Part shown: piece by piece, positions 1 through 64,000 of the stretch | Position numbering within the stretch: the stretch's first letter is position 1 | Layout of the letters: each line of letters starts with the position of its first letter | DNA from: Hyposmocoma kahamanoa | Lineage: Eukaryota > Arthropoda > Insecta > Lepidoptera > Cosmopterigidae | Assembly: GCF_003589595.1 (NCBI RefSeq) | Contig: NW_020653900.1 | Location: 4,821,807-4,885,806 of the forward strand | Direction: 5' to 3' | Length of the DNA stretch: 64,000 nt | Program-made: the position numbers and the translations under genes | The notes under the pieces: generated by a model | Told to the model about the DNA's origin: nothing | Seen by the model: only the letters and a program-made list of their open reading frames with translations | Databases searched by the model: none

Positions 1-1
1 T

Positions 2-127
2 GCCCGATTCCCTGCGGCTGCAGCTGGGAAAACTGACGTCGCACAGGCTGCAGTAAATCCATTGGAGACAGCTAGTAAATCGACGAAGGGTTCTGCAGCT
101 GCTAAGTCGCGTCGGAGGTTGCACTAA
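2..127 (+). CDS. LINE ORF1, C-terminal 41 residues (partial)
   Basis: An open frame enters from the window edge and stops with TAA at 125-127. It is rich in Ala, Lys and Arg and ends in SRRRLH. Position, basic composition and the following spacer plus endonuclease ORF suggest the end of the RNA-binding ORF1 protein. There is no domain to confirm it. Confidence 0.5.
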   Translation, partial: ARFPAAAAGKTDVAQAAVNPLETASKSTKGSAAAKSRRRLH

Positions 128-530
128 TTGTGATTGTGATTTTTGTTTCTCGTAATTTGATTTCTTTTTTTATTGTTTTTTGTTCTTTGTGTTTAAATTA
201 ATTTTTGCTCTATATGTAGGTATTTCTATCTTATTTCTGTGGTAGGTAACATAGCACCTTCTTTATAGAAGTTAATTTTTTCTTGTTAAATTTAAATTTA
301 CTCTATCAAACCTCAGCTGTCAACTGACAATGAATTTAGCTTTATTATTTTTTGGCTACGGCCTCTTGTATTATGTTGCTTTGTTCATGGTTATATTTTA
401 TTTCTACGGCGAGTGCTGATGGTTCGGTGTTGTTTTAGTTATAGTTTGTACGTTGGTTTTTTTTTATATACTATATTTTTATGTATTATTACTCATATAT
501 TTATAAAATTTAATATTATATTTTATTTTT

Positions 531-1721
531 GTGTTAATTAATATGGATGTTACTTTAGGGATAAATGATAGTTTTTACTCGTGCTCCTCATCTCCAAGCC
601 ATTTTCTTAGTGCTGATGACAGTAATGATTCCATCGCTTTGACTCTGCATGATCAGTTATCTTCAGCCTTCTGCAATTTCCCCAAAAATTTCAATGTTGT
701 TCATATCAATGCTCAAAGCGTCCCCTCTCACTATTCTGACCTCCTTGCTTCTTTCATAGATTCTCCTGTTGACGCTATTCTTATATCAGAAACTTTTCTA
801 AAGCCTTCTCTTCCTTCTACTCATTTCAGTCTTCCCGGATTTAAGCTCGTTCGGAATGACCGGACGGGTAAAAGTGGTGGAGGGGTGGCAGTATATCTGC
901 GAGCTGATATTCAACATGTTGTTGATGCTTCTCCTAACTTGTATTCTAACTCCGCGGAGCACCTATTTTTAAACATTTCCGTGCATCACAAGAAAGTGCT
1001 CCTTGCAGTTTTTTATAGCCCCTCCCTTAATATCGACTACTTTCAGTCCCTTGAGTGTCTACTCTCCGACCATTCTCCTTCCTTTGATCACACTATTTTA
1101 ATGGGTGACTTTAACACGTGTTTACTAAAAAATGACACTCGTGCCCATAAATTACTTTCTCTAATTTCTTCTGTCAACTTGCATATTTTACCTTTGTCTG
1201 CTACTCATCATTTTGCCAACTGCACTCCATCTCTTCTTGATCTTATGATAGTCTCGTCCCCTGAGCATTGTGCTTCCCATGGACAGTTCTCTTCTGTATT
1301 TTCTTATCATGACCTTGTCTTTCTCTCGTATAAAATTCGTTTTCCTAAGTGTAAGTCGAAATTTCGTATTCTCCGAAATTTCAAGGCCATTGATTTGGAG
1401 GCGCTCAAGAGTGAGGCGGGTAATATTGACTGGACTCCTGTGTTGGACTTGGTTGGAGATGCTAAGAGACGGCACATTCACGATAACGTTGAGAAATGCG
1501 ATTCCACTCAGATCTGGAAATTCCTAAAGTCCATTGGGATTGGTCGTACCATTGCTTCTGGTGATTCGTCCCTTCCTGATCTTAACGCGCTTAATAGACA
1601 TTTTTCCCTACCCCCTGTTACTTTAGATAAGCATCGTAAAAGCGCTACCCTTCGCATTTTGGCTGACTATACTTTACCGTACATGTACCTCTTTCTCCTT
1701 CCGGACTGTTGCCGAATGTGA
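531..1721 (+). pseudogene. LINE ORF2, endonuclease part (frameshifted)
   Basis: The 396-residue frame encodes an apurinic-type endonuclease that would nick target DNA for target-primed reverse transcription. Visible motifs are HINAQS (about residue 57), SETF (about 86) and MGDFNT (about 191). The C-terminal motif reads SYHDLV where many families have SDH; this may be a lineage variant. After about residue 310 the sequence jumps to DAKRRH and WKFLKSIGIG, which normally lie in the linker before the RT, so an internal deletion near 1460 is likely. The true frame continues in another phase from about 1690; the last residues before the stop at 1721 are out of frame. Confidence 0.85.
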
Positions 1722-3267
1722 GGTCAAAACCCATATTCTCTCTATTTCTTCTACTGCTGTTGGCAATGATGATCTCAGTTCCCGTATGATTAGCCTCATA
1801 CTCCCTGAACTTGTCCCTATCCTCACTCATGTTTTTAACTTCTCTTTACAAGCTAGTTCTTTCCCTTCTCATTGGAAACTCGCCCATGTTATACCTTTAC
1901 CCAAAACGTCTAACCCTACTTGCCTTTCCGAATTCCGTCCCATCTCCATTCTCCCATTTCTATCCAAAGTCCTCGAACACATTGTCAACAAGCAGTTAAT
2001 GTTGTATCTTTCTTCTAATAAGTTGCTTTCCCCGTTTCAGTCAGGTTTTCGTTCTGGCCATAGCACTGTGACTGCACTGTTGAAGGTAACAGATGATATT
2101 CGCCTCGCAATGGACAATGGTCTTCTCACTTTGCTTATACTTCTGGACTTCAGCAGTGCTTTCAACTCTGTGGACTTTGACGTATTGCTTGCTTCCCTTC
2201 GCTCTTTTAATATTTCTCCTTCGGTTATAGCTTGGTTCGACTCCTACCTCAGAGGCCGCTCGCAGTGTATTCGCTCTGACGAGGCTTCCTCTGATTGGTG
2301 TGACTTAGTTGCTGGCGTTCCTCAGGGTGGTGTTCTTTCCCCTCTCCTTTTCTCTGTTTTCATCAATTCTGTCACTTTTGTGCTGTCTTCAAACTTTCAT
2401 CTCTATGCTGACGATTTGCAGCTATACCGCAGTTTTAAAGCGTCTGATGTCGTTGCAGCCGTTGAAGCGGTTAATGCTGATTTACGATGCATCGCTCATT
2501 GGGCTGAGTGTTTTGGTTTGTTGGTGAATCCCAAAAAGTCACAGGCTATGATTGTGGGAAGTGGGTATATGCGTGGCTTATTGCATCTAGATTCTGTCCC
2601 ACCTATAGCGTATAATTCCACGCCTATTGCTTATGCTTCTACTGCAACTAATCTTGGCTTGCTTTTAGATTGTAATTTGGTTTGGACTCCACATATTAAT
2701 GAAGTCAGTCGTAAAGTCCATTTCTCCTTGCACTCACTTAAGCGCCTCCAAAACGATTTACCTTTAAAAACCAAAATATGTTTAGTCCAAACACTTATTT
2801 TGCCCTTCTTAGACTATGCTGATTCCTGCTATTTGGATGCTACTGAAGAACTGCTAAATAAGCTTGAACGACTGCAAAACCTATGTATAAGGTTCATCTT
2901 TGGGCTTCGTAAATATGACCGAATTTCACATTTCCGCAGTCAGCTCAAATGGCTTCCCATCCGTCTCCGCAGGAATTTGCATATTGTCTCCATTCTTTAC
3001 AATATTTTACATAACCCTGTGTCTCCCGGGTACCTGAAAGAGCGTTTCAGCTTCCTTAGGTCCCAGGATAAACCCTGTCGCTCTCTTGTTAGGTCCCAGT
3101 TATCTTTTCCATGCTTCAATTCCGGTTTCTATTCTCACTCCTTCACTGTTCATGCGGTCAGACTTTGGAATGCACTTCCTATTACTGTTCACGAAAGTAA
3201 ATCGTTAGCTATTTTTAAAGTGAGAATTAAAGAGCATTATTTATCTACTATTCCATCCATATCTTAG
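1690..3267 (+). pseudogene. LINE ORF2, reverse transcriptase part
   Basis: Continuation of the endonuclease ORF in a second frame; the first ATG in this frame is at 1786. Counted from that ATG, the RT blocks are RPISILPFLSKVLE (about 70), DFSSAFNSVD (about 121), GVPQGGVLSP (about 177) and the catalytic YADDLQLY (about 207). All three RT aspartates are kept. The C-terminal part with LWNALP is the usual end of this LINE group, and no RNase H is present. The domain is undamaged from 1690 on, so the insertion is fairly young. Confidence 0.9.
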
Positions 3268-3545
3268 GTATTATATTATAAAATATGTATTTATCTAAGT
3301 ATTTATATAATTTATAACAATTTAATATTTTTATATTATTTTTATATTTTTTTATTTTTTTTTTGTTTTGTTGTGCACATATGCCCGTTCTTTTAGTTAT
3401 AGTGTCCTGTATTTAGGTCTGCAGGAAGAAATTTCTAGTAGAAATAAGCAGAACCTTTTGTTTTTAATTTCGCTTGTATTCTTTGTGACTTGTTGTATTT
3501 TTCCTGTACAATAAACTATTAAATAAAATAAATAAATAAATACAT

Positions 3546-4131
3546 ATTGTTACAAAATTTTAATTCTTAAATAGTCCCAAAGTTTTCTCTCATCACATTT
3601 CAGTTTTTTTTTTTGTAAATATGAATGCACATTTGACCTCCATCTCACCTGATGGAAAGTGACGATGAGGTCGACGATGGAGCATGCACACCTAAATAAT
3701 GCCTATTCACTCTCGTCTTGAAAAGGCCTAAGTTATAACGTTCAGTTCAGTTTAGAAGTAAAGCACGCCTGCCAGGGGTATGACGCAAAGAAATGGCACA
3801 TTTCATCCCAATCTGCTAACTTGTATCGTCCACACACCCGTCTCACACCACTAGGGCCCTGATCGGGTGGGGAGTTCATCTATAAACTTTAACATAATCC
3901 TAATGGAATTCTTTTTAATAACATTGGATGTACCCAAAACTTTCTTTTCTTCGTTTGCTTCCTCTTCCGCCATTTAAAAAAGTAATACATTATTATAATT
4001 TCATCTTCATCCATTTCACACGGAAGCGAAAACACACTACTGGCTTCCAAAAGAACATAGAAGCAACTGCAGTGCATCAAACGACTCTGTCATATAAACG
4101 ACAAGGCGGTTGCCGTGAAAAGATAAATTGC
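3546..4131. other. Non-genic stretch with a LINE 3' scrap
   Basis: Positions 3645-3730 are, on the minus strand, the last codons and 3' tail of the LINE type also seen at 38990-39120 (shared block with CATCAGGTGAGA on the coding strand). The rest is AT-rich; short frames here have no recognisable features. Confidence 0.45.
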
Positions 4132-4290
4132 CGTCACGATCTAGTGGGAACAGCTAGACACGATAGTCGTTCAACGATAAAATAATCGTCCACGACACAG
4201 CCACGACAGATAGTAGTGATATGGGAACAGCTTAGCGCGACAGTCGTGCAACGATAAATAAAACGTCACGACATAGTGGGAACGCGTCCT
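4132..4290 (+). repeat. Tandem repeat, about 75-bp unit, 2+ copies
   Basis: The module GGGAACAGCTWGRC...GTCGTKCAACGATAAA recurs at about 4145 and 4220, with a third start (AGTGGGAACGCG) at about 4277. Units differ at scattered bases. No coding content. Confidence 0.6.
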
Positions 4291-4302
4291 TAGACAACAT
4301 CG

Positions 4303-4480
4303 CATACGTTGCTCTGACCCCAAAGTAACTAAAGCACTTGTGTTATGGAAATCGGAAACAACGAGGGTACCACAAACACTCAGACCCGAGACAATATAGA
4401 AAAGTCAGTTTTCTACACTGACCCGGAAGGGAATCCAACCCGGGACCTCAGAAATGGCAATTCCATGAAAATCGGTTTGC
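4303..4480 (-). mobile_element. tRNA-derived SINE, family S4
   Basis: On the minus strand the copy has a tRNA-like head with a B-box-like GGTTGGATTCCC, then a body with CTCGGGTCTGAGTGTTTG and CGATTTCCATAACACAAGTG. The same order is found on the plus strand at 58545-58745. Confidence 0.65.
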
Positions 4481-4799
4481 AAGGCACTCGATCACGGAGG
4501 TCGTCAAAAATACAACACATTTTGGATGCAGAAGTGAAATTTAATATAAAACTAAAACTTTATAAACTTCCTACAGAGTTATTTAACATACAATATCTAT
4601 TTTATCTGCAAATAATTCTAATACGTAATTTCGAAATAATGTGTTCGTTTGATCCCTTGTTGTATCGTTATTACTAAAGATTTAGTTATGAAATTAATGT
4701 ATAAGATACTAAAATCAATTAGCGCTCTCTTAATATAAACTGAGACTTAACAAAGTTTTATATATTTTTACTCTACGAATGTCATATTTATACTCCTTT

Positions 4800-5095
4800 C
4801 CTGCTCCGTAAGACACGCGCTGGCCTTCGTAGTCACCGTGTTACAACTTGCCGTATTCCATCGCGGACAAAAAGGTTTGGTGGCATCTTTCTCTGTCGCA
4901 CAGTCGACAAATGTATCCCCTAGCAGCGCACGTATTCCCTCCTTATGATATGGGGTCCTTCAAACGAGGCGTGAAGAGGCATTTTGTAGGCATGCAGGGT
5001 GGAGGTGGCTAGGGCAGTTATAGTATCAACACTACACTAGGTACCTTCACGTTTAGATTTCACTTTCCATTTAACATCAGGTGGAGTGGTATCAT
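4800..5095 (+). mobile_element. LINE 3' end fragment
   Basis: A degenerate stretch ending in TTTAACATCAGGTGGAG, the 3' end shared with the LINE fragments at 31921-32080 and 38217-39120. The coding trace (a frame giving SFKRGVKRHF) matches the last residues of that LINE group. Confidence 0.55.
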
Positions 5096-5280
5096 CTGCC
5101 TGCCGTGTGTAAAAAAAAACTAAATGCAACGGAGCGTTTAACGTTACAATTTTGGATATTTCTAGTTTTATTTAAAAAATCTTACAAATGTCGTTTTTTC
5201 ATTAGGGTAACGTACGTTCGATATCAATTTAAAGTTTTTCATATCTCTTATATGTGTTTGTTATAATTATTAATTCAAAG

Positions 5281-5480
5281 ATCGAAAACTCAGGAAAAAT
5301 TCCTTCGATCCTGCCGGATTCGAACCGACGTCTTCTGGCATACCATGCCAGACGCTATACCAACTAAACCACGGAACGAACCAGCGGATCTCACGAATTT
5401 TTGTATGTGCTTGTTGTCGAGTCTTTGTATTTGGTTTTTTGAACTAGTTTTTTGGAACTAGTGGAGTAATTTCACATAAA
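5281..5480 (-). mobile_element. tRNA-derived SINE, family S3
   Basis: Read on the minus strand: TTCCGTGGTTTAGTTGG (A-box-like), then GGTTCGAATCCGGCAGGATC (B-box-like), then a body ending near the CTAGTGGAGTAATTTCAC motif. It is a SINE head and not a tRNA gene: there is no clean cloverleaf, and related copies occur at 5940, 30700, 33240, 50390 and 62735. Confidence 0.7.
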
Positions 5481-5939
5481 AAATAATTGAGTATCAATTC
5501 AATAAAAATTAAGTTTAGGTTTTTTTAGTAATAATTATAATAGCTTTTTTATGAAACATACTACATCATAGTCTTTCTTGAGGATTATAACTGTTAAGTA
5601 AACTAATGACTACTGATATATGTTTAAAAACAAAACGTTATTTAAAATTTAAAGACACAATTTAATGATAACCATTGGTGATCAATTTAATAAACTCACC
5701 TTAAGTGAGTTTATCAAAATTAATATTAAAATTATTTTATTATAACAATTTTGTTACTGAGTTTATTGTATCATTTACCGCGTCATGCGTCCTTCCCCTC
5801 AAAACTGTTAAAGACACACGGTGTCCCTAAGAATTTTGGTACGGTAGCGTCCTAGAGCCACACGGTACGCGCTGCTGTTTTCATCCACCATAAAAAAAAA
5901 TATTCAAAAAAATCTAAATTAAAATTTTTGAGTTATTGG
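5481..5939. other. AT-rich spacer between two SINEs
   Basis: No gene seen. A short perfect palindrome (TAAACTCAC, 5-base loop, GTGAGTTTA) lies near 5692-5714. Confidence 0.5.
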
Positions 5940-6165
5940 ATGTCAATTTTGTGAAATTACTCCACTAGTTTGTCTTACATAATAAAACAAAGATCGAATG
6001 CTTACAAAAAATCCTTTGATCCGGCAGGATTTGAACAAATGTCTTCCAGCAAACCGTGCCAGAAGCTATGCCAACTAGGCCATGGAATTAACTAGCGGAT
6101 CTTTGTGCTTGTAGCAGATCTTTGTTTTTTGTTTGTAACGATTTTTTTGCCGTAGCGCCATCTGT
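5940..6165 (-). mobile_element. tRNA-derived SINE, family S3, second copy
   Basis: Same orientation as the copy at 5281, with a more decayed tRNA head (6015-6095 on the minus strand) and the CTAGTGGAGTAATTTCAC motif at its far end near 5950. Confidence 0.65.
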
Positions 6166-6860
6166 GAGAAATCTTTTTTACAAAAAGTCGTTAATTACTT
6201 ATTATCCATGTTAATATTTTGTCAAGAGTTACGATCTAAGGGCTTGTTTATATGTATAAGTTAGTATTAATTTTATAAATAAACCTTTCGGTAACAGGAA
6301 CAGGATAATCACCCGTCAGATGGTAATGAGGATGATAACACAGAAAAGAGTTGGTTGGAAAAGTTTGGACATGGGATTTGTCAGGTATATATGAACTGAA
6401 ATGAAATATTATTTATTCGCAAGCAAACACGGTAACAAAAGATATTATACATTAAGTGTCATGAACACGTGTTGCACCAGGTACTGGCGCAACAAATGGG
6501 TCGTTTTCAGATAACCGCCAAAAAAGTGTCCTTTTCAGTAACTTTTATGTTATTATATGAATGCTAAGCATTATTTATTTAATATGATTGCTTGCTTACT
6601 TAGTTTGTGTTACACATAAAAAGACTATTTTACTACGTCATAATAATGAATAAAAATTAAAAAGTGGGCAATTTCTCATTCATGGGAGCCTGTCCCACGT
6701 CGCTCTAATTTTACGAAAAGAAGAATAAAAATTAAACACTCTTATTAAACACTCTTGGAAATCGCAATATTACCCATCGAGGATAAACGCTAATAACTTA
6801 CACGTCAAATACATACTGTAACTTTCCAATTTATTTATAAACAAACATATTTTCTCGGGA
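6166..6860. other. Non-genic AT-rich DNA
   Basis: No supported coding frame or repeat was recognised between the SINE and the 3' end of the RNase H LINE. Confidence 0.4.
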
Positions 6861-7085
6861 ATACAAAATGTGTTTCAATTTTTCTTATCATTAGTGTCAA
6901 TTCAACTAAAAGCGTCCACAAAAGTTCATACAGCATCACCTTCACCCTTCGCATACGTGAGAAGGGGCTCCTGTCAGATTGGAGAGTACACAGTGAAGTA
7001 CTTGGTACTTGGTACTTGGTGTAACGGGCTGGTGTCCGCAACTCGACGACAAGGCGCCTATTTTACGTGTGGTGGGTGCAGGGTC

Positions 7086-9108
7086 CTACTCGTGCCACCC
7101 AAGCTCCTCCAGGAATCTCAGCAGCCTCCTCGGTTTGCTGAAGACTTCGGGGAGCGACCTTGGCACTCCAAGGTACTTTGCCCTGTAGTTGGCCACGCCG
7201 GAGCACTGTAGTAGGATGTGCGCAGCCGTTTCCTCCCCCTCCATGCACGCTCTGCATAGAGGGCTGTCTGTGATACCTAAATTGAAAAGGTGTTTATTGT
7301 ATGGACCATGACCTGTTAGGGCGGCAGTTAGAGTGCGAAGCTCTTGCCTGTTGAGTTTAATTAATATTCGTGATAGACTGGCATTGAGCGTTGGGAGTGC
7401 TTCCCTCGCCTGTCTACAAACCGTAAGGGTGGTCCATGTATTATTATGTGAAGTTTTTGTACCTTTGTGTATAGTTGTTCTGGACCATTGGTAGGGGAGG
7501 GACACTATGGGTTCTGGTCCTACTGCGTCCGTCTCCGACCCTTTTCTGGCTAGTTCATCTGCTGCGTCATTGCCCCGTGAGCCGCTGTGTCCTTTGATCC
7601 ACTGTAGAGTTAAGTGGTTTTGTATACATACCTCCATGAGTGCTTGATGGCATTCATAAATGAGCCCTGAGTTTATGTCATAGCTGTTCAGTGCTTGAAG
7701 TACTGACATACTATCAGAGAGTATTCGAATGGAGTGGTTCTTTACTCTTCTCGCTATGATTGCTTCTGCCGCCAACTTGATGCCCATGCATTCAGCCTGG
7801 AATACTGTGTTGTGGTCACCAAGCGGTGTTGATATCCTGATATTGAGGTCTTCTGAGAATACCCCAGTACCTGTTCCTGAATTTGTTTTAGATCCATCGG
7901 TGAAGACGCGGACCTCTTTGGGGTTCAGTCCTTCATTTGGATCTTCAAACAATTGTATCTTGTATTTTTTGTCGAAGATGTATTGTTTTGGGATCCTATC
8001 CACAGCCGCCTCCAGTAGCGGTTCCTCATTGACTGTCTTATAAAGGACTTTCTTAGAAAGGATCCTCATGTGCTTCCAAAGGCCGACTCTGTTAAGACGC
8101 ACTGCTGTTGACGCCGCTTCCTGTCTAATGAACATTGGGAGGGGTCGCAAGTCCAGCATCGCTTCGAGGGCCGCAGTCGGAGTTGTCCTCATGCAGCCGG
8201 TCGTTGCCATGCAAGCTAGTCTTTGGAATTTTTCCAGTTTGTCGGTTGCGGTCGTCAGCTTGGTTCGTGGCCACCATACTATCGCGCCGTAACTGATCAT
8301 GAGTCTTATCACTGCTGTGTAGAGCCATAGTGTTATTTTGGGTGAGAGTCCCCATTGTTTACCTACCATTCTATGGCACTGCCAGAAGGTGATAGTGGCT
8401 TTTTTAATTTTGTTGTCCATATGCTTGTTCCAATTCAACTTGTTGTCCAGTATTACTCCCAAGTACTCGACTTCGGTTGATATCTGTAGTTCTGTACTGA
8501 AGAGTTTGGGTAGTAGGTAGTTACCCAGTAGTCTTTTGTTTGTAAACATTACTAGTTCCGTCTTTGTTGGGTTTACCGATAGTTCATATGCCCTGCACCA
8601 TCTTTCCACAATCCGGAGTGCAGCTTGTGTAATGTCGCAGAGTACATTGGCATAATTTCCTGTTACCAGTATAGCTATGTCATCAGCATATCCTAGTGTA
8701 TAGAAATGTTCTTTGTTCAATTTAATGATGAGGTCATTTACGACCATGTTCCACAGCAGAGGCGACAGTACCCCTCCTTGAGGGCATCCCTTCGCTACTA
8801 TCGCCCATGGGGTCATATTTGCTGTCGTTTTTATTGTTCTTAATTTTAGCATGTTGCTAATCCAGCTGATGAGCACTTCATCCACTTCGTGCCTCCTCAG
8901 TGCTGATTGAATGCTGGAGAAGTTGGTTTTGTCGAAGGCTCCTTCAATGTCGATAAAGGTGCCTAGGCAGATTGCTTTGTCTTTGAGGGCCACTTCTATC
9001 TTGCCCACAATGGCATGTAGGGCTGATTCAGTGGATTTGCCTTGACTGTATGCATGTTGGTTTCCGTGTAGTGGTATGTTCTTAAGCGCTCCATCCCTCA
9101 GTTCTCTG
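7086..9108 (-). pseudogene. LINE reverse transcriptase-RNase H (frame 2)
   Basis: The frame is open from about 9108; its first ATG is at 9008, giving 640 residues. RT motifs in order are FIDIEGAFD, GCPQGGVLSP and GYADDIAIL, with the catalytic YADD intact. Roughly residues 365-500 form an RNase H domain whose acidic residues are visible: FTDGSK (D), QAECMG (E), ILSDSM (D) and NDAADELA (D). The C-terminus has a zinc-knuckle-like CRACMEGEETAAHILLQC, as in other RNase H LINEs. The reading frame is intact over this whole length, so only the frameshift and the 5' truncation mark it as dead. Confidence 0.9.
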
Positions 9109-9902
9109 TCTTTCTAATGTTTTCAAAAAGAACGATGTGAGGCTGATTGGTCTGAAGGACTTCGCGTCAGTGTAGTCGTTTTTACCTGGTTTCGGTATAA
9201 ATATGACTTTTACCTCTCGCCAGCTGTAGGGCACATAGCTGAATGCTAGACAGGCCTGAAAGATGTTGACCAGGTGCTGGACCAGTGTCCCCCCGCCCCA
9301 TTGTAGGAGAGCGGGGAATACTCCATCTTGGCCCGGAGCTTTGTACGGTTCAAAGGTGTTTACTGCCCATTTTGTCTTTTCGTATGTTACTACTTGTTCA
9401 GCATATAGCCAATTATGGGTCGATGTATTGTAGTTCATTTCTTCGCACCTTACGTCTTGGACGAACCTACATCCTGGGAAATGTGCTTCCAGTAGGGTTC
9501 TCTCCGTGTCCGCAGGGGAAGTTGTGTATGTGTTGTCTATTTTGCGTATTGAACCTAGCTCAGTTGAGTTTGAGTTGCCTAGGATTTTCCTTATTCTGTT
9601 CGCTTGTGCACAAGACGTTATGTTCCCGCAGTAGCCTCGCCATGACGCGGTGCTCCTGAATCGTATGCGCTTTTTTAGCTTGGATTTGGCCGTCTTGTAG
9701 TTTTCCCAGTCCTCATCCGCGCATGTGTTCATTGCTCTATTGAAGCTTCTCCTTACCCTTCTTCGTAGCCTCTCAAGCTCAGGTCCCCACCAGTGTTGGC
9801 CTTGCCGCGGGGCAGGTTCACTCAGTGGGCATGCGGAGTTATAGCTGCTCAATATGTTTGATGTCAGTCCTGTAACCAGTGAAGTAACCAGTGCATCTCC
9901 GT
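9082..9902 (-). pseudogene. LINE linker and start of RT (frame 1)
   Basis: Upstream part of the same LINE ORF; the frame is open from about 9902 with no initiator needed. It holds the basic linker between endonuclease and RT (WWGPELERLRRRVRRSFNRA) and the first RT blocks APGQDGVFPALLQ and SFRPISLTSFFLKTLER. The protein then runs out of frame at about 9105; the continuing frame resumes with DRELRDGALKN, so a few bases have been lost at the joint. Confidence 0.85.
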
Positions 9903-9903
9903 T

Positions 9904-10195
9904 TTAACAAAAAATCGACTTAAATACCAATTTCAGCGCTAGTGACTAAATCGTTCTCATTCATATAAAGCAATCTATCTAAATAAATATTGAGTAATAG
10001 TTTTATAAACTTTATTGTACATCAATTAGATAAAGGGAACTTTAAAATCCATGCACTTTTATAACGGTCCAGCATATTTTACATACTTGACAATTAAAAA
10101 TGTATCCAAATATCATTATTGTCGTTCTCATCCTTGTCTACTTTTAAGTCAAATAGTTACTTTAAGCCAAATATTTACTTGAAATTTAACAATTA
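9904..10195. other. Non-genic AT-rich DNA
   Basis: Nothing recognised. Confidence 0.4.
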
Positions 10196-10370
10196 GATGG
10201 TGGTAGTGATGACGGTGGTGGCGATGATGATGGTAGTGGTGGTGATGACGATGATGATTGTAGTGATGATGACGATGATTGTGATGATGATGTGAATGGT
10301 AATGATACTGATGATAATGGTGATCATGATGATGATGTTGATGGTGGTGATGATGATATACTGATGTATA
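10196..10370 (+). repeat. Imperfect TGA/TGG trinucleotide microsatellite
   Basis: About 175 bp of interrupted GATGGT/GATGAT units. On the minus strand it forces an artificial His/Tyr-rich frame, which is not a gene. Confidence 0.85.
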
Positions 10371-11009
10371 ACAAAGTTTATGTGACATTAACAAAATACT
10401 TATTTAGATTTATTTATTAATTACATATAGATAAAGAGATGGTCTGACACGGATGAGAAGGATTTTGACAGAAGAAGTTATATTAAAATATTTGTTACAT
10501 GTTAAATGTTCTTTTGTGAACGATAAAATGTGTGTTGTAATAATAATTTCTCATTACTGTGCCGTCTTTCTCATTTATGTTTATTAGAAAATCATTCGTT
10601 TTACTGCAATCTCATTCGTGTGACCTAAAATAACGTTTTTTGTTGTATTTCACTTAAATATTTCTGTAATTTTATAATTATTGACATTGTTTGAACTTAT
10701 TTGTACGTTTAAGACCTTAAAACCAAAAGAAAAAAGGATTTTACAAAAATCACTCAAAAAGTGCCATTGAAATTCGGAAAGTGAAATTCACCCAAATATT
10801 AAAATAACATTGGAGTTAAATACGGTCATAAAATTTTATCATTTTTCAAATAAGCAATTTTTCAAACAAACAAAATTAAGAAAAAAATGCCAATAAAGTA
10901 ACAACAATAAAATTGTAAAATAAACAATATCAAAGAAGTATGAACAGGACAAATACAAAATGTCAATTTCACATAAACCCGGATCACATAACGTGACATA
11001 ACGTATGTT
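10371..11009. other. Non-genic AT-rich DNA
   Basis: No gene or repeat recognised. Confidence 0.4.
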
Positions 11010-11250
11010 TTTTTTTATAATATCAAGTGACGGGGCGAACTAGTCGTGTACCTGATGGCAAGCTACATGCCTGTCCATAACAGTTGCAGTTCCACTGCTC
11101 CCGTCACCCTGAGACAAAGTCCCATGTGCCTGTAATTTCACCAGTACCAGTACCCCAGTAATGCTGACATTACTGCTTGGCGGCAGAAATAGGTAAGGTA
11201 GGTTAGTACTACCCTGGACGAACTCTTTCACAAGGAGCTGTACTGCTACT
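11010..11250 (-). mobile_element. Family-A interspersed repeat
   Basis: One copy of the most abundant dispersed repeat here (11 copies or fragments in the window). On the coding orientation a full copy is about 290-300 bp. It starts with AGTAGCAGTAGAGCTCCTTG, contains GCCGCCAAGCAGTAATGTCA, and ends with CGACTTGTTCGTCCCGTCAC followed by TTGATATTATAAAAA. It has no terminal inverted repeat and no long ORF. The constant 3' end with an A/T-rich tail suggests a SINE or LINE 3' end. This copy lacks part of the middle. Confidence 0.75.
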
Positions 11251-11449
11251 AAGTCTGTCTCTGTCTGTACTAAGTAGTATTTCGTGATTTTTATCTATGG
11301 AGGAAACTTTATTGTTTTATGTTTCTGATTAACGTCTGTGCTTGAATATATCGTGTACTTACTCGTACAATATTTTATTTTTAACTTTAAAGTGGATTTA
11401 CCGCTCTAAAATCAAATCGAAAATTAGTAATTACTCCTCTGCTCCCTCT

Positions 11450-12110
11450 TAAGCCCGTCAATAATGACATATAGTGTCATTTATTTCTTTTTTATAATCT
11501 ATGTCAGATTTGTAATTAATGATTATTGACATGTCATCTGCAAAAAGAGTGCATAGATATTTTGTCGTTTCAGGGAGGTTATTAACATATAATACACAGA
11601 AGAAAACCGCTTTTCTTTTAAACAGATTTCGTAACGGTAGCAACAGCATCTTTGAAATGATTGCTGAGAAAGTGGAGGGATCTCTCATAAGGAAACTCAT
11701 AGAATTTACGCAATCTTTGTTTAAAATAATTTACTAACATAGTTTATAGGTCTGTTACTAATTTAAACGTGGATTTACGTAGTCCGAAATTAAATAAATT
11801 AAATTAAATATAATTTATACAGCAATGGACCTAAGATGTATCCCTGAGGCACACCGTATTTATTAACTTTAAACTCCTGATCTGTGGGCATTAATCTCTT
11901 TATTATTATTGACCTTAACTACCTTCACACACTCAGTTCTGTGTTACTTGCTATCCAGTTATGCACCTGGTCACGAAGACCATAACTTTCTAATTTGGAT
12001 AGTAGAGTTCTCTGACAAACGCAATCGAAGACTCTACTCATGTCAAATAAAACAATGTTCAGATATCTTTCATCACCCTGAAATATGCCTGTGTGGTAGA
12101 TGTTCCCTTT
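11450..12110 (-). pseudogene. Degenerate LINE reverse transcriptase fragment
   Basis: Minus-strand traces of RT blocks in several frames: FDMSRVFDCV and HNWIASN (about 12060-11930), GVPQGYILGPLLY (about 11850-11820), and YVNNLP with LFADDMSIII (about 11600-11510). The FADD catalytic motif is still legible but stops and frameshifts separate the blocks. Confidence 0.75.
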
Positions 12111-13210
12111 GTAGTGAGATACTACGGACCCCTATCATCTTCATCTCTCTCATTATACGTTTTCTAGGAAATGCTCTTACTTTTCCTGATTCTTGAAAGA
12201 ATTCCAACTAATATTTACTACAATGTTAGTGTCTAAATTACTTAAATTTGCTATTGTAAGCTATTTCTCGCACTTTGACAATTTACTCACTTTTCATATC
12301 TGATCTCCCGACCTTGGCATATTCTATCAGACTGATAGTATCTCCGAATTTTGCTATTCGTTTTTCCAATGCCAATTACGTACTATTTCATCAATTTCAC
12401 TTTATAAACATGTTTATTTCGTATTTAATATTTTTATATGTTGACATTGACTGACAGATATGTTATCCTCTACAATCTATTCTTCCATAGATAATCCTAA
12501 ATAGACTCTTCCTTTGATATGCAATCTTAGTTCGTCTCGCCTTTCCGAAGCCCTGCACCTGGCCTTACTCCTACCATGCTTACGCGCCTGCGTGAAGACC
12601 AGTTCCTCGATTGCCTCACGCTAAACCCGGTCTTCACGTTTACTCTGCTCCTACCCGGACTTTGTGCCTCACCATCACCAAGTGAGTTTGGAGCGGCAGG
12701 AGTAACCGAAATCGACGCTCACGATGAAGTAGAACTCCACCTCCGACTACAAAGTGATATAATTCACTGCTGACTACCACCACCGTCTCGTCATCATTCC
12801 TCGCTGCTCTTTGGTTCTGCACCTCTGTCCTCAGACACCAAGAGTCGAGTGCAGAGAACTTCAACTCCGTGTCTCCATTTTCTTCTATCTTTACCTTCAC
12901 ACTACACTTGCATTGCTCACTCTACCACGTCCTAACACTCTCAGTTTCCTTCCACTCCGACCTTCTAGCTCTCTACCTCCACATCTTTTGAAATCCAAAT
13001 TGCTCTACTTTAATGATGCTGTACTTTAAAAATGCTGTAATTCTTTTATGCATTACGTTTACTTTCTTTCTTTTCTACTTTCCCAAACTGTCTTTCTCAC
13101 CCTTCTTAAATAGCTCGACCATTTCCAAGTATTCAATCGTAAGTAATTTTTATGCAAAATCTGTTTTTTTGCGTATCGAACTTAATGACACGTTCATTGT
13201 AGCATTTAAT
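12111..13210. other. Unassigned DNA with a C-rich section
   Basis: Positions 12540-13000 are markedly richer in C on the plus strand than the surroundings. Short frames exist on both strands but none has a recognisable domain. Its origin (old retroelement leader?) cannot be decided. Confidence 0.3.
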
Positions 13211-13214
13211 TATA

Positions 13215-13400
13215 ATGGAAAAAAATGAGCTTCATTCATGCATCTTTTAATTTGGTCGAGTGTTACCTCTTTGACAGTAATTGTTTCGGACATATTTCGG
13301 ACGGAGAATGAGAGTACAGGGTCTGGTTTGGGGGCAGGCTGAAAACTCGTGATGAGCGACTTCTGCCCCTCTGTGAATACCGAGACTATCCCCCACAAAC
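13215..13400 (-). repeat. Dispersed repeat module, copy 1
   Basis: The block containing TTTGACAGTAATTGTTTCGG (about 13272) recurs at about 23980 directly after a family-A repeat. It is non-coding. Confidence 0.5.
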
Positions 13401-13479
13401 AAATGTTTTTAGATAGTCTTGTTTACATTATTAAGTAGTTAATGTGTGTGGAAATAAATGGTTTACATTTTAATTTTAG

Positions 13480-13646
13480 AACGACCAAGGTGGTCCGCTG
13501 GTGACGTGGATCGGTGGTCGCGAGACTGTCATCGGCGTGGCTTCGGCGTTCCTCGTCACCACCAAAATGGAGTGCAAGGGTCCCTTCATTTTTGCCAGCA
13601 CCGCTTGCTCTAGCAAGTTAATTCTTTGTGTTATGAGAAGTAAATT
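13480..13646 (+). CDS. Gene 1 exon a: NDQGGP block
   Basis: Acceptor TTTTAG before 13480, donor GTTAGT at 13647. It encodes NDQGGPLVTWIGG... through CKGPFIFASTACSS and ends after two bases of a Leu codon. 48 of 56 residues equal gene 2 exon 8. Confidence 0.85.
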
Positions 13647-16600
13647 GTTAGTATACATTTTTTTATGAGGACTAACCAACAGTGGCACTGTAGCTGAATT
13701 CAACCGTACAAAAGTATAGATATCCAATAAAACATTATTATTTTAATGTAATCGAAACCTTACTCGACTTTACGATATTCTGGCAGCTCTTGGAGTTCTT
13801 TTTTTCAAATAAACATCGGCAAGCGCAATTTCACCAATTACAGTTTTTTAGAATTAAGAAAAATGTGTATCTAGTGCAGGAAATGAAACTATTTTTGCGG
13901 ATCAAAATCACGTATATTTTTTTTTAAACAAGTCAACGTTTCGGCAGCATGTTATGGATAAACCTACATACTCAATTAAATTCGACAAACCCCAGGTCCT
14001 TGCAAAAGCAGTTCGTTATCTAACCAGGATGCTGCGTGAGGCCGTTGAATTTTTTTTTACAACGCACACTTATAGCCCCGCACAACATGGACATACCCAT
14101 AGACAACCATAAATTACACCTAAACTCACGAGAGAAATAAATATAGGCCATACAACGGATGAAAAATCCTAAGCGGATATGTAAGGCTGCAGTACTGATA
14201 TTTTAATTTATTCTAATTGGCATTGTTGATTATCAATTAATAATTAATTTAATTTAAAAATTAATATTGTTAAAATAAAATAAAATAATTTGTAAAACAT
14301 AATTCGTCCGTGTTTTGTAGAAAGGGCGAAAGCGCCATTTAGAAAAATTTTTGAGGGAGCACGTTGAGTACAACTATTTAACTAATAGTCGTGAACAAGT
14401 ATGTTCACGACTGTTTTTTGAATATTTACGTCCTGTTTTAAATTAAATATTATAATTTAAACTTAATTAAAACCAAAATAGAATTTAAAAACACTACGTA
14501 AATATGTTAAAACAGTGTTATAACGTAAAACATGCTCCCCTGAACAGTTTTCTGAAATGGCGAAACCCTTTCTATAAAACACCGAAGTAACGCAAATTGA
14601 ATGTTCTTTGGAAAAATTAATAGTAAGGTATTTACTTAATAAATTTTGTAACTATATTGAAAAATAGGATGGTTTGCATAACTGGTTGATGACTTTACCA
14701 TCTCAGCCAGCCGTGACCATGGGACCTGTAAAGTGCCCGAACGTTGATTTGTTTGATTTAGATAAAAAAAAAATAGTTTAATTTCCTATGTATGAGAACC
14801 GCGAAAACCTAAGAACTCGAGAAAAGACCCAGTGATCGTACAACTTTTTGTTCAGCCGACAAATTACTTTAAATATTTTAGTAGTAGTAGAGCTGCTTGT
14901 GAAAGAGTTCGTCCAGGGAAGTACTGCCACCTTACTTATTTCTGCCGCCAAGCAGTAATGTCAGCATTACTGTTACTGTACATTACATAATGGCTTCACA
15001 TTTTAGTTTGTACTTCAGTCAAGGTTCAAAATTACACGATTAGACCCGCAGGAGAGTGCCATCGTTTTAATTTTCTGTGTTACTAAATACTAAACGCTAA
15101 GTGAAAGGGCGCCTTCAAATTAGATGCTTATAGAAGCTATGCATTGCCGTCACAGTTGTGACACCTGCGCGCCACTTTGCAGGTACACAATTAAGCGTAA
15201 AACACACATAGAGCGGGTGCGAGACGGGCGCGGCCGCGGGATGTGCGCACGGACCCGCGCTCGGTGTATTATAATCCATATAAATACATGGCATCAGACC
15301 CGCTGCGGTCCCGACCCGACACGCGCCCGACCCCACTAGCTCTTTGTGTGTTTCACATATTAGTAAACTAAAAATTACTGAAGCGCTACAGACGCGCGAA
15401 ATATAAGTCATTTTGTAATTATATATTTATTAACACAAGACAAAAAATACATGCCAGACTACGTAAGAAAAGCAACAAATGCTGAGAACAAAATCGAGAA
15501 TTCCTCACAACGAATAGATAAGTAGGTTGTGGCATTACGTGTAGGTAGTACTTGGTAATAAAAACAAAAGCAATGAACTATTGAACTAGTATGGTTGCCA
15601 GCTATCCCCGGTAGGGCTAGCAGGACAGATCGCGACTTGCGAGAGAGCAGCCCCATATCTTTCTAGATAAGTTTTGTTTATAGTGAACCCCTCCTTATCA
15701 TTCTCTTTGTGATACGGGGAGGGCACTATAACCAGTGCAAGTAAGCTCGCAGAGGGACTATCTCAGTCAGGTCCAGACCCCAGATTAGCCCGTAGCCTCT
15801 GTATGATTCACACTTTAGTGAACTAAAAATCACACAGCTGGACTTGCCACTGCAGCGCTAATACAAGCATCTACTTTGAAGATGCCCAAATACAAAGATG
15901 GACTGTAAAATTTCCTTGTGTACGAGATATGTGATATTGCAGATCTACTGCGATCGTCGTTGGACGAACAAAAATTGAGAACAGCTTTTATATTAAACTT
16001 AAAAGGCTCCACAAATTGTAGACTGAAATGATAAATAATCCTTTGTATGACCAGGCGACGGAGTGCAGCAGACTGTGATCAAGTAGCTCAAGAATCCGGA
16101 CAACGTGTTGTCGAAACTGTAATAGATTGGGAAAATAATAAGTATGTTATTTTTATTGATAGTTTTTTTTTCTTTCATCTCAAAGTCAAAGAATCATTTA
16201 TTCCATAGGTAAAATAAATTTACACTTGAACACGTCACATTTAAGCAACTGCTCGTTTACTAGGCTAACTTTCCTGAGAAGAACGAGCAAGAAACTCTAA
16301 GGCATGCTCTTTTCAAATAAATGAATGCTATTGAATACTTTACACTTTGAATCAAATTTGTGTGAAATTTAGAGCCGTCTCGTCTTTTCATACATCTTTA
16401 TCTAACACGTAGTCTTCAATTTTGTAACATGACTTTCCAATCAAAATATTTTTAATGTAGTTTTTAAACTAAGGAAATGATAATCTTAATATATGCTGTG
16501 GTATGTTATCGTAAAAATATATACAGTTAAACGAAATCGTGGTACCATGAGTTTGGACTTAGCTCAAAGTATAATATTATGGATGCCTCCTTTCTTGTTG

Positions 16601-19600
16601 AAATTACGTATATTTTTATGAGCATATAAAATATTTGAGTAAATGTACTGTGATGCCACAGTCATGATATCAGTCTCCTTAAACTTTTCTCTGAGAGAAA
16701 CCCGAAAACCTAAACGATAGACACAATGAATTGCTTGTTTTTGCAATACAAATATGGTTTGAATGTCTGCCGCTTTACCCCACATGAGAATCCCATAGGA
16801 CATTATACTATGGAAGTTACTAAAGTAAATAATCTGGCAGTACTAACATCGGTAAGCTCATGTATTCTGCGTACTGCATACGCAGCGGAGCTTGGTCTGC
16901 TATTCAGGAAAGATATTGTAGAAACCGTTGAAGTTTACTATCTAAGGTCACTCCCAGGAAGACTAGTTTATTAACCATACCAAGGTCTAGCCTTTTTCCG
17001 TTTATTTCCATGCTTGGACTTTTAGTAGCTTTTACGTTAGGTAATTCAAATTTAACACACTTTGTCTTCTTGGCATCAAGCAATAAATTGTTAGCATTAA
17101 ACCAATAAATTACCTTAGAGAACCCTTTCTATCTATCTATCATTAATATGGTCATAGTTATCATCGTTTTAAAAATCAAGGTTGTGTTGTCAGCAAGGAA
17201 TACTATTTCGCAATGGCCCTTACGAAGAATGGCATATCATTAATATAAAAAAGAAATAAGAAAGGTCCAAGTATTGAGATCTACGGAACACCCATCTATG
17301 TAAATCGATTTTTTGGTAAGTATAGCAAAAAGTCGAGTTTATATAAACTGTATACAATTAATTATTTAAATATTCCTTTAATAATTTTTACACCATATCG
17401 TGTTTTTAGGTTTTCGCCAAATTACACATTAGAAATAAAAACATTTATGTTTTCGGATTAAAATCGCGTATATATGTTTTTTCAAACAAACTAAAGTTTT
17501 AGACCCTTTACATGTTCCATGGTCACGGCTGACTGGACAGATACTTACGTATTATAAACAACAAAAACATATTTTTGCCTAAAAAAGGTTAACCGATAAC
17601 CGCGCGTCCAAGTGCCAAATCATATCTAATTAACCACTCGGGCGCCTTAGTTTGCCAAACATACGGCCTACCCCTTTCCCTCCATTCCGGAAATATAGCT
17701 CCTGCCCACAATTACCCACTGCGCTCAGTTACTTCAGATGACTTTAGTGGTTGAAATTATTCTATCTTTATTATCGAAAAAAATATTTTTTGTCGTCTGA
17801 GGTAATTAATGGTCATTTAAAAGTATTTCGACTCATACGAAGAACAATATCCAATGTGATTATACAGCGAAAAGGGGTTAAAATATAATCTCGTGCTTCA
17901 AAAGGCCTATACATATAAAGGTGTTTTTAGTTTTTTTATGTATTTATTATTTCGTTTGGAAATATAAAATCGAACTACAGTCGATCTTGACTGTGGATAT
18001 CCGCAGTCACGAACAACAAACAAAATGTACAATGTGCCGAGAATAAGCAGCATCTTGCACATAGGTCGTTGTTCTACGGATGCGTCGCTTTGCATCAAAA
18101 TCTATGGGATAATTATGCCACAAAAACTGCCACCAATTTACTCGTGCAGACTGACCGATTTGACTTATGTATTTATATGCAAACAAATCAATCATTTTTA
18201 ATATTTAGACGAGTTTGATACTAATAACCAGAATAAATGCAAGTCATTTTGTCCAGGAAAGAAGCAGATTTTCTCTTAAACTTCATTATCACAATTCTCC
18301 GGATTTAGCCTAAAATCACCCACAATAGTTCCGTTCTATTATGAGACATAAACCAGGACTAATATTTCTTTAATTTATAGGAAACATAGAAGATCGGGAA
18401 TTAGAAATAATATGAGTGCATTTTGGAAAATATTCACAAGGTAACTTTAGTTTTTAATGTAATATTATACTACTGCTTGTAGTTGGTGATCGTCAATATA
18501 ATTATATATTTCTTAACCCAAGACAAAAAATACATGCCAGACCACGTAAGAAAAGCAACAAATGCTGAGAACAAAATCGAGAATTTCTCACAACGAATAG
18601 ATAAGTAGGTTGTGCCATTACGTGCAGGTAGTACTTGGTAATAAAAACAAAAGTAACGAACTATTGAACAAGTGTGGTTGCCAGCTATCCCCAGTAGGGC
18701 TAGCAGGACAGATCGCGACTTGCGAGAGAGCAGCCCCATATCTTTCTACATAAGTTTTGTTTATAGTGATTAGTAACCCTCCTTATCATCCTCTTGCTGA
18801 TAGGGACGGGCACTATCAACCTGTTCAAGTAAGCTCGCACAGGGACTTTCTTAGTCAGGTCCTGACCCCAGATTAGTCCGTTTGTCTTGGGTGAGCTGCC
18901 CCAGGGGCACGTACAGCGCCTTCCCTATTTTGCAGACAGGTACCGGAGCTGTAGGCAGACACGCTCACTACCCGTTGCGCACTGAGCAACTAACGGTTGC
19001 CACTGCTAAACTTGTGACGGTGTGACCTCCTTGCATCGTCATCCCACCTTTTTATCGCCTTTCTCCGGTTTCTGGCCACTCGTATTTAAATTTAAATTTT
19101 GAATTGTTCCATTCTTTTGCCTCACATTCTGATTTTGTTTAATTCCACCGTCACTCCCTGTTCGATTGCGGCAGCGAATACATCTTCTCTTCTTATTTTT
19201 TTGATAAACATTAAAAAGATCATAAATATTGTTAAAGCTGGAATAAATATTAATAAAACTGGATTTATTACCACTAGTTCTTTACCCTTTTGAACTTTAA
19301 ACTTTAAGCAGCGCTCTCGCACTGGCGCCCGAACAGGGAATTTGTAGACCTGAATATTTCTGTTTTACTGCCGTGAACCTTAGGGTTCTAACCCTTTCAA
19401 GCTGTCGACTCTAAAGACTACTACCAAACCTCCTCTTTGGTGGCGGAGCTGTAAGTCACGCTCATTTCCCGACGCCAAAGCGTCTCTCTAGTTCCCAGAA
19501 ACCTACGCGACTGGAGGGACCGGATGATGTCTAGCTCACCCTCTACTAGCCCTCTGGGCTAGTGCCAGTCGCTGGGTCCTGCGACAATGTCCGGATATAA

Positions 19601-22600
19601 CTTCCGACTTAAAGGGCAACTCACGTGCCCCGCGCGTCTCCTCGCCTTGGGCTCTCGTCTAGACCGCTACTAAGATGCGCTATTCTGGGGCAGACGAACG
19701 TGCTGGCGAGTCCCATACCCAAGTCCAGGTCTACCAGAGACGCTCGCGGGAGCCCGTAGTCTCCCCGGAACTCCCCATTTCTCGGGCTGGTAGACAGGAA
19801 CAGCATGCGAGAGTAGTATAAAGCGCGAGATACTGCTATTCACGCATAGATATCATGCGCTTTATGTCGCTCTCGCGCAAGTTGCGCCCTATCATGCCTA
19901 GCTCCTTGTCATAAACAAGGCATTTTGGTAACTTTCGAGTTATTGACACCTAAAGATCTTTTTTTTAAAACGTCAATTAAATTGATTTTGTTTAATAATA
20001 AAACAAAATAAGATATAAAAGAAACGGTTAGGACGGTTTGTTGATCTCGTGTTGCTGATTTCAGATAAGTTAATATTATATGTCGATTACGTTGTTTAAT
20101 TTAAGGTTGTTTATGATACATAAGGACAGCAGTATTGATCCTTAATGTTCCGGTCGAGTGGGTTTGTGTATTTGAGAGGCTGGGTGTTGGATGTGGGGTG
20201 AGCACAAAAAGACTTAGGATGATAATAATGATTTGTTCGTGTTTTACAGTACGTCTAAGGTGGATGTAGAAACCACAAAAGCTATAAACGCGAGTACGAA
20301 GTCATATCTAGATTTGAGGTATGTGGTAAATACAATTGTACACAATTTGCGCTATAATCGACTTAGAAATAGAAACAGTATATAAATACAAAGTCTCACC
20401 ATTTTGTAGCCTTTTGTAGTATACCTGCACTTAGTAAAAATCCTCAACTTCCTCAAGCTAAACCAGTTATTCACCCTCAGAGCACTTGCGCTCTGCGTCC
20501 GATCCGCATCAGTGCCCCAATTCTGCTAATTTTCCTAAAACCAATGGTCATTATAATTCCATTGAGACTGCACTGTGATTATAATGCTATTATGATAATA
20601 TTTGTTACTCCGCTAATATCTAGTTGCAACGGCAATTCAGTCTCAATAGAGTGTCAGTGTAGAGTGCACTGATGGCATTCATTCATTCATTCATTACTAA
20701 CGATCGATGTTGCTTTGTTTAAACCTACCATGAAAATTACTACCTATGCATTTTTGATTTTTATCTCGTTTAATCAACAACTTAGTCTTCACATTAATGA
20801 ATAATATTAGTAGACTACACTATTGATATGCTATCGACTCGCCATTGAAGAGAAGTACCCTTTGTATGTGTTACTGTACTATACTGTTAAATGATGATAA
20901 AGCAAGTGATCACAGTAACTGGTAGTTTCCTCTGACCGCCACCGCATTAACGGAAGCGCCACGCGTTCCACCGCATTTGTCGGAGATCTATAATTTAGGC
21001 GCCTGGTGGACGTAGAGGAAGCGCGACAACGTACGAGCACGAAACTCACCTCTAAGGACAGTGTAGCATAGTTCAGTTGTTCAGCACTCCCTTTACCTAC
21101 CGATCCGTCCCTCTCCAGACATTCCTTCTCCATACAGTCCACTTCTACCTCTCTTCTTAAAACGAACAACTCAACCCGCTCATATTCGGCGCATACCGTC
21201 ATACAGTTTGACTGCCGCGCTGAAACAGCAGTTGAATGCTCGATGGCTAACCACTGACAAGCCAGTACTCTTCTTTCTGAGTGTGTGCGTAATAAACAAC
21301 TGGGATGATTTAAATTAGCAGACTTGGGATCCAGTTTTGAATGTGAGAAATGGAAGTAGTCATTAATTCTTTTTGTACATATGTATGAGCTATTACGCAA
21401 TAAATCCGAATTCCGTCTTCCAAAGTAAAGAATACCTTCAATAGTAACTACAGTATTATTTGCATTAACGACTAACTGATAAGAAATAAAAGGTCTTTTG
21501 ACGTTTCATTTTCATATGCAAAAAAACGAGTATTTTTAAGCGAAATCATTGGATGTTTATTTAATTGTAAAGAGGAGGGTATGCCATTAATAATGGAATA
21601 CAATATCATTCAAATGGCCGCGCTTGCAAGACTATATTCTTTTCATTAAATTTTCAAAATCACCAGTTCGCACATTTGCGGTATGTCCTCGATAACTGCA
21701 CGAATTCCATTTTTGAAGTCTTGAATTGATTGTGGGCCATTGCCATAGACCTTATAGCACCAAACAAAAAGTCCAAAGGTGTTAAATCACAAGATCTCGG
21801 TAGCCAATTGTTATCGCCTCTTCGAGAAATTACACGGTCAGGAAACTTTTCACCCAAAAGAGCGATGGTATCGTTTTTTATGTAGCACGTAGTTATTAAT
21901 GGTATACGCTCCTCTTTACAATTAAATAAACATCCGATCATTTCGCTTAAAAATACTCGTTTTTTTACATATCAAAACGAAACCTTTCATTGGAAGACCC
22001 TTTATAAGTAAATTTAATTATCTTATCTAAAGTTTTTGATTGTTTATAACTATCTATGCGACTGATAAAAAAAATCATATGATTTCGTTAAGTTTTAATA
22101 CGTTCGTATCTTAATTATTTTTATTTGGTTAATTTTACAGTGTTATCAAACGCGTTTTTTCTCTGTTTACGCCTAATGTGCAGGCATCAAAATCACAAAT
22201 ACGACGTTTGGACGTAAGGTGGGTATTGACATGTCTAATACAATTTTATAATATTATCAGTTCTGAATATGAGAACGATGACATAGGGTAAATAAGGTGT
22301 TATTAATAATCACAATGCAATGGGTGAATAACAAAATTATTAGTTGGATTAACTAAAAGTGCTATGATCTTTTGTTAATAACGTCGTTTTATTATATTTA
22401 TTTTAACCAAAAGATTCCTGAGATTGATAGTGATACTCTAGTTTAGAAGCCATTTGATTCTATTAATTAATTAATTAGTTTACCATTTTTGAATTATTAT
22501 ATCAATAAAGTTTATTACATATATTTCTTTAATTTTCTGACTCTAAAAAAATAAAACATTATCTGTAAAATCAAACAAGGGCTTACTTTTGTGACGTTAC

Positions 22601-23255
22601 TAAACACCCTCTACGCTATTAACTTTGTTTCAGTAAACAAACAGAAAATAACTCATTCAATGATAAAATAAACGGGACAAACAAACTGGAAAAACCGACA
22701 AATTTAAGTGACTGGGTTTCGAAGGGTCTTGATCAATTCTTTAGGTAAGTAGATGCTATTTTAAAGCTGACCACAAAGTCAATTATGATTGTGGCATAAG
22801 TCATGGGAAATCATGCATTGTTCACAGTCAGAAAGTCTTAGTAAGTAATGAAACAGATTCGGAAGTCGAAGAAAACCTTTATGGAGGAATTCATGATGCA
22901 CGAGTTCATGATCCTGAATTTCATGACGACGGAGACGAAACATACCTTAGTGAAAGTGATCAAGACGAACCCGATCTTGGTGATCATGCACAAGACACAA
23001 CAGGTCACGCGAAAAATCATCCAAGCGAAGTAACTAGGTATTTCATCATTTTATTATTTATGTATGAGTGGTCAGATGGTCAAATCAATAATTTAAACGT
23101 CTTATTTAATTACCGACTTGGGCAGGACGTAGGACCAATTTTCAACAAATTAATTCATTTACAGCCAGAAATCTAAAATTGAACCAGTTGAACAAGGTCC
23201 AGAATCTGTAAGTCATCAGAATAGTTACAGTAAGGCAAAGATAGATAAAAACTGA
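13480..23255 (+). CDS. Gene 1: serine-protease homologue with multi-exon tail (5' part outside window)
   Basis: Spliced from 13480-13646, 16055-16141, 18381-18440, 20250-20318, 22141-22218, 22634-22744, 22846-23037 and 23165-23255. Together they give 284 residues plus stop in one continuous frame. The first exon is the end of a chymotrypsin fold: the GDSGGP block reads NDQGGP, so the catalytic serine is Gln. Exons 1 and 2 match exons 8 and 9 of gene 2 in sequence, phase and exact length (167 and 87 nt). The remaining six exons encode a roughly 200-residue tail without a known domain, basic and Ser-rich at first and strongly acidic (Asp/Glu/His) near the end. Every intron is phase 2. The upstream exons (signal peptide, N-terminal half) were not found and probably lie left of the window. 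Splicing is inferred from sequence only. Confidence 0.8.
13840..13965 (+). repeat. Family-P repeat fragment
   Basis: Contains AGGAAATGAAACTATTTTTG and GTCAACGTTTCGG, half of the palindromic family described at 56598. Confidence 0.55.
14062..14165 (-). mobile_element. SINE family S1, 3' fragment
   Basis: Only the body is present (CTCGTGAGTTTAGGTGTAAT on the minus strand); the tRNA-like head is missing. Full copies are at 34480 and 58053. Confidence 0.6.
14640..14835 (-). repeat. Family-P repeat
   Basis: Contains TGACCATGGGACCTGTAAAG and CGCGAAAACCTAAGAACTCG, the same order as at 28918-29143. Confidence 0.6.
14884..14972 (+). mobile_element. Family-A repeat, 5' 90 bp only
   Basis: Matches the first 90 bases of full copies, from the AGAGCTGCTTGTG start to GTCAGCATTACTG. 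Confidence 0.7.
15417..15795 (+). repeat. 370-bp direct repeat, copy 1
   Basis: Nearly identical to 18498-18880, from TAATTATATATTT to CCCCAGATTAG. The two copies flank gene 1 exons b and c. Around this copy a second, shorter direct repeat is seen (TTAGTAAACTAAAAATTAC at about 15360 and a close relative at about 15824). Confidence 0.8.
16055..16141 (+). CDS. Gene 1 exon b
   Basis: Acceptor CCAG, donor GTATGT. It encodes RRSAADCDQVAQESG...IDWENN, the likely C-terminal helix of the protease fold. 14 of 28 residues equal gene 2 exon 9. Confidence 0.8.
16186..17340 (-). pseudogene. Degenerate LINE (RT C-terminal half and 3' end)
   Basis: Minus-strand RT traces: FLFLFYINDMPFF (about 17280-17220), EINGKRLDLG (about 17005), and the long block with YGILMWGKAADIQTIFVLQK and LGFRVSLREKFKET (16803-16564). 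The 3' end at about 16190 has the TCAAAGTCAAAGAATCATTT motif common at this LINE's end. Many frameshifts. Confidence 0.8.
17408..17535 (+). repeat. Family-P repeat fragment
   Basis: Half copy of the palindromic family (TTAGGTTTTCGCC, then ATCGCGTATATATG, then the CCATGGTCACGGCTGACTG end). Confidence 0.5.
18381..18440 (+). CDS. Gene 1 exon c (tail)
   Basis: Acceptor TTATAG, donor GTAACT, 60 nt, phase 2 at both ends. It encodes a basic 20-residue piece (KHRRSGIRNNMSAFWKIFT). Confidence 0.7.
18498..18880 (+). repeat. 370-bp direct repeat, copy 2
   Basis: See copy 1. The match to copy 1 stops sharply at CCG (18880). What follows here, up to the primer-binding site, is absent after copy 1. Confidence 0.8.
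18881..19322 (+). mobile_element. Putative LTR 3' part
   Basis: This segment ends with CTCTCGCA directly before a primer-binding-site-like sequence, the layout of a long terminal repeat next to its PBS. It starts near TGTCTTGG (18883). A second LTR copy with this sequence is not in the window. Whether the LTR begins at 18883 or includes the 370-bp repeat cannot be decided. Confidence 0.4.
19323..19339 (+). promoter_or_regulatory. Retroelement primer-binding site, tRNA-Lys type
   Basis: TGGCGCCCGAACAGGGA is the 17-base complement of the 3' end of a Lys-type tRNA, the primer used by many retroviruses and LTR retrotransposons. Chance occurrence of 17 such bases is very unlikely. Confidence 0.65.
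19340..19920 (+). mobile_element. GC-richer leader-like remnant after the PBS
   Basis: The GC content is clearly higher than in the neighbouring introns. There are several local palindromes (near 19545-19565 and 19805-19875). No gag or pol frame follows, so only the non-coding leader of a retroelement may have survived. It lies in the gene 1 intron between exons c and d. Confidence 0.4.
20250..20318 (+). CDS. Gene 1 exon d (tail)
   Basis: Acceptor TTTTACAG, donor GTATGT, 69 nt. It encodes TSKVDVETTKAINASTKSY and a short end; phase 2 on both sides. Confidence 0.72.
20319..21480. other. Gene 1 intron sequence without recognised elements
   Basis: It holds a short (CATT)n run at about 20670-20695. 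A 173-codon minus-strand frame (21400-20879) has no signal, domain or splice support and is probably fortuitous. Confidence 0.35.
21484..22010 (-). mobile_element. Snap-back remnant of a Tc1/mariner-like transposon
   Basis: Arms 21490-21600 and 21890-22008 are inverted copies of each other (both contain AACGAGTATTTTTAAGCGAA in opposite orientation). Between and partly inside the right arm is a minus-strand coding remnant at 21941-21660. It includes LPRSCDLTPLDFLFGAI, the third catalytic block of DDE transposases, where LTPLD carries an Asp. Confidence 0.65.
21660..21941 (-). pseudogene. DDE transposase C-terminal fragment
   Basis: 93 residues. DNNWLPRSCDLTPLDFLFGA corresponds to the W-PPRSPDLTPLDF block of Tc1/mariner-like enzymes, and the end YRKCANW resembles their C-terminus. 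The catalytic core before it is lost. Confidence 0.7.
22141..22218 (+). CDS. Gene 1 exon e (tail)
   Basis: Acceptor TTTTACAG, donor GTGGGT, 78 nt. It encodes VIKRVFSLFTPNVQASKSQ and a basic end. Confidence 0.72.
22219..22633. other. Gene 1 intron, AT-rich
   Basis: No element recognised. Confidence 0.4.
22634..22744 (+). CDS. Gene 1 exon f (tail)
   Basis: Acceptor TTTCAG, donor GTAAGT, 111 nt. Hydrophilic. It contains KINGTN and TNLSDW (two N-glycosylation sequons); KINGTN is also found in gene 2 exon 16. Confidence 0.75.
22846..23037 (+). CDS. Gene 1 exon g (acidic tail)
   Basis: The largest tail exon, 192 nt, acceptor AGTAAG before 22846, donor GTATTT. The phase-2 frame is rich in Asp, Glu and His (EFHDDGDETYLSESDQDEPD). 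A second frame on the plus strand and one on the minus strand are also open over this exon, but only this frame joins the flanking exons. Confidence 0.72.
23165..23255 (+). CDS. Gene 1 last exon
   Basis: Acceptor TTTACAG, then 30 codons ending in TGA at 23253-23255. Hydrophilic, Ser/Lys/Gln-rich, ending KAKIDKN. Confidence 0.75.
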
Positions 23256-23571
23256 AACAATGGAGCGGAAATTTGTGAGCCATTAGCCGGTTTTAAATCC
23301 GGTTAAAATGCAGGTGGGGTGTTTGGGTTTTAACCCACTGCCCATCTCTGGGCCCTTACAAAAATCATCCATAACAAGAATGGTAAAATGAAAAACGGCT
23401 CTAAATGACTCGACGATGGAAAATGTAACTTTACAGACATTTTGAACATGCTTTAACTGAATAAATAATTATTTATTAACTTCATTCCTATTTTTGTCGA
23501 ATTGCTGATACATTGCATGTTGCATTTTATTATTTGTAAAATGTTTATTATTTTTGTAATTGTTTCAATTC

Positions 23572-23577
23572 AATAAA
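23572..23577 (+). other. Probable polyadenylation signal of gene 1
   Basis: AATAAA 317 nt after the stop, in AT-rich sequence with no repeat between, so the 3' UTR would be about 330 nt. Confidence 0.5.
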
Positions 23578-23683
23578 GTTTATAGAACTAAAACGAAAGT
23601 TACTTTTAATTTTATTAATTGTTCTTGAACTGTACGAAGTACTGTTAATTTTAATTTTAAGGAACTGTGTCACCTTCAATGTA

Positions 23684-23967
23684 GTAGCAGTAGAGCTCCT
23701 TGTGAAAGAGTTTGTTCAGGAAAGTATAGCCACAGTACCTATTTCTGCTGCCAAGCAGTAATGTGAGCATTACTGCGTTCCGGTTTTGAAGGGTAAAGGT
23801 GCTGGTGAAATTACAGTTACGTGGGACTTGTTAACTTATGTCTCAGGGTGTCGGGCGCAGTGGCAGTGTCCCTCAGATCTTTGCGATTTAAAGCTCTAAA
23901 TGGTACTGCAACTGTTATGGACAGGCGCGTAGCTTAACACCAGGCGCACGACTTGTTCGTCCCGTCG
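23684..23967 (+). mobile_element. Family-A repeat, near full length
   Basis: Complete from AGTAGCAGTAGAGCTCC to TTGTTCGTCCCGTC. It is followed directly by the module also seen at 13215 instead of the usual AT tail. Confidence 0.75.
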
Positions 23968-24035
23968 AGTATTACTTATTTGACAGTAATTGTTTCGGAT
24001 GGATATTGGGCAGAGAACGAGAGTAGGCCTGCGCC
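23967..24035 (+). repeat. Dispersed repeat module, copy 2
   Basis: TTTGACAGTAATTGTTTCGG and the following GAGAACGAGAGTA, as on the same strand at about 13272-13315. Confidence 0.5.
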
Positions 24036-24205
24036 GTTTACTTAGTTATTTATGAACTCGATTCTAATTTAGCATCCAAAGTTATACCTATAAATGCAAC
24101 TGTATCTACAAGGTTTGTTCTTTCGTTTCTAACTATGATATTTTGTGACCGTCTGTCTTACATTCGGCAAGTAAATATTACACGAGCTGTTTTTTTTTCA
24201 TTGAA

Positions 24206-24501
24206 AGTAGACAGGAATTGCCGGTTCTGGGCCACCTGTTAAGTGGGAATGTGGACCTTATGTGTATTATGTGTGTTTTGGTGGTGCTATGAGGGTCGCA
24301 GGTCAGGTAATGTTGGTTTAGTGTGTTGTTTGATGCGGTGTGGCTGTTTGCGATGAGCTATGGGGTCAATAATGGGTGGTCATGCGCGTAGGAGAAATAC
24401 ATAAAGCCCCTTTAAACGCTGCCAAGTCATTCTCACCCCACAACCATAAAGTCCACATTCCCACTTAACAGGTGGCCCAGAACCGGCAATTCCTATCTAC
24501 T
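24206..24501. mobile_element. MITE with about 50-bp terminal inverted repeats
   Basis: 296 bp. Both ends carry AGTAGAYAGGAATTGCCGG and the inverted repeat continues for about 50 bp with one or two mismatches (to GGGAATGTGGAC). There is no coding capacity, so it would need a transposase in trans. It sits in the short space between gene 1 and gene 2. Confidence 0.85.
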
Positions 24502-24945
24502 ATTGAAGAGCAGGTTAATAACTGCAAACCAATCAACTATCTATAAATAACATTGTTCACCTAGCACTCGTGAACGCCTTGCTGAAATAAAAAAAATATT
24601 GCGGTTAAGGTAATTCCTTATTATATTTTCTGGTCAGCTTCCCATAGAGTCACAGTCAATTGCCAATTCTAATTGATTTACGTTATTAATTATTACAGTG
24701 GAGTTTCGAACAAGGTAGATAACACTTTCAAGGCTAAGCAGGCGCTTTTCAGAAATATTAGTATTACTAAAAATATACTCAGAGAAAATTGTAATCTAAT
24801 AAATTTATTCTGGAGTTTATAATCATGAAGTATATTAACTCGCTTGAAATATTTACTGAAAATTGGGTGACATTTACGATTTAGGAAGTTCATCGAAGTT
24901 TTACAGTGATATTATAATAATTTTGTAGAACGATAAACAACTGCT

Positions 24946-25000
24946 ATGATATATTTGAAAATCTTTACTTTTACATTGTGTTTCGTATTTATTGTGGATT
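24946..25000 (+). CDS. Gene 2 exon 1: signal peptide
   Basis: ATG then MIYLKIFTFTLCFVFIVD, a short basic start and hydrophobic core. Strong donor GTAAGT at 25001, phase 1. A few AT-rich bases upstream give no clear promoter. Confidence 0.75.
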
Positions 25001-28000
25001 GTAAGTATTTTAATAACATTTTTTCTCCTTATTATTGATACAAAGATAAAACACAAAGAAAAAAATTCCTTCGACCCGACTGAATTGACAATAGCACATT
25101 TTTCTCACAATTTGTCAAATCGAACCAGCTTTCGTTGCCTCAACGTGGCTACCGGAATCGAGCCAGAACAAAAAAATACGAATTTCTCTACGTACTTGTT
25201 GCAGATCTTTGTATCGGGCTTTAAACAGCTTTTTGCTTTTTTGTTTGTATTGTTCGATATTTGCATCATAGTAATAACTAGGGCTCGGATGAGTATGCCA
25301 TATAAACTACAAAATATGTACATATAGTACGGGCAAAAAATATTAAAATATGGAAAAAATATGGAGATAAAAAACTACAGTTTTCACATAGACCATAGGT
25401 ATATTTCCTATATCTATGGACTACGCTTTATTAAAAAAAAAAATATTATTCCACTTCAACATTTCAATCTAATTTTCGTTGCAGTTATTGTTACAATACA
25501 CAATAACATTTTTTTTTCTGTCTGTTTGGTCGGAATAACGCTTTGCAATGGCTGAATGATCTTTCGACGTCACAGGATGTGACTGGAGCAAACTTAAATT
25601 TTAACAGGTCCACATGTGAATAGAACACGTCTAGGTTGTCTTCGAATCTTCCGTATAAATACACTGTTAATTCTTTTTAGTGTATTAAATCCTTCCATTT
25701 TATGAAATTAAAATATCGCGTAATATTGAAAATATGGATTATTACAAGTTTTGTGTAGAAATATGGTCTAAATATGGAAAACAACAGTCACTTTTTGATT
25801 TTAAATACTATTATTTATGTAGAAAACAAATTAAAGAACATCAATTATTGAAATCAATAATCTCAGTACAGAGTACTAAAAAAACTGACCTCAAAAGTAC
25901 GTGGAATTACATATAATTACCAAGTTTTATTGAAATCGGTTCCCGGAAAGTGCGCAACCATTAAAATAATTCCTCCTTACAATTAAATTTAGGCGCTATT
26001 TATAAAAATGAATCTTCATGCGTGAACAGCCACCCATAGAGGTGTATGATTTTCTTCAAAATAAAATGGGACCACTATGGAGGTACCCTCTTTACAACAA
26101 AAAAATAATCATGAAAATCGGTTCACATATACCGGAGTTATAGCGTAATATACATACAAAAAAAACAGTCGAATTGAGAACCTCCTCCTTTTTTAAAATT
26201 GGTTAAAAATATATAATAACATATTAATCCGGGCCCTAGTAAAAACAAACTAGTACAATATTTTCACAAAATCTAAATGAAACATTATTATCCTGTCAAA
26301 CTTAGCATTTTCGGCGGTTTAATTTTTTTTTCATCGTCAGGGGTTTGCTCTCGACGCAGAGTTTTGAATGGACATAAGGTCCATAGCGTTAAACCTTATA
26401 TGGTAAGTGCTTGTAAAGTGTTACAACTTATTTTCTAAGTCAGACCATATCTTACATAAATAAATAGCCAACACACTTTATTATAATTATTATAATATCA
26501 AATTAATATTAATTGCGAATTTATGTTTTTCTTTAAAATATCAAGTGGTGGGACGAACAATTCGAGCTCCTGATGGTAAGAAGCTACACGCTACACGCCT
26601 GTCCATAAGTTCATAACAATTGCAGTGCCACTCAGAGGTTTAAGTCGCATAGATCTTAGGTGCACTGCTACTCGTCACCCTGAGACATAAGCTGACAAGT
26701 CCCATGTGCCTGTAATTTCACCAGCACACTTAACCCTTCAGAACCGGATAGCAATAATGCTCACATTACTGCTTGGCGGCAGAAGTAGATAAGGTACTAA
26801 GGATAAGATACTTCCCTGGACGAACTCTTTCTCAAAGAGCTCTACTGCTACTAAATAATATAATGATCGAACTGCTGTAAAGAAGTTCATAATAATACCA
26901 GCTTCACATAATACCAGTGCCGTGGCTGTTCCCAGATACTGCATATGCCGAGTGGTGCCCAGTATCTTTAATTTCAGTTTTAATTTATTATTTTATTTTG
27001 TAAGTACGATTTAAAATGAATGGCACTGAATAAAATTTTCTTCTTTGTTTCTTTCTTTTATAATTTTAATGGTTATTGTTTTACTCATACTCGCGTTCGA
27101 AAGAAAGAAAGGCACAAACAGCAAATTCTAAATTCGTAAATAAATGTGTTTAAATATGTTTTAGGGTTTTCTGATAAAAAGTGTAGTTAAAATATACATT
27201 TGACATTAAGTAGTTGACATAGGGTACACTATAAGTGTCCGGAACTGGCCACTTGCATAAACAATATTTAAAAAGTAATTACAACATTTGAAAATGGAAC
27301 TCTTTGGCTGTAGAATACAGTTTCATCTGACTGTCACTTGTTTTTACATTATGGCGTCATTTTAGAAATTGGTTGTCTACATCACTATGGATTTAACTCA
27401 TGGAAATTTTCGTAGTATGATTTTCTACGATTTTAAGTGTAATTTAACAGCTCAGCGGAACTTCACTCGATTTGAAACTGCTTTTGGCGATGAAGCACCA
27501 TGCAAGATAACTATGTATAGTTGGTTTGCAGAATTCAAACGCGGTCGTGTGAATCTCAGTGACGAATTTCGTGATGGTCGCCCGTCCACTGCTGTTAACA
27601 ACAAAAGCAGCGATGCTGTGTGTCGTATGATCAAAACAGACAGACATGTGACATACCATGTGATTTGGGCATCTTTAGGCATAGGCATGAGTCAAATACA
27701 ATCAATACTGCACAAACATTCGGGTGTGAAAAAGCTGTGCTCTCGGTGGATTCCACACAATTTGACTAAGGCTCAAAAAATGGATCGCGTCACTTGGTGC
27801 AATGCCATGCTTACCAGATTCAACGAAGGGGCGTCAAATTTGGTGTGGGACATAGTAACAGGTGACGAAACATGGATTTATAGTTACGATCCCAAAACAA
27901 AGCTGCAATCGAGCGTATGGGTCTTTCGAGATGAGCCGAAACCAACTAAAGTGGCGCACGTGCAAAGTGCCTCTAAGCGGACGATTGCTTCTTTTTTTAA

Positions 28001-31000
28001 TAAAACTGGACACGTGGCTACTGTTGCTTTGGAGAATCATTGTACCGTGAATAGTGATTGGTACACGACCATTTGTACGCCGGAAGTTGTTGACAAACAC
28101 CGCAAAAATAACCGTAAACGCCGTATCATCTTGCACCACGATAATGCCAGTTCTCACACGGCCAGACAAACAAATGAATTTTTGAAGGTGAACGACGTTG
28201 ACCATATGAGCCATCCCGCGTACAGTTCCGACCTGGCACCTTGTGACTTTTATTTATTTCCAAAAATTAAGAACTAGTTACGCGGTCAACGATTTTCATC
28301 GCCTGAAGAGGCTGTCGAAGAGTATGAAAAATATGTTTCAGAGATTGTCATAAATGTTTTCAAAATTGGTTCATTCGTTTGAAAAAGTGCATTAAGTGTA
28401 ACGGAGAAAATTTTAATAACAAGAAACAATATAATCATTTCTGACCATTTATAGTATTTTTTCTTATTCATTCCGGAAACTTATAGCGCGCCCCATGTAC
28501 ATATTTTATACAGACACTTTCATTATATTTTAATCAGCCGTTTTCAAAAATACCTTAATTTTCTCTTTTAACTTATTAGCAGAAGAGGCTCCCTGTGAAA
28601 GAGTTCGTCCAGGTCTGTACTGCCACCTTACGTATTTCTGCCGGCATTGCTCTGTACCGCATTTGAAGGGTAACGGTGCTGGTGAAATTACAGGCACATG
28701 GGACTTATCAACTTATGTCTCAGGGTGTTGGGCGCAGTGGCAGTATCCGTCAGATCTTTGCGATTTAAAGCTCTGAGTGGCACTGCAACTGTTATTATGG
28801 ACAGGCGTAAAGCTTACCAACAGGCGCACGACTTGTTCGTCCCGTCACTTAATATTATATAAAAAAAGTAGAAAAATAATTAATTAAATTTAATTTAAAT
28901 TAATTTATTTGTAAAATTAAAAATAAGGTATTTAATTAATAACTATTGTAACTATAGTGAAAAAATAGGGTGGTTTGCATTAATATTAGACATAACTGGT
29001 TGAAGACTGTACCACCTCAGTCAACCGTGACCATGGGACCTGTAAAGGGCCCGAAACGTCGGTCTGTTTGAAAAACAAATATACGCGATTTAAATCCGGA
29101 TTTCCTATGTGTAACAATCGCGAAAACCTAAGAACTCGATAGAAAAAGAATTATTATAACTGCATATAAAGGGCATAACTAATTTCATTGTTACTTTTAA
29201 TACTAGATTCATGAATCTAAAGGGCACAATTATATTCAGTTGTGTCTTTTTTCTATGAATAATAATAATAGCTAGCCTATCTCATATATTCCCACTGCTA
29301 GGCGAACTCTCACAATGAGAGGATTTTGGGCTGTTCCCATGCGGACCCAATGCGTATTGGGAACGTCACACAAACCATTAAATTGCTTTGCAGGTTTCTG
29401 CAGGTTTCCTCACGATATTTTTCTTCACCGAAAAGCTCGTGGTAAATTTCAAATTAAATCGCACATAAATTCCGAAAACTCAGAGGTACAAGCCCGGATT
29501 TGTACCCACGACCCTCTGCTTGAGAGGCGATAGGTCAAACTATTAGGCTACAACGGCTTCTTTGTGTTTTTACGAGTATATTGCAATTGAACTAATAAAG
29601 GAACAGTTCCGTGTATAACTAAATTTTTTTTTTGTTAATAGTGTTTCTAATTAAACGTCAAATATAACTTTTTACAGTGAACAGTCTGTATCTCTACTAT
29701 GAGATTACAGTGACAGTGATCGCTAGCGACCACGTAAGATGTTTGTCAACAAAATGTTGTTTCTTCTTGTGACCGCCAGGTGTGCTGTATAATTTGCCAT
29801 ACAAAATTGAGAAGTAATTTAATTAAAATCGAGTTCTTAGGTTTTCACGAATGTTGCACATAAAAATGAAACTATTTTTCCGGATTTAAACGCGTATATA
29901 TATAAACGCGTTTTTTCAAATAAACCAACGTTTCGAGCCCTGTACACAATTGTCCGTCGTTCACAATTGAACGTGACTATCAATTAAATGTTGGTTTGTT
30001 TGAAATAACAAATATTCGCGATTTAAATCCGGAAAAATAGTTTCATTTCCTAATTCAATTTAATTTACGCGGTCGCTAGCGGAACCTGTCACAGTAAACT
30101 TGTGGTAGAGGCATAGATTATTGAAGTCAGTTATGACCTTGCTATAGATTCAACAATTATTATTATTTAAGTATATTTCCACAAAAAAAAGATAGATTTG
30201 CCATCATTTCCTGATCCCGAATATGTACAAAACTCGAATTTGATAAAAATGTTTGCTAGGCCCTTTTTCATTCGAGGGCAGTACTACTGATTTTGACTTC
30301 ATTGTTCTCACATATGTCGCTAGAGGCCGCGAGTTGTTCTTTCCGGAAATTTAATCACATTCTACTAATTAAATAGCCATAATATTCAATTATAGTTATT
30401 TAATTAGTCCACTATTAAACACTGATGATATACAGAGTGTTTTTTAAGGAGACGGTGTGGGGAAATCCGCAACTATAGAAGATTAATTTTTTTTTTGTGA
30501 AAACAATTTTCGCATAGTGAATCAAGTGTGAGTTGTCCATAAAAATTAATAAAATTGACCGAATTTTTTTTAGTGCTGATCGACCCAATTTCATGAAGGG
30601 ATCATTTCGTTGTATGGGACCATAATGTATGGGATGAAAAAACTCATATTTCATAAATGTATTTCATACAAAATGAATAAAATGTACAAATGTTATGATT
30701 ATGAATACCAAGATCGAACACAGAATTATTTTTCATCTAGTCCATGCTGCACCGTAGCATTGCTCTTATCAATTGAGCAACGGGTCCAGTTACCGAGCCG
30801 TCAAAATTCTCCTATGTGTTGTTCGTTAAAGATCTTTGTACTGGTTTTGGGCATTCGTCGCCGCTAGTGACATCTAGTGAGAGATTTACGAATAACTTTC
30901 TCACCGCAGCCAAAGTTTTGTTATATTTTTTATGAAAAGAAAAAAACGATCTTTGTATTTACAATAAAAGTAATTAAAATACTCAAAGTGAAGAAATGTA

Positions 31001-34000
31001 GCGAAATCTTAAATGTTAAGACTGTAGAGAGAGGAAGAGAGAAATAAAATTGGGCACAGTACCAAAAGCCCTAAACAAAAAGTTCATTTATCGAGTTCTT
31101 AGGTTTTCGCGAGTATTGGAAATTGAACTATTTTTCGGATCTAAATCGCGTATATTTGTTTTTTCAATCAAACCAACAACGGCTGACATCAGCCGCCGTG
31201 GGCTTAGGACCTGTAAAGGGTCCGAAATGTTGGTTTGTTTCTAAAGCTTATTTATTTCTTTCACTTGTATTTTGTAGTTCAATGCTTGTTTCAAAATATA
31301 AGCATGTTGCTTCTTACTTTACGTTCGTAAGAAACTCACTGATAATAATTTTTTTTTAAGGTATACCTTGTTAAACATCAGTGGTCTCATGCGTTTTACG
31401 AAGGTTGGCTCTGCGGTGGAGCGATTATACATCCGTTACACGTTCTGACGTCAGCTACTTGTGTGAAAGACGTTTACAATATTTACGTTATCTCTGGTCT
31501 TAAGCAGTATATATCAAATGCATACACAGATGACAACAAGTGTGTTAGAAGAACACGACGGAGAATTGTATCACTGTGTGAATTTAAAAGTTAGGTCGTT
31601 CATTTTTTGAGTTGTTAGTATTTTAAGAATAACCCTGTACATTCTCGTTTATAAATGCATAATTAAGTATTATGTATAAATATAATATCAATACAGAGTA
31701 CTAAAAAACCGACCTCAAAAGTTCGTGGAATTAAATCTATTTGCCAAGTTTTTTGAAATCGATTATCGGAAAGTGCGCAAACCGGGATTCATCCCGGCTC
31801 ATCCCGGCTTTGGTCTAGGCTCATGTACGGGACTTAATACAGGAGATAACAAAAATCGGTTCTCACTGCTTAAAGTATATACCTATATATAAATAAATAA
31901 ATATTCATAATGAATATTAAGCTAAGGAATGGAATGCTCTACCGGCATCTGTATTTCCCGAAAAGTACAATTTGGGGCTATTCAAGGCTAGAGTGAATAG
32001 GCATTTTTTAGGCAAACGCGTCCCATCGTCGGTCACATCGTCGCTTAACATCAGGTGAGATTGTGGCCAAGCGTGTGTCTATTATATATTAAAAAAAAAA
32101 AAAAAAGCTCTGCCTTCATGGAATAATGGCATAAGTGAAATTACGTCAAACATGTTAATTGCTCCATTAGACACAGAAAAATATAACCCACATCCTCTCC
32201 AATTCTTGTAACTATATCTACAATATTAGTCGCTAGAGTTACAAGAATTGGAGAGGATGTGGGTTATATTTTTCTATATATATTGGAGCAATAAACGCTT
32301 TTGACGTAACTACACTTATGCTAATCTTCCATGACGGGTGCATTATGTTTTTTATATCATAATATTGGAAAAACTATTTTGCCAATAGAGCAACATCTTA
32401 CGTTACATATGTAGTCATGGAAAGTATGATAATTTAAGTTCAATCCAATTTAGTGGCAGAGCAATAAAAGGCACAAAACACATTGGAACGGAAATTATTT
32501 TTTCCTGATCTTAAGTCGCGTATATTTACTAATGGGACTTGTAAAGAGCCCAAAGCGTTGGAATACGATTTTAGAACCGAAAAATAAGTTTCATTTTAAT
32601 ATTTTTATGTATTTCAGGTGCTGAGTATAACGTGACAGATTTTTATACGTACAATTCGTCATCTGACAACGGTTTTCCACATTCAACTTCTTGGGCAATG
32701 GGCAATCTCGGATTAGCTAGAATCAATTCACCTTTCGCGTTCCACAGCAACGATTACACTACATACTGCGATTACAAACCACAAATTGTGTCTGTGAATT
32801 TCTTGAACAAGTACGAAAGGCCAGGCATACAGGGCATTTTACTAGGTTGGGGGAATCGAAGGTTTTATAGACCCGTAAGTATGATTTTATTGGAGGACAT
32901 GTTAAACACTCTTTTAGACAAGACATCTAGTGGCAGTAGAGCTCCTTGTGAAAAAGTTCGTCCAGGGAAGTACCTTATACTATTTCTGCCGCCAAGCAGT
33001 AATGTCAGCATTACTGTATTCCGGTTTTGAAGGGTAAGGATGCTGGTGAAATTGCAGGCACATGGGACTTGTCAACTGATATCTTAGGGTGTCGGGTCAG
33101 TGGCAGTGCCCCTTAGATCTTTGCGATTTAAAGCACTGAGTGGCACTGCAACTGTTATAGGCAGGCGTGTAGTTTACCATCAGGCGCATGAATTGTTCGT
33201 CCCGTCACTTGATATTATAAAACAAAAGTTCATTATAATTATTAAAACAAAGATTGAATACTAAGAAAAAATTCCTTCGATTTTATCATACTGTGTCTGC
33301 TAGCTCAGTTGGGAGAGCATCAGCCTCAATATGCCGAGGTCGCTAGTTCTAGTCCAGTCGCATCGAAGAAATATTTCTTATTATTATTTATATTATTTAT
33401 TAATATCATTCAAAGAACAATGGTATTTTCTCTGTGAGAAATATCACTCAAAGAACAATGGCAAAATCTTTTCCTCTGTGAGAAATGTCACTCAAAAAAC
33501 AATAGCAAAACCTTTTTCTCTGTGGGAAATGTCACTCAAAGAACAACGGTAAAATCTTTTTCTCTGTGAGAAATGTCACTCAAAGAACAATGGCAAAATT
33601 TTTTTCTCGGTGCGAAATGTGACTCAAAGAACAATGACAAAAATATAGTTAAAAAAGAACTGGTTAGAGTCTTCAAATGTCTTCATTACAAGTTAGAATA
33701 AAATAAATTCATTAGGTTTTCAAATTCTAATAGCGGTCTGGAAATAAAAAAAAACTGTAATGACTAAGTAGTATGAAACCGGACTGATACCTACAACTGT
33801 CAATTTCAGTTTTTTAACGTTGAGTGACATGCCGCCAAAAAAAAGAATTTCAGTGTATGCGTATGGATACGGTCCACACCCAAGGAGCACACTTTAGAAG
33901 CCTTAAAACTGTTGTATCTATAAACAGTCTTTATATGGTATACATTTAGATAATAGTTCTCTATAAATGGTTTTAGAAAAAAGAAATTGTTCTTATAGAC

Positions 34001-37000
34001 TTATTTCACTCAAGTCAAAATTTTGACACCTTCTTAATACCAAACAACTTAATTAAGTGTAATCTCTCTTAAGATTTACTCTTATAGTCCTTATTTTAAG
34101 TTCATCTGTAGAACAACTAATTATTTTTAGTAAAATTGTTCTATACACATCCAGTAAAGCCCATTAATACTCTAAAAACTAGTGTTCTTAAGTTTATTCT
34201 AGATATATTTAATTTATAGACATTCTGTAATGTTTGTACTTATTGACAAATACGTTATAATGCGTCTTCAGTAGATTTTATTTAAAAAAATACTACAATT
34301 ATGGTTTTTACTCTATTGGACGTTGTAAGAGTTCATACAAAATGGATAAAGTAAAGAATATTAAAAGATCTGGCGGAGGTGGTAAACCTTGGATATTAAG
34401 TCACATCATTCGATATAATCAGCGTTGCCAATGCCACTTGTTCAAAATCCCCAAAAATCACTATAATAATAATAACGTACACACTCAACATAGCCCCGCA
34501 CTAGGGAAACCCTGTGTCGCGGGTGCCATGGACACACACGTAGACAACCACAAATTACATCCAAATTTACGAGAGAAATAAATGTAGGCCATACAAATAT
34601 TTCTCCCGACCCGGGAATTGAAGCTGGGACCTCTGCATGGCAGTCCGGCATGGTAACCGTTCGGTCACGGAGTCAGTTGTATTAATTATAATATTAATTA
34701 GATTCAACATTAATCTGTAATCAGTCTGAACAAAAATTATTTTTCTTTGCCTTACAAAATTAAGTAAATTGATTATTTGTTGTGCATTTGGTGATAGTAT
34801 GTTAATGTTAGAAATAATCAATGAGTTTCGACCTATATTTAATATTTAAAGTTGACGAGTGGTAAGTTGTGGTGTGTAAGTACTAACTGCTCGGCTTTGT
34901 TTATCAATAGCTGATTTCGTTTTGCTTCATACCGGGGACCGTCCTAAGCGGGAGAAAGAATCGCGAACTCAACATGCACCCACTGGTAATTTAATAATTC
35001 AGAACCAAGTGCTCTAATCATAATTCTATTTAAGCTGCTTGTTAATAATACGAGGGATGTGCGATGTTGAATAACACGTCGATATAGTCCATCACAGTGT
35101 TTCTAACAGTAATGATCAAACTAGCGATGCATCAGCAATTGATAGATTAAACAAAATGATAAAATGTTAGAATCCCCACATTTTCCTCACATAGCGCCAA
35201 TCCCCACAAAATCCCCAATCTATTTGAAAGTCCCCACAAGTTGGGGAATTCCCTACAAATTGGCAACACTGGATACAATAGTCGTAATTCGCGCTCAGGC
35301 CGGTCATGGTCATTTGTTTGTTGACAAATAAATAAACATTGTGAAGTAATTCCGTGTTGCGAAATGATAAAAACAATTGAAATGAGCGCGTAAACTGCTG
35401 TACTTCAATGTTGTGTATGTGTATTGTGCCATCTATCAATAGAATACAGTGAAATCATTGTGTGAAATGTGGTTGGCGTGAAAAAATAACCTCAATTTTG
35501 TAATGAAAATTTTATTTCTTCCATCACAAGTTAGGTATATGTCATTAAAATATTCCTTATATTTAAATGATAGAACTAAAGGGGGGCGTTTAAATAAAAA
35601 GCACTTTAAAAAAGTTTGCTTTTTAATATAAGCACACAAGAAAGTTGTGCTCAGTTCAACACTCAACAACTACATTGTTTACGACATATTTAATCATCAA
35701 GTCCCGCCATCTATGTTTCCTAAACAAACCAATCGTCAATGAAATATCATAAACTATTGTTTTAAAATTGATGTCATAGACACAAAAAAGGACAAAAAAA
35801 CGCAAAATTTTATAAATACAAATAAAATCTTATCATAAACCATTTTCGCTGTCAACGCAATGTTGCAAGTTGTTTTTTAACATCTATGGGCTTAAGCGTT
35901 TTTCTAAACAATTACTAAGTTGAAAAGCGTTCAAGTGAAAAGTGCTTTTATAAGTACCCTTATTTAAAAAGGTACTAAAGGTACGTTTTAAATTTGAAAT
36001 TAATAAGGAATTTGAAATTAATAAAACCGGGACGCAGTAAGTAATGCTCACATTGTTGCTTGGCGGCAAAAATAGACAAGGGGCAGTACCTACTTCTCTG
36101 GAGGAAGTCTTTCACAAGGAACTCTACTGCTACTAAAAATCGCTTAATGTACATCATTACCGTCTGGTTATGTCTATGTGACATAACTTATAACAAATAA
36201 CCTTAATATACAGGCTGTATATTTGAAAGTGAGACATATTCATACATGTCATAGTAAATCATGTTACACCTTAACATAGATAAAATAAAATTTGGTTATG
36301 GAATAGAACAAAAAATTAATCAACATATGTGTTTTGAAGTGTACATAGGAATAAACCGATTCCCTTTACGCTTGATTTCGAGTGCAATGGGAATAATACC
36401 AAGCGAGTGCCGAGTGAGACAGCAACAATAACAATGATTTCACATCTCCCGTCCTACTTAGAACCGACAAAGCACCTCATTTCTCTAGAAAATAAAAATC
36501 ACAAACTAATAAGAGATATAAAAACTAAGTTACTTACCTACGCATGTTATGATGAAAAAGGCTGTTATCGAAATAATTGCGTTTCAGTTTATGCTAATTA
36601 TTTTTTACTTCTGAACTATCGTCGAAATGTTTTACATGCTAAAAAAAGACAAGTTTATGACTTAGTAACTAGTTATAATTTAATAAGAATTGAGGTTTTT
36701 GGCGTAGTTAAAAATGTGAAATCAAATTATTTACACTGACTGATTTTTTAGTTATTTACAGCTTATTTACACTTACGCGATACGAAGCTGGTGTTCAAAA
36801 TGTCCACCGTTTTCTACAATGCATAGTCTAGCACGTCGTAGTAAATTTTATTTTAAATTGTTCAACACAAACATATTTTGCATCACAGTATAAAATGCTG
36901 AGATAATCCTCTCATGCAACACTTCGACACTGTTCACCTTCTCCGCGTGAACTCCGATTTGGGCACAGTTCAATAGCTCACCTCACTCTATCACCAGTTC

Positions 37001-40000
37001 ACACAATTGACTGAGATCATCTCAGTCAATTCGACGTTAGAATAAATATCCATTTTGCGCGGGCGAGGGCCTGTTCGCCGGGGTGCAGCCATCGGGCGAG
37101 CGGAAGTACAAATAATGTATGTGTCTTCGCTAGGCCAAGGTCGCGCGTGCACTGTCTCTCCAAACAGCAATTTCACAGATGCGCCCGCGCCCGCGCCCCC
37201 ACCCCCGCTCGCTGTTGCATCGGAGCAATAATAGTGATGTGCATAGATTTCGATAACTAATGTCATTCACAAGTAGTAGTCGATAAAAAAAATTAAAAAA
37301 ACATTTTTTTGTAACGTTTAAGTTCATTATTTTATTATTCTCTATAAGTATATCCCACTTTCAAATATTTAGCCTGTATATTTGTTTAATTTTTGTAACG
37401 TTTTAGAGAGGTGACTTAACAATATACAATGAAAAGGATCTCCGCTACACGTCCGTAGTAGTTGTGAATAAATCGCGTTGTGTAGAGAAGTATTCACATA
37501 CTAAGTTGAATCTTACCGAAGACGAGACTTTATTGTGCATAGATGGGCAAGGTATTTTAAATGACTATGGGTTGCCTAACGATTATGACGACACTTGCTT
37601 TAATTGCGAAGAGACGGAAGTAAGTTATAAGAAAAAAATAATTCTATAGTTTCCCTCCATTTGTATTGTTGAATCGGCATATAGTAAGAAAAAGCACCAA
37701 CGAATTTAAAGCGACTCTGGAAGAGAGGCGGTAAAAGCTGTTTACGTACGTTGAGGGAAACATCCTCATCCTATATAATATCATTTTCACCTCACTAGCT
37801 CGGAAAGGCTTTCTTTCTCATTAGAAATCTGCGAGCAAAAGCGTTTTTTCCACGCTAGCATGGAAAAGCTTTTTGAAATTCGATCTTGACGACGGATTGT
37901 GGTGCACCTAACCTTTTCTTTCGATGAAAAAAAAAACATAATGACACTTTCAAATGCGCGTTTTGTCCTTAGACTTCTTTTATTTTTTTTCCATCCTCTA
38001 AGCCTTAGACTATGGAAACCAAAAAACATGTTATATTGACATATATAAATCAGACGTTATATGTATATGATGCATTTAGACGTTGAAAACATAAGCATTT
38101 TATTGTCTTTGTTTAATTAACTACTGCGTGCCGTCGCAAGCCTAAAGAGATAGCATTACATTGATTTATGTAAAACACGAGAATCGAAAATACGTAACGT
38201 CATCTTAAATGCCAACTGTCCTCATTTTACCATTACCATTTTACCTTTGCCTATGCTGATGACAGCACAGTTGTAGATAGGTACTTGACCAATGCAAAGA
38301 TCAGTGGAGAGGAAATCCAGTCTTGTCGCGAGTGCATGGTTAGCCGTTTAGATCTGACACTCCAGGAGTCTCTGATTGGGGCAATACCAATCTTGTGAAA
38401 TTTAACGCTACCAAAATGCAGGCGTGTCTATTCTCCACAAAACGGAGTCCCTTTGAGCTGACTATGACTTTTCGTGATATATCCATACCGATACCCGATT
38501 GTCTTCAGCTACTTGGAATGGACCTGTCGGCCAATTTGAATTTCGGCAGATACATTGAATCCATGGCCAAAAATGCAGCAAGGAAGTTTGGGGTGAGGCG
38601 TTACTTTACACCGGGACAGTTGCTTCTGCTTGTACTAAGTACAAGTCCGATCGTACATGGAGTACTGCTGTCACCTTTGGGATGGCTATGCTACATATCA
38701 ACTGGCCACTTTGGATTCAATTGACAACCGTGTCAAGAGGCTTATAGGTGACTCAGACTTAGTGGAGGCGAAGCTGCAGAGCCTTGAACACCGCCGTAAA
38801 GTTGCCTGCTTATCGGTATTCTAGAGGATATATCACGGAGAGCGTGCGATGGAATTACACGATTTAATTTCGCCTTCCCCTTTCCATCACCGGGGTACTA
38901 GGCGTAGGCTTGAGTTCCACCCCTATATTGTAGATATTCCAAAGATTCGTACGAAGCGATACGCTTCCACATTTATATGGCGAACGGCTATGGAGTGGAA
39001 TATGGACGTTATAACTTGGGTCTTTTCAAGGCGAGAGTGAATAGGCATTATTTAGGTGTGCATGCTCCAAATCCGTCGACTTCATCATCACTTTCCATCA
39101 GGTGAGAAGGAGGTGAAATGCGCACGTATATTTTATAAAAAAAAACTATGATTCCGCTTGAAACGTGGGGGACAACGTATGACTGCGAACTCGAGGCATT
39201 TTTAAACATCTATTTTGAGCCGACCGTCGCATTAATCGGACAAATTTGTATCTAAAGCGACTCTCACAGCTCTGTACATAAGTTTAGTCAAATTGGTTCT
39301 AAGAAATAATATGTTACATTTTGAAGAATTTGGCTCTTTAGAACATCTTTTTTGGATGTAAGTTTAAGTGTAAATAGATAATACTATGACTGTGAAAAAT
39401 ATGTATTTGTATATTATTTTAAAGTATTTATTGATTTATTTTATAATTAAATAAAAAACAAAATTTGTGGAAATCACTGGTCAAACGAAATAAAGTAATT
39501 AGGAATAATGACTGACATTAATAATAACGTAGAAAAAAGTTTATAATTTTTCTTATCTTAGAGATTAAACTTGTTCTGACACGAGTCGTGCTCACAGAAG
39601 AGCCAATTTAAACTAACCAAAACTATCCACATTACTTTTAACTTTACAAACAGCTGGATGGGATGATAAGTATTGTAAGATAATCACGTCTGAGGAACCA
39701 GTGGTAATATCACAGAACAATAAAATATATACAGTAGAAGTCCTTAGTTTGAGTGACACGCGTGCCAACAGTTAGCGGAATTTTCGCGCAAATTTGAGCT
39801 CAGTCCGCCATTTTCGCTTTGTTATGTTGTTATGACGTTATGGTCGTGTCAAAAATCTCGAAAATCTTAGAAAAATGCCTTATTTCGCTACTTTGCTGTG
39901 TTACTTGTAATTATTCTCTATGGTGGGGTTTCGTACCATCAGCCTTATTTTATTTTTAACATTTTCAATTTTCTGCTCATCGTAATCATTTTTTGTTACA

Positions 40001-43000
40001 AGAAAAGAAAGTAAACCTTATACCGCTTAGCACACATCTAGAATTCGTCGTCGTTCAGCTATTAACCACTAGATGGCAGCACATAGATTGAAATTTCGTA
40101 TAAAATCAAAACGTCGTAACTTGCAATAATAGATATTGGTGGTATTGAACTTTCAACGATATGCTAACAGGGTAAAATTTTAATTATATTAACAGTCCAC
40201 AATTTGCTATATCTTTTAAACTTGAAACTTTGACCAATAGAAGATTTCATAGTGTTTCAAATTATGAATGTGTGAGTTTTAGAGACAACGGTTCTGATAG
40301 TAATCGATGCTTAAGGCACTTTCATTATTTTTTTTCTTCAGTGGGTAACAAGTCTTAAATTTCAGCCGCCGGATTCCGATCGGCGCCGATGGTACGCAGG
40401 ACAGAACACGCGACCACGAATAACAACCTTGAATTGGTTAAACTCTTATGGTAATGGACCATGTCAGGTTAGAAACTATTGATGAGTCTCTTTTACACAG
40501 AACAGAACAAGCGGGAGTTGCCCTACTTGTTCTTATGGTCTTCTTATGCTCTTGTATCTATGGTCTCGTATCTTACTTTGTACGTTACACAATTTTATTA
40601 ACGTAGATAAAGTGCATTATGCTAATTTGCTCTCCCTGTTTACTAATTAACAATTAGGACTTTAAAAAAAATTAGTACTTTTAATCATACAAATACTGGG
40701 TTAGACTATTTTTGGTTAGCTAAAAAAAAGCGTGTAGTTAGACTGGTGTTATCATAGTAACTTTTCATTTATTTAGCTCTAAAAGTTCCTATTTACGATA
40801 GATCTAAGTTTGGCTATGTCCTACATTGAAGAATTTTTTAGTTGAACTTTGCGAAAGATTGCCTGAGTTATTGATCATTGGATGGATGGATTTTTTATAG
40901 CTTTTGGAGTTCACCTTAAAGTAAGCATAGTTAAAATTCTCGAAGTTTCTGTACGATTTAGGTCTTCAATAAATTCAAGCCCTACGTTATTCAGAAAGAT
41001 TGGTTTTATGCAGAAGAAACTAAAATGAACCATTTGATTTTGATTTAAGAATGATCAGGGTGGTCCTTTAGTGGTATGGATTGGTGGCCGGGAAACTGTC
41101 ATTGGAGTGGCGTCCGCATTTATGGTCACGGCGAAGATGGAATGCAAGGGTCCTTTCATTTTTGCCAGTACTGCGTGCTCAAGTGAATTGATTTTTTGCA
41201 TAATATCCTCTAAGCTGTAAGTTGATTTAAATTACTTTGATGACAATTTTGAACTATGTAGTTTGCATGTGACGTAATACACTGCGATTGATTGACTTCA
41301 ATGGCCCAACGGTTTACCTGTGGATTCTGAGGAGGAGGTTCGATTCCCGGTAAGGTTAGTTACACATGGCGCCGCGGCGGCGGTGCCTGTATTTGCCGCC
41401 GCGAGGCCGTAAGAGTTGCGCCGTTATACCGCAGCACCAGTGGCGTGATCAACTGAAATCGTACATTAGTAGACAATTGCGGCAGTGCTCGCCGCCGTCG
41501 CCGTGGTTCCAAATTCCAAATTCCATTTATTTGCCACACCAACAAAAAAATTATAAAACATACTAATGAAAAATCTAACATATAAATAGTAACTAACACA
41601 AACACAAAACTATATTTATGGTCACAGATGTGGGGCGAGGAGTCCGAGCTCAGTATATGCTTTGCAAACTTGGTTTGCACAGCACTTATTTTTTGATTAT
41701 TTGGTTTCAAGTAACGCCACCGTCGCGGTGCATGTATGAAAGTGTGTAAACAAATGCAAGGGCAACTATAATTGCGGCGATTACAGCGGCGACGCGGTGC
41801 CGCCGTTGCTACGGCGGCAGCGCCGTGTGTAGTCAACCTTAGAACAATTTGAGAAATTAAATATTCATAATTTGGTTTTAGTCTGGGTACTCACAGTACA
41901 GGGAATTACCTAGGTCGAAACTAGATAAAGAAAGGAACTAGAGGAAGAATTACTTAGATGGAAGAACCACGAAGCTACTCAATGTTAAACGAAAATTATA
42001 TCTAACTCCGTTTTAAAGTAGGGTTTTGTTGAAAAGTAACTATTAATATCGCCTAGCCAGTGTTCAATTTAATTTTTTTTGTAATATCAAGTAACGGGAC
42101 GAACAAGTCGTACGCCTGATGGTAAGCTACACGCCTGTCCGTAACAGATGCAGAGCCACTCAAAGTTTGAAATCGCAAAGATCTGAGGGGCACTGCCACT
42201 GCGCCCGTCACCCCGACACATAAGTTGACAAGTCCCATGTGCCTGTAACATCACCAGCACCCTTACCCTTCAAAATCGGAACACAGTAACGCTGATATTA
42301 CTGCTTGGCGGAAGAAGTAGGTAAGGTGGCAGTATTTCCCTGGACGAACTCTTTCACAAGGAGCTCTACTGCTGCTAAAAAAATCGAACCAGCAAAACTT
42401 CCACAAAGTTCGTCTATTCCCTTATTACCTTTACATTTATATTGTTTTCAGTCGGCGCAGTGCAGAGTATTGTGAAAGCGTGGCTCAAAGATCAGGCGTT
42501 AGAATATACCAAACTTACATGGATTGGAATACCACAAGGTAGGTTTACATTTTTCGTCACACTTGCTTGTAAACTGTGTCACAACATGCAGGCAAAGTCG
42601 ACCGTAATGTCCTAAATTATGCCTACGGTCATTTTCATTACGTTATCACCTTATGGATTTTTTACGTCAAGATTAAGCAAAAAGTTTTTATGTTCAAAAA
42701 ATCTAAATGACGCTTAAATTTGAAGTATAAAAAAAACTAAGCGTTTGCAATTTTGCTAAATTTATTTTGTGAATTCAAATTGCAGTGTTTTTTTAATTTG
42801 GAAATGATTTATTTTATAGGCTGTTGCTATTGTGGCTGCATGCGTCTGTGCCTTCTATAACATTTTAGTTCGTGTTGATCTATGGAAGAATTGCTGAAAA
42901 TCTGTTTCAAAAAAACAAAATCTCCACCATTTGCAAAATTCGTAAATGTTGTATTGTGGAGCGATATTTATTTATACAATAAATAAATTATCGTTGTATT

Positions 43001-46000
43001 CATTTTCTCACAAATGAAAAACATTGTACGTAGCGCGGGCGGTACAAATTACAAACTTTGAGTCATTAAAGCCCTCAGTCTTCGGTTTCGGAATTCTATC
43101 AAACTCTCGTTGGTAATTTCTTATTTACATCCCAGAAATGGAGACGAAATAAGGGCCATCCATCCCTGGCAAGTCATAAGGCCTTATATCACTTTTAAAT
43201 ATCAATTCACGTTTGGGATGAAATCACAAATTACAAAGCTGAAATGTTACAGCGCCAACAACTGACCTTTTTGTACGTCTCCGTATATTCCAAAAATATT
43301 TTGTATTTATTGTAATAAAGATAACATCTCTAACAATGGGGGGCTGTTCCATATAGGTGGTGTGGGAAAAAGAGCAAAACATTTTATTACAAAACGAACG
43401 GAATCACATTTTGTCGGTAATTAAATATTAAATATGTAATTTTAAAATGTCGGTCCATTATAACAAAGCTCAAGTTAAATTGGTCGATTTGAAGTGAAAC
43501 AATTGACGACACCCGTCAATTGTTTCGAATTCGGACTGTCTAATTGGAGCGCATTTGTCACTGTAATGATGTGGCAGAATAGTTTTCAAACAAATTAAAT
43601 GACATTTGGTCTCTATTTCTGGTTATGTACTCGATGTATTCTTGTATGTTTAGTTTTACCAACAATGTTATCAGTTAAAAACGTCACTGAGTGTTAATTT
43701 TGGTCAGTGCGATCAGATTCGTTAAGACTGATGGACAGACACCGAAGTAGTCTTTTTTAAACGGCCTCGTATTTGCCTCTACGTTTATCTGGGCTACGTA
43801 AAGTTTCAGCGGGCGTCATTTACGTAGCTTCTTCATTAACATTACAAAAATTCGTCATTATATGTGTGGTCATAATCATAGATATAGAAAAAAAGGGGCG
43901 TGGTTCGTGTCGCCTCGATATGATGAAAATGATCATATCGAGGTGACACGCCTACAAACGTCGCCTTAGTGACATGGCGATCGTTGTACATACAAGTTCT
44001 CTCGTAAAACGTGAAAATGCCAAGTTGTAGCGATAGACCGTGTAACTAATTGAGTGAAAACAAAAATTTTTAAACCAGGAGATAACATTCTACCAGGTAT
44101 TTGCATTTTTAGTTACGTTTTCTATTATTATTCAATGTTTTCTTTTTGTCTCCTTAGAAATTTCTAGACTCAAATATAGTAGTGATGTTCATTTACGATG
44201 ACTGATGTTTATCGACAATAAATTTTTACCGATATGTTTGAATTTCTTACTATGATTTTTGTAATTAAAGTCCCTAAAATATCGAAGCGAAAAGCATTCA
44301 CGTTAAATTTAAATTATTACTAAACATTTTATTTCGAGTAACTTTAACACAACTCATATTTCGGACAACCGTTTCAATTTCATGTCAATTTTTATGTTGC
44401 TGTTGCTTGAAGAAAAATTTATGTGTATTATTGTTTTAGATAATTTAGATATTTAAATTCCATTATACTCGTAGATTAAACGTAGAGTATTTTTAATTCG
44501 AAATTAAATGAGTTCAAAATAAGAGACGATTGGATTGAAGCTGCCGGAAAATCGAAATATTGGTTTTCTTATTACTATTTCTGACTTTGTTTAAATTTCC
44601 ATAGCAAATGCATTTAAAAACTAAATAAAATAAAATTGGCTTTATTTTACATGTGCATGCAAAATAAATTAGGAACAATTACAAAAAATTACATAAATCT
44701 TTCATAAAAAACAACATAATTTAATTTATTAAATTCGTTGGTCCGAATTTACGCTTGACAATGACAGCTTCACCAGCCCGTGGTAACGTATAATGGAAAA
44801 CTGACACTGGCGACGATAGCCATTTTTTTATATTATTCTTATAAAACTGACACTGGCCCAAGCCTAGTGGCCGCCATTAAGAAAATTATAATAATTTATA
44901 TTAATATATTAATTTAATAATACACCAGTACCAGTGTGGGTATAGTATGAAAAATGGAATATTTTTTTAATATTAAAAACAGCCACATGGTTTCTGACTA
45001 TCGATTAGGTAGGACCACATCCCTCGTTGAGTAGCGTCAGTTTAAGATTAATAAGGTTAACAATTCACGGAGCGGCTTCCATCCGCGCCCGCCGGTGCTG
45101 CGGGACAGCGGTTTTATTTCAATACTCACGACCCTGCAAGTTTTGTGCGGGCACGTAGCCGCCGCGATTGCGAGCACGAAACCGTTGCGATTGCGGAGCG
45201 GACCGTGAAGTTAGTGGGAGTTAATCGCAAGTTGCGCGGTTAATAGAGAACTTATCCCGCGTGCGCCTGAACCGGCCGCCAAAGTGCGCGGGCGACTACG
45301 GCCGCCAAGCGCACAGGTGATCGCGTCCTGCGCGGTTCTACTAGTACCCCGCCGCGGTAACCGCGAGCAACCGTCACCACTACAGGCGTAAAATTAGTAA
45401 ATTTTAAATTTTACATACTTAACTATCACATTCTACAGATGCCGCGGCAGGTGTGGGTGAAAACCGCTCCGTGAGTTCTTAGTGTACCGAAAAATGAGTT
45501 TCAGCGCCATCTAACGTGTAATAGTTAACTATTATATACTAGTAACATTTTTACTAAAACCCCTGATGAACGCCACCTGATGGTGATTGGCTGAACCAGG
45601 ATGAAAAAAATACTGACATATTGTAATATAACTCTTACTCAAGTAACTGTAAGTTTAATTTTGTTAAATTTTAAAATTGTGTTACGTCGTTTTCACGTTT
45701 TAAGCCCTACCCAATCAAAATCTTTTAGTTATGGTAGTAGATAATAGAGCGTAAAGTTTGAATTGCACACAAGCTAAAAAATGGCGACATCGGTACCCGA
45801 TATTACATAGCGTCATTACATATCTCCCCTTTTTTCTATATCTATGATCATAATTCATACTAGGAAATGAAGCTATTTTTCCGGATTTAAATCGTCATAT
45901 ACTTTCAAGTGTAAGTGCAAGGAATGGCTGCTTAATCTACACAAGACATCATACTGTTGGTCGAAGGTGATGTAGGCTCTGTTACGTCATTGAAAATAAT

Positions 46001-49000
46001 AAAAGTAGGATTATAATTGGAATTAAAGGTGTACTAACTCTATGTTTTTTCCAAATTCCATTCTCTGCTTGTTGTATTCTATGTACACAGTGCAATACTC
46101 TTTGCTGCTAAGTGCAGTATGTTTGGTGGTCGGTACGTATATCATTTTAAGTTTTAAGGTTTGTTATTTATGTAGTAAACGTATATAGTGAGTGAGATAC
46201 CCTCCTATTTATTTATTTATTTATATATGTATTCGAAAAGATACCCGTCTCTATATGCTACGGTGTCTCCAGCGACTTGCCAGGTGAAGCCTGAAAACCA
46301 GCAAATTGCTAAGGCTTTTTCCTTTTCTTCGACATAGATTTAAGCATTGTTTTATCTTAAATATTGTTGTGTTTTCTGTTGAAGAATAAAGCCTTTTTAT
46401 TTTTATTTTTATTTATATTTGTTTTTTTATGAGGTGTCATACCATCGAGTATATAACCCTTCGACTATTTTTTTTCCATCCTCTAAGATATAACCAGAAA
46501 TAGAGACGAAATGTCATTTAATTTGTTTGAAAACTATTTTGCCATGGCATTACTGTGACAACTTGCATTGGCTATCCCGAATTCGAAACAATTGACGGGT
46601 GTCGTCAGTGTGTGTCGTCAATTGTTTTACTTCAAATTGACCAGTTAGCTTGAGCTTTGCTGTACTGGACGAAAATTGCAAAATTACATATTTAATGTTT
46701 AATAGCCGATGAAATTTGATTCCGTTTGTTTTGTAATTAGATGTTTTGTTATTTTTCCCCACACCACCGAATGGAACAGCACGCCATTGTTAGAGATTAT
46801 TATTTTTTATTGCAATACATACATAATATTTTTGGAATATAAGGAGACGTGTAAACGAGAGTTGATATTTATAAGTGATGTATCACTGATGAATTACCAA
46901 GAATGTATGGCCCTTATTTCGTCTGTGTTTTTGGTTATATACTCGATGTCTCATATAAACACGTTGGTGTCCATCGTACTGTCTTAATATAACATCCACA
47001 AAATAAATATGTGCGTGAAAACTCGTTGAATTTTATCAATATGTTAACGCGGCAGCGCTGAGAGCGCCCCGCATCTAATCTCCTGCTTCGCCTGCCCCGC
47101 GCCCTCGCCTCGCGGGTAGCCCGCCACGTCGAATGACTGCCCATCTCGCCTCTGGACTCCTGACGTTCCTGTATCCAGTCCTTGGACGCCACTCAGTTAT
47201 CGCCTTACTCCATCTGACATCTTGTCTCCGTATCAGGTGCCCTGCCAGCTCCGCTTTAGCTTCATAATACGATTCAACACGTCCTTTACCTTTGGTCGAC
47301 TTCGAATCTGGACATTAGGAACACGGTCGGTAAAAGTAATAAATCGTCGCCTTACCTACTTAACCTTGTATCTTATTCAGGAGATGGTAAAGTATCAATT
47401 TATTTTAAATTTCTTATCAAGGGTGTTAATTTGAATGTACTACTTTAAGAATATAAAAATAGAAAAAGAAAAAGAAGAAAAAGGTAAAAGTCAGTGTGTG
47501 AATATGAAGGAAATGTGATGTCAAATAAACCTGCGAAATTTGTAAATACAATCCATTTTTAGCGTTTCAGTAACTTTGTGCTTTAAGATACGAGTTTGAG
47601 AAAATAAGGCGACGAAATGCGTACTAAATTCCAAGTCGTTGTTACTTTCTTCACCGGTCCTTTACGTTGTTGCTACTTCTCTATTTAGAAGCAGTAGGCG
47701 GCGACTACAGAAAGTACTTGGAAATCGCACTGTGAAGCGGTTGTTGGTTTTTTTAGATCTATATAGCAAAAAATGGTACCATATTCTGATATTTAATTTT
47801 ACGGTAAACGATGTCATTGTCCATAAACGGGTTAAGCAACTTTGTCTTTTATGGCCCTAATAAAGTGAACTTGTTTGTTTCAGTTTGAATGAAACAGGAA
47901 AGAAAGCCATTAAACACGGTCCAGCGACATATTATGGATATTACAGAACGAATAACAAACCTCATGTAACTACAACTACGTCAAAAATGTACAAATTAAT
48001 TTTATACAACAATATTTAACAATAATATTTTATGCAACAATAGACACAACTTTAGTCAAAAGTAAAAATTCCATTACGAAAGGAAATTTACTTGCTATAT
48101 TGGTGTAACAGCGACAGAAGATATTTTTGTGAAATGAACAATTTGAAACCATGATATTGCTATTTGCAATTTGCAATATCATGGTTGGGAAGTGAAGAAC
48201 CATACTTCATTTTTATCTTGTATCTTCTAGTGATGCCTCATTGAACCCTTTGCTAGATAGAAGTATTGTCAAAAAACAGAAAGATCTGGCTGAACAATCT
48301 CATGTATTTTGCGACATGCCAGTATCCGTGGCTTTGGGATTGTAAACTTTAAATCTATGAGACAGAGACTACATATTCATATCATATCATTCATTAACAG
48401 CTGAAAGATTCTTCTTGTTATGAAATTACAAAACACTGTATTGAATCATGGAGTGTTTTGGTTTGACACGATAGAAAGTCGTTTTTTATTGTTAAAATTT
48501 GAGCCGCGACAAATGTTAGTAGACCCCCGCTCATGTGCTACTGATCATTCCCAGGCCAATTACCCAATAATAATATTATTTTCCAGCCAACCACAAGCTG
48601 TAGCTTGAGACCACAGAATTGTTGAGGTTGTACACATGACCTTGAACCATAGAAACTTGATCTTTTTTGACCTTCACTGGATTACATCCCATCTGATCAA
48701 AAAGCGAAAAGGAGTCCCTGTTTTATGAGAGCGATGGAATTAACTCTGGAGCGCGAACTAGAACCAATTTAGAAAAGTTCTGTGTTCCTAAATACCCTAT
48801 CGAGAATCGAACTCGAATCGAAAAAAGAAAAAAAAGGCGTCATCTAGTGCCAATAGTGCCAACCGCCAGGTCACAAAACATGTCAAACGTAGATAAATAG
48901 TCGTAATGTGAAAGTGGATTGAGTAAATGCTCATTACTTAGTAATAAGCTTATTATTTATTTGTTACATTTAGGACACAAACGGGGACAAAGCGGACGAG

Positions 49001-52000
49001 ATACGTGACCCTACATGAAGCTTCGCAGATGAGAGCTGAAACTCTCCCTGAGACTCAACCTGGGCGTAGTCGGTAAGTGGGTTACTGAGCCGTTGTCGTC
49101 CACAGACATTTCAATATTTACCACTAATTTCTACATGGTCATTTGTCCGGAGTTATTCTATTATAGTATAACAATTATGCGCATAAATTCGCATAACAAT
49201 TATACGGGATTTATTATTTTCGCGCAAAATTATACGTCACAATTGTTGAGCCAGATGATACAGCTGTCTGTTTTTGCATGTAAGAGATTTTTTATCATTG
49301 GCATGTATTTTAATTTTAAACAAATTGTTGAGATATTGTGCTGTATTCTATTGTTTGTTTTGTACATCCAGGAGTAGCATTTATTTAGTAGCAGAAGAGA
49401 TCCTTGTGAAAGAGTTCGTCCAGGAATGTACTGCAACCTTACCTATTTTTGCCGCCAAGCAGTAATGTCAGCATTACTGTGTTCCAGTTGTGAAGGGTAA
49501 GGGGTGCTGGTGAAATTACAGGCACATGGGACTTGTCAATTTATGTCTCAGAGTGACGGGCACAGTGGGAGTACCTCTCAGATCTTTGAGATTTAAAGCT
49601 CTTAGCGGCACTGCAACTGTTATGGACAGGCGTGTAGCTTACCATCAGGCGCACGACTTGTTCGTCCCGTCATTTAGTATCATAAAAAGAAGCAACTTTG
49701 ATTACGATCGTCGTGTCACAGAACTTCGTAGATGACTGATTAAACTTCACGTAAACAAGCCATCAAAGCCACCCCTTCTGTGACCTCACCCAGTTTAAGC
49801 TGTCAAACTGACAAGATGTTGTAAACAAAAAATCATTTTGATCGAGATTAGTTACATAGATATCTAATAAATTATTTATCTAATGATTAGGTAACAACAC
49901 GATATACATGTATTAGCTAAGATGTATCCTTCTGTAAAGCATATTATGTACACAATAAATCGAATTCTGTAACATTAAGTTTCAAGTGATAACTGTCTCC
50001 GAGATAACATTATGTCTGAAATTACATATGTACGCCTAATATCAATGTCTAACGTCAAGTATTTTGACAACGTTTAGTAATAATAATCTCTCTTGGTGTG
50101 TAGGTGTGCTTTGTGAATGTGTATATGTGTCTTATTAATATGCGTGGCTTTGCTGGGAGACGCTGGTTCGAATCCAACCGAATCGAGGTGAATTTTGTGG
50201 TGGAAGTTTCGTTCGTTATTCGTTATTTGTTTATAACACTGGTGGAGTAATGTCACAAAAAAAAAATTGAATATCATAGCAGTGAAACATCATAACATTC
50301 AATAAAACTTAATTACAATTATTAAAGTGACATCTCTAGTCAGCGGCTGGTAGCTGTAAAGGTACCTCTCTGAGTGAAGAAAAACTTTCATAGATTTCTC
50401 ACAGGTGGCGCTACTGCAACAAACACATGGCAAAATTCGCGAGATTCGTTAATCCGTTCCGTGGCTTAGTTGGCATAGCATCAGGCACGGTTTTCTGGGA
50501 GACGCTGATTCAAATCCAACTAGATCAAAGCAATTATTTTCTAAATGCTCGATCTTTGTTTAATAATTATAACAAACTAGTGGAGTAATTTCACAAAAAT
50601 GTTATTGACTATCATGACGGTGAAATATTCTGATATTCAACAAAACTTAATTATATACAAATAAGCCAAATTAAGTAAAGCTATTTAGAATTTTTTTATT
50701 AATATTGCATACGTGCTTTTATGACGTAACTGCTGCAACCTGTTTCTTATTATTTTTTCAGCTCTGCGGAAGGCATTGACAAAACAAATGATTACACATT
50801 TGATGAATACAGGTAAGAAGTTTTTGTGTTAAAAAAGTTTAAGAGTTAAAAAGAAAGTGAATTAATTTAAATTTGAATTATAACCATGCACGATATTTTT
50901 CAGTGAAAATGTATACACGTCTTCTAATCCTTACGATACTAACAGTGGCGACTATTGGTAATTTTTTGTTATTTTTCCTTGTAGGTATATATAGTTTTAC
51001 TTTAGTAATTATCATTTGCTAAAACGGTAAAAGAAAACATTTTGTTGAAACTAAACGTGATGGTAACGTTTACCTTTACAAAATTCTTAAAGATTTGAAG
51101 TCCACAACTCCCTGTGGCCTATAAACATCTCTAAGACCCTTGCATAGTCTAATTCCTGAAAGCCAGAAACTTCTTTGCATCTCGATGCGTAGTTTATATT
51201 ATCCCTATCACAGATAATAATATAATAATATACTAAAACCAGACAGATACCCAATCTCATACAAATATTTTATCTGTAAGTCAATGCATACAAAGGAATG
51301 TCGCACACGTAGGTAACTCCGCTTATTCGAACACTTATTTTTATTCTTAATACTGAACAATAGATGGTACGAAATAAACCCGCGTTGCGATTATAAAAGT
51401 ATACGGTCTACAGATGGCAGCAATTACATTTTTGTGAAGGTTGTTGTTCTTATTCAAGCATTGATTATATATTTGATAACAGATTTCGAAAATATATTCA
51501 AAGAAATGCCATCTATGTAATTTATTGCAAACTAACATAGTACTGAGAAACCTTCGGTTTTGTTGTCTTTTCAACGACAGTTTTCATCAATTTTCATAAT
51601 TGTAAATGAATTTTAAACATTCCTTAAATATTGTTTAAATAATTTTGCATTCCTTTTTTTATATTTTATACTTGTTATTATGACATACCCCAAATTTTCG
51701 AGATTCAATATTTTTTTATATTACCTAAATGTTGCCATCTACAGTTTTAAACACGTTCTAAAGTTAATTTGTATGACTTGATACTCCATGTCTTTATCCT
51801 ATCCACCTCACACAATTGATATTTCATCAATGTATATCTTCTACTCTATTTTATACATTATAATTTGCAATACTTATATTTATAGGGCTACCGATCAGCA
51901 GGGTACACAAGATCCCAATGACTTGAACTATTACGGGTAAGGATCATTGATTGATTGGCTTCCTTGTTGTCAATTAAGTATATGATTTAGTTTGATATTG

Positions 52001-53541
52001 TTTCTTTTGTAATTTTTAGCGAAGAAGTTAAAATCAATGGGACAAATCAAGAAGTAGTCGGGTAATACAGAGTTGATGGTTATAATACTTAGGTTTTAAA
52101 AAAGTTCTGTTTTAAAACGTGGAACGTAATGAAATGCAATATCGATAAGATCATTGCTGATATCTGTATTGTATCTCCGTCACAATGCATGACCGCCCAG
52201 ATACCATGCCTTCATGTACATTAATGGCGAATGTCAATTCTATTTACTAGGCAACAACATTTATAAAATCTTCTGAATTATACAACCGCCCGGCCGACAC
52301 GCGGGCCGCCGCGTAGACAATTAAATCCAGTCTCACTCGCGCGCCGGTACGCTCATTTACGTTAAAACGTAAAAACTAAATAAATAGAGCGTATTTTGCC
52401 ATGACAGTTAGACGAACGCGGTCGCTACGCGGCGCCAACGTGGACTCCGCTCGGGAATCGCGCGGCGGCCGCGCGGAGTGAAAGCGATAAAATTCATGTC
52501 GAATAAAAGCATTCTAATGGTTTAACCTATCGCTTCTGAGGTCATGGATTCGATTCCAGTCACGCACTTCTGAGTTTTTCGAAATTTATGTGCGAAATTT
52601 ACTTTCCAATTTACCATGGGCTTGTCGAAGAAGGTTCACAACCCTTTGAAAACGTGTGAAGTCCCCATCCCGCATTGGGCCAGTGTGGCGGACTATGGCG
52701 TAAATCCGCGCCTGAGAAGACTCCCGTGCCCAGCAGTGGAACGTATAAATGGGTTGATGTTGTTGTTGTTGGTATATAATGTAACAATAATAATGTACTA
52801 GACAAACGCACTTATTGCCTGGTCTCAACCCAGGGAATCGTCTAAATAATGATTACCAGAGCAATCAAATTAAGTAAAGGGATAATCCCAGAACATCCAG
52901 AACAAAACCAATTTTTAAATTGTCCTAAATTGGACGTAGTTAAGCAAAAAGGATCTAATCTATAAAATTATAAAAAAATGAGTTATATGTACCAAACGGT
53001 TCCTAAAGTCTTACCTCTTAGATAAAAAAAAAATCAACATATAAACATAAATAAATATCTCTGGAGTTACATGACATTATAAGTTTTGAAAATAAAACAA
53101 GAGTGACAATCACTTTAAAACTTCAAATTGCCATATCTCAAAAGTGACTGGATGTACAATTGGAACCTTTTTGTTTAACTATGACCAATTGACCCTATCG
53201 AGATTAAAACCTTAAATATCTAATTGCTGTGTGTTAAGCCACTGAGGTAATCAAATATTGTAATGATAACGAAACGACCTTACTTGATCATTTCAATATA
53301 GATGCTGTATACTTATGTTCTATGTTGTAGACGTAGTGGAGATTACAGAAAACGGCAATCCAATAACCAACAAGAAAGGCAAGATAAGAAACAAACTACG
53401 ACAAATTCAAAACCTTCCAATTTTACAAGCAGTTATAATGCAACGAGTGACAGAACAACAAATAACATTACAACGAGTGTAACGCAATCGCATTCTAACA
53501 CAAGTTATGTTCAATTTGACGACAAAATAAAACACATATGA
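24946..53541 (+). CDS. Gene 2: secreted inactive serine-protease homologue with multi-exon tail
   Basis: Proposed exons: 24946-25000, 26341-26402, 31361-31589, 32618-32874, 37407-37623 (or 37619), 39654-39733, 40366-40467, 41050-41216, 42452-42538, 46091-46132, 47884-47988, 48974-49072, 50762-50812, 50904-50957, 51886-51936, 52020-52061 and 53331-53541; about 636 residues. An 18-residue hydrophobic signal is followed by RRR-VLNG in place of the usual R-IVGG activation site, then WLCGGAII, LTSATC (active-site His replaced by Thr), LLGWG, and NDQGGP (active-site Ser replaced by Gln). MGNLGLARI stands where NDIALL is expected, so Asp also seems lost. It should fold like chymotrypsin but not cleave. 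The tail after residue about 418 is Asn/Gln/Thr-rich with several N-glycosylation sequons. One junction (exon 5 to 6) needs a weak donor, and the exon 11 end is a choice between two donors. Confidence 0.75.
25040..25260 (-). mobile_element. Degenerate SINE family S3 copy
   Basis: It keeps the S3 order (AATTCCTTCGACCC, a decayed B-box, then CAGATCTTTGTA) but the tRNA-like head is eroded. Confidence 0.4.
25850..26215 (+). repeat. Dispersed non-coding repeat (CGACCTCAAAAGT family), copy 1
   Basis: AGAGTACTAAAAAAMYSACCTCAAAAGT followed by GAAATCGGTTCCCGGAAAGT; the same order recurs at 31690-31790. Confidence 0.6.
26341..26402 (+). CDS. Gene 2 exon 2: activation-site region
   Basis: Acceptor CGTCAG, donor GTAAGT. 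It encodes CSRRRVLNGHKVHSVKPYM; VLNG aligns with the mature N-terminus IVGG of trypsin-like enzymes and the preceding RRR is a plausible processing site. Confidence 0.8.
26533..26852 (-). mobile_element. Family-A repeat, full length
   Basis: Reverse orientation in the intron after gene 2 exon 2; ends in ATCAAGTGGTGGGACGAAC and CTCTACTGCTACT are both present. Confidence 0.78.
27221..28494 (+). mobile_element. mariner-family transposon, about 1.27 kb
   Basis: The left end GGGTACACTATAAGTGTCCG and the right end (in reverse GGGGCGCGCTATAAGTTTCC) are imperfect inverted repeats at the expected distance for a mariner. The left end is preceded by TA; a matching TA is not directly at the right end. 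It lies in gene 2 intron 2. Confidence 0.85.
27369..28277 (+). pseudogene. mariner transposase with premature stop
   Basis: Likely original start is the ATG at 27387 (MDLTHGNFRSMIFYDFKC). An N-terminal helix-turn-helix half is followed by LCSRWIPHNLTKAQK and the DD34D catalytic blocks GDETWIYSYD, HHDNASSHTA and YSSDLAPCDFYLFP. All three aspartates are kept. A TAG at 28275 interrupts the protein after PKIKN; the normal continuation LRGQRFSSPEEAVEEY is readable after it and then decays. Confidence 0.92.
28576..28862 (+). mobile_element. Family-A repeat
   Basis: Directly downstream of the mariner. Nearly full, with a small gap where CAAGCAGTAATGTCAG would be. Confidence 0.75.
28918..29143 (+). 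repeat. Family-P repeat
   Basis: Contains GTGACCATGGGACCTGTAAA, GGGCCCGAAACGTCGG and CGCGAAAACCTAAGAACTCG. Confidence 0.65.
29270..29562 (+). mobile_element. Lepidopteran SINE family S2
   Basis: The order TTCCCACTGCTAGGCG, GGTTTCCTCACGATATTTTT, CAGAGGTACAAGCCCGGAT, CTTGAGAGGCGATAGGTC and TTAGGCTACAACGGCTTC is the widespread lepidopteran SINE layout. Other copies at 52515, 62205 and 63736. Confidence 0.8.
29836..30052. repeat. Family-P repeat, palindromic
   Basis: The left arm (GAAACTATTTTTCCGGATTT) and the right arm (AAATCCGGAAAAATAGTTTC) are inverted copies, so the whole element folds back on itself. Confidence 0.7.
30700..30970 (-). mobile_element. SINE family S3
   Basis: Minus-strand head GCTCAATTGATAAGAGCAAT, then a body ending in AAAGATCGTTT; matches the plus-strand copy at 62735. 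Confidence 0.65.
31096..31240 (+). repeat. Family-P repeat fragment
   Basis: CGAGTTCTTAGGTTTTCGCG, then ATCGCGTATATTTG, then CCTGTAAAGGGTCCGAAATG; ends 120 bp before gene 2 exon 3. Confidence 0.6.
31361..31589 (+). CDS. Gene 2 exon 3: CGG and histidine-loop region
   Basis: Acceptor TTTTAAG, phase 0 start. It encodes YLVKHQWSHAFYEGWLCGGA and LTSATCVKDVYN; the TAAHC block has Thr in place of His. The donor is GTTAGG, phase 1. Confidence 0.8.
31690..31790 (+). repeat. CGACCTCAAAAGT family, copy 2
   Basis: Shares about 90 bp with 25865-25960. Confidence 0.6.
31915..32095 (+). mobile_element. LINE 3' end fragment
   Basis: Frame giving WNALPASVFPEKYNLGLFKA and RVNRHFLG, then TTAACATCAGGTGAGA and an A-rich tail: last residues and 3' end of the LINE group also at 38217-39120. 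Confidence 0.75.
32116..32334. mobile_element. Fold-back (hairpin) MITE, copy 1
   Basis: The whole 219 bp is an inverted repeat around a short centre. Inner arms contain ATCCTCTCCAATTCTTGTAA and its complement, outer arms TCATGGAA, ATGGCATAAGTG and TTACGTCAAA. A second copy at 63544. Confidence 0.85.
32485..32592 (+). repeat. Family-P repeat fragment
   Basis: Short degenerate copy (GGACTTGTAAAGAGCCCAAA); ends just before the gene 2 exon 4 acceptor. Confidence 0.45.
32618..32874 (+). CDS. Gene 2 exon 4: aspartate-loop and GWG region
   Basis: Acceptor TTTCAG, donor GTAAGT. It includes MGNLGLARINSPFAF (expected position of the catalytic Asp, here Asn/Gly) and GILLGWGNRRFYRP, where GWG is the conserved chymotrypsin block. 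Confidence 0.85.
32930..33222 (+). mobile_element. Family-A repeat, full length
   Basis: Starts 55 bp after gene 2 exon 4 and has all landmarks including the AT tail. Confidence 0.78.
33240..33375 (+). mobile_element. SINE S3-related copy with good tRNA head
   Basis: TAGCTCAGTTGGGAGAGCAT is a close A-box/D-arm; GTCGCTAGTTCTAGTCC is the B-box counterpart. There is no acceptor-stem pairing and the flanks are SINE body, so it is not a working tRNA gene. Confidence 0.55.
33405..33650 (+). repeat. Minisatellite, 44-bp unit, about 5 copies
   Basis: Unit starts CACTCAAAGAACAATGGCAA and continues with a T-rich run and CTGTGAGAAATGT. Copies differ by single bases. It directly follows the SINE. Confidence 0.88.
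33651..34330. other. Gene 2 intron, AT-rich
   Basis: No element recognised. Confidence 0.4.
34480..34680 (-). mobile_element. SINE family S1
   Basis: Minus strand: CTCCGTGACCGAACGGTTAC (A-box region), CCCAGCTTCAATTCCCGGGT (B-box region), then the body with CATGGCACCCGCGACACAGG. Matches 58053-58270 over its whole length. Confidence 0.78.
34700..36020. other. Gene 2 intron with short TCCCCACA repeats
   Basis: At 35169-35250 the motif TCCCCACA/AATCCCC recurs four or five times. Otherwise nothing recognised; small frames lack support. Confidence 0.35.
36030..36135 (-). mobile_element. Family-A repeat, 5' part
   Basis: Only the first 105 bases of the family, reverse orientation. Confidence 0.68.
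36206..37384 (-). mobile_element. Internally deleted DNA transposon with TIRs
   Basis: The left end TATACAGGCTGTATATTTGA...GTGAGACATATTCAT and the right end (in reverse TATACAGGCTAAATATTTGA...GTGGGATATACTTAT) are inverted repeats of about 40 bp. Inside, on the minus strand, the start (IYSNVELTEM) and the end of a DDE transposase are directly joined; the catalytic centre is missing. The GC-rich part 37050-37215 is the 5' leader of that element. It ends about 22 bp before gene 2 exon 5. Confidence 0.75.
36770..37090 (-). pseudogene. Transposase remnant, N- and C-terminal ends fused
   Basis: The N-terminal start MDIYSNVELTEMI (about 37053-37015) is followed after a short gap by the C-terminal traces VLHERIISAFYTVMQNM and LLRRARLCIVENGGHFEH (36930-36790). 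These resemble the two ends of a Tc1/mariner-like enzyme common in insects; assignment rests on motif memory. Confidence 0.55.
37407..37623 (+). CDS. Gene 2 exon 5
   Basis: Acceptor GTTTTAG. It encodes RGDLTIYNEKDLRYTSVVVV through DDTCFNCEETE. The best donor (GTAAGT at 37620) gives phase 0, but exon 6 is open only after a phase-1 junction. A weaker donor GTTATA at 37624, or GTATTT after CIDGQ, keeps the frame. Confidence 0.65.
37984..38008 (-). repeat. CTTAGAGGATGG motif, copy 1
   Basis: GCTTAGAGGATGGAAAAAAA on the minus strand, also at 46465-46487 (minus) and 63261-63289 (plus). It may be the end of a transposon family. Confidence 0.4.
38217..39120 (+). pseudogene. LINE RT C-terminal half and 3' end
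   Basis: FAYADDSTVVDRYL (catalytic YADD) at about 38250, MQACLFSTKRSPFEL and LQLLGMDLSANLNFG (38415-38550), then LISPSPFHHRGTRRR and RTKRYASTFIWRTA (38855-38990), with the LINE end CATCAGGTGAGAAGG at about 39098. Several frameshifts and a stop near 38725. Situated in the intron between gene 2 exons 5 and 6. Confidence 0.82.
39121..39653. other. Gene 2 intron, AT-rich
   Basis: Nothing recognised before exon 6. Confidence 0.4.
39654..39733 (+). CDS. Gene 2 exon 6
   Basis: Acceptor AAACAG. The only open frame gives GWDDKYCKIITSEEPVVISQ and NNKIYT; donor GTAGAA, phase 0. Confidence 0.55.
39734..40365. other. Gene 2 intron
   Basis: Nothing recognised. Confidence 0.4.
40366..40467 (+). CDS. Gene 2 exon 7
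   Basis: Acceptor ATTTCAG, donor GTTAGA, 34 whole codons ending in SYGNGPCQ. The Cys would be the one just before the GDSGGP block. Confidence 0.75.
40468..41049. other. Gene 2 intron
   Basis: Nothing recognised. Confidence 0.4.
41050..41216 (+). CDS. Gene 2 exon 8: NDQGGP block
   Basis: Acceptor TTTAAG, donor GTAAGT. Same length and phase as gene 1 exon a. GVASAFMVTAKMECKGPFIF is shared almost residue for residue with gene 1. Confidence 0.88.
41351..41841. mobile_element. GC-rich TIR element with inner insertion
   Basis: The ends TAAGGTTAGTTACACATGGC and, in reverse, TAAGGTTGACTACACACGGC match inversely and continue into GCC/GCG-rich arms. The middle (about 41507-41710) is AT-rich with ATTCCAAATTCCATTTATT, probably a later insertion. 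The GC-rich arms give long but meaningless frames on both strands. Confidence 0.75.
42078..42378 (-). mobile_element. Family-A repeat, full length
   Basis: Reverse orientation, 70 bp before gene 2 exon 9; all landmarks present. Confidence 0.78.
42452..42538 (+). CDS. Gene 2 exon 9
   Basis: Acceptor TTTTCAG, donor GTAGGT. It encodes RRSAEYCESVAQRSG...MDWNTT. A second frame over these bases is also open but does not join exon 8. Confidence 0.8.
42539..43131. other. Gene 2 intron
   Basis: AT-rich; no element recognised. Confidence 0.4.
43132..43622 (-). mobile_element. MITE family M3, copy 1
   Basis: TIR CCAGAAATGGAGACGAAAT at the left and its partner CTCTATTTCTGG at the right. Inside is a palindrome with CAATTGACGACACCCGTCAA. 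It is an inverted copy of 46490-46938. Confidence 0.75.
43868..45855. mobile_element. Large inverted-repeat-bounded block
   Basis: TCATAGATATAGAAAAAAAG at the left and its reverse complement at 45827-45853 delimit about 2 kb. Just inside the left end is an 18-bp hairpin (43907-43949, arms with CCTCGATATGAT). It contains the GC-rich element at 45063-45475 but no coding frame. Confidence 0.5.
45063..45475. mobile_element. GC-rich TIR element
   Basis: Ends TTCACGGAGCGGCTTCCATC and, in reverse, CTCACGGAGCGGTTTTCACC. The interior is rich in CCGCC/GCGC in strong contrast to its AT-rich surroundings. No ORF. Confidence 0.65.
46091..46132 (+). CDS. Gene 2 exon 10 (micro-exon)
   Basis: 42 nt, acceptor TACACAG, donor GTACGT, phase 2 on both sides. 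It encodes AILFAAKCSMFGG. In another frame the same bases look like a signal peptide starting at ATG 46081; phase fit favours the internal exon. Confidence 0.6.
46465..46487 (-). repeat. CTTAGAGGATGG motif, copy 2
   Basis: TTTTTTTTCCATCCTCTAAG on the plus strand, adjacent to the left end of the M3 MITE. Confidence 0.4.
46490..46938 (+). mobile_element. MITE family M3, copy 2
   Basis: Same content as 43132-43622 in opposite orientation, bounded by CCAGAAATAGAGACGAAAT and GTCTGTGTTTTTGGTTAT. Confidence 0.75.
46985..47345 (-). pseudogene. RTE-type LINE C-terminal fragment
   Basis: Minus-strand traces RIMKLKRSWQGT and SGVQGLDTGTSGVQR followed by an Arg-rich end resemble the -LKWRWAGHVAR... end of RTE-group LINEs, in several frames. 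Confidence 0.5.
47346..47883. other. Gene 2 intron
   Basis: No element recognised. Confidence 0.4.
47884..47988 (+). CDS. Gene 2 exon 11 (tail)
   Basis: Acceptor TTTCAG. It encodes LNETGKKAIKHGPATYYGYY and RTNNKPHVTTTTSK. Donor GTACAA at 47989 keeps the frame; GTAACT at 47966 looks stronger but would end translation 15 codons into exon 12. Confidence 0.6.
47989..48973. other. Gene 2 intron with a short perfect hairpin
   Basis: AACCATGATATTGC and its complement, 12 bases apart, at about 48147-48186. Otherwise nothing recognised. Confidence 0.4.
48974..49072 (+). CDS. Gene 2 exon 12 (tail)
   Basis: Acceptor TTTAG, donor GTAAGT, 99 nt. It encodes TQTGTKRTRYVTLHEASQMR and ETLPETQPGRS. Phase 2 on both sides. 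Confidence 0.72.
49387..49690 (+). mobile_element. Family-A repeat, full length
   Basis: All landmarks, 300 bp, followed by ATAAAAAGAAG. Confidence 0.78.
50090..50230 (+). mobile_element. SINE family S3 fragment
   Basis: Decayed head, then GGTTCGAATCCAACCGAATC (B-box-like) and the CTGGTGGAGTAATGTCAC motif. Confidence 0.5.
50390..50605 (+). mobile_element. SINE family S3
   Basis: TTCCGTGGCTTAGTTGGCAT, then GATTCAAATCCAACTAGATC and CTAGTGGAGTAATTTCAC; the clearest plus-strand copy of the family found at 5281. Confidence 0.7.
50762..50812 (+). CDS. Gene 2 exon 13 (tail)
   Basis: Acceptor TTTTTCAG, donor GTAAGA, 51 nt; SAEGIDKTNDYTFDEY. Confidence 0.75.
50904..50957 (+). CDS. Gene 2 exon 14 (tail)
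   Basis: Acceptor TTTTTCAG, donor GTAATT, 54 nt; ENVYTSSNPYDTNSGDY. Confidence 0.75.
50958..51885. other. Gene 2 intron
   Basis: AT-rich; nothing recognised. Confidence 0.4.
51886..51936 (+). CDS. Gene 2 exon 15 (tail)
   Basis: Acceptor TTATAG, donor GTAAGG, 51 nt; ATDQQGTQDPNDLNYY. Confidence 0.75.
52020..52061 (+). CDS. Gene 2 exon 16 (tail micro-exon)
   Basis: Acceptor TTTTTAG, donor GTAATA, 42 nt; EEVKINGTNQEVV. Confidence 0.72.
52270..52500. other. GC-rich island in gene 2 intron 16
   Basis: Two blocks rich in GCCG/GCGC (52285-52345, 52420-52490) around an AT-rich centre. The look is that of the TIR elements at 41351 and 45063, but I could not match the ends. Confidence 0.3.
52515..52770 (-). 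mobile_element. SINE family S2
   Basis: On the minus strand CCACTGCTGGGCACGGGAG and the end region with GAAGCGATAGGTTAAACC; orientation opposite to 29270. Confidence 0.75.
53331..53541 (+). CDS. Gene 2 last exon
   Basis: Acceptor GTTGTAG, 70 codons, stop TGA 53539-53541. Rich in Asn, Gln, Thr and Ser with sequons NFT, NAT, NIT and NTS. An upstream ATG at 53302 in another track of this frame is intronic. Confidence 0.78.
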
Positions 53542-54540
53542 AATACATTGAAAATTTTAATAGGAAACAAGTTGTTCGTTTTGAAATTAATAATAACATT
53601 ATTGAGTTTTGGCCTGAACTAGACGTCCTTTATAACTATCCTTTATAACTATAATATAAATGAATCTACTAGAGAGACAATCCCTTTCCTTTCTGAATGA
53701 ATCGGCTCAAGAAAGTAACACCTGGCGAGCTCTGACCCGTAGTTTGATAAAGGCGAGGCGACGTTATCTCTCTTTTTAACCTTTTCTTTATTTGTTAGAT
53801 TTATAAAGAACCTTTTCAACAATATGTTTTTGTCATTTATTTTGATGTTACAATATGTTTTATTTGGTATCGCCTATATAAGCTCCAAACTTACTGACCT
53901 GCGACGCAGAGGTCTCGGATCCGATTCCCGGGCTTGTCTATGTGTGTGGCACCCGCAACACACGCGTTATTGTTATTGTAAAAAAGTCATTAGCCACATC
54001 GTATCAAAGAAATGTTCTGTTCTTGAAACTCCTTCCTTCTAGTATAGTTAAAAAACATCAGCTGTTCCATGGTACTTACATGTCACAGTTATAAAATTTA
54101 AATGTATGATTTTTTTTATTACGCAGTTTTAACAATGACCTACACTAATTTATCTGGCCTCAAAGGGGATTTCCATTACTTAATTTTCCAAGAGGTAGTA
54201 GTCTCTAGTAAACGTTCTTTCGTATGATCTACGGGAAATACCTTTGATGAATTTCAGTTCACAAATATTATTATGTAATATTTTATTTTAATTTTTATTA
54301 TGAACAATACAAGCGTATAATATTATCCCTTCAAACTAAACATTTGCGCTGCTTATTTTTAGTAACATATACATTTTTTATTTTTTGTCTGTCTGAGTCG
54401 TCTTCTGGTATATAAATATGAATGTTTCTTGAATTATTTTTACATAACTTTAAGGATTTGTACCTTACTTTTTCTTTTCCATTTCATTCGGGAATATATT
54501 TGCATACTATACAAAGGAACATTAAATTGAAATAGTTACA
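53542..54540. other. Intergenic, mostly unassigned
   Basis: At 53890-53960 there is a SINE S1/S4-type fragment (GGTCTCGGATCCGATTCCCG, GGCACCCGCAACACACG). No gene seen otherwise. Confidence 0.4.
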
Positions 54541-54859
54541 CGTTGCAGTGCATTTAAACATTTTCATGCAGGAGTTATTTGTCAAAGCGATTGAGGTTCC
54601 TACTTTTCGTTTTAAACCGAAGACGTTAAGTCCTATTTACACTTTGCTTGTTACCAGTAGTTTGCCGAGTATTGAGTTCCAAAGTTTTAAAAATAGCAAT
54701 AATAAGTACAGCATGTTAAAACAAAACGGAAGGGAGCAAAAATTAAGGTATAAATTGGGTGCAATCAACTTAAGAGCGATGTCAATAACTTTTCCTAGAA
54801 AACGCCTAATAATACATTCATCCTCGATATTAATTGAGAAACAGTTTCATACTTATTTT

Positions 54860-55108
54860 TCTGACTATTTCTATGCATTTATATAACCTTTGGAAACCAA
54901 TGAACCACACACAATACAATAAACTTGATATTGGGTCCAGTAAAGTGCCTTGTGAGACGCCTTTGTGAAGTAACGGCAAAAGATATTTCCAAGTCGTGTT
55001 GTTTCTTTTATAAAATATAACTATTAGATTAATTAAAAATAGCAGGCTACTATGATCGGACAAACGAAATATGATATCGGAATAGTATTTGTGTCTTATT
55101 ATATACAA
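54860..55108 (-). pseudogene. Possible LINE RT fragment
   Basis: Minus-strand frame with LHKGVSQGTLLDPISSLLY, which resembles the GVPQGTxLGPxLF block of RT. It is the only recognisable block, so the call is weak. Confidence 0.35.
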
Positions 55109-56597
55109 AAATCAATAAATTTTATAATACTATTATAATTAATTGCATAGTATTCCCATCAATATACAGTCAAACGCGCTCTATGACGGAAATTGGTGAC
55201 AGACGGAGCATTTACGAAACTAAATTATGATTTTATTTATTTATTTATTTGTTTATTTATTATATTACATATTGCTTACAAATTAATATCCAAACACAAT
55301 AGTAATTCTTAAGCTAATATCATATATTGAAATAATAATGTAATCATATTTAATAAAGAATTGATACAAAATAAATTTAATGAAAATATACAAATCATTG
55401 AATATTATATATTGCATAAAACAAACTGAATAAAAAATTAGATAAAAATAACAAATCATGGAATTGGACATATCGCAAGTACATTATTAACAATCAAATT
55501 TTAAAACATTGACATAGTATTAATTATTCGGGATGCACAATACTTATGTGATGCTACTGTCCATGGTCAATGACTCGAGATATCGTCTCGCGGAAACCGT
55601 AAAATGGGCTTCGAAGCATACAAAGAGGTCCAAAGAGGAGTCAAAGATCCGATTGAAATACTTAAGCGCGCGGGGCAAAGAAGCCAGATCACTTGCCCTA
55701 GAACGTGCAGAAGGTATGCAAATAGCCTTCTTCTGTGAGGCCGCACCAGGCTGGTCCTAGGCACCTAAAAGCCCATCATGGATAGCATGAATGGATTGTA
55801 CAAGATTCCACGCACCAAGCGAAATATGTAGGTCATAAGAGCTAGATTGCGTTTTACTTCCAGCGTTCTGTAGCCGACCATACCCAAAATAAAAGTAGTG
55901 GGGTAAAGTGATTCGTAATATAGCAAATGCATTCGTCAATCATAAAAGATCTGAAGTCCATGTGCCTGTGATTGGCCTGGCCTAGTGAGAGCCTGTCCCA
56001 CTTTAGTTGAAATAGACAGAACGAGGTCGGGTTTCATCAAGTAATTAGATTAAAAACGTTTGTTGATTCAAATGAAACATTTATATCTAATTATGAATAC
56101 CGCAAAAACTTTACTACGAAATAATTAGCATCCATGACGAACTCCTCGTCTCTTGAGCAGCTTAAAATGAAAACGAATAACAAATTTACTGTTTGCTTTC
56201 AACTCACCGAATTTTCAAAACAAAATGTATGTAATCGTGCACAAAATGTTTGCATATAAAGATGGTCTACTGCAACTAATCTTTTTTACCATGTTCTGCA
56301 GTTAGTGCAATGCTAATTGGGAAAACAAATTGGCCATGTTGTACTGAAGCCTGGTTCGCTTTTCGAACGTACATTTCATTTACTTTGTTACTTTTTAGTG
56401 TGGTAAAACTATGTCAAAATAGTAGATCAAGTACTAGAAATGAATAGTCCAAAGTAAAGTACCTGTTAGGGTTGGACCTCACTGACAGAGCACTTCAGCA
56501 CCGCATTTATACTAAGCATGTATTTTCACCGAGTATCTTGCTTATTTATAAATCAGGTATTGCTTATTTTATTACATTTCTAAACCAAACCAAACAA
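55109..56597. other. Intergenic DNA
   Basis: (TTTA)n stretch at 55232-55260. A moderately GC-rich 200-bp part at 55560-55760 contains a 75-codon frame without recognisable features. Confidence 0.35.
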
Positions 56598-56793
56598 TGT
56601 TTTAGGAAATGAAACTATTTTTCCGGATTTGTTTTTCAAACAAATCGTCGTTTCGGGCCCTTTACAGGTCCCATGGTCACGATTGACTGTCAACGTCGGT
56701 TTGTTTGGAAAAACAAACATACGCGATTTAAATCCGGAAAAATAGTTTCATTTCCTATGTGTAACAATCGCGAAAACCCAAGAACTCGATACA
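56598..56793. repeat. Family-P repeat, best palindromic copy
   Basis: AGGAAATGAAACTATTTTTC at the left and GAAAAATAGTTTCATTTCCT at the right are perfect inverted copies. Between are CGTTTCGGGCCCTTTACAGG and CAACGTCGGTTTGTTTGG. Partial or full copies occur at 13840, 14640, 17408, 28918, 29836, 31096, 32485 and 45868. Confidence 0.75.
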
Positions 56794-57034
56794 AACAATG
56801 TTTTGTTTACGATTTTCAGCCTAGAACCATTTACAGTTTTTAAGTCATCTTTCTACGGTCGACAAAAGAAATCAATTTATCTTTGTGAGTACCATGGTAG
56901 GCCTTCAGCCTTAAAATCACCGTAAGAAAAATGGTATAGAAAGCGTTTTTGATCGCTTACCAAACGCTTACCATTCACTTTGTAGTGCGGAGTCCAAAAA
57001 ACTCTACTGAATTCAAGTACATATTTCGCATGTA

Positions 57035-57125
57035 TAATTTGATGGGTAGACGACATCGTCAAAGTTGCGTGCCGTAGATGGATGAGACTAGCACACGAGT
57101 TGCAGTTGGGCTGAGGATTATGATG
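57035..57125 (+). mobile_element. RTE-type LINE 3' scrap
   Basis: TAGACGACATCGTCAAAGTT and the following RRWMRLA-like frame also occur at 58985-59030; it ends in GATTATGATGATG. Confidence 0.5.
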
Positions 57126-57321
57126 ATGTTGTATAATGTAATATTATGTTAATTACCAACACACATAAATTGCTGCAGTCACCAAACCTATGTCCTCTTC
57201 CTATATTCAGGCACGTCTTGGTGCAAGTAATCACTACAAATAATTTTGCCAGCTACAATAAAATCCATTATCTACCATAGTTAAACTGACTGCCTTATAT
57301 TTATCATCTAAATAAAGTCCA

Positions 57322-57483
57322 GTGATGTACTGCCACCTTTCTTGCGTGGAGGGTAAGCGTACTATTAAAATTACAGGCACATGGGATTTGTCAATTTATG
57401 TCTGAGAGTGAGCAGCGGCCATGGATAGGTGTGTCGTTTAACGTTAGGCGCACGACTTGTTCGTCCCGTCACTTGGTATAAAA
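57322..57483 (+). mobile_element. Family-A repeat, internally deleted
   Basis: Middle and end parts are present (ACAGGCACATGGGATTTGTC, GCGCACGACTTGTTCGTCCC), the first 60 bases and parts of the centre missing. Confidence 0.68.
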
Positions 57484-58052
57484 TTTCCGCTACAATAATA
57501 CCATGACTTGTATACTTATATACGTTTTTATAGCATGGTATGAACAATGCCTGAAATGAAATGTTTTGATGTTGTTTTTGTGTCTGTAGCGTACTTGGAT
57601 TTTAATCTGTTATGTTGCATAAATAAATAACATATTCGAAAGTTTCCAAGGTAGGTAGTGAGATTAGTCACCAATAGAAGGCAATGGGAGGATTTGGAAA
57701 GTTCACATGTATTTACACCTCAGAACGATCATGGTATTCGGTCACAAAGGGCACACAATAAACTGGCATGGGTACAAAAATGCAGCATTTTCATTAGCCA
57801 ATCGCGGAGGAGGTAGTGTTGTATGAGTTCGCATTTCGACACAATGTAAAATTTAACACAAGGATGTACTGTTTATAAAAGTATGTACTAGGACACTAAC
57901 TGTATTACAGATACAAAATTCTGTATGTGAGTGTAATTGAATTCAGTTGGTAAAAGTTTTACGGCTAAAGCGAATATGGTGAGCGTTTTTTGGAGCTATA
58001 TTAACTTTTCAATCATAAACACACCTCCTTATATAATACTGTAAAATAAATA

Positions 58053-58270
58053 CTGCCTCCGTGGCCGAACGGTTACCATGCCGGACTGCCACGCAGAGGT
58101 CCCAGGTTCGATTCCCGGACCGGGCGAAATATTTGTATGACCTACATTTATTTCTCTCGTGAGTTTGGGTGTAATTTGTGGTTGTCTATGTGTGTGCCCA
58201 TGGCACCCGCGACACAGGGTTTCCCTAGTGCGGGGCTATGTTGACTGTGTGCGTTTTGCGTGTGCGTTAA
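58053..58270 (+). mobile_element. SINE family S1, full copy
   Basis: CTCCGTGGCCGAACGGTTAC and GGTTCGATTCCCGGACCGGG form a clear tRNA-like head; the body ends in GTGCGGGGCTATGTTGACTG. Confidence 0.82.
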
Positions 58271-58544
58271 ATATAGGAGTGTTGTATACTTGACGAGGTT
58301 TATTGATAATTCCTTAGAATAATGGGGAATGGTATCAAGTAAAGACGTACGTACTAGCTAATGGTTTATTCAGCTGTCCGTAATAGCAAGTGCTTCTTAA
58401 AATTCAACCTTAATCTTAAGGTTTATCGTATTGGGTTGGCCAGGAATCTCGCGCGGTATCAAAGTATAAATTAAAAACATTTCTTATAACAACTTTCAGG
58501 TTTGACGACCTCCGACTATTACGGGTGACTACAAGTGGATTGTA

Positions 58545-58745
58545 TACCGATTGGTTGAGTGCCTTGCGTCGGCGTCTCTGAGGTCCTGGGTTCGATCTCC
58601 GGCCGGGTCAATGCAGCATAACTAACATTTGTATATTGTCTCGGGTCTGGGTGTTTGTGGTACCGTCGTTGTTTTCGATTTCCATAACACAAGTGTTTAA
58701 GTTACTTACTTTGGGATCAGAGTAATGTGTAAGATGTTGTCTTAT
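58545..58745 (+). mobile_element. SINE family S4, full copy
   Basis: Head with CTGGGTTCGATCTCCGGCC, body with TCTCGGGTCTGGGTGTTTGT and CATAACACAAGTGTTTAAG. Confidence 0.72.
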
Positions 58746-58844
58746 ATATTTTATTCTAATTTTAAAGTATGAGAGTTGCACAAAGAGTCATGGAGTCATG
58801 CTCTGCATCAATAATAGATCGAGTTCCAAATTCCAAAATTCCGA

Positions 58845-59105
58845 AGATGAACTAGGTCCAAGATATAGGAGATCGAATAACGAACTTAAAATGGAGCTGG
58901 TCAGGACATTTTGAGTAAAACGATAACCAAATGGTGGCTACGAAGTGGTCATAGAAACGTCGGACTACCTGTAGCGATATAGGTGAACGACATCGTCAAA
59001 GTTGCGGGCCGTAGATAGGTAAGCATGGGACAGGATCGTGGTGGAAGAGACCTATACCCAGCAGCGCTTGAAATCAGCATGTTGTTGATGATGATGATGA
59101 AAGAC
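58845..59105 (+). mobile_element. RTE-type LINE 3' end
   Basis: A frame with DRITNLKWSWSGHF, then degenerate DDIVKVAG-like codons, and an end in (GATGAT)n at 59087-59102, the usual RTE tail. Confidence 0.7.
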
Positions 59106-59912
59106 CGTAATACCAACACCTATGAACTTTTATTTTCATTGCGTTATTTGGTATTCTCTCTAGTAACCACGACCCTTGCACGACCGCAACCTAAATTATT
59201 CTGTCAAGCTTCATTATTCAATGCTTCGAGATAAATATATATAGTTGAGAGAACGATTGCCTTCAGGAAGGTTTAAGATCAATTTTCGGAACCTTTATCC
59301 TTGAATGATTTATCATTATTTATAGCTCTGTCAGACAAAAATAATAAAGTACATGTAATGAAACTTATACGGAATAGTTGGAGTGAATAAGTGAGTTGAG
59401 TGTGTCGTGAAATTCCAGCAAGTTTTGATATTAAATCGAAAAGCTAGGTGTATAGTCGGTTGTTTGAAGTTTGGTCTACCTTGGCTCACACAAGAGTTCG
59501 GAACTGACCTGGAGCTGGAGCACAGCTGGTACTTGTTTCGCGCCTGCATTTTTCTAACTAATTCGTTTTACATTGACAAGCTAAAATTTATCGAAGCTAT
59601 TCTAACTTCTAGTGATCACACAGAAATCAACAAGATGGTGTCTATTGCACAGCTTTTTATGGACAGTGACGGGTATTCTTTTATTTTGTTTATGATTAGC
59701 GCCTTCTACCCATGCTACCACGCATTAATTTTTGCATTAATTAGTTTGTAACACACAATGCTTTGATAAGCATATTTGTCAAAGTTCTTATAGAAAATAA
59801 CTTTATTGATCGTGACTATATTTGAATAATATTACAAGGAAAGGACTGACTTCACATATTTCATATTAAAGAGTAATTCAGTAATATCCATAGACATTTA
59901 CACAATATTACG
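59106..59912 (+). other. Intergenic DNA with an unassigned 114-codon frame
   Basis: The frame 59407-59751 (MKFQQVLILNRKARCIVGCL...) has hydrophobic segments near its end but no recognised domain, no splice support and no neighbouring exons. It may be a LINE or receptor-gene fragment, or chance. Confidence 0.2.
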
Positions 59913-59946
59913 ATAGACGAACTCTCACAAGGAGCCCTACTACTTC
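59913..59946 (-). mobile_element. Family-A repeat scrap
   Basis: 34 bases matching the 5' start of the family (GACGAACTCTCACAAGGAGC on the plus strand). Confidence 0.45.
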
Positions 59947-60559
59947 AAGAAATCTACCATGAGCACAAGGTGTAAAATGTGATTTCTCTGGAGAAACAGA
60001 TTTCGTTAAATATGTGACATCGAGAATCACTTAATAAGCCAAGCCTGTTAATAAAGCAACTAAAGGCAATATTATCAGATTTAAACGTTGATTGCTTATT
60101 AATGAAATAATGATTAATTACACAAGGACCGCACGCGAACAATGTTATTAAATTCATTTGCTGAGCGACAGAGTTCTATCGTGAATATATTATTCGGTTG
60201 AAATATCGACTTTATTACATTATAATATAGGTTAACCGATATGGTTCAAGTTAGGAAATTCCCTATACTATTAGGACGAGAACTAAATTGACGCAATTAA
60301 CTCTATGGGCGCTTCTCAGGACACCCACGTTTTAATTAGGAAAGTTCGTTTCCTTATATAGGCCCACCGGGCACAAAATACAGTTCAGCTATCCTCTGGA
60401 CAAAACACAGATCCAAGACATTTGCCTTAGCGTCTCCCTGTACCTTAGACTGTAATATAACTGCAATTATCAACTTCCTATAATAAATCATCTTTTATAT
60501 GAATCCCATATCTTCTACTTATGTTTTGTTTATAGTGCCCCCTAAACCAACTTAAGGTT
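59947..60559. other. Intergenic DNA
   Basis: Nothing recognised. Confidence 0.4.
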
Positions 60560-60670
60560 GATGGGACAGACAAATGTAAATCTGGCTTTAGTTTCTCTAC
60601 ATTGACCCGGCCGGGGATCGAACCTGTTACCTCAGAGACTCATGCAAGTCACTTGCCAACAGAGGTCGTC
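60560..60670 (-). mobile_element. SINE family S4 fragment
   Basis: Head region only (minus strand GGTTCGATCCCCGGCCGGG). Confidence 0.55.
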
Positions 60671-61305
60671 AAGTCCAACGCCCTCCTGGAACTGAAGGAG
60701 TGTACCTACGTCAGAAAATAATGGCAGGTTACTGACAAGAGCAAACCCTAAATAGAAAAAGAAAAAAATTACTATGGCAACATCGCAACAATAATAATTT
60801 GATAACTCACTACCTTCGTGGATATTAGGCAAGTCCATTATTCAATTAACTGGACGCCAGGGGCGGCCGGGGATAGGGAGGGTATCCACCTCGGGTGCCG
60901 CGCTATGGCTATAACGAGTGACAAACTTTATAGCCTGCGACACCTATGTCGGGAGCGACCCTGAAAGTAATAATTAGAGGTCACCTGTGAGGTTGATCAC
61001 CAATGAAGCTAATATAATAAGGGTATAAAAGGGGAAAGGGGGGAAAGTATATTCCCAGTGGTTCCATGTACTCAGTTCCACGTGGAGCAATTGTAATCTA
61101 TGTCATATTTATTCCCATTACTTGCATGTAATTTTAAACTATTTTTACATGTGACTGTTCTACCACGTCAGATCTTTAGAAGTTCATTAACCCCATTTCC
61201 AAGATGGACAACTGTTTTAAAGAGTATATAAATGCACAGCATGCGATAATAACACACTGTTATAGTTTTACCTTTAGAAAAAATATTAATAAAGACATAA
61301 TGTGG
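60671..61305. other. Intergenic DNA
   Basis: A slightly GC-rich section at 60850-60970; no gene or repeat recognised. Confidence 0.35.
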
Positions 61306-61530
61306 AACTCCATACAAACGTAGCAGCGTGGTTAGTATGTTTAGCTACGCGTTTGCCACGTGCCGTGCATGGACGCACACAATGGCATAATCTTGCGATG
61401 TACTCGCGTTGCATAGCACTGATAGTCCCAGAAGCGGCTTCATAATGATGCGAATCTGTGCGTCTGTACACGGCGCACAGCGGGCGTGCATATATGCCTA
61501 CAAGCCGCGCTGCTACGTTTGTATGTAGTT
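61306..61530. mobile_element. MITE with about 29-bp TIRs
   Basis: AACTCCATACAAACGTAGCA at the left and, in reverse, AACTACATACAAACGTAGCA at the right, continuing as GCGYGGYTWG. The interior is GC-richer than the flanks and non-coding. Confidence 0.82.
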
Positions 61531-61944
61531 ATCATACTAGTTTTATTTATTATACGTACTATGCAGGTATCTAACATGCTGTTCAGTAGCATTTATAATT
61601 GAACCTACAAGACGCAAAAGTTACACCACATTTTTTTTCTACATAATTACTGAAACACCTCATTATTTTATAATTGGGTGTTATTTTCATGTATAAAAAA
61701 TATTTAATTTTTTCCGTGATTGTGCATGTAGAGAATAATTTTGGTTACGCTTTAATGTAGGTTATAATAATATAATAATAAGTTTCATTCAAGTTTTATA
61801 TTTTTGGTTGCCCAGAAATATATAGTCTCAAAAAGTCATCATTCCATTCTTTTGCGATGAATTTACATGGCATTATGTTAAAGAAATATTATACTAAATA
61901 TATACATATATGGATCACTATTGTGCTCCAAAACTCAGTTCATT

Positions 61945-62190
61945 GATAATAGTCAGAAAGCCGCTAGGTTCAAGGGGAACTTGACCTGATAGATATGTCG
62001 CATGTCAAGCGAGCTGTGGGCAAAGACTATCCCATCAAACGCAAGACGGAGACGTGGAAGACCCGGAAGAGATGGCGTGATGAGTTATATGCTTATATGA
62101 GATCTTGGCGGCGGCGGCGTTGTATTGCGATGAGTGTAGATAGCGAAGTGAGGTCACTGATAAATAAGGAAGGGACACTAAATACGTTTC
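61945..62190 (+). pseudogene. RTE-type LINE C-terminal fragment
   Basis: A frame with KRKTETWKTRKRWRDELYAY corresponds to the basic KRRPGRPKTRWRDDL-like C-terminus of RTE LINEs. It is a short remnant. Confidence 0.5.
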
Positions 62191-62204
62191 ATTATCATCA
62201 ACAC

Positions 62205-62482
62205 ATTTATATATCCTACTGCTGGGCAAGGGTCTCCTCTCAGGCGAGGGTTTAGGCCATAGTCCGTCACGATAGCCCAATGCGGGTTGGGGACTTCATA
62301 CGTTTTCCCAGGGTTATTCGGTGTCCAGGTTTTATCGCGATGTAATACTTCACCGAAAAGCTCATAGTAAATTTCAAATTAAATTTCACACACAAATTCC
62401 GAAAAACTCAGAGGTGTTGACCTGGAACCCACGGTTTCTGCCTGAGAGGCGATAGGTTAAACCATTAGGCTACCGCGGCTTT
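62205..62482 (+). mobile_element. SINE family S2
   Basis: CTACTGCTGGGCAAGGGTC, TCACCGAAAAGCTCATAG, CTGAGAGGCGATAGGTTAAA and TTAGGCTACCGCGGCTTTAA in order. Confidence 0.8.
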
Positions 62483-62734
62483 AAAATATGTTTAATATAT
62501 GTATATTAAACATAATATTTAGTCAATTTCCTCTGAAAGGAAAAGCAATAAATTATCTAGTTGCAGATAGAAAGTTTTATCGAGGACTGCGCCCTGGGGC
62601 GTCGTGCCCGAGACGTTGGCAACGGTTTCTCTTTGAATGGCAAAGCTTATTCTTTGCCGGAAGTAGCTAGCAGCCTCTTACTCACCAGAAGTTTCAACGA
62701 GACAAACTGAAAACTCAGCAAAGGTCATAGTTCG

Positions 62735-63010
62735 TAGCATGAACGTGGTTTCGAGTCCCACCGGGTCGACGAAAAATTTTTCTGTGTTCGATCTTTGTAT
62801 TCATAATTATAAAAAAACCAGTGGAATTATTTCAAAAAAATATCTCAATAAATACATTTGGTCGAAAAGCGAAATCTGCATCAGTTGTGACACCTGTAAA
62901 GGTATCGGCTGCGGTGAGGAGGTTATTCAAAAATCTCTCACTAGATGTCACTAGCGGCGACGATGCCGAAAGCCAGTACAAAGATCTGTAACAAAAACAC
63001 AGGAGAATTT
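62735..63010 (+). mobile_element. SINE family S3
   Basis: GTTTCGAGTCCCACCGGGTC (B-box region), then the S3 body with CCAGTACAAAGATCTGTAAC. The A-box part is eroded. Confidence 0.65.
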
Positions 63011-63260
63011 CGACGGCTCGTTATGAAGATAGAAAAGAATGGAAATGGCATCAAGCAACATTTGTATCAAAACCGGTGTCGCCACACGCACACATTTGAA
63101 AACGTAATCTTACATTAGTACTAAGATAACATAATTTTGATTGGTTATAAATTATCAAACGAAAATAGACAAAAATAGAAAATTTTTGGTAAAAAAATTT
63201 AAACTTATTTGGATCTAATAAGGTTTTATTATTTTATTTTATTACTAGTCACATAAAAGC

Positions 63261-63289
63261 TTAGAGGATGGAAAAAAAATAAAAGAAAG
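63261..63289 (+). repeat. CTTAGAGGATGG motif, copy 3
   Basis: GCTTAGAGGATGGAAAAAAA followed by ATAAAAGAA; identical over about 28 bases to the reverse of 37977-38005. Confidence 0.45.
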
Positions 63290-63543
63290 GAGCTGCCCTA
63301 ACTACAGAATCAACGTGCTTATAACCAAAATTTGAAAGTTACAAATGGCCTCTGTTACAATGGAGGTCCCAAACTGGGAAATGAACTTTTCTAAATTGTT
63401 TCTGATCTAGGTTTTCTGAGAAATGCCTCAGAGTGAATTCCGTTGCTCTGGTATTTATAGTATAGGGAATTAATTGCCTTTGAGATCAGGAAACTGGTGT
63501 GGTTGTCTAATAATAACAATAGTTAGCCTACATATCGCACCAC

Positions 63544-63733
63544 TCATGGAAAAATGGCATAAGTGGGTTACGTCAAACATGTTCATTTCTCCATTAGGTA
63601 CAGAAAAATATAACCCACATCCTCTCCAATTCTTGTAAATCTATTTATAATATTAATCGGTATAGTTACAAGAATTGGAGAGGATGTGGGTTTTATTTTT
63701 CTGTATCTAATGGAGCAATAAACGTTTTTGACG
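63544..63733. mobile_element. Fold-back MITE, copy 2 (right end lost)
   Basis: Same hairpin as 32116-32334. The right outer arm is missing because an S2 SINE begins there. Confidence 0.82.
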
Positions 63734-63735
63734 CA

Positions 63736-63998
63736 CACCCTTCCACTGCTGAGTTTCTCGTAGTGAGGCCTGTGCCCCACTACGAGAGGGTTTTGGTTAT
63801 AGGTAAATGGGGAACTTCACAAACATCATTAAAGATTCGCAGGTGTGTGCAGATTTCCTCACGTTGTTTTTCTTCATCGCTCATAGTAAATTTTAATTTA
63901 AAAATTTCTAACAAAAATTTTGAAAAAGTCAGATGTGCAAACCTACATTCAAACCCACGGCCCTTTGCTTGGTAGGTTAAATCATTAGGCTATCACTG
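63736..63998 (+). mobile_element. SINE family S2
   Basis: Degenerate copy at the window end: CCACTGCTGAGTTTC, TTTCCTCACGTTGTTTTTCT and TTAGGCTATCACTGCT. Confidence 0.68.
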
Positions 63999-64000
63999 CT

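Follow-up and report, generated by a model that had tools for sequence, protein, structure and literature searches.

What kind of protein would be made by a gene that joins a protease fold lacking its catalytic residues to a tail of small exons, each of which can be removed without disturbing the reading frame? This question is raised by a 64,000-nucleotide stretch of the Hyposmocoma kahamanoa genome (the window), whose plus strand carries two S1-protease homologue genes in tandem, gene 1 and then gene 2. A first-pass annotation had described both as inactive proteases with tails built from symmetric phase-2 mini-exons. Its central observation is in part confirmed herein, and its interpretation is partly supported. 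We consider it reasonably probable that these genes encode duplicated, secreted S1A pseudoproteases, each composed of a scaffold core and a flexible, fast-evolving tail made from phase-2 exons.

The left part of gene 1 lies beyond the window edge, upstream of 6298. Its visible exons were placed as follows, with splice scores where they matter.

6298-6384, plus strand: exon before the NDQGGP exon, 87 nt, phase 0 to 0, GHGICQ at its end
13480-13646, plus strand: NDQGGP exon, 167 nt, phase 0 to 2, weak donor (2.5)
16055-16141, plus strand: tail exon T1, 87 nt, phase 2 to 2, splice scores 7.1/4.2
18381-18440, plus strand: T2, 60 nt, phase 2 to 2, score 17.6
20250-20318, plus strand: T3, 69 nt, phase 2 to 2, score 17.3
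22141-22218, plus strand: T4, 78 nt, phase 2 to 2, score 19.7
22634-22744, plus strand: T5, 111 nt, phase 2 to 2, score 17.5
22828-23037, plus strand: T6, 210 nt, phase 2 to 2, acidic, 69 open codons, scores only 4.3/4.1
23165-23255, plus strand: terminal exon carrying the stop codon, followed by A(A/T)TAAA signals at positions 23460 and 23572

The placed intron phases are 0 and then seven times 2. The exon at 6298-6384 lies outside the interval covered by the first-pass annotation and was placed from a weak tblastn hit (15 aa, 46.7%, E 2.5) followed by reading of the sequence. Its AG and GT score 4.8 and 6.6, and its junction with the NDQGGP exon is open and in frame.

Gene 2 spans positions 24946-53541. 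Seven core exons with intron phases 1, 0, 1, 0, 0, 0, and then 2 are followed by a tail of six internal exons and a terminal exon, in which every junction is phase 2. The label T2 is reserved for an unsupported segment at 47884-47988.

24946-25000, plus strand: exon 1, signal-peptide-like MIYLKIFTFTLCFVFIVD (judged by eye), exit phase 1
26341-26402, plus strand: exon 2, predicted zymogen-type cleavage site RRR/VLNG (by motif)
31361-31589, plus strand: exon 3, LTSATC (His57 to Thr), weak donor (2.7)
32618-32874, plus strand: exon 4, GNLGLARI, Asn in the place of Asp102 (motif only)
37407-37619, plus strand: exon 5, possible alternative end at 37551
40366-40467, plus strand: exon 6, 102 nt, phase 0 to 0, GNGPCQ at its end
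41050-41216, plus strand: NDQGGP exon, 167 nt, phase 0 to 2
42452-42538, plus strand: T1, 87 nt, phase 2 to 2, score 19.2, homologue of gene 1 T1
48974-49072, plus strand: T3, 99 nt, phase 2 to 2, score 17.9
50762-50812, plus strand: T4, 51 nt, phase 2 to 2, score 22.8, phase 1 open too
50904-50957, plus strand: T5, 54 nt, phase 2 to 2, weak (splice scores 4.7/4.9)
51886-51936, plus strand: T6, 51 nt, phase 2 to 2, score 17.0
52020-52061, plus strand: T7, 42 nt, phase 2 to 2, score 14.4 (under the cut-off of 15 used below)
53331-53541, plus strand: terminal exon with stop, variant signals only (AATATA at 53653 and others)

Once spliced, gene 2 and the visible part of gene 1 are each open up to one stop. 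The two NDQGGP exons of the first-pass annotation are confirmed, each with 167 nt, entry in phase 0, and exit in phase 2, and all seven placed introns beyond this exon in each gene are phase 2, as it had also stated. The length of each of the 12 internal tail exons is divisible by three, an open phase-2 frame having been one of the criteria used in placing them. The tail exon sizes fared less uniformly. They had been listed without positions, and in our own matching of sizes to positions nine of the 12 find an exon (60, 69, 78, and 111 nt in gene 1; 99, 51, 54, 51, and 42 nt in gene 2), whereas 192, 105, and the first 42 do not. The “192” exon of gene 1 is actually the 210-nt exon at 22828-23037. 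The “105” exon of gene 2 (47884-47988) was rejected as a tail exon: it has no usable donor (score -0.1), and a better donor at 47965 exits in phase 0. A 42-nt segment at 46091-46132 (phase 2, scores 6.0/6.6) may be a further tail exon and is kept as a candidate outside the model; that it corresponds to the first “42” is a guess. Missing from the earlier lists for both genes, yet present in both, is the 87-nt first tail exon.

The intron phases upstream in gene 2 had been given as 1, 0, 1, 0, 1, 0, 0. They are indeed mixed, but the series placed here is 1, 0, 1, 0, 0, 0. The longer series is compatible with a variant that may exist, with the end of exon 5 at 37551 and a 50-nt exon at 39654-39703 (phase 1 to 0) after it; both versions are open. 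If exon 5 does end at 37551, the additional exon could represent an alternative gene 2 isoform.

That the core is an inactive S1 fold, as had been proposed, is borne out for gene 2. The joined gene 2 core matches the Pfam Trypsin profile PF00089 (E 1.6e-10; 41.7 bits against a cut-off of 20.6). Aligned with kallikrein 6, it carries Thr at His57 (LTSATC versus LTAAHC) and Gln at Ser195 (CQNDQGGP versus CQGDSGGP) and keeps Asp194, the latter stretch being weak when taken alone (i-Evalue 13). From its motif, we take the Asn of GNLGLARI to occupy the place of Asp102 in the S1 fold. Judged from these residues, the gene 2 catalytic triad is lost, at His57 and Ser195 by alignment and at Asp102 by motif only. 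Gene 2 lacks the N-terminal clip domain of clip-domain serine protease homologues: few residues separate the signal-like peptide from R/VLNG, and it yields no Pfam clip match at E<=10.

For gene 1, the visible core piece (113 residues including T1) gives no Pfam Trypsin match, and DUF316, below its cut-off, is the sole Pfam match. A weak match to tissue plasminogen activator (E 0.02) reproduces the same alignment around CQNDQGGP, with Ser195 changed to Gln. Gene 1 is a putative family member by its likeness to gene 2, with the triad seen at the Ser195 region only. Among the weak matches from the same search (E about 0.7) is hepatocyte growth factor, which is itself an S1 relative without activity.

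A long insertion lies in the core between what we take to be the usual Cys182 and Cys191 positions. The last exon of this insertion differs greatly between the genes (34 versus 29 residues, with similarity confined to the end), which means that variability extends beyond the tail. As these exons (6298-6384 and 40366-40467, encoding the loop before Cys191) run from phase 0 to phase 0, each gene has a frame-neutral variable exon within its core.

The region of the former active site has nonetheless been kept. The two NDQGGP exons encode the same residue at 47 of 55 positions (85%), and their identity at codon positions 1, 2, and 3 is 0.84, 0.95, and 0.38, with 0.26 expected for random third positions. 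The dN is 0.11, and the synonymous estimate fails because of saturation. Such protein identity beside third positions matching at 38% indicates purifying selection on a catalytically dead region. T1 is also homologous between the genes (tblastn E 1.25e-4, match at 16056-16130; 14 of 28 residues identical without gaps), with codon-position identities of 0.64, 0.71, and 0.39, a dN of 0.48, and a dS of 1.50. Taken together, these figures indicate that the duplication is old and that the NDQGGP region has been strictly kept, T1 less so.

These data bear on whether the two genes are simply decaying pseudogenes. The lost catalytic residues and the transposon remains in the introns would fit such decay, as would the weak donors (2.5 and 2.7) and the variant signals of gene 2, which has no A(A/T)TAAA in the 859 bases after its stop. 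However, every placed exon is open, and the differences within the NDQGGP pair fall mostly at third codon positions. We therefore regard decay as highly improbable.

The transposon remains are recognizable. A 303-codon mariner-like transposase frame occupies 27366-28277 in the second intron of gene 2 (Pfam DDE_3 5.8e-05 and HTH_48 1.5e-04, both below curated cut-offs). Non-LTR retrotransposon frames are present on the minus strand at 507-3267 and, in the gene 1 intron before the NDQGGP exon, at 7086-9903. Matches to RVT_1 cover 1627-3264 (E 2.7e-33) and 7089-9113 (E 2.1e-29), the latter with RNase H too. Inspection by eye also shows a recurring repeat with ccttgtgaaagagttcgtcca, or near variants of it, at 49395-49496, about 32928-33010, about 23690-23760, and elsewhere. 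The copy at 49395-49496 is a false exon candidate derived from this repeat.

Beyond T1, the tails share almost nothing. Among 105 pairs drawn from 15 tail segments, a set in which one segment is the 105-nt exon rejected above and some junction residues extend into introns, two pairs reach p<0.02. One is T1 with T1, and the other is a marginal short match, KINGTN, between gene 1 T5 and gene 2 T7; apart from T1, this is about what chance would give. None of the 49 pairs within one gene reaches p<0.02, and exon duplication within a tail was rejected on this count. With no tail exon resembling its neighbor, an origin by exon duplication is without direct support. No tail exon recurs as a repeat in the window (blastn, E<=0.01), neither tail has a Pfam match at E<=0.1, and no relatives were found in viral contigs.

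In composition, the tails are hydrophilic. Hydrophobic residues make up 16.7% of the gene 2 tail against 33.2% of its core, and 26.8% of the gene 1 tail against 32.1% of an 84-residue core piece. Each tail has one cysteine and six N-glycosylation sites, the latter not a significant enrichment (P 0.20 for gene 2 and P 0.06 for gene 1). We assessed the signal peptide, disorder, and cysteine pattern by visual inspection.

Because the phase-2 frame was used in placing the exons, a frame-blind test of the layout was needed. We ranked AG..GT pairs of 30-250 nt by splice score and retained the best nonoverlapping ones, using a splice matrix written by hand from general knowledge and a threshold fixed after the exons had been seen. 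At a score of at least 15, the plus strand of the tails (21,633 bases) yields 15 pairs; 11 of these have a length divisible by three, and eight of the 11 are also phase-2 open. The corresponding counts (pairs/divisible by three/phase-2 open) are 9/2/1 for the minus strand of the tails, 14/2/0 (plus) and 16/7/0 (minus) for the 25,590 bases outside both genes, and 8/4/1 (plus) and 11/2/0 (minus) for the gene 2 core stretch at 25001-41049 (16,049 bases). Symmetric phase-2 open pairs are thus eight of 15 in the tails and two of 58 over the five control sets. Lowering the threshold to 13 gives 27/16/9 and 22/7/2 for the plus and minus strands of the tails, 34/7/0 and 32/10/0 outside both genes, and 20/11/1 and 17/2/0 in the core stretch. 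Simulated sequences have mean phase-2 counts of 0.38 (Markov-1) and 0.51 (Markov-3; 150 each), with a maximum of three over all 300.

In the tails, the symmetric open pairs number one in phase 0, two in phase 1 (both phase-2 open too), and eight in phase 2. The method has low sensitivity, since at the threshold of 15 it exactly recovers one of the six internal core exons of gene 2 (26341-26402); another exceeds the 250-nt limit. Four of the 12 internal tail exons (T1 and T6 of gene 1; T5 and T7 of gene 2) likewise score under 15.

One might argue that some of the small phase-2 exons are chance AG..GT pairs within long introns and that the true tails are shorter. Weak exons do exist, one proposed exon proved to have no usable donor, phase 2 was itself a placement criterion, and chance-looking phase-2 pairs appear at looser thresholds (41683-41727, 46091-46132, and the repeat-derived 49395-49496). 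Such a partial artefact is difficult to reconcile with the control and simulation counts given above or with the conservation of T1 between the paralogues, and we judge it unlikely. As far as the two sequences can tell, the strongest argument for a biological pattern is the homology of T1, and the phase-2 exon layout looks real.

A different division of the locus is suggested by gene 2 T5. This exon is open in two frames, serving as a phase-2 tail exon in one and in the other reading AAAATG followed by MYTRLLILTILTVATI, a signal-peptide-like sequence. The distal gene 2 tail could then belong to another gene that starts at this ATG. T5 has the weakest splice sites in the gene 2 tail, and its ATG frame exits in phase 1, as does gene 2 exon 1. 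When spliced to the next tail exon, however, this frame stops after 13 further codons. Moreover, the gene 2 tail stays in frame without T5, and tblastn with the gene 2 core finds no match past 53541 at E<=20. A separate gene here is therefore very unlikely, and we retain T5 in the tail of gene 2.

Could the tails instead serve to generate isoforms? The first-pass annotation had claimed that any tail exon could be skipped in frame, and this proved correct: all 12 single skips of internal tail exons leave the frame without a stop. Subsets of these exons are open in all 64 cases for gene 1 and in 56 of 64 for gene 2 (120 of 128 in total), and the eight failing subsets join 50904-50957 directly to the last exon. 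Variable splicing is thus possible, and alternative use of tail exons might give rise to numerous secreted forms, in line with what has been suggested for micro-exon genes. Weak splice sites in some exons (gene 1 T6 and gene 2 T5) would suit such a role. On the other hand, the splice sites of eight of the 12 internal tail exons are strong, and the exons are larger than those of micro-exon genes. Frame neutrality, being a property read from these sequences, permits splicing variants and does not demonstrate them. Isoform production is accordingly a tentative reading that we think improbable. We assign a similarly low likelihood to a related proposal, that a conserved, cleavable dead protease acts as a carrier for interchangeable phase-2 cassettes that are rewired between paralogues or spliced variably. 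If this were true, then phase-2 modular secreted proteins would have evolved once more in insects, independently of the bicycle genes of aphids.

We instead favor duplicated pseudoproteases with rapidly changing tails. An ancient tandem duplication would have produced two secreted S1A serine-protease homologues. Because gene 2 has lost the triad but kept R/VLNG and Asp194, its core is probably a binding scaffold, and cleavage may still switch its shape. The retention of both features suggests that cleavage might alter the conformation of the core, a behavior for which hepatocyte growth factor provides a precedent. The long hydrophilic C-terminal tail encoded by symmetric phase-2 exons could act as a spacer or an interaction region, presumably a flexible one. 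Since these exons are frame-neutral, they could be gained, lost, or rewritten during evolution without harm to the core, and such turnover may lie behind the uniform phase.

How does this arrangement compare with known systems? Serine protease homologues (SPHs) of Lepidoptera are numerous and often in tandem (PMC2996933, PMC4676143), with 92 in Bombyx (PMC2996933), and the genes reported here resemble insect SPHs in having an inactive S1 fold and a tandem duplication. For three trypsin clusters of Plutella, intron phases of 1-2-0 or 0-1-2 are given (PMC4676143). In contrast to our genes, a phase-2 exon tail is absent from the Bombyx and Plutella descriptions in the portions of those papers drawn on here (PMC2996933, PMC4676143). 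Among the matches listed from titles and the starts of abstracts of open-licence PMC articles, none combines a pseudoprotease with a phase-2 exon tail.

The cassette effectors KQY and KHI of the pea aphid are also large genes with a conserved front and a divergent part made of small exons (PMC7495047). In KQY1a, 33 of 37 exons are 15 bp or smaller, and the conserved part is the signal peptide (PMC7495047). The conserved part here is, by contrast, a whole pseudoprotease, and the exons are larger. Schistosome micro-exon genes (MEGs) likewise use symmetric exons in what are probably secreted proteins. In MEGs, exons of 6-36 bp constitute about 80% of the coding sequence, and variants have been confirmed by proteomics (PMC5825161). 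The tail exons of our genes measure 42-210 nt, the shortest thus exceeding the MEG range, and account for about 23% of the gene 2 coding region (384 of 1680 nt). These differences speak against the micro-exon-gene label of the first-pass annotation.

Its further statement that no described family has this build is too strong with respect to the phase pattern, because the bicycle genes of aphids (Hormaphis cornu and relatives) already provide a case of secreted insect proteins with symmetric phase-2 exons. These genes are implicated as secreted effectors, and almost all of their small internal exons are phase 2 (PMC9168663). As here, gene structure is kept while sequence diverges (PMC9168663). 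Phase 2 is confined to the tail in our genes, however, and is preceded by a mixed-phase S1 protease homologue; of the 12 internal exons in gene 2, the six that begin in phase 2 all belong to the tail. With one cysteine per tail, the tails, which were the part scanned, have no CYC motif. As two features that define bicycle genes are thus lacking, the layout is best called bicycle-like, rather than that of a member of this family.

If our reading is right, then this locus unites two ideas that are usually separate: pseudoenzyme scaffolds under selection, and secreted proteins lengthened by frame-neutral exons. The pair of paralogues also allows a direct test of whether phase is kept while sequence changes, since their cores are conserved and their tails agree in phase although most of the tail sequence cannot be aligned. 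Conservation of phase without conservation of sequence is precisely the claim that has been made for the bicycle genes of aphids.
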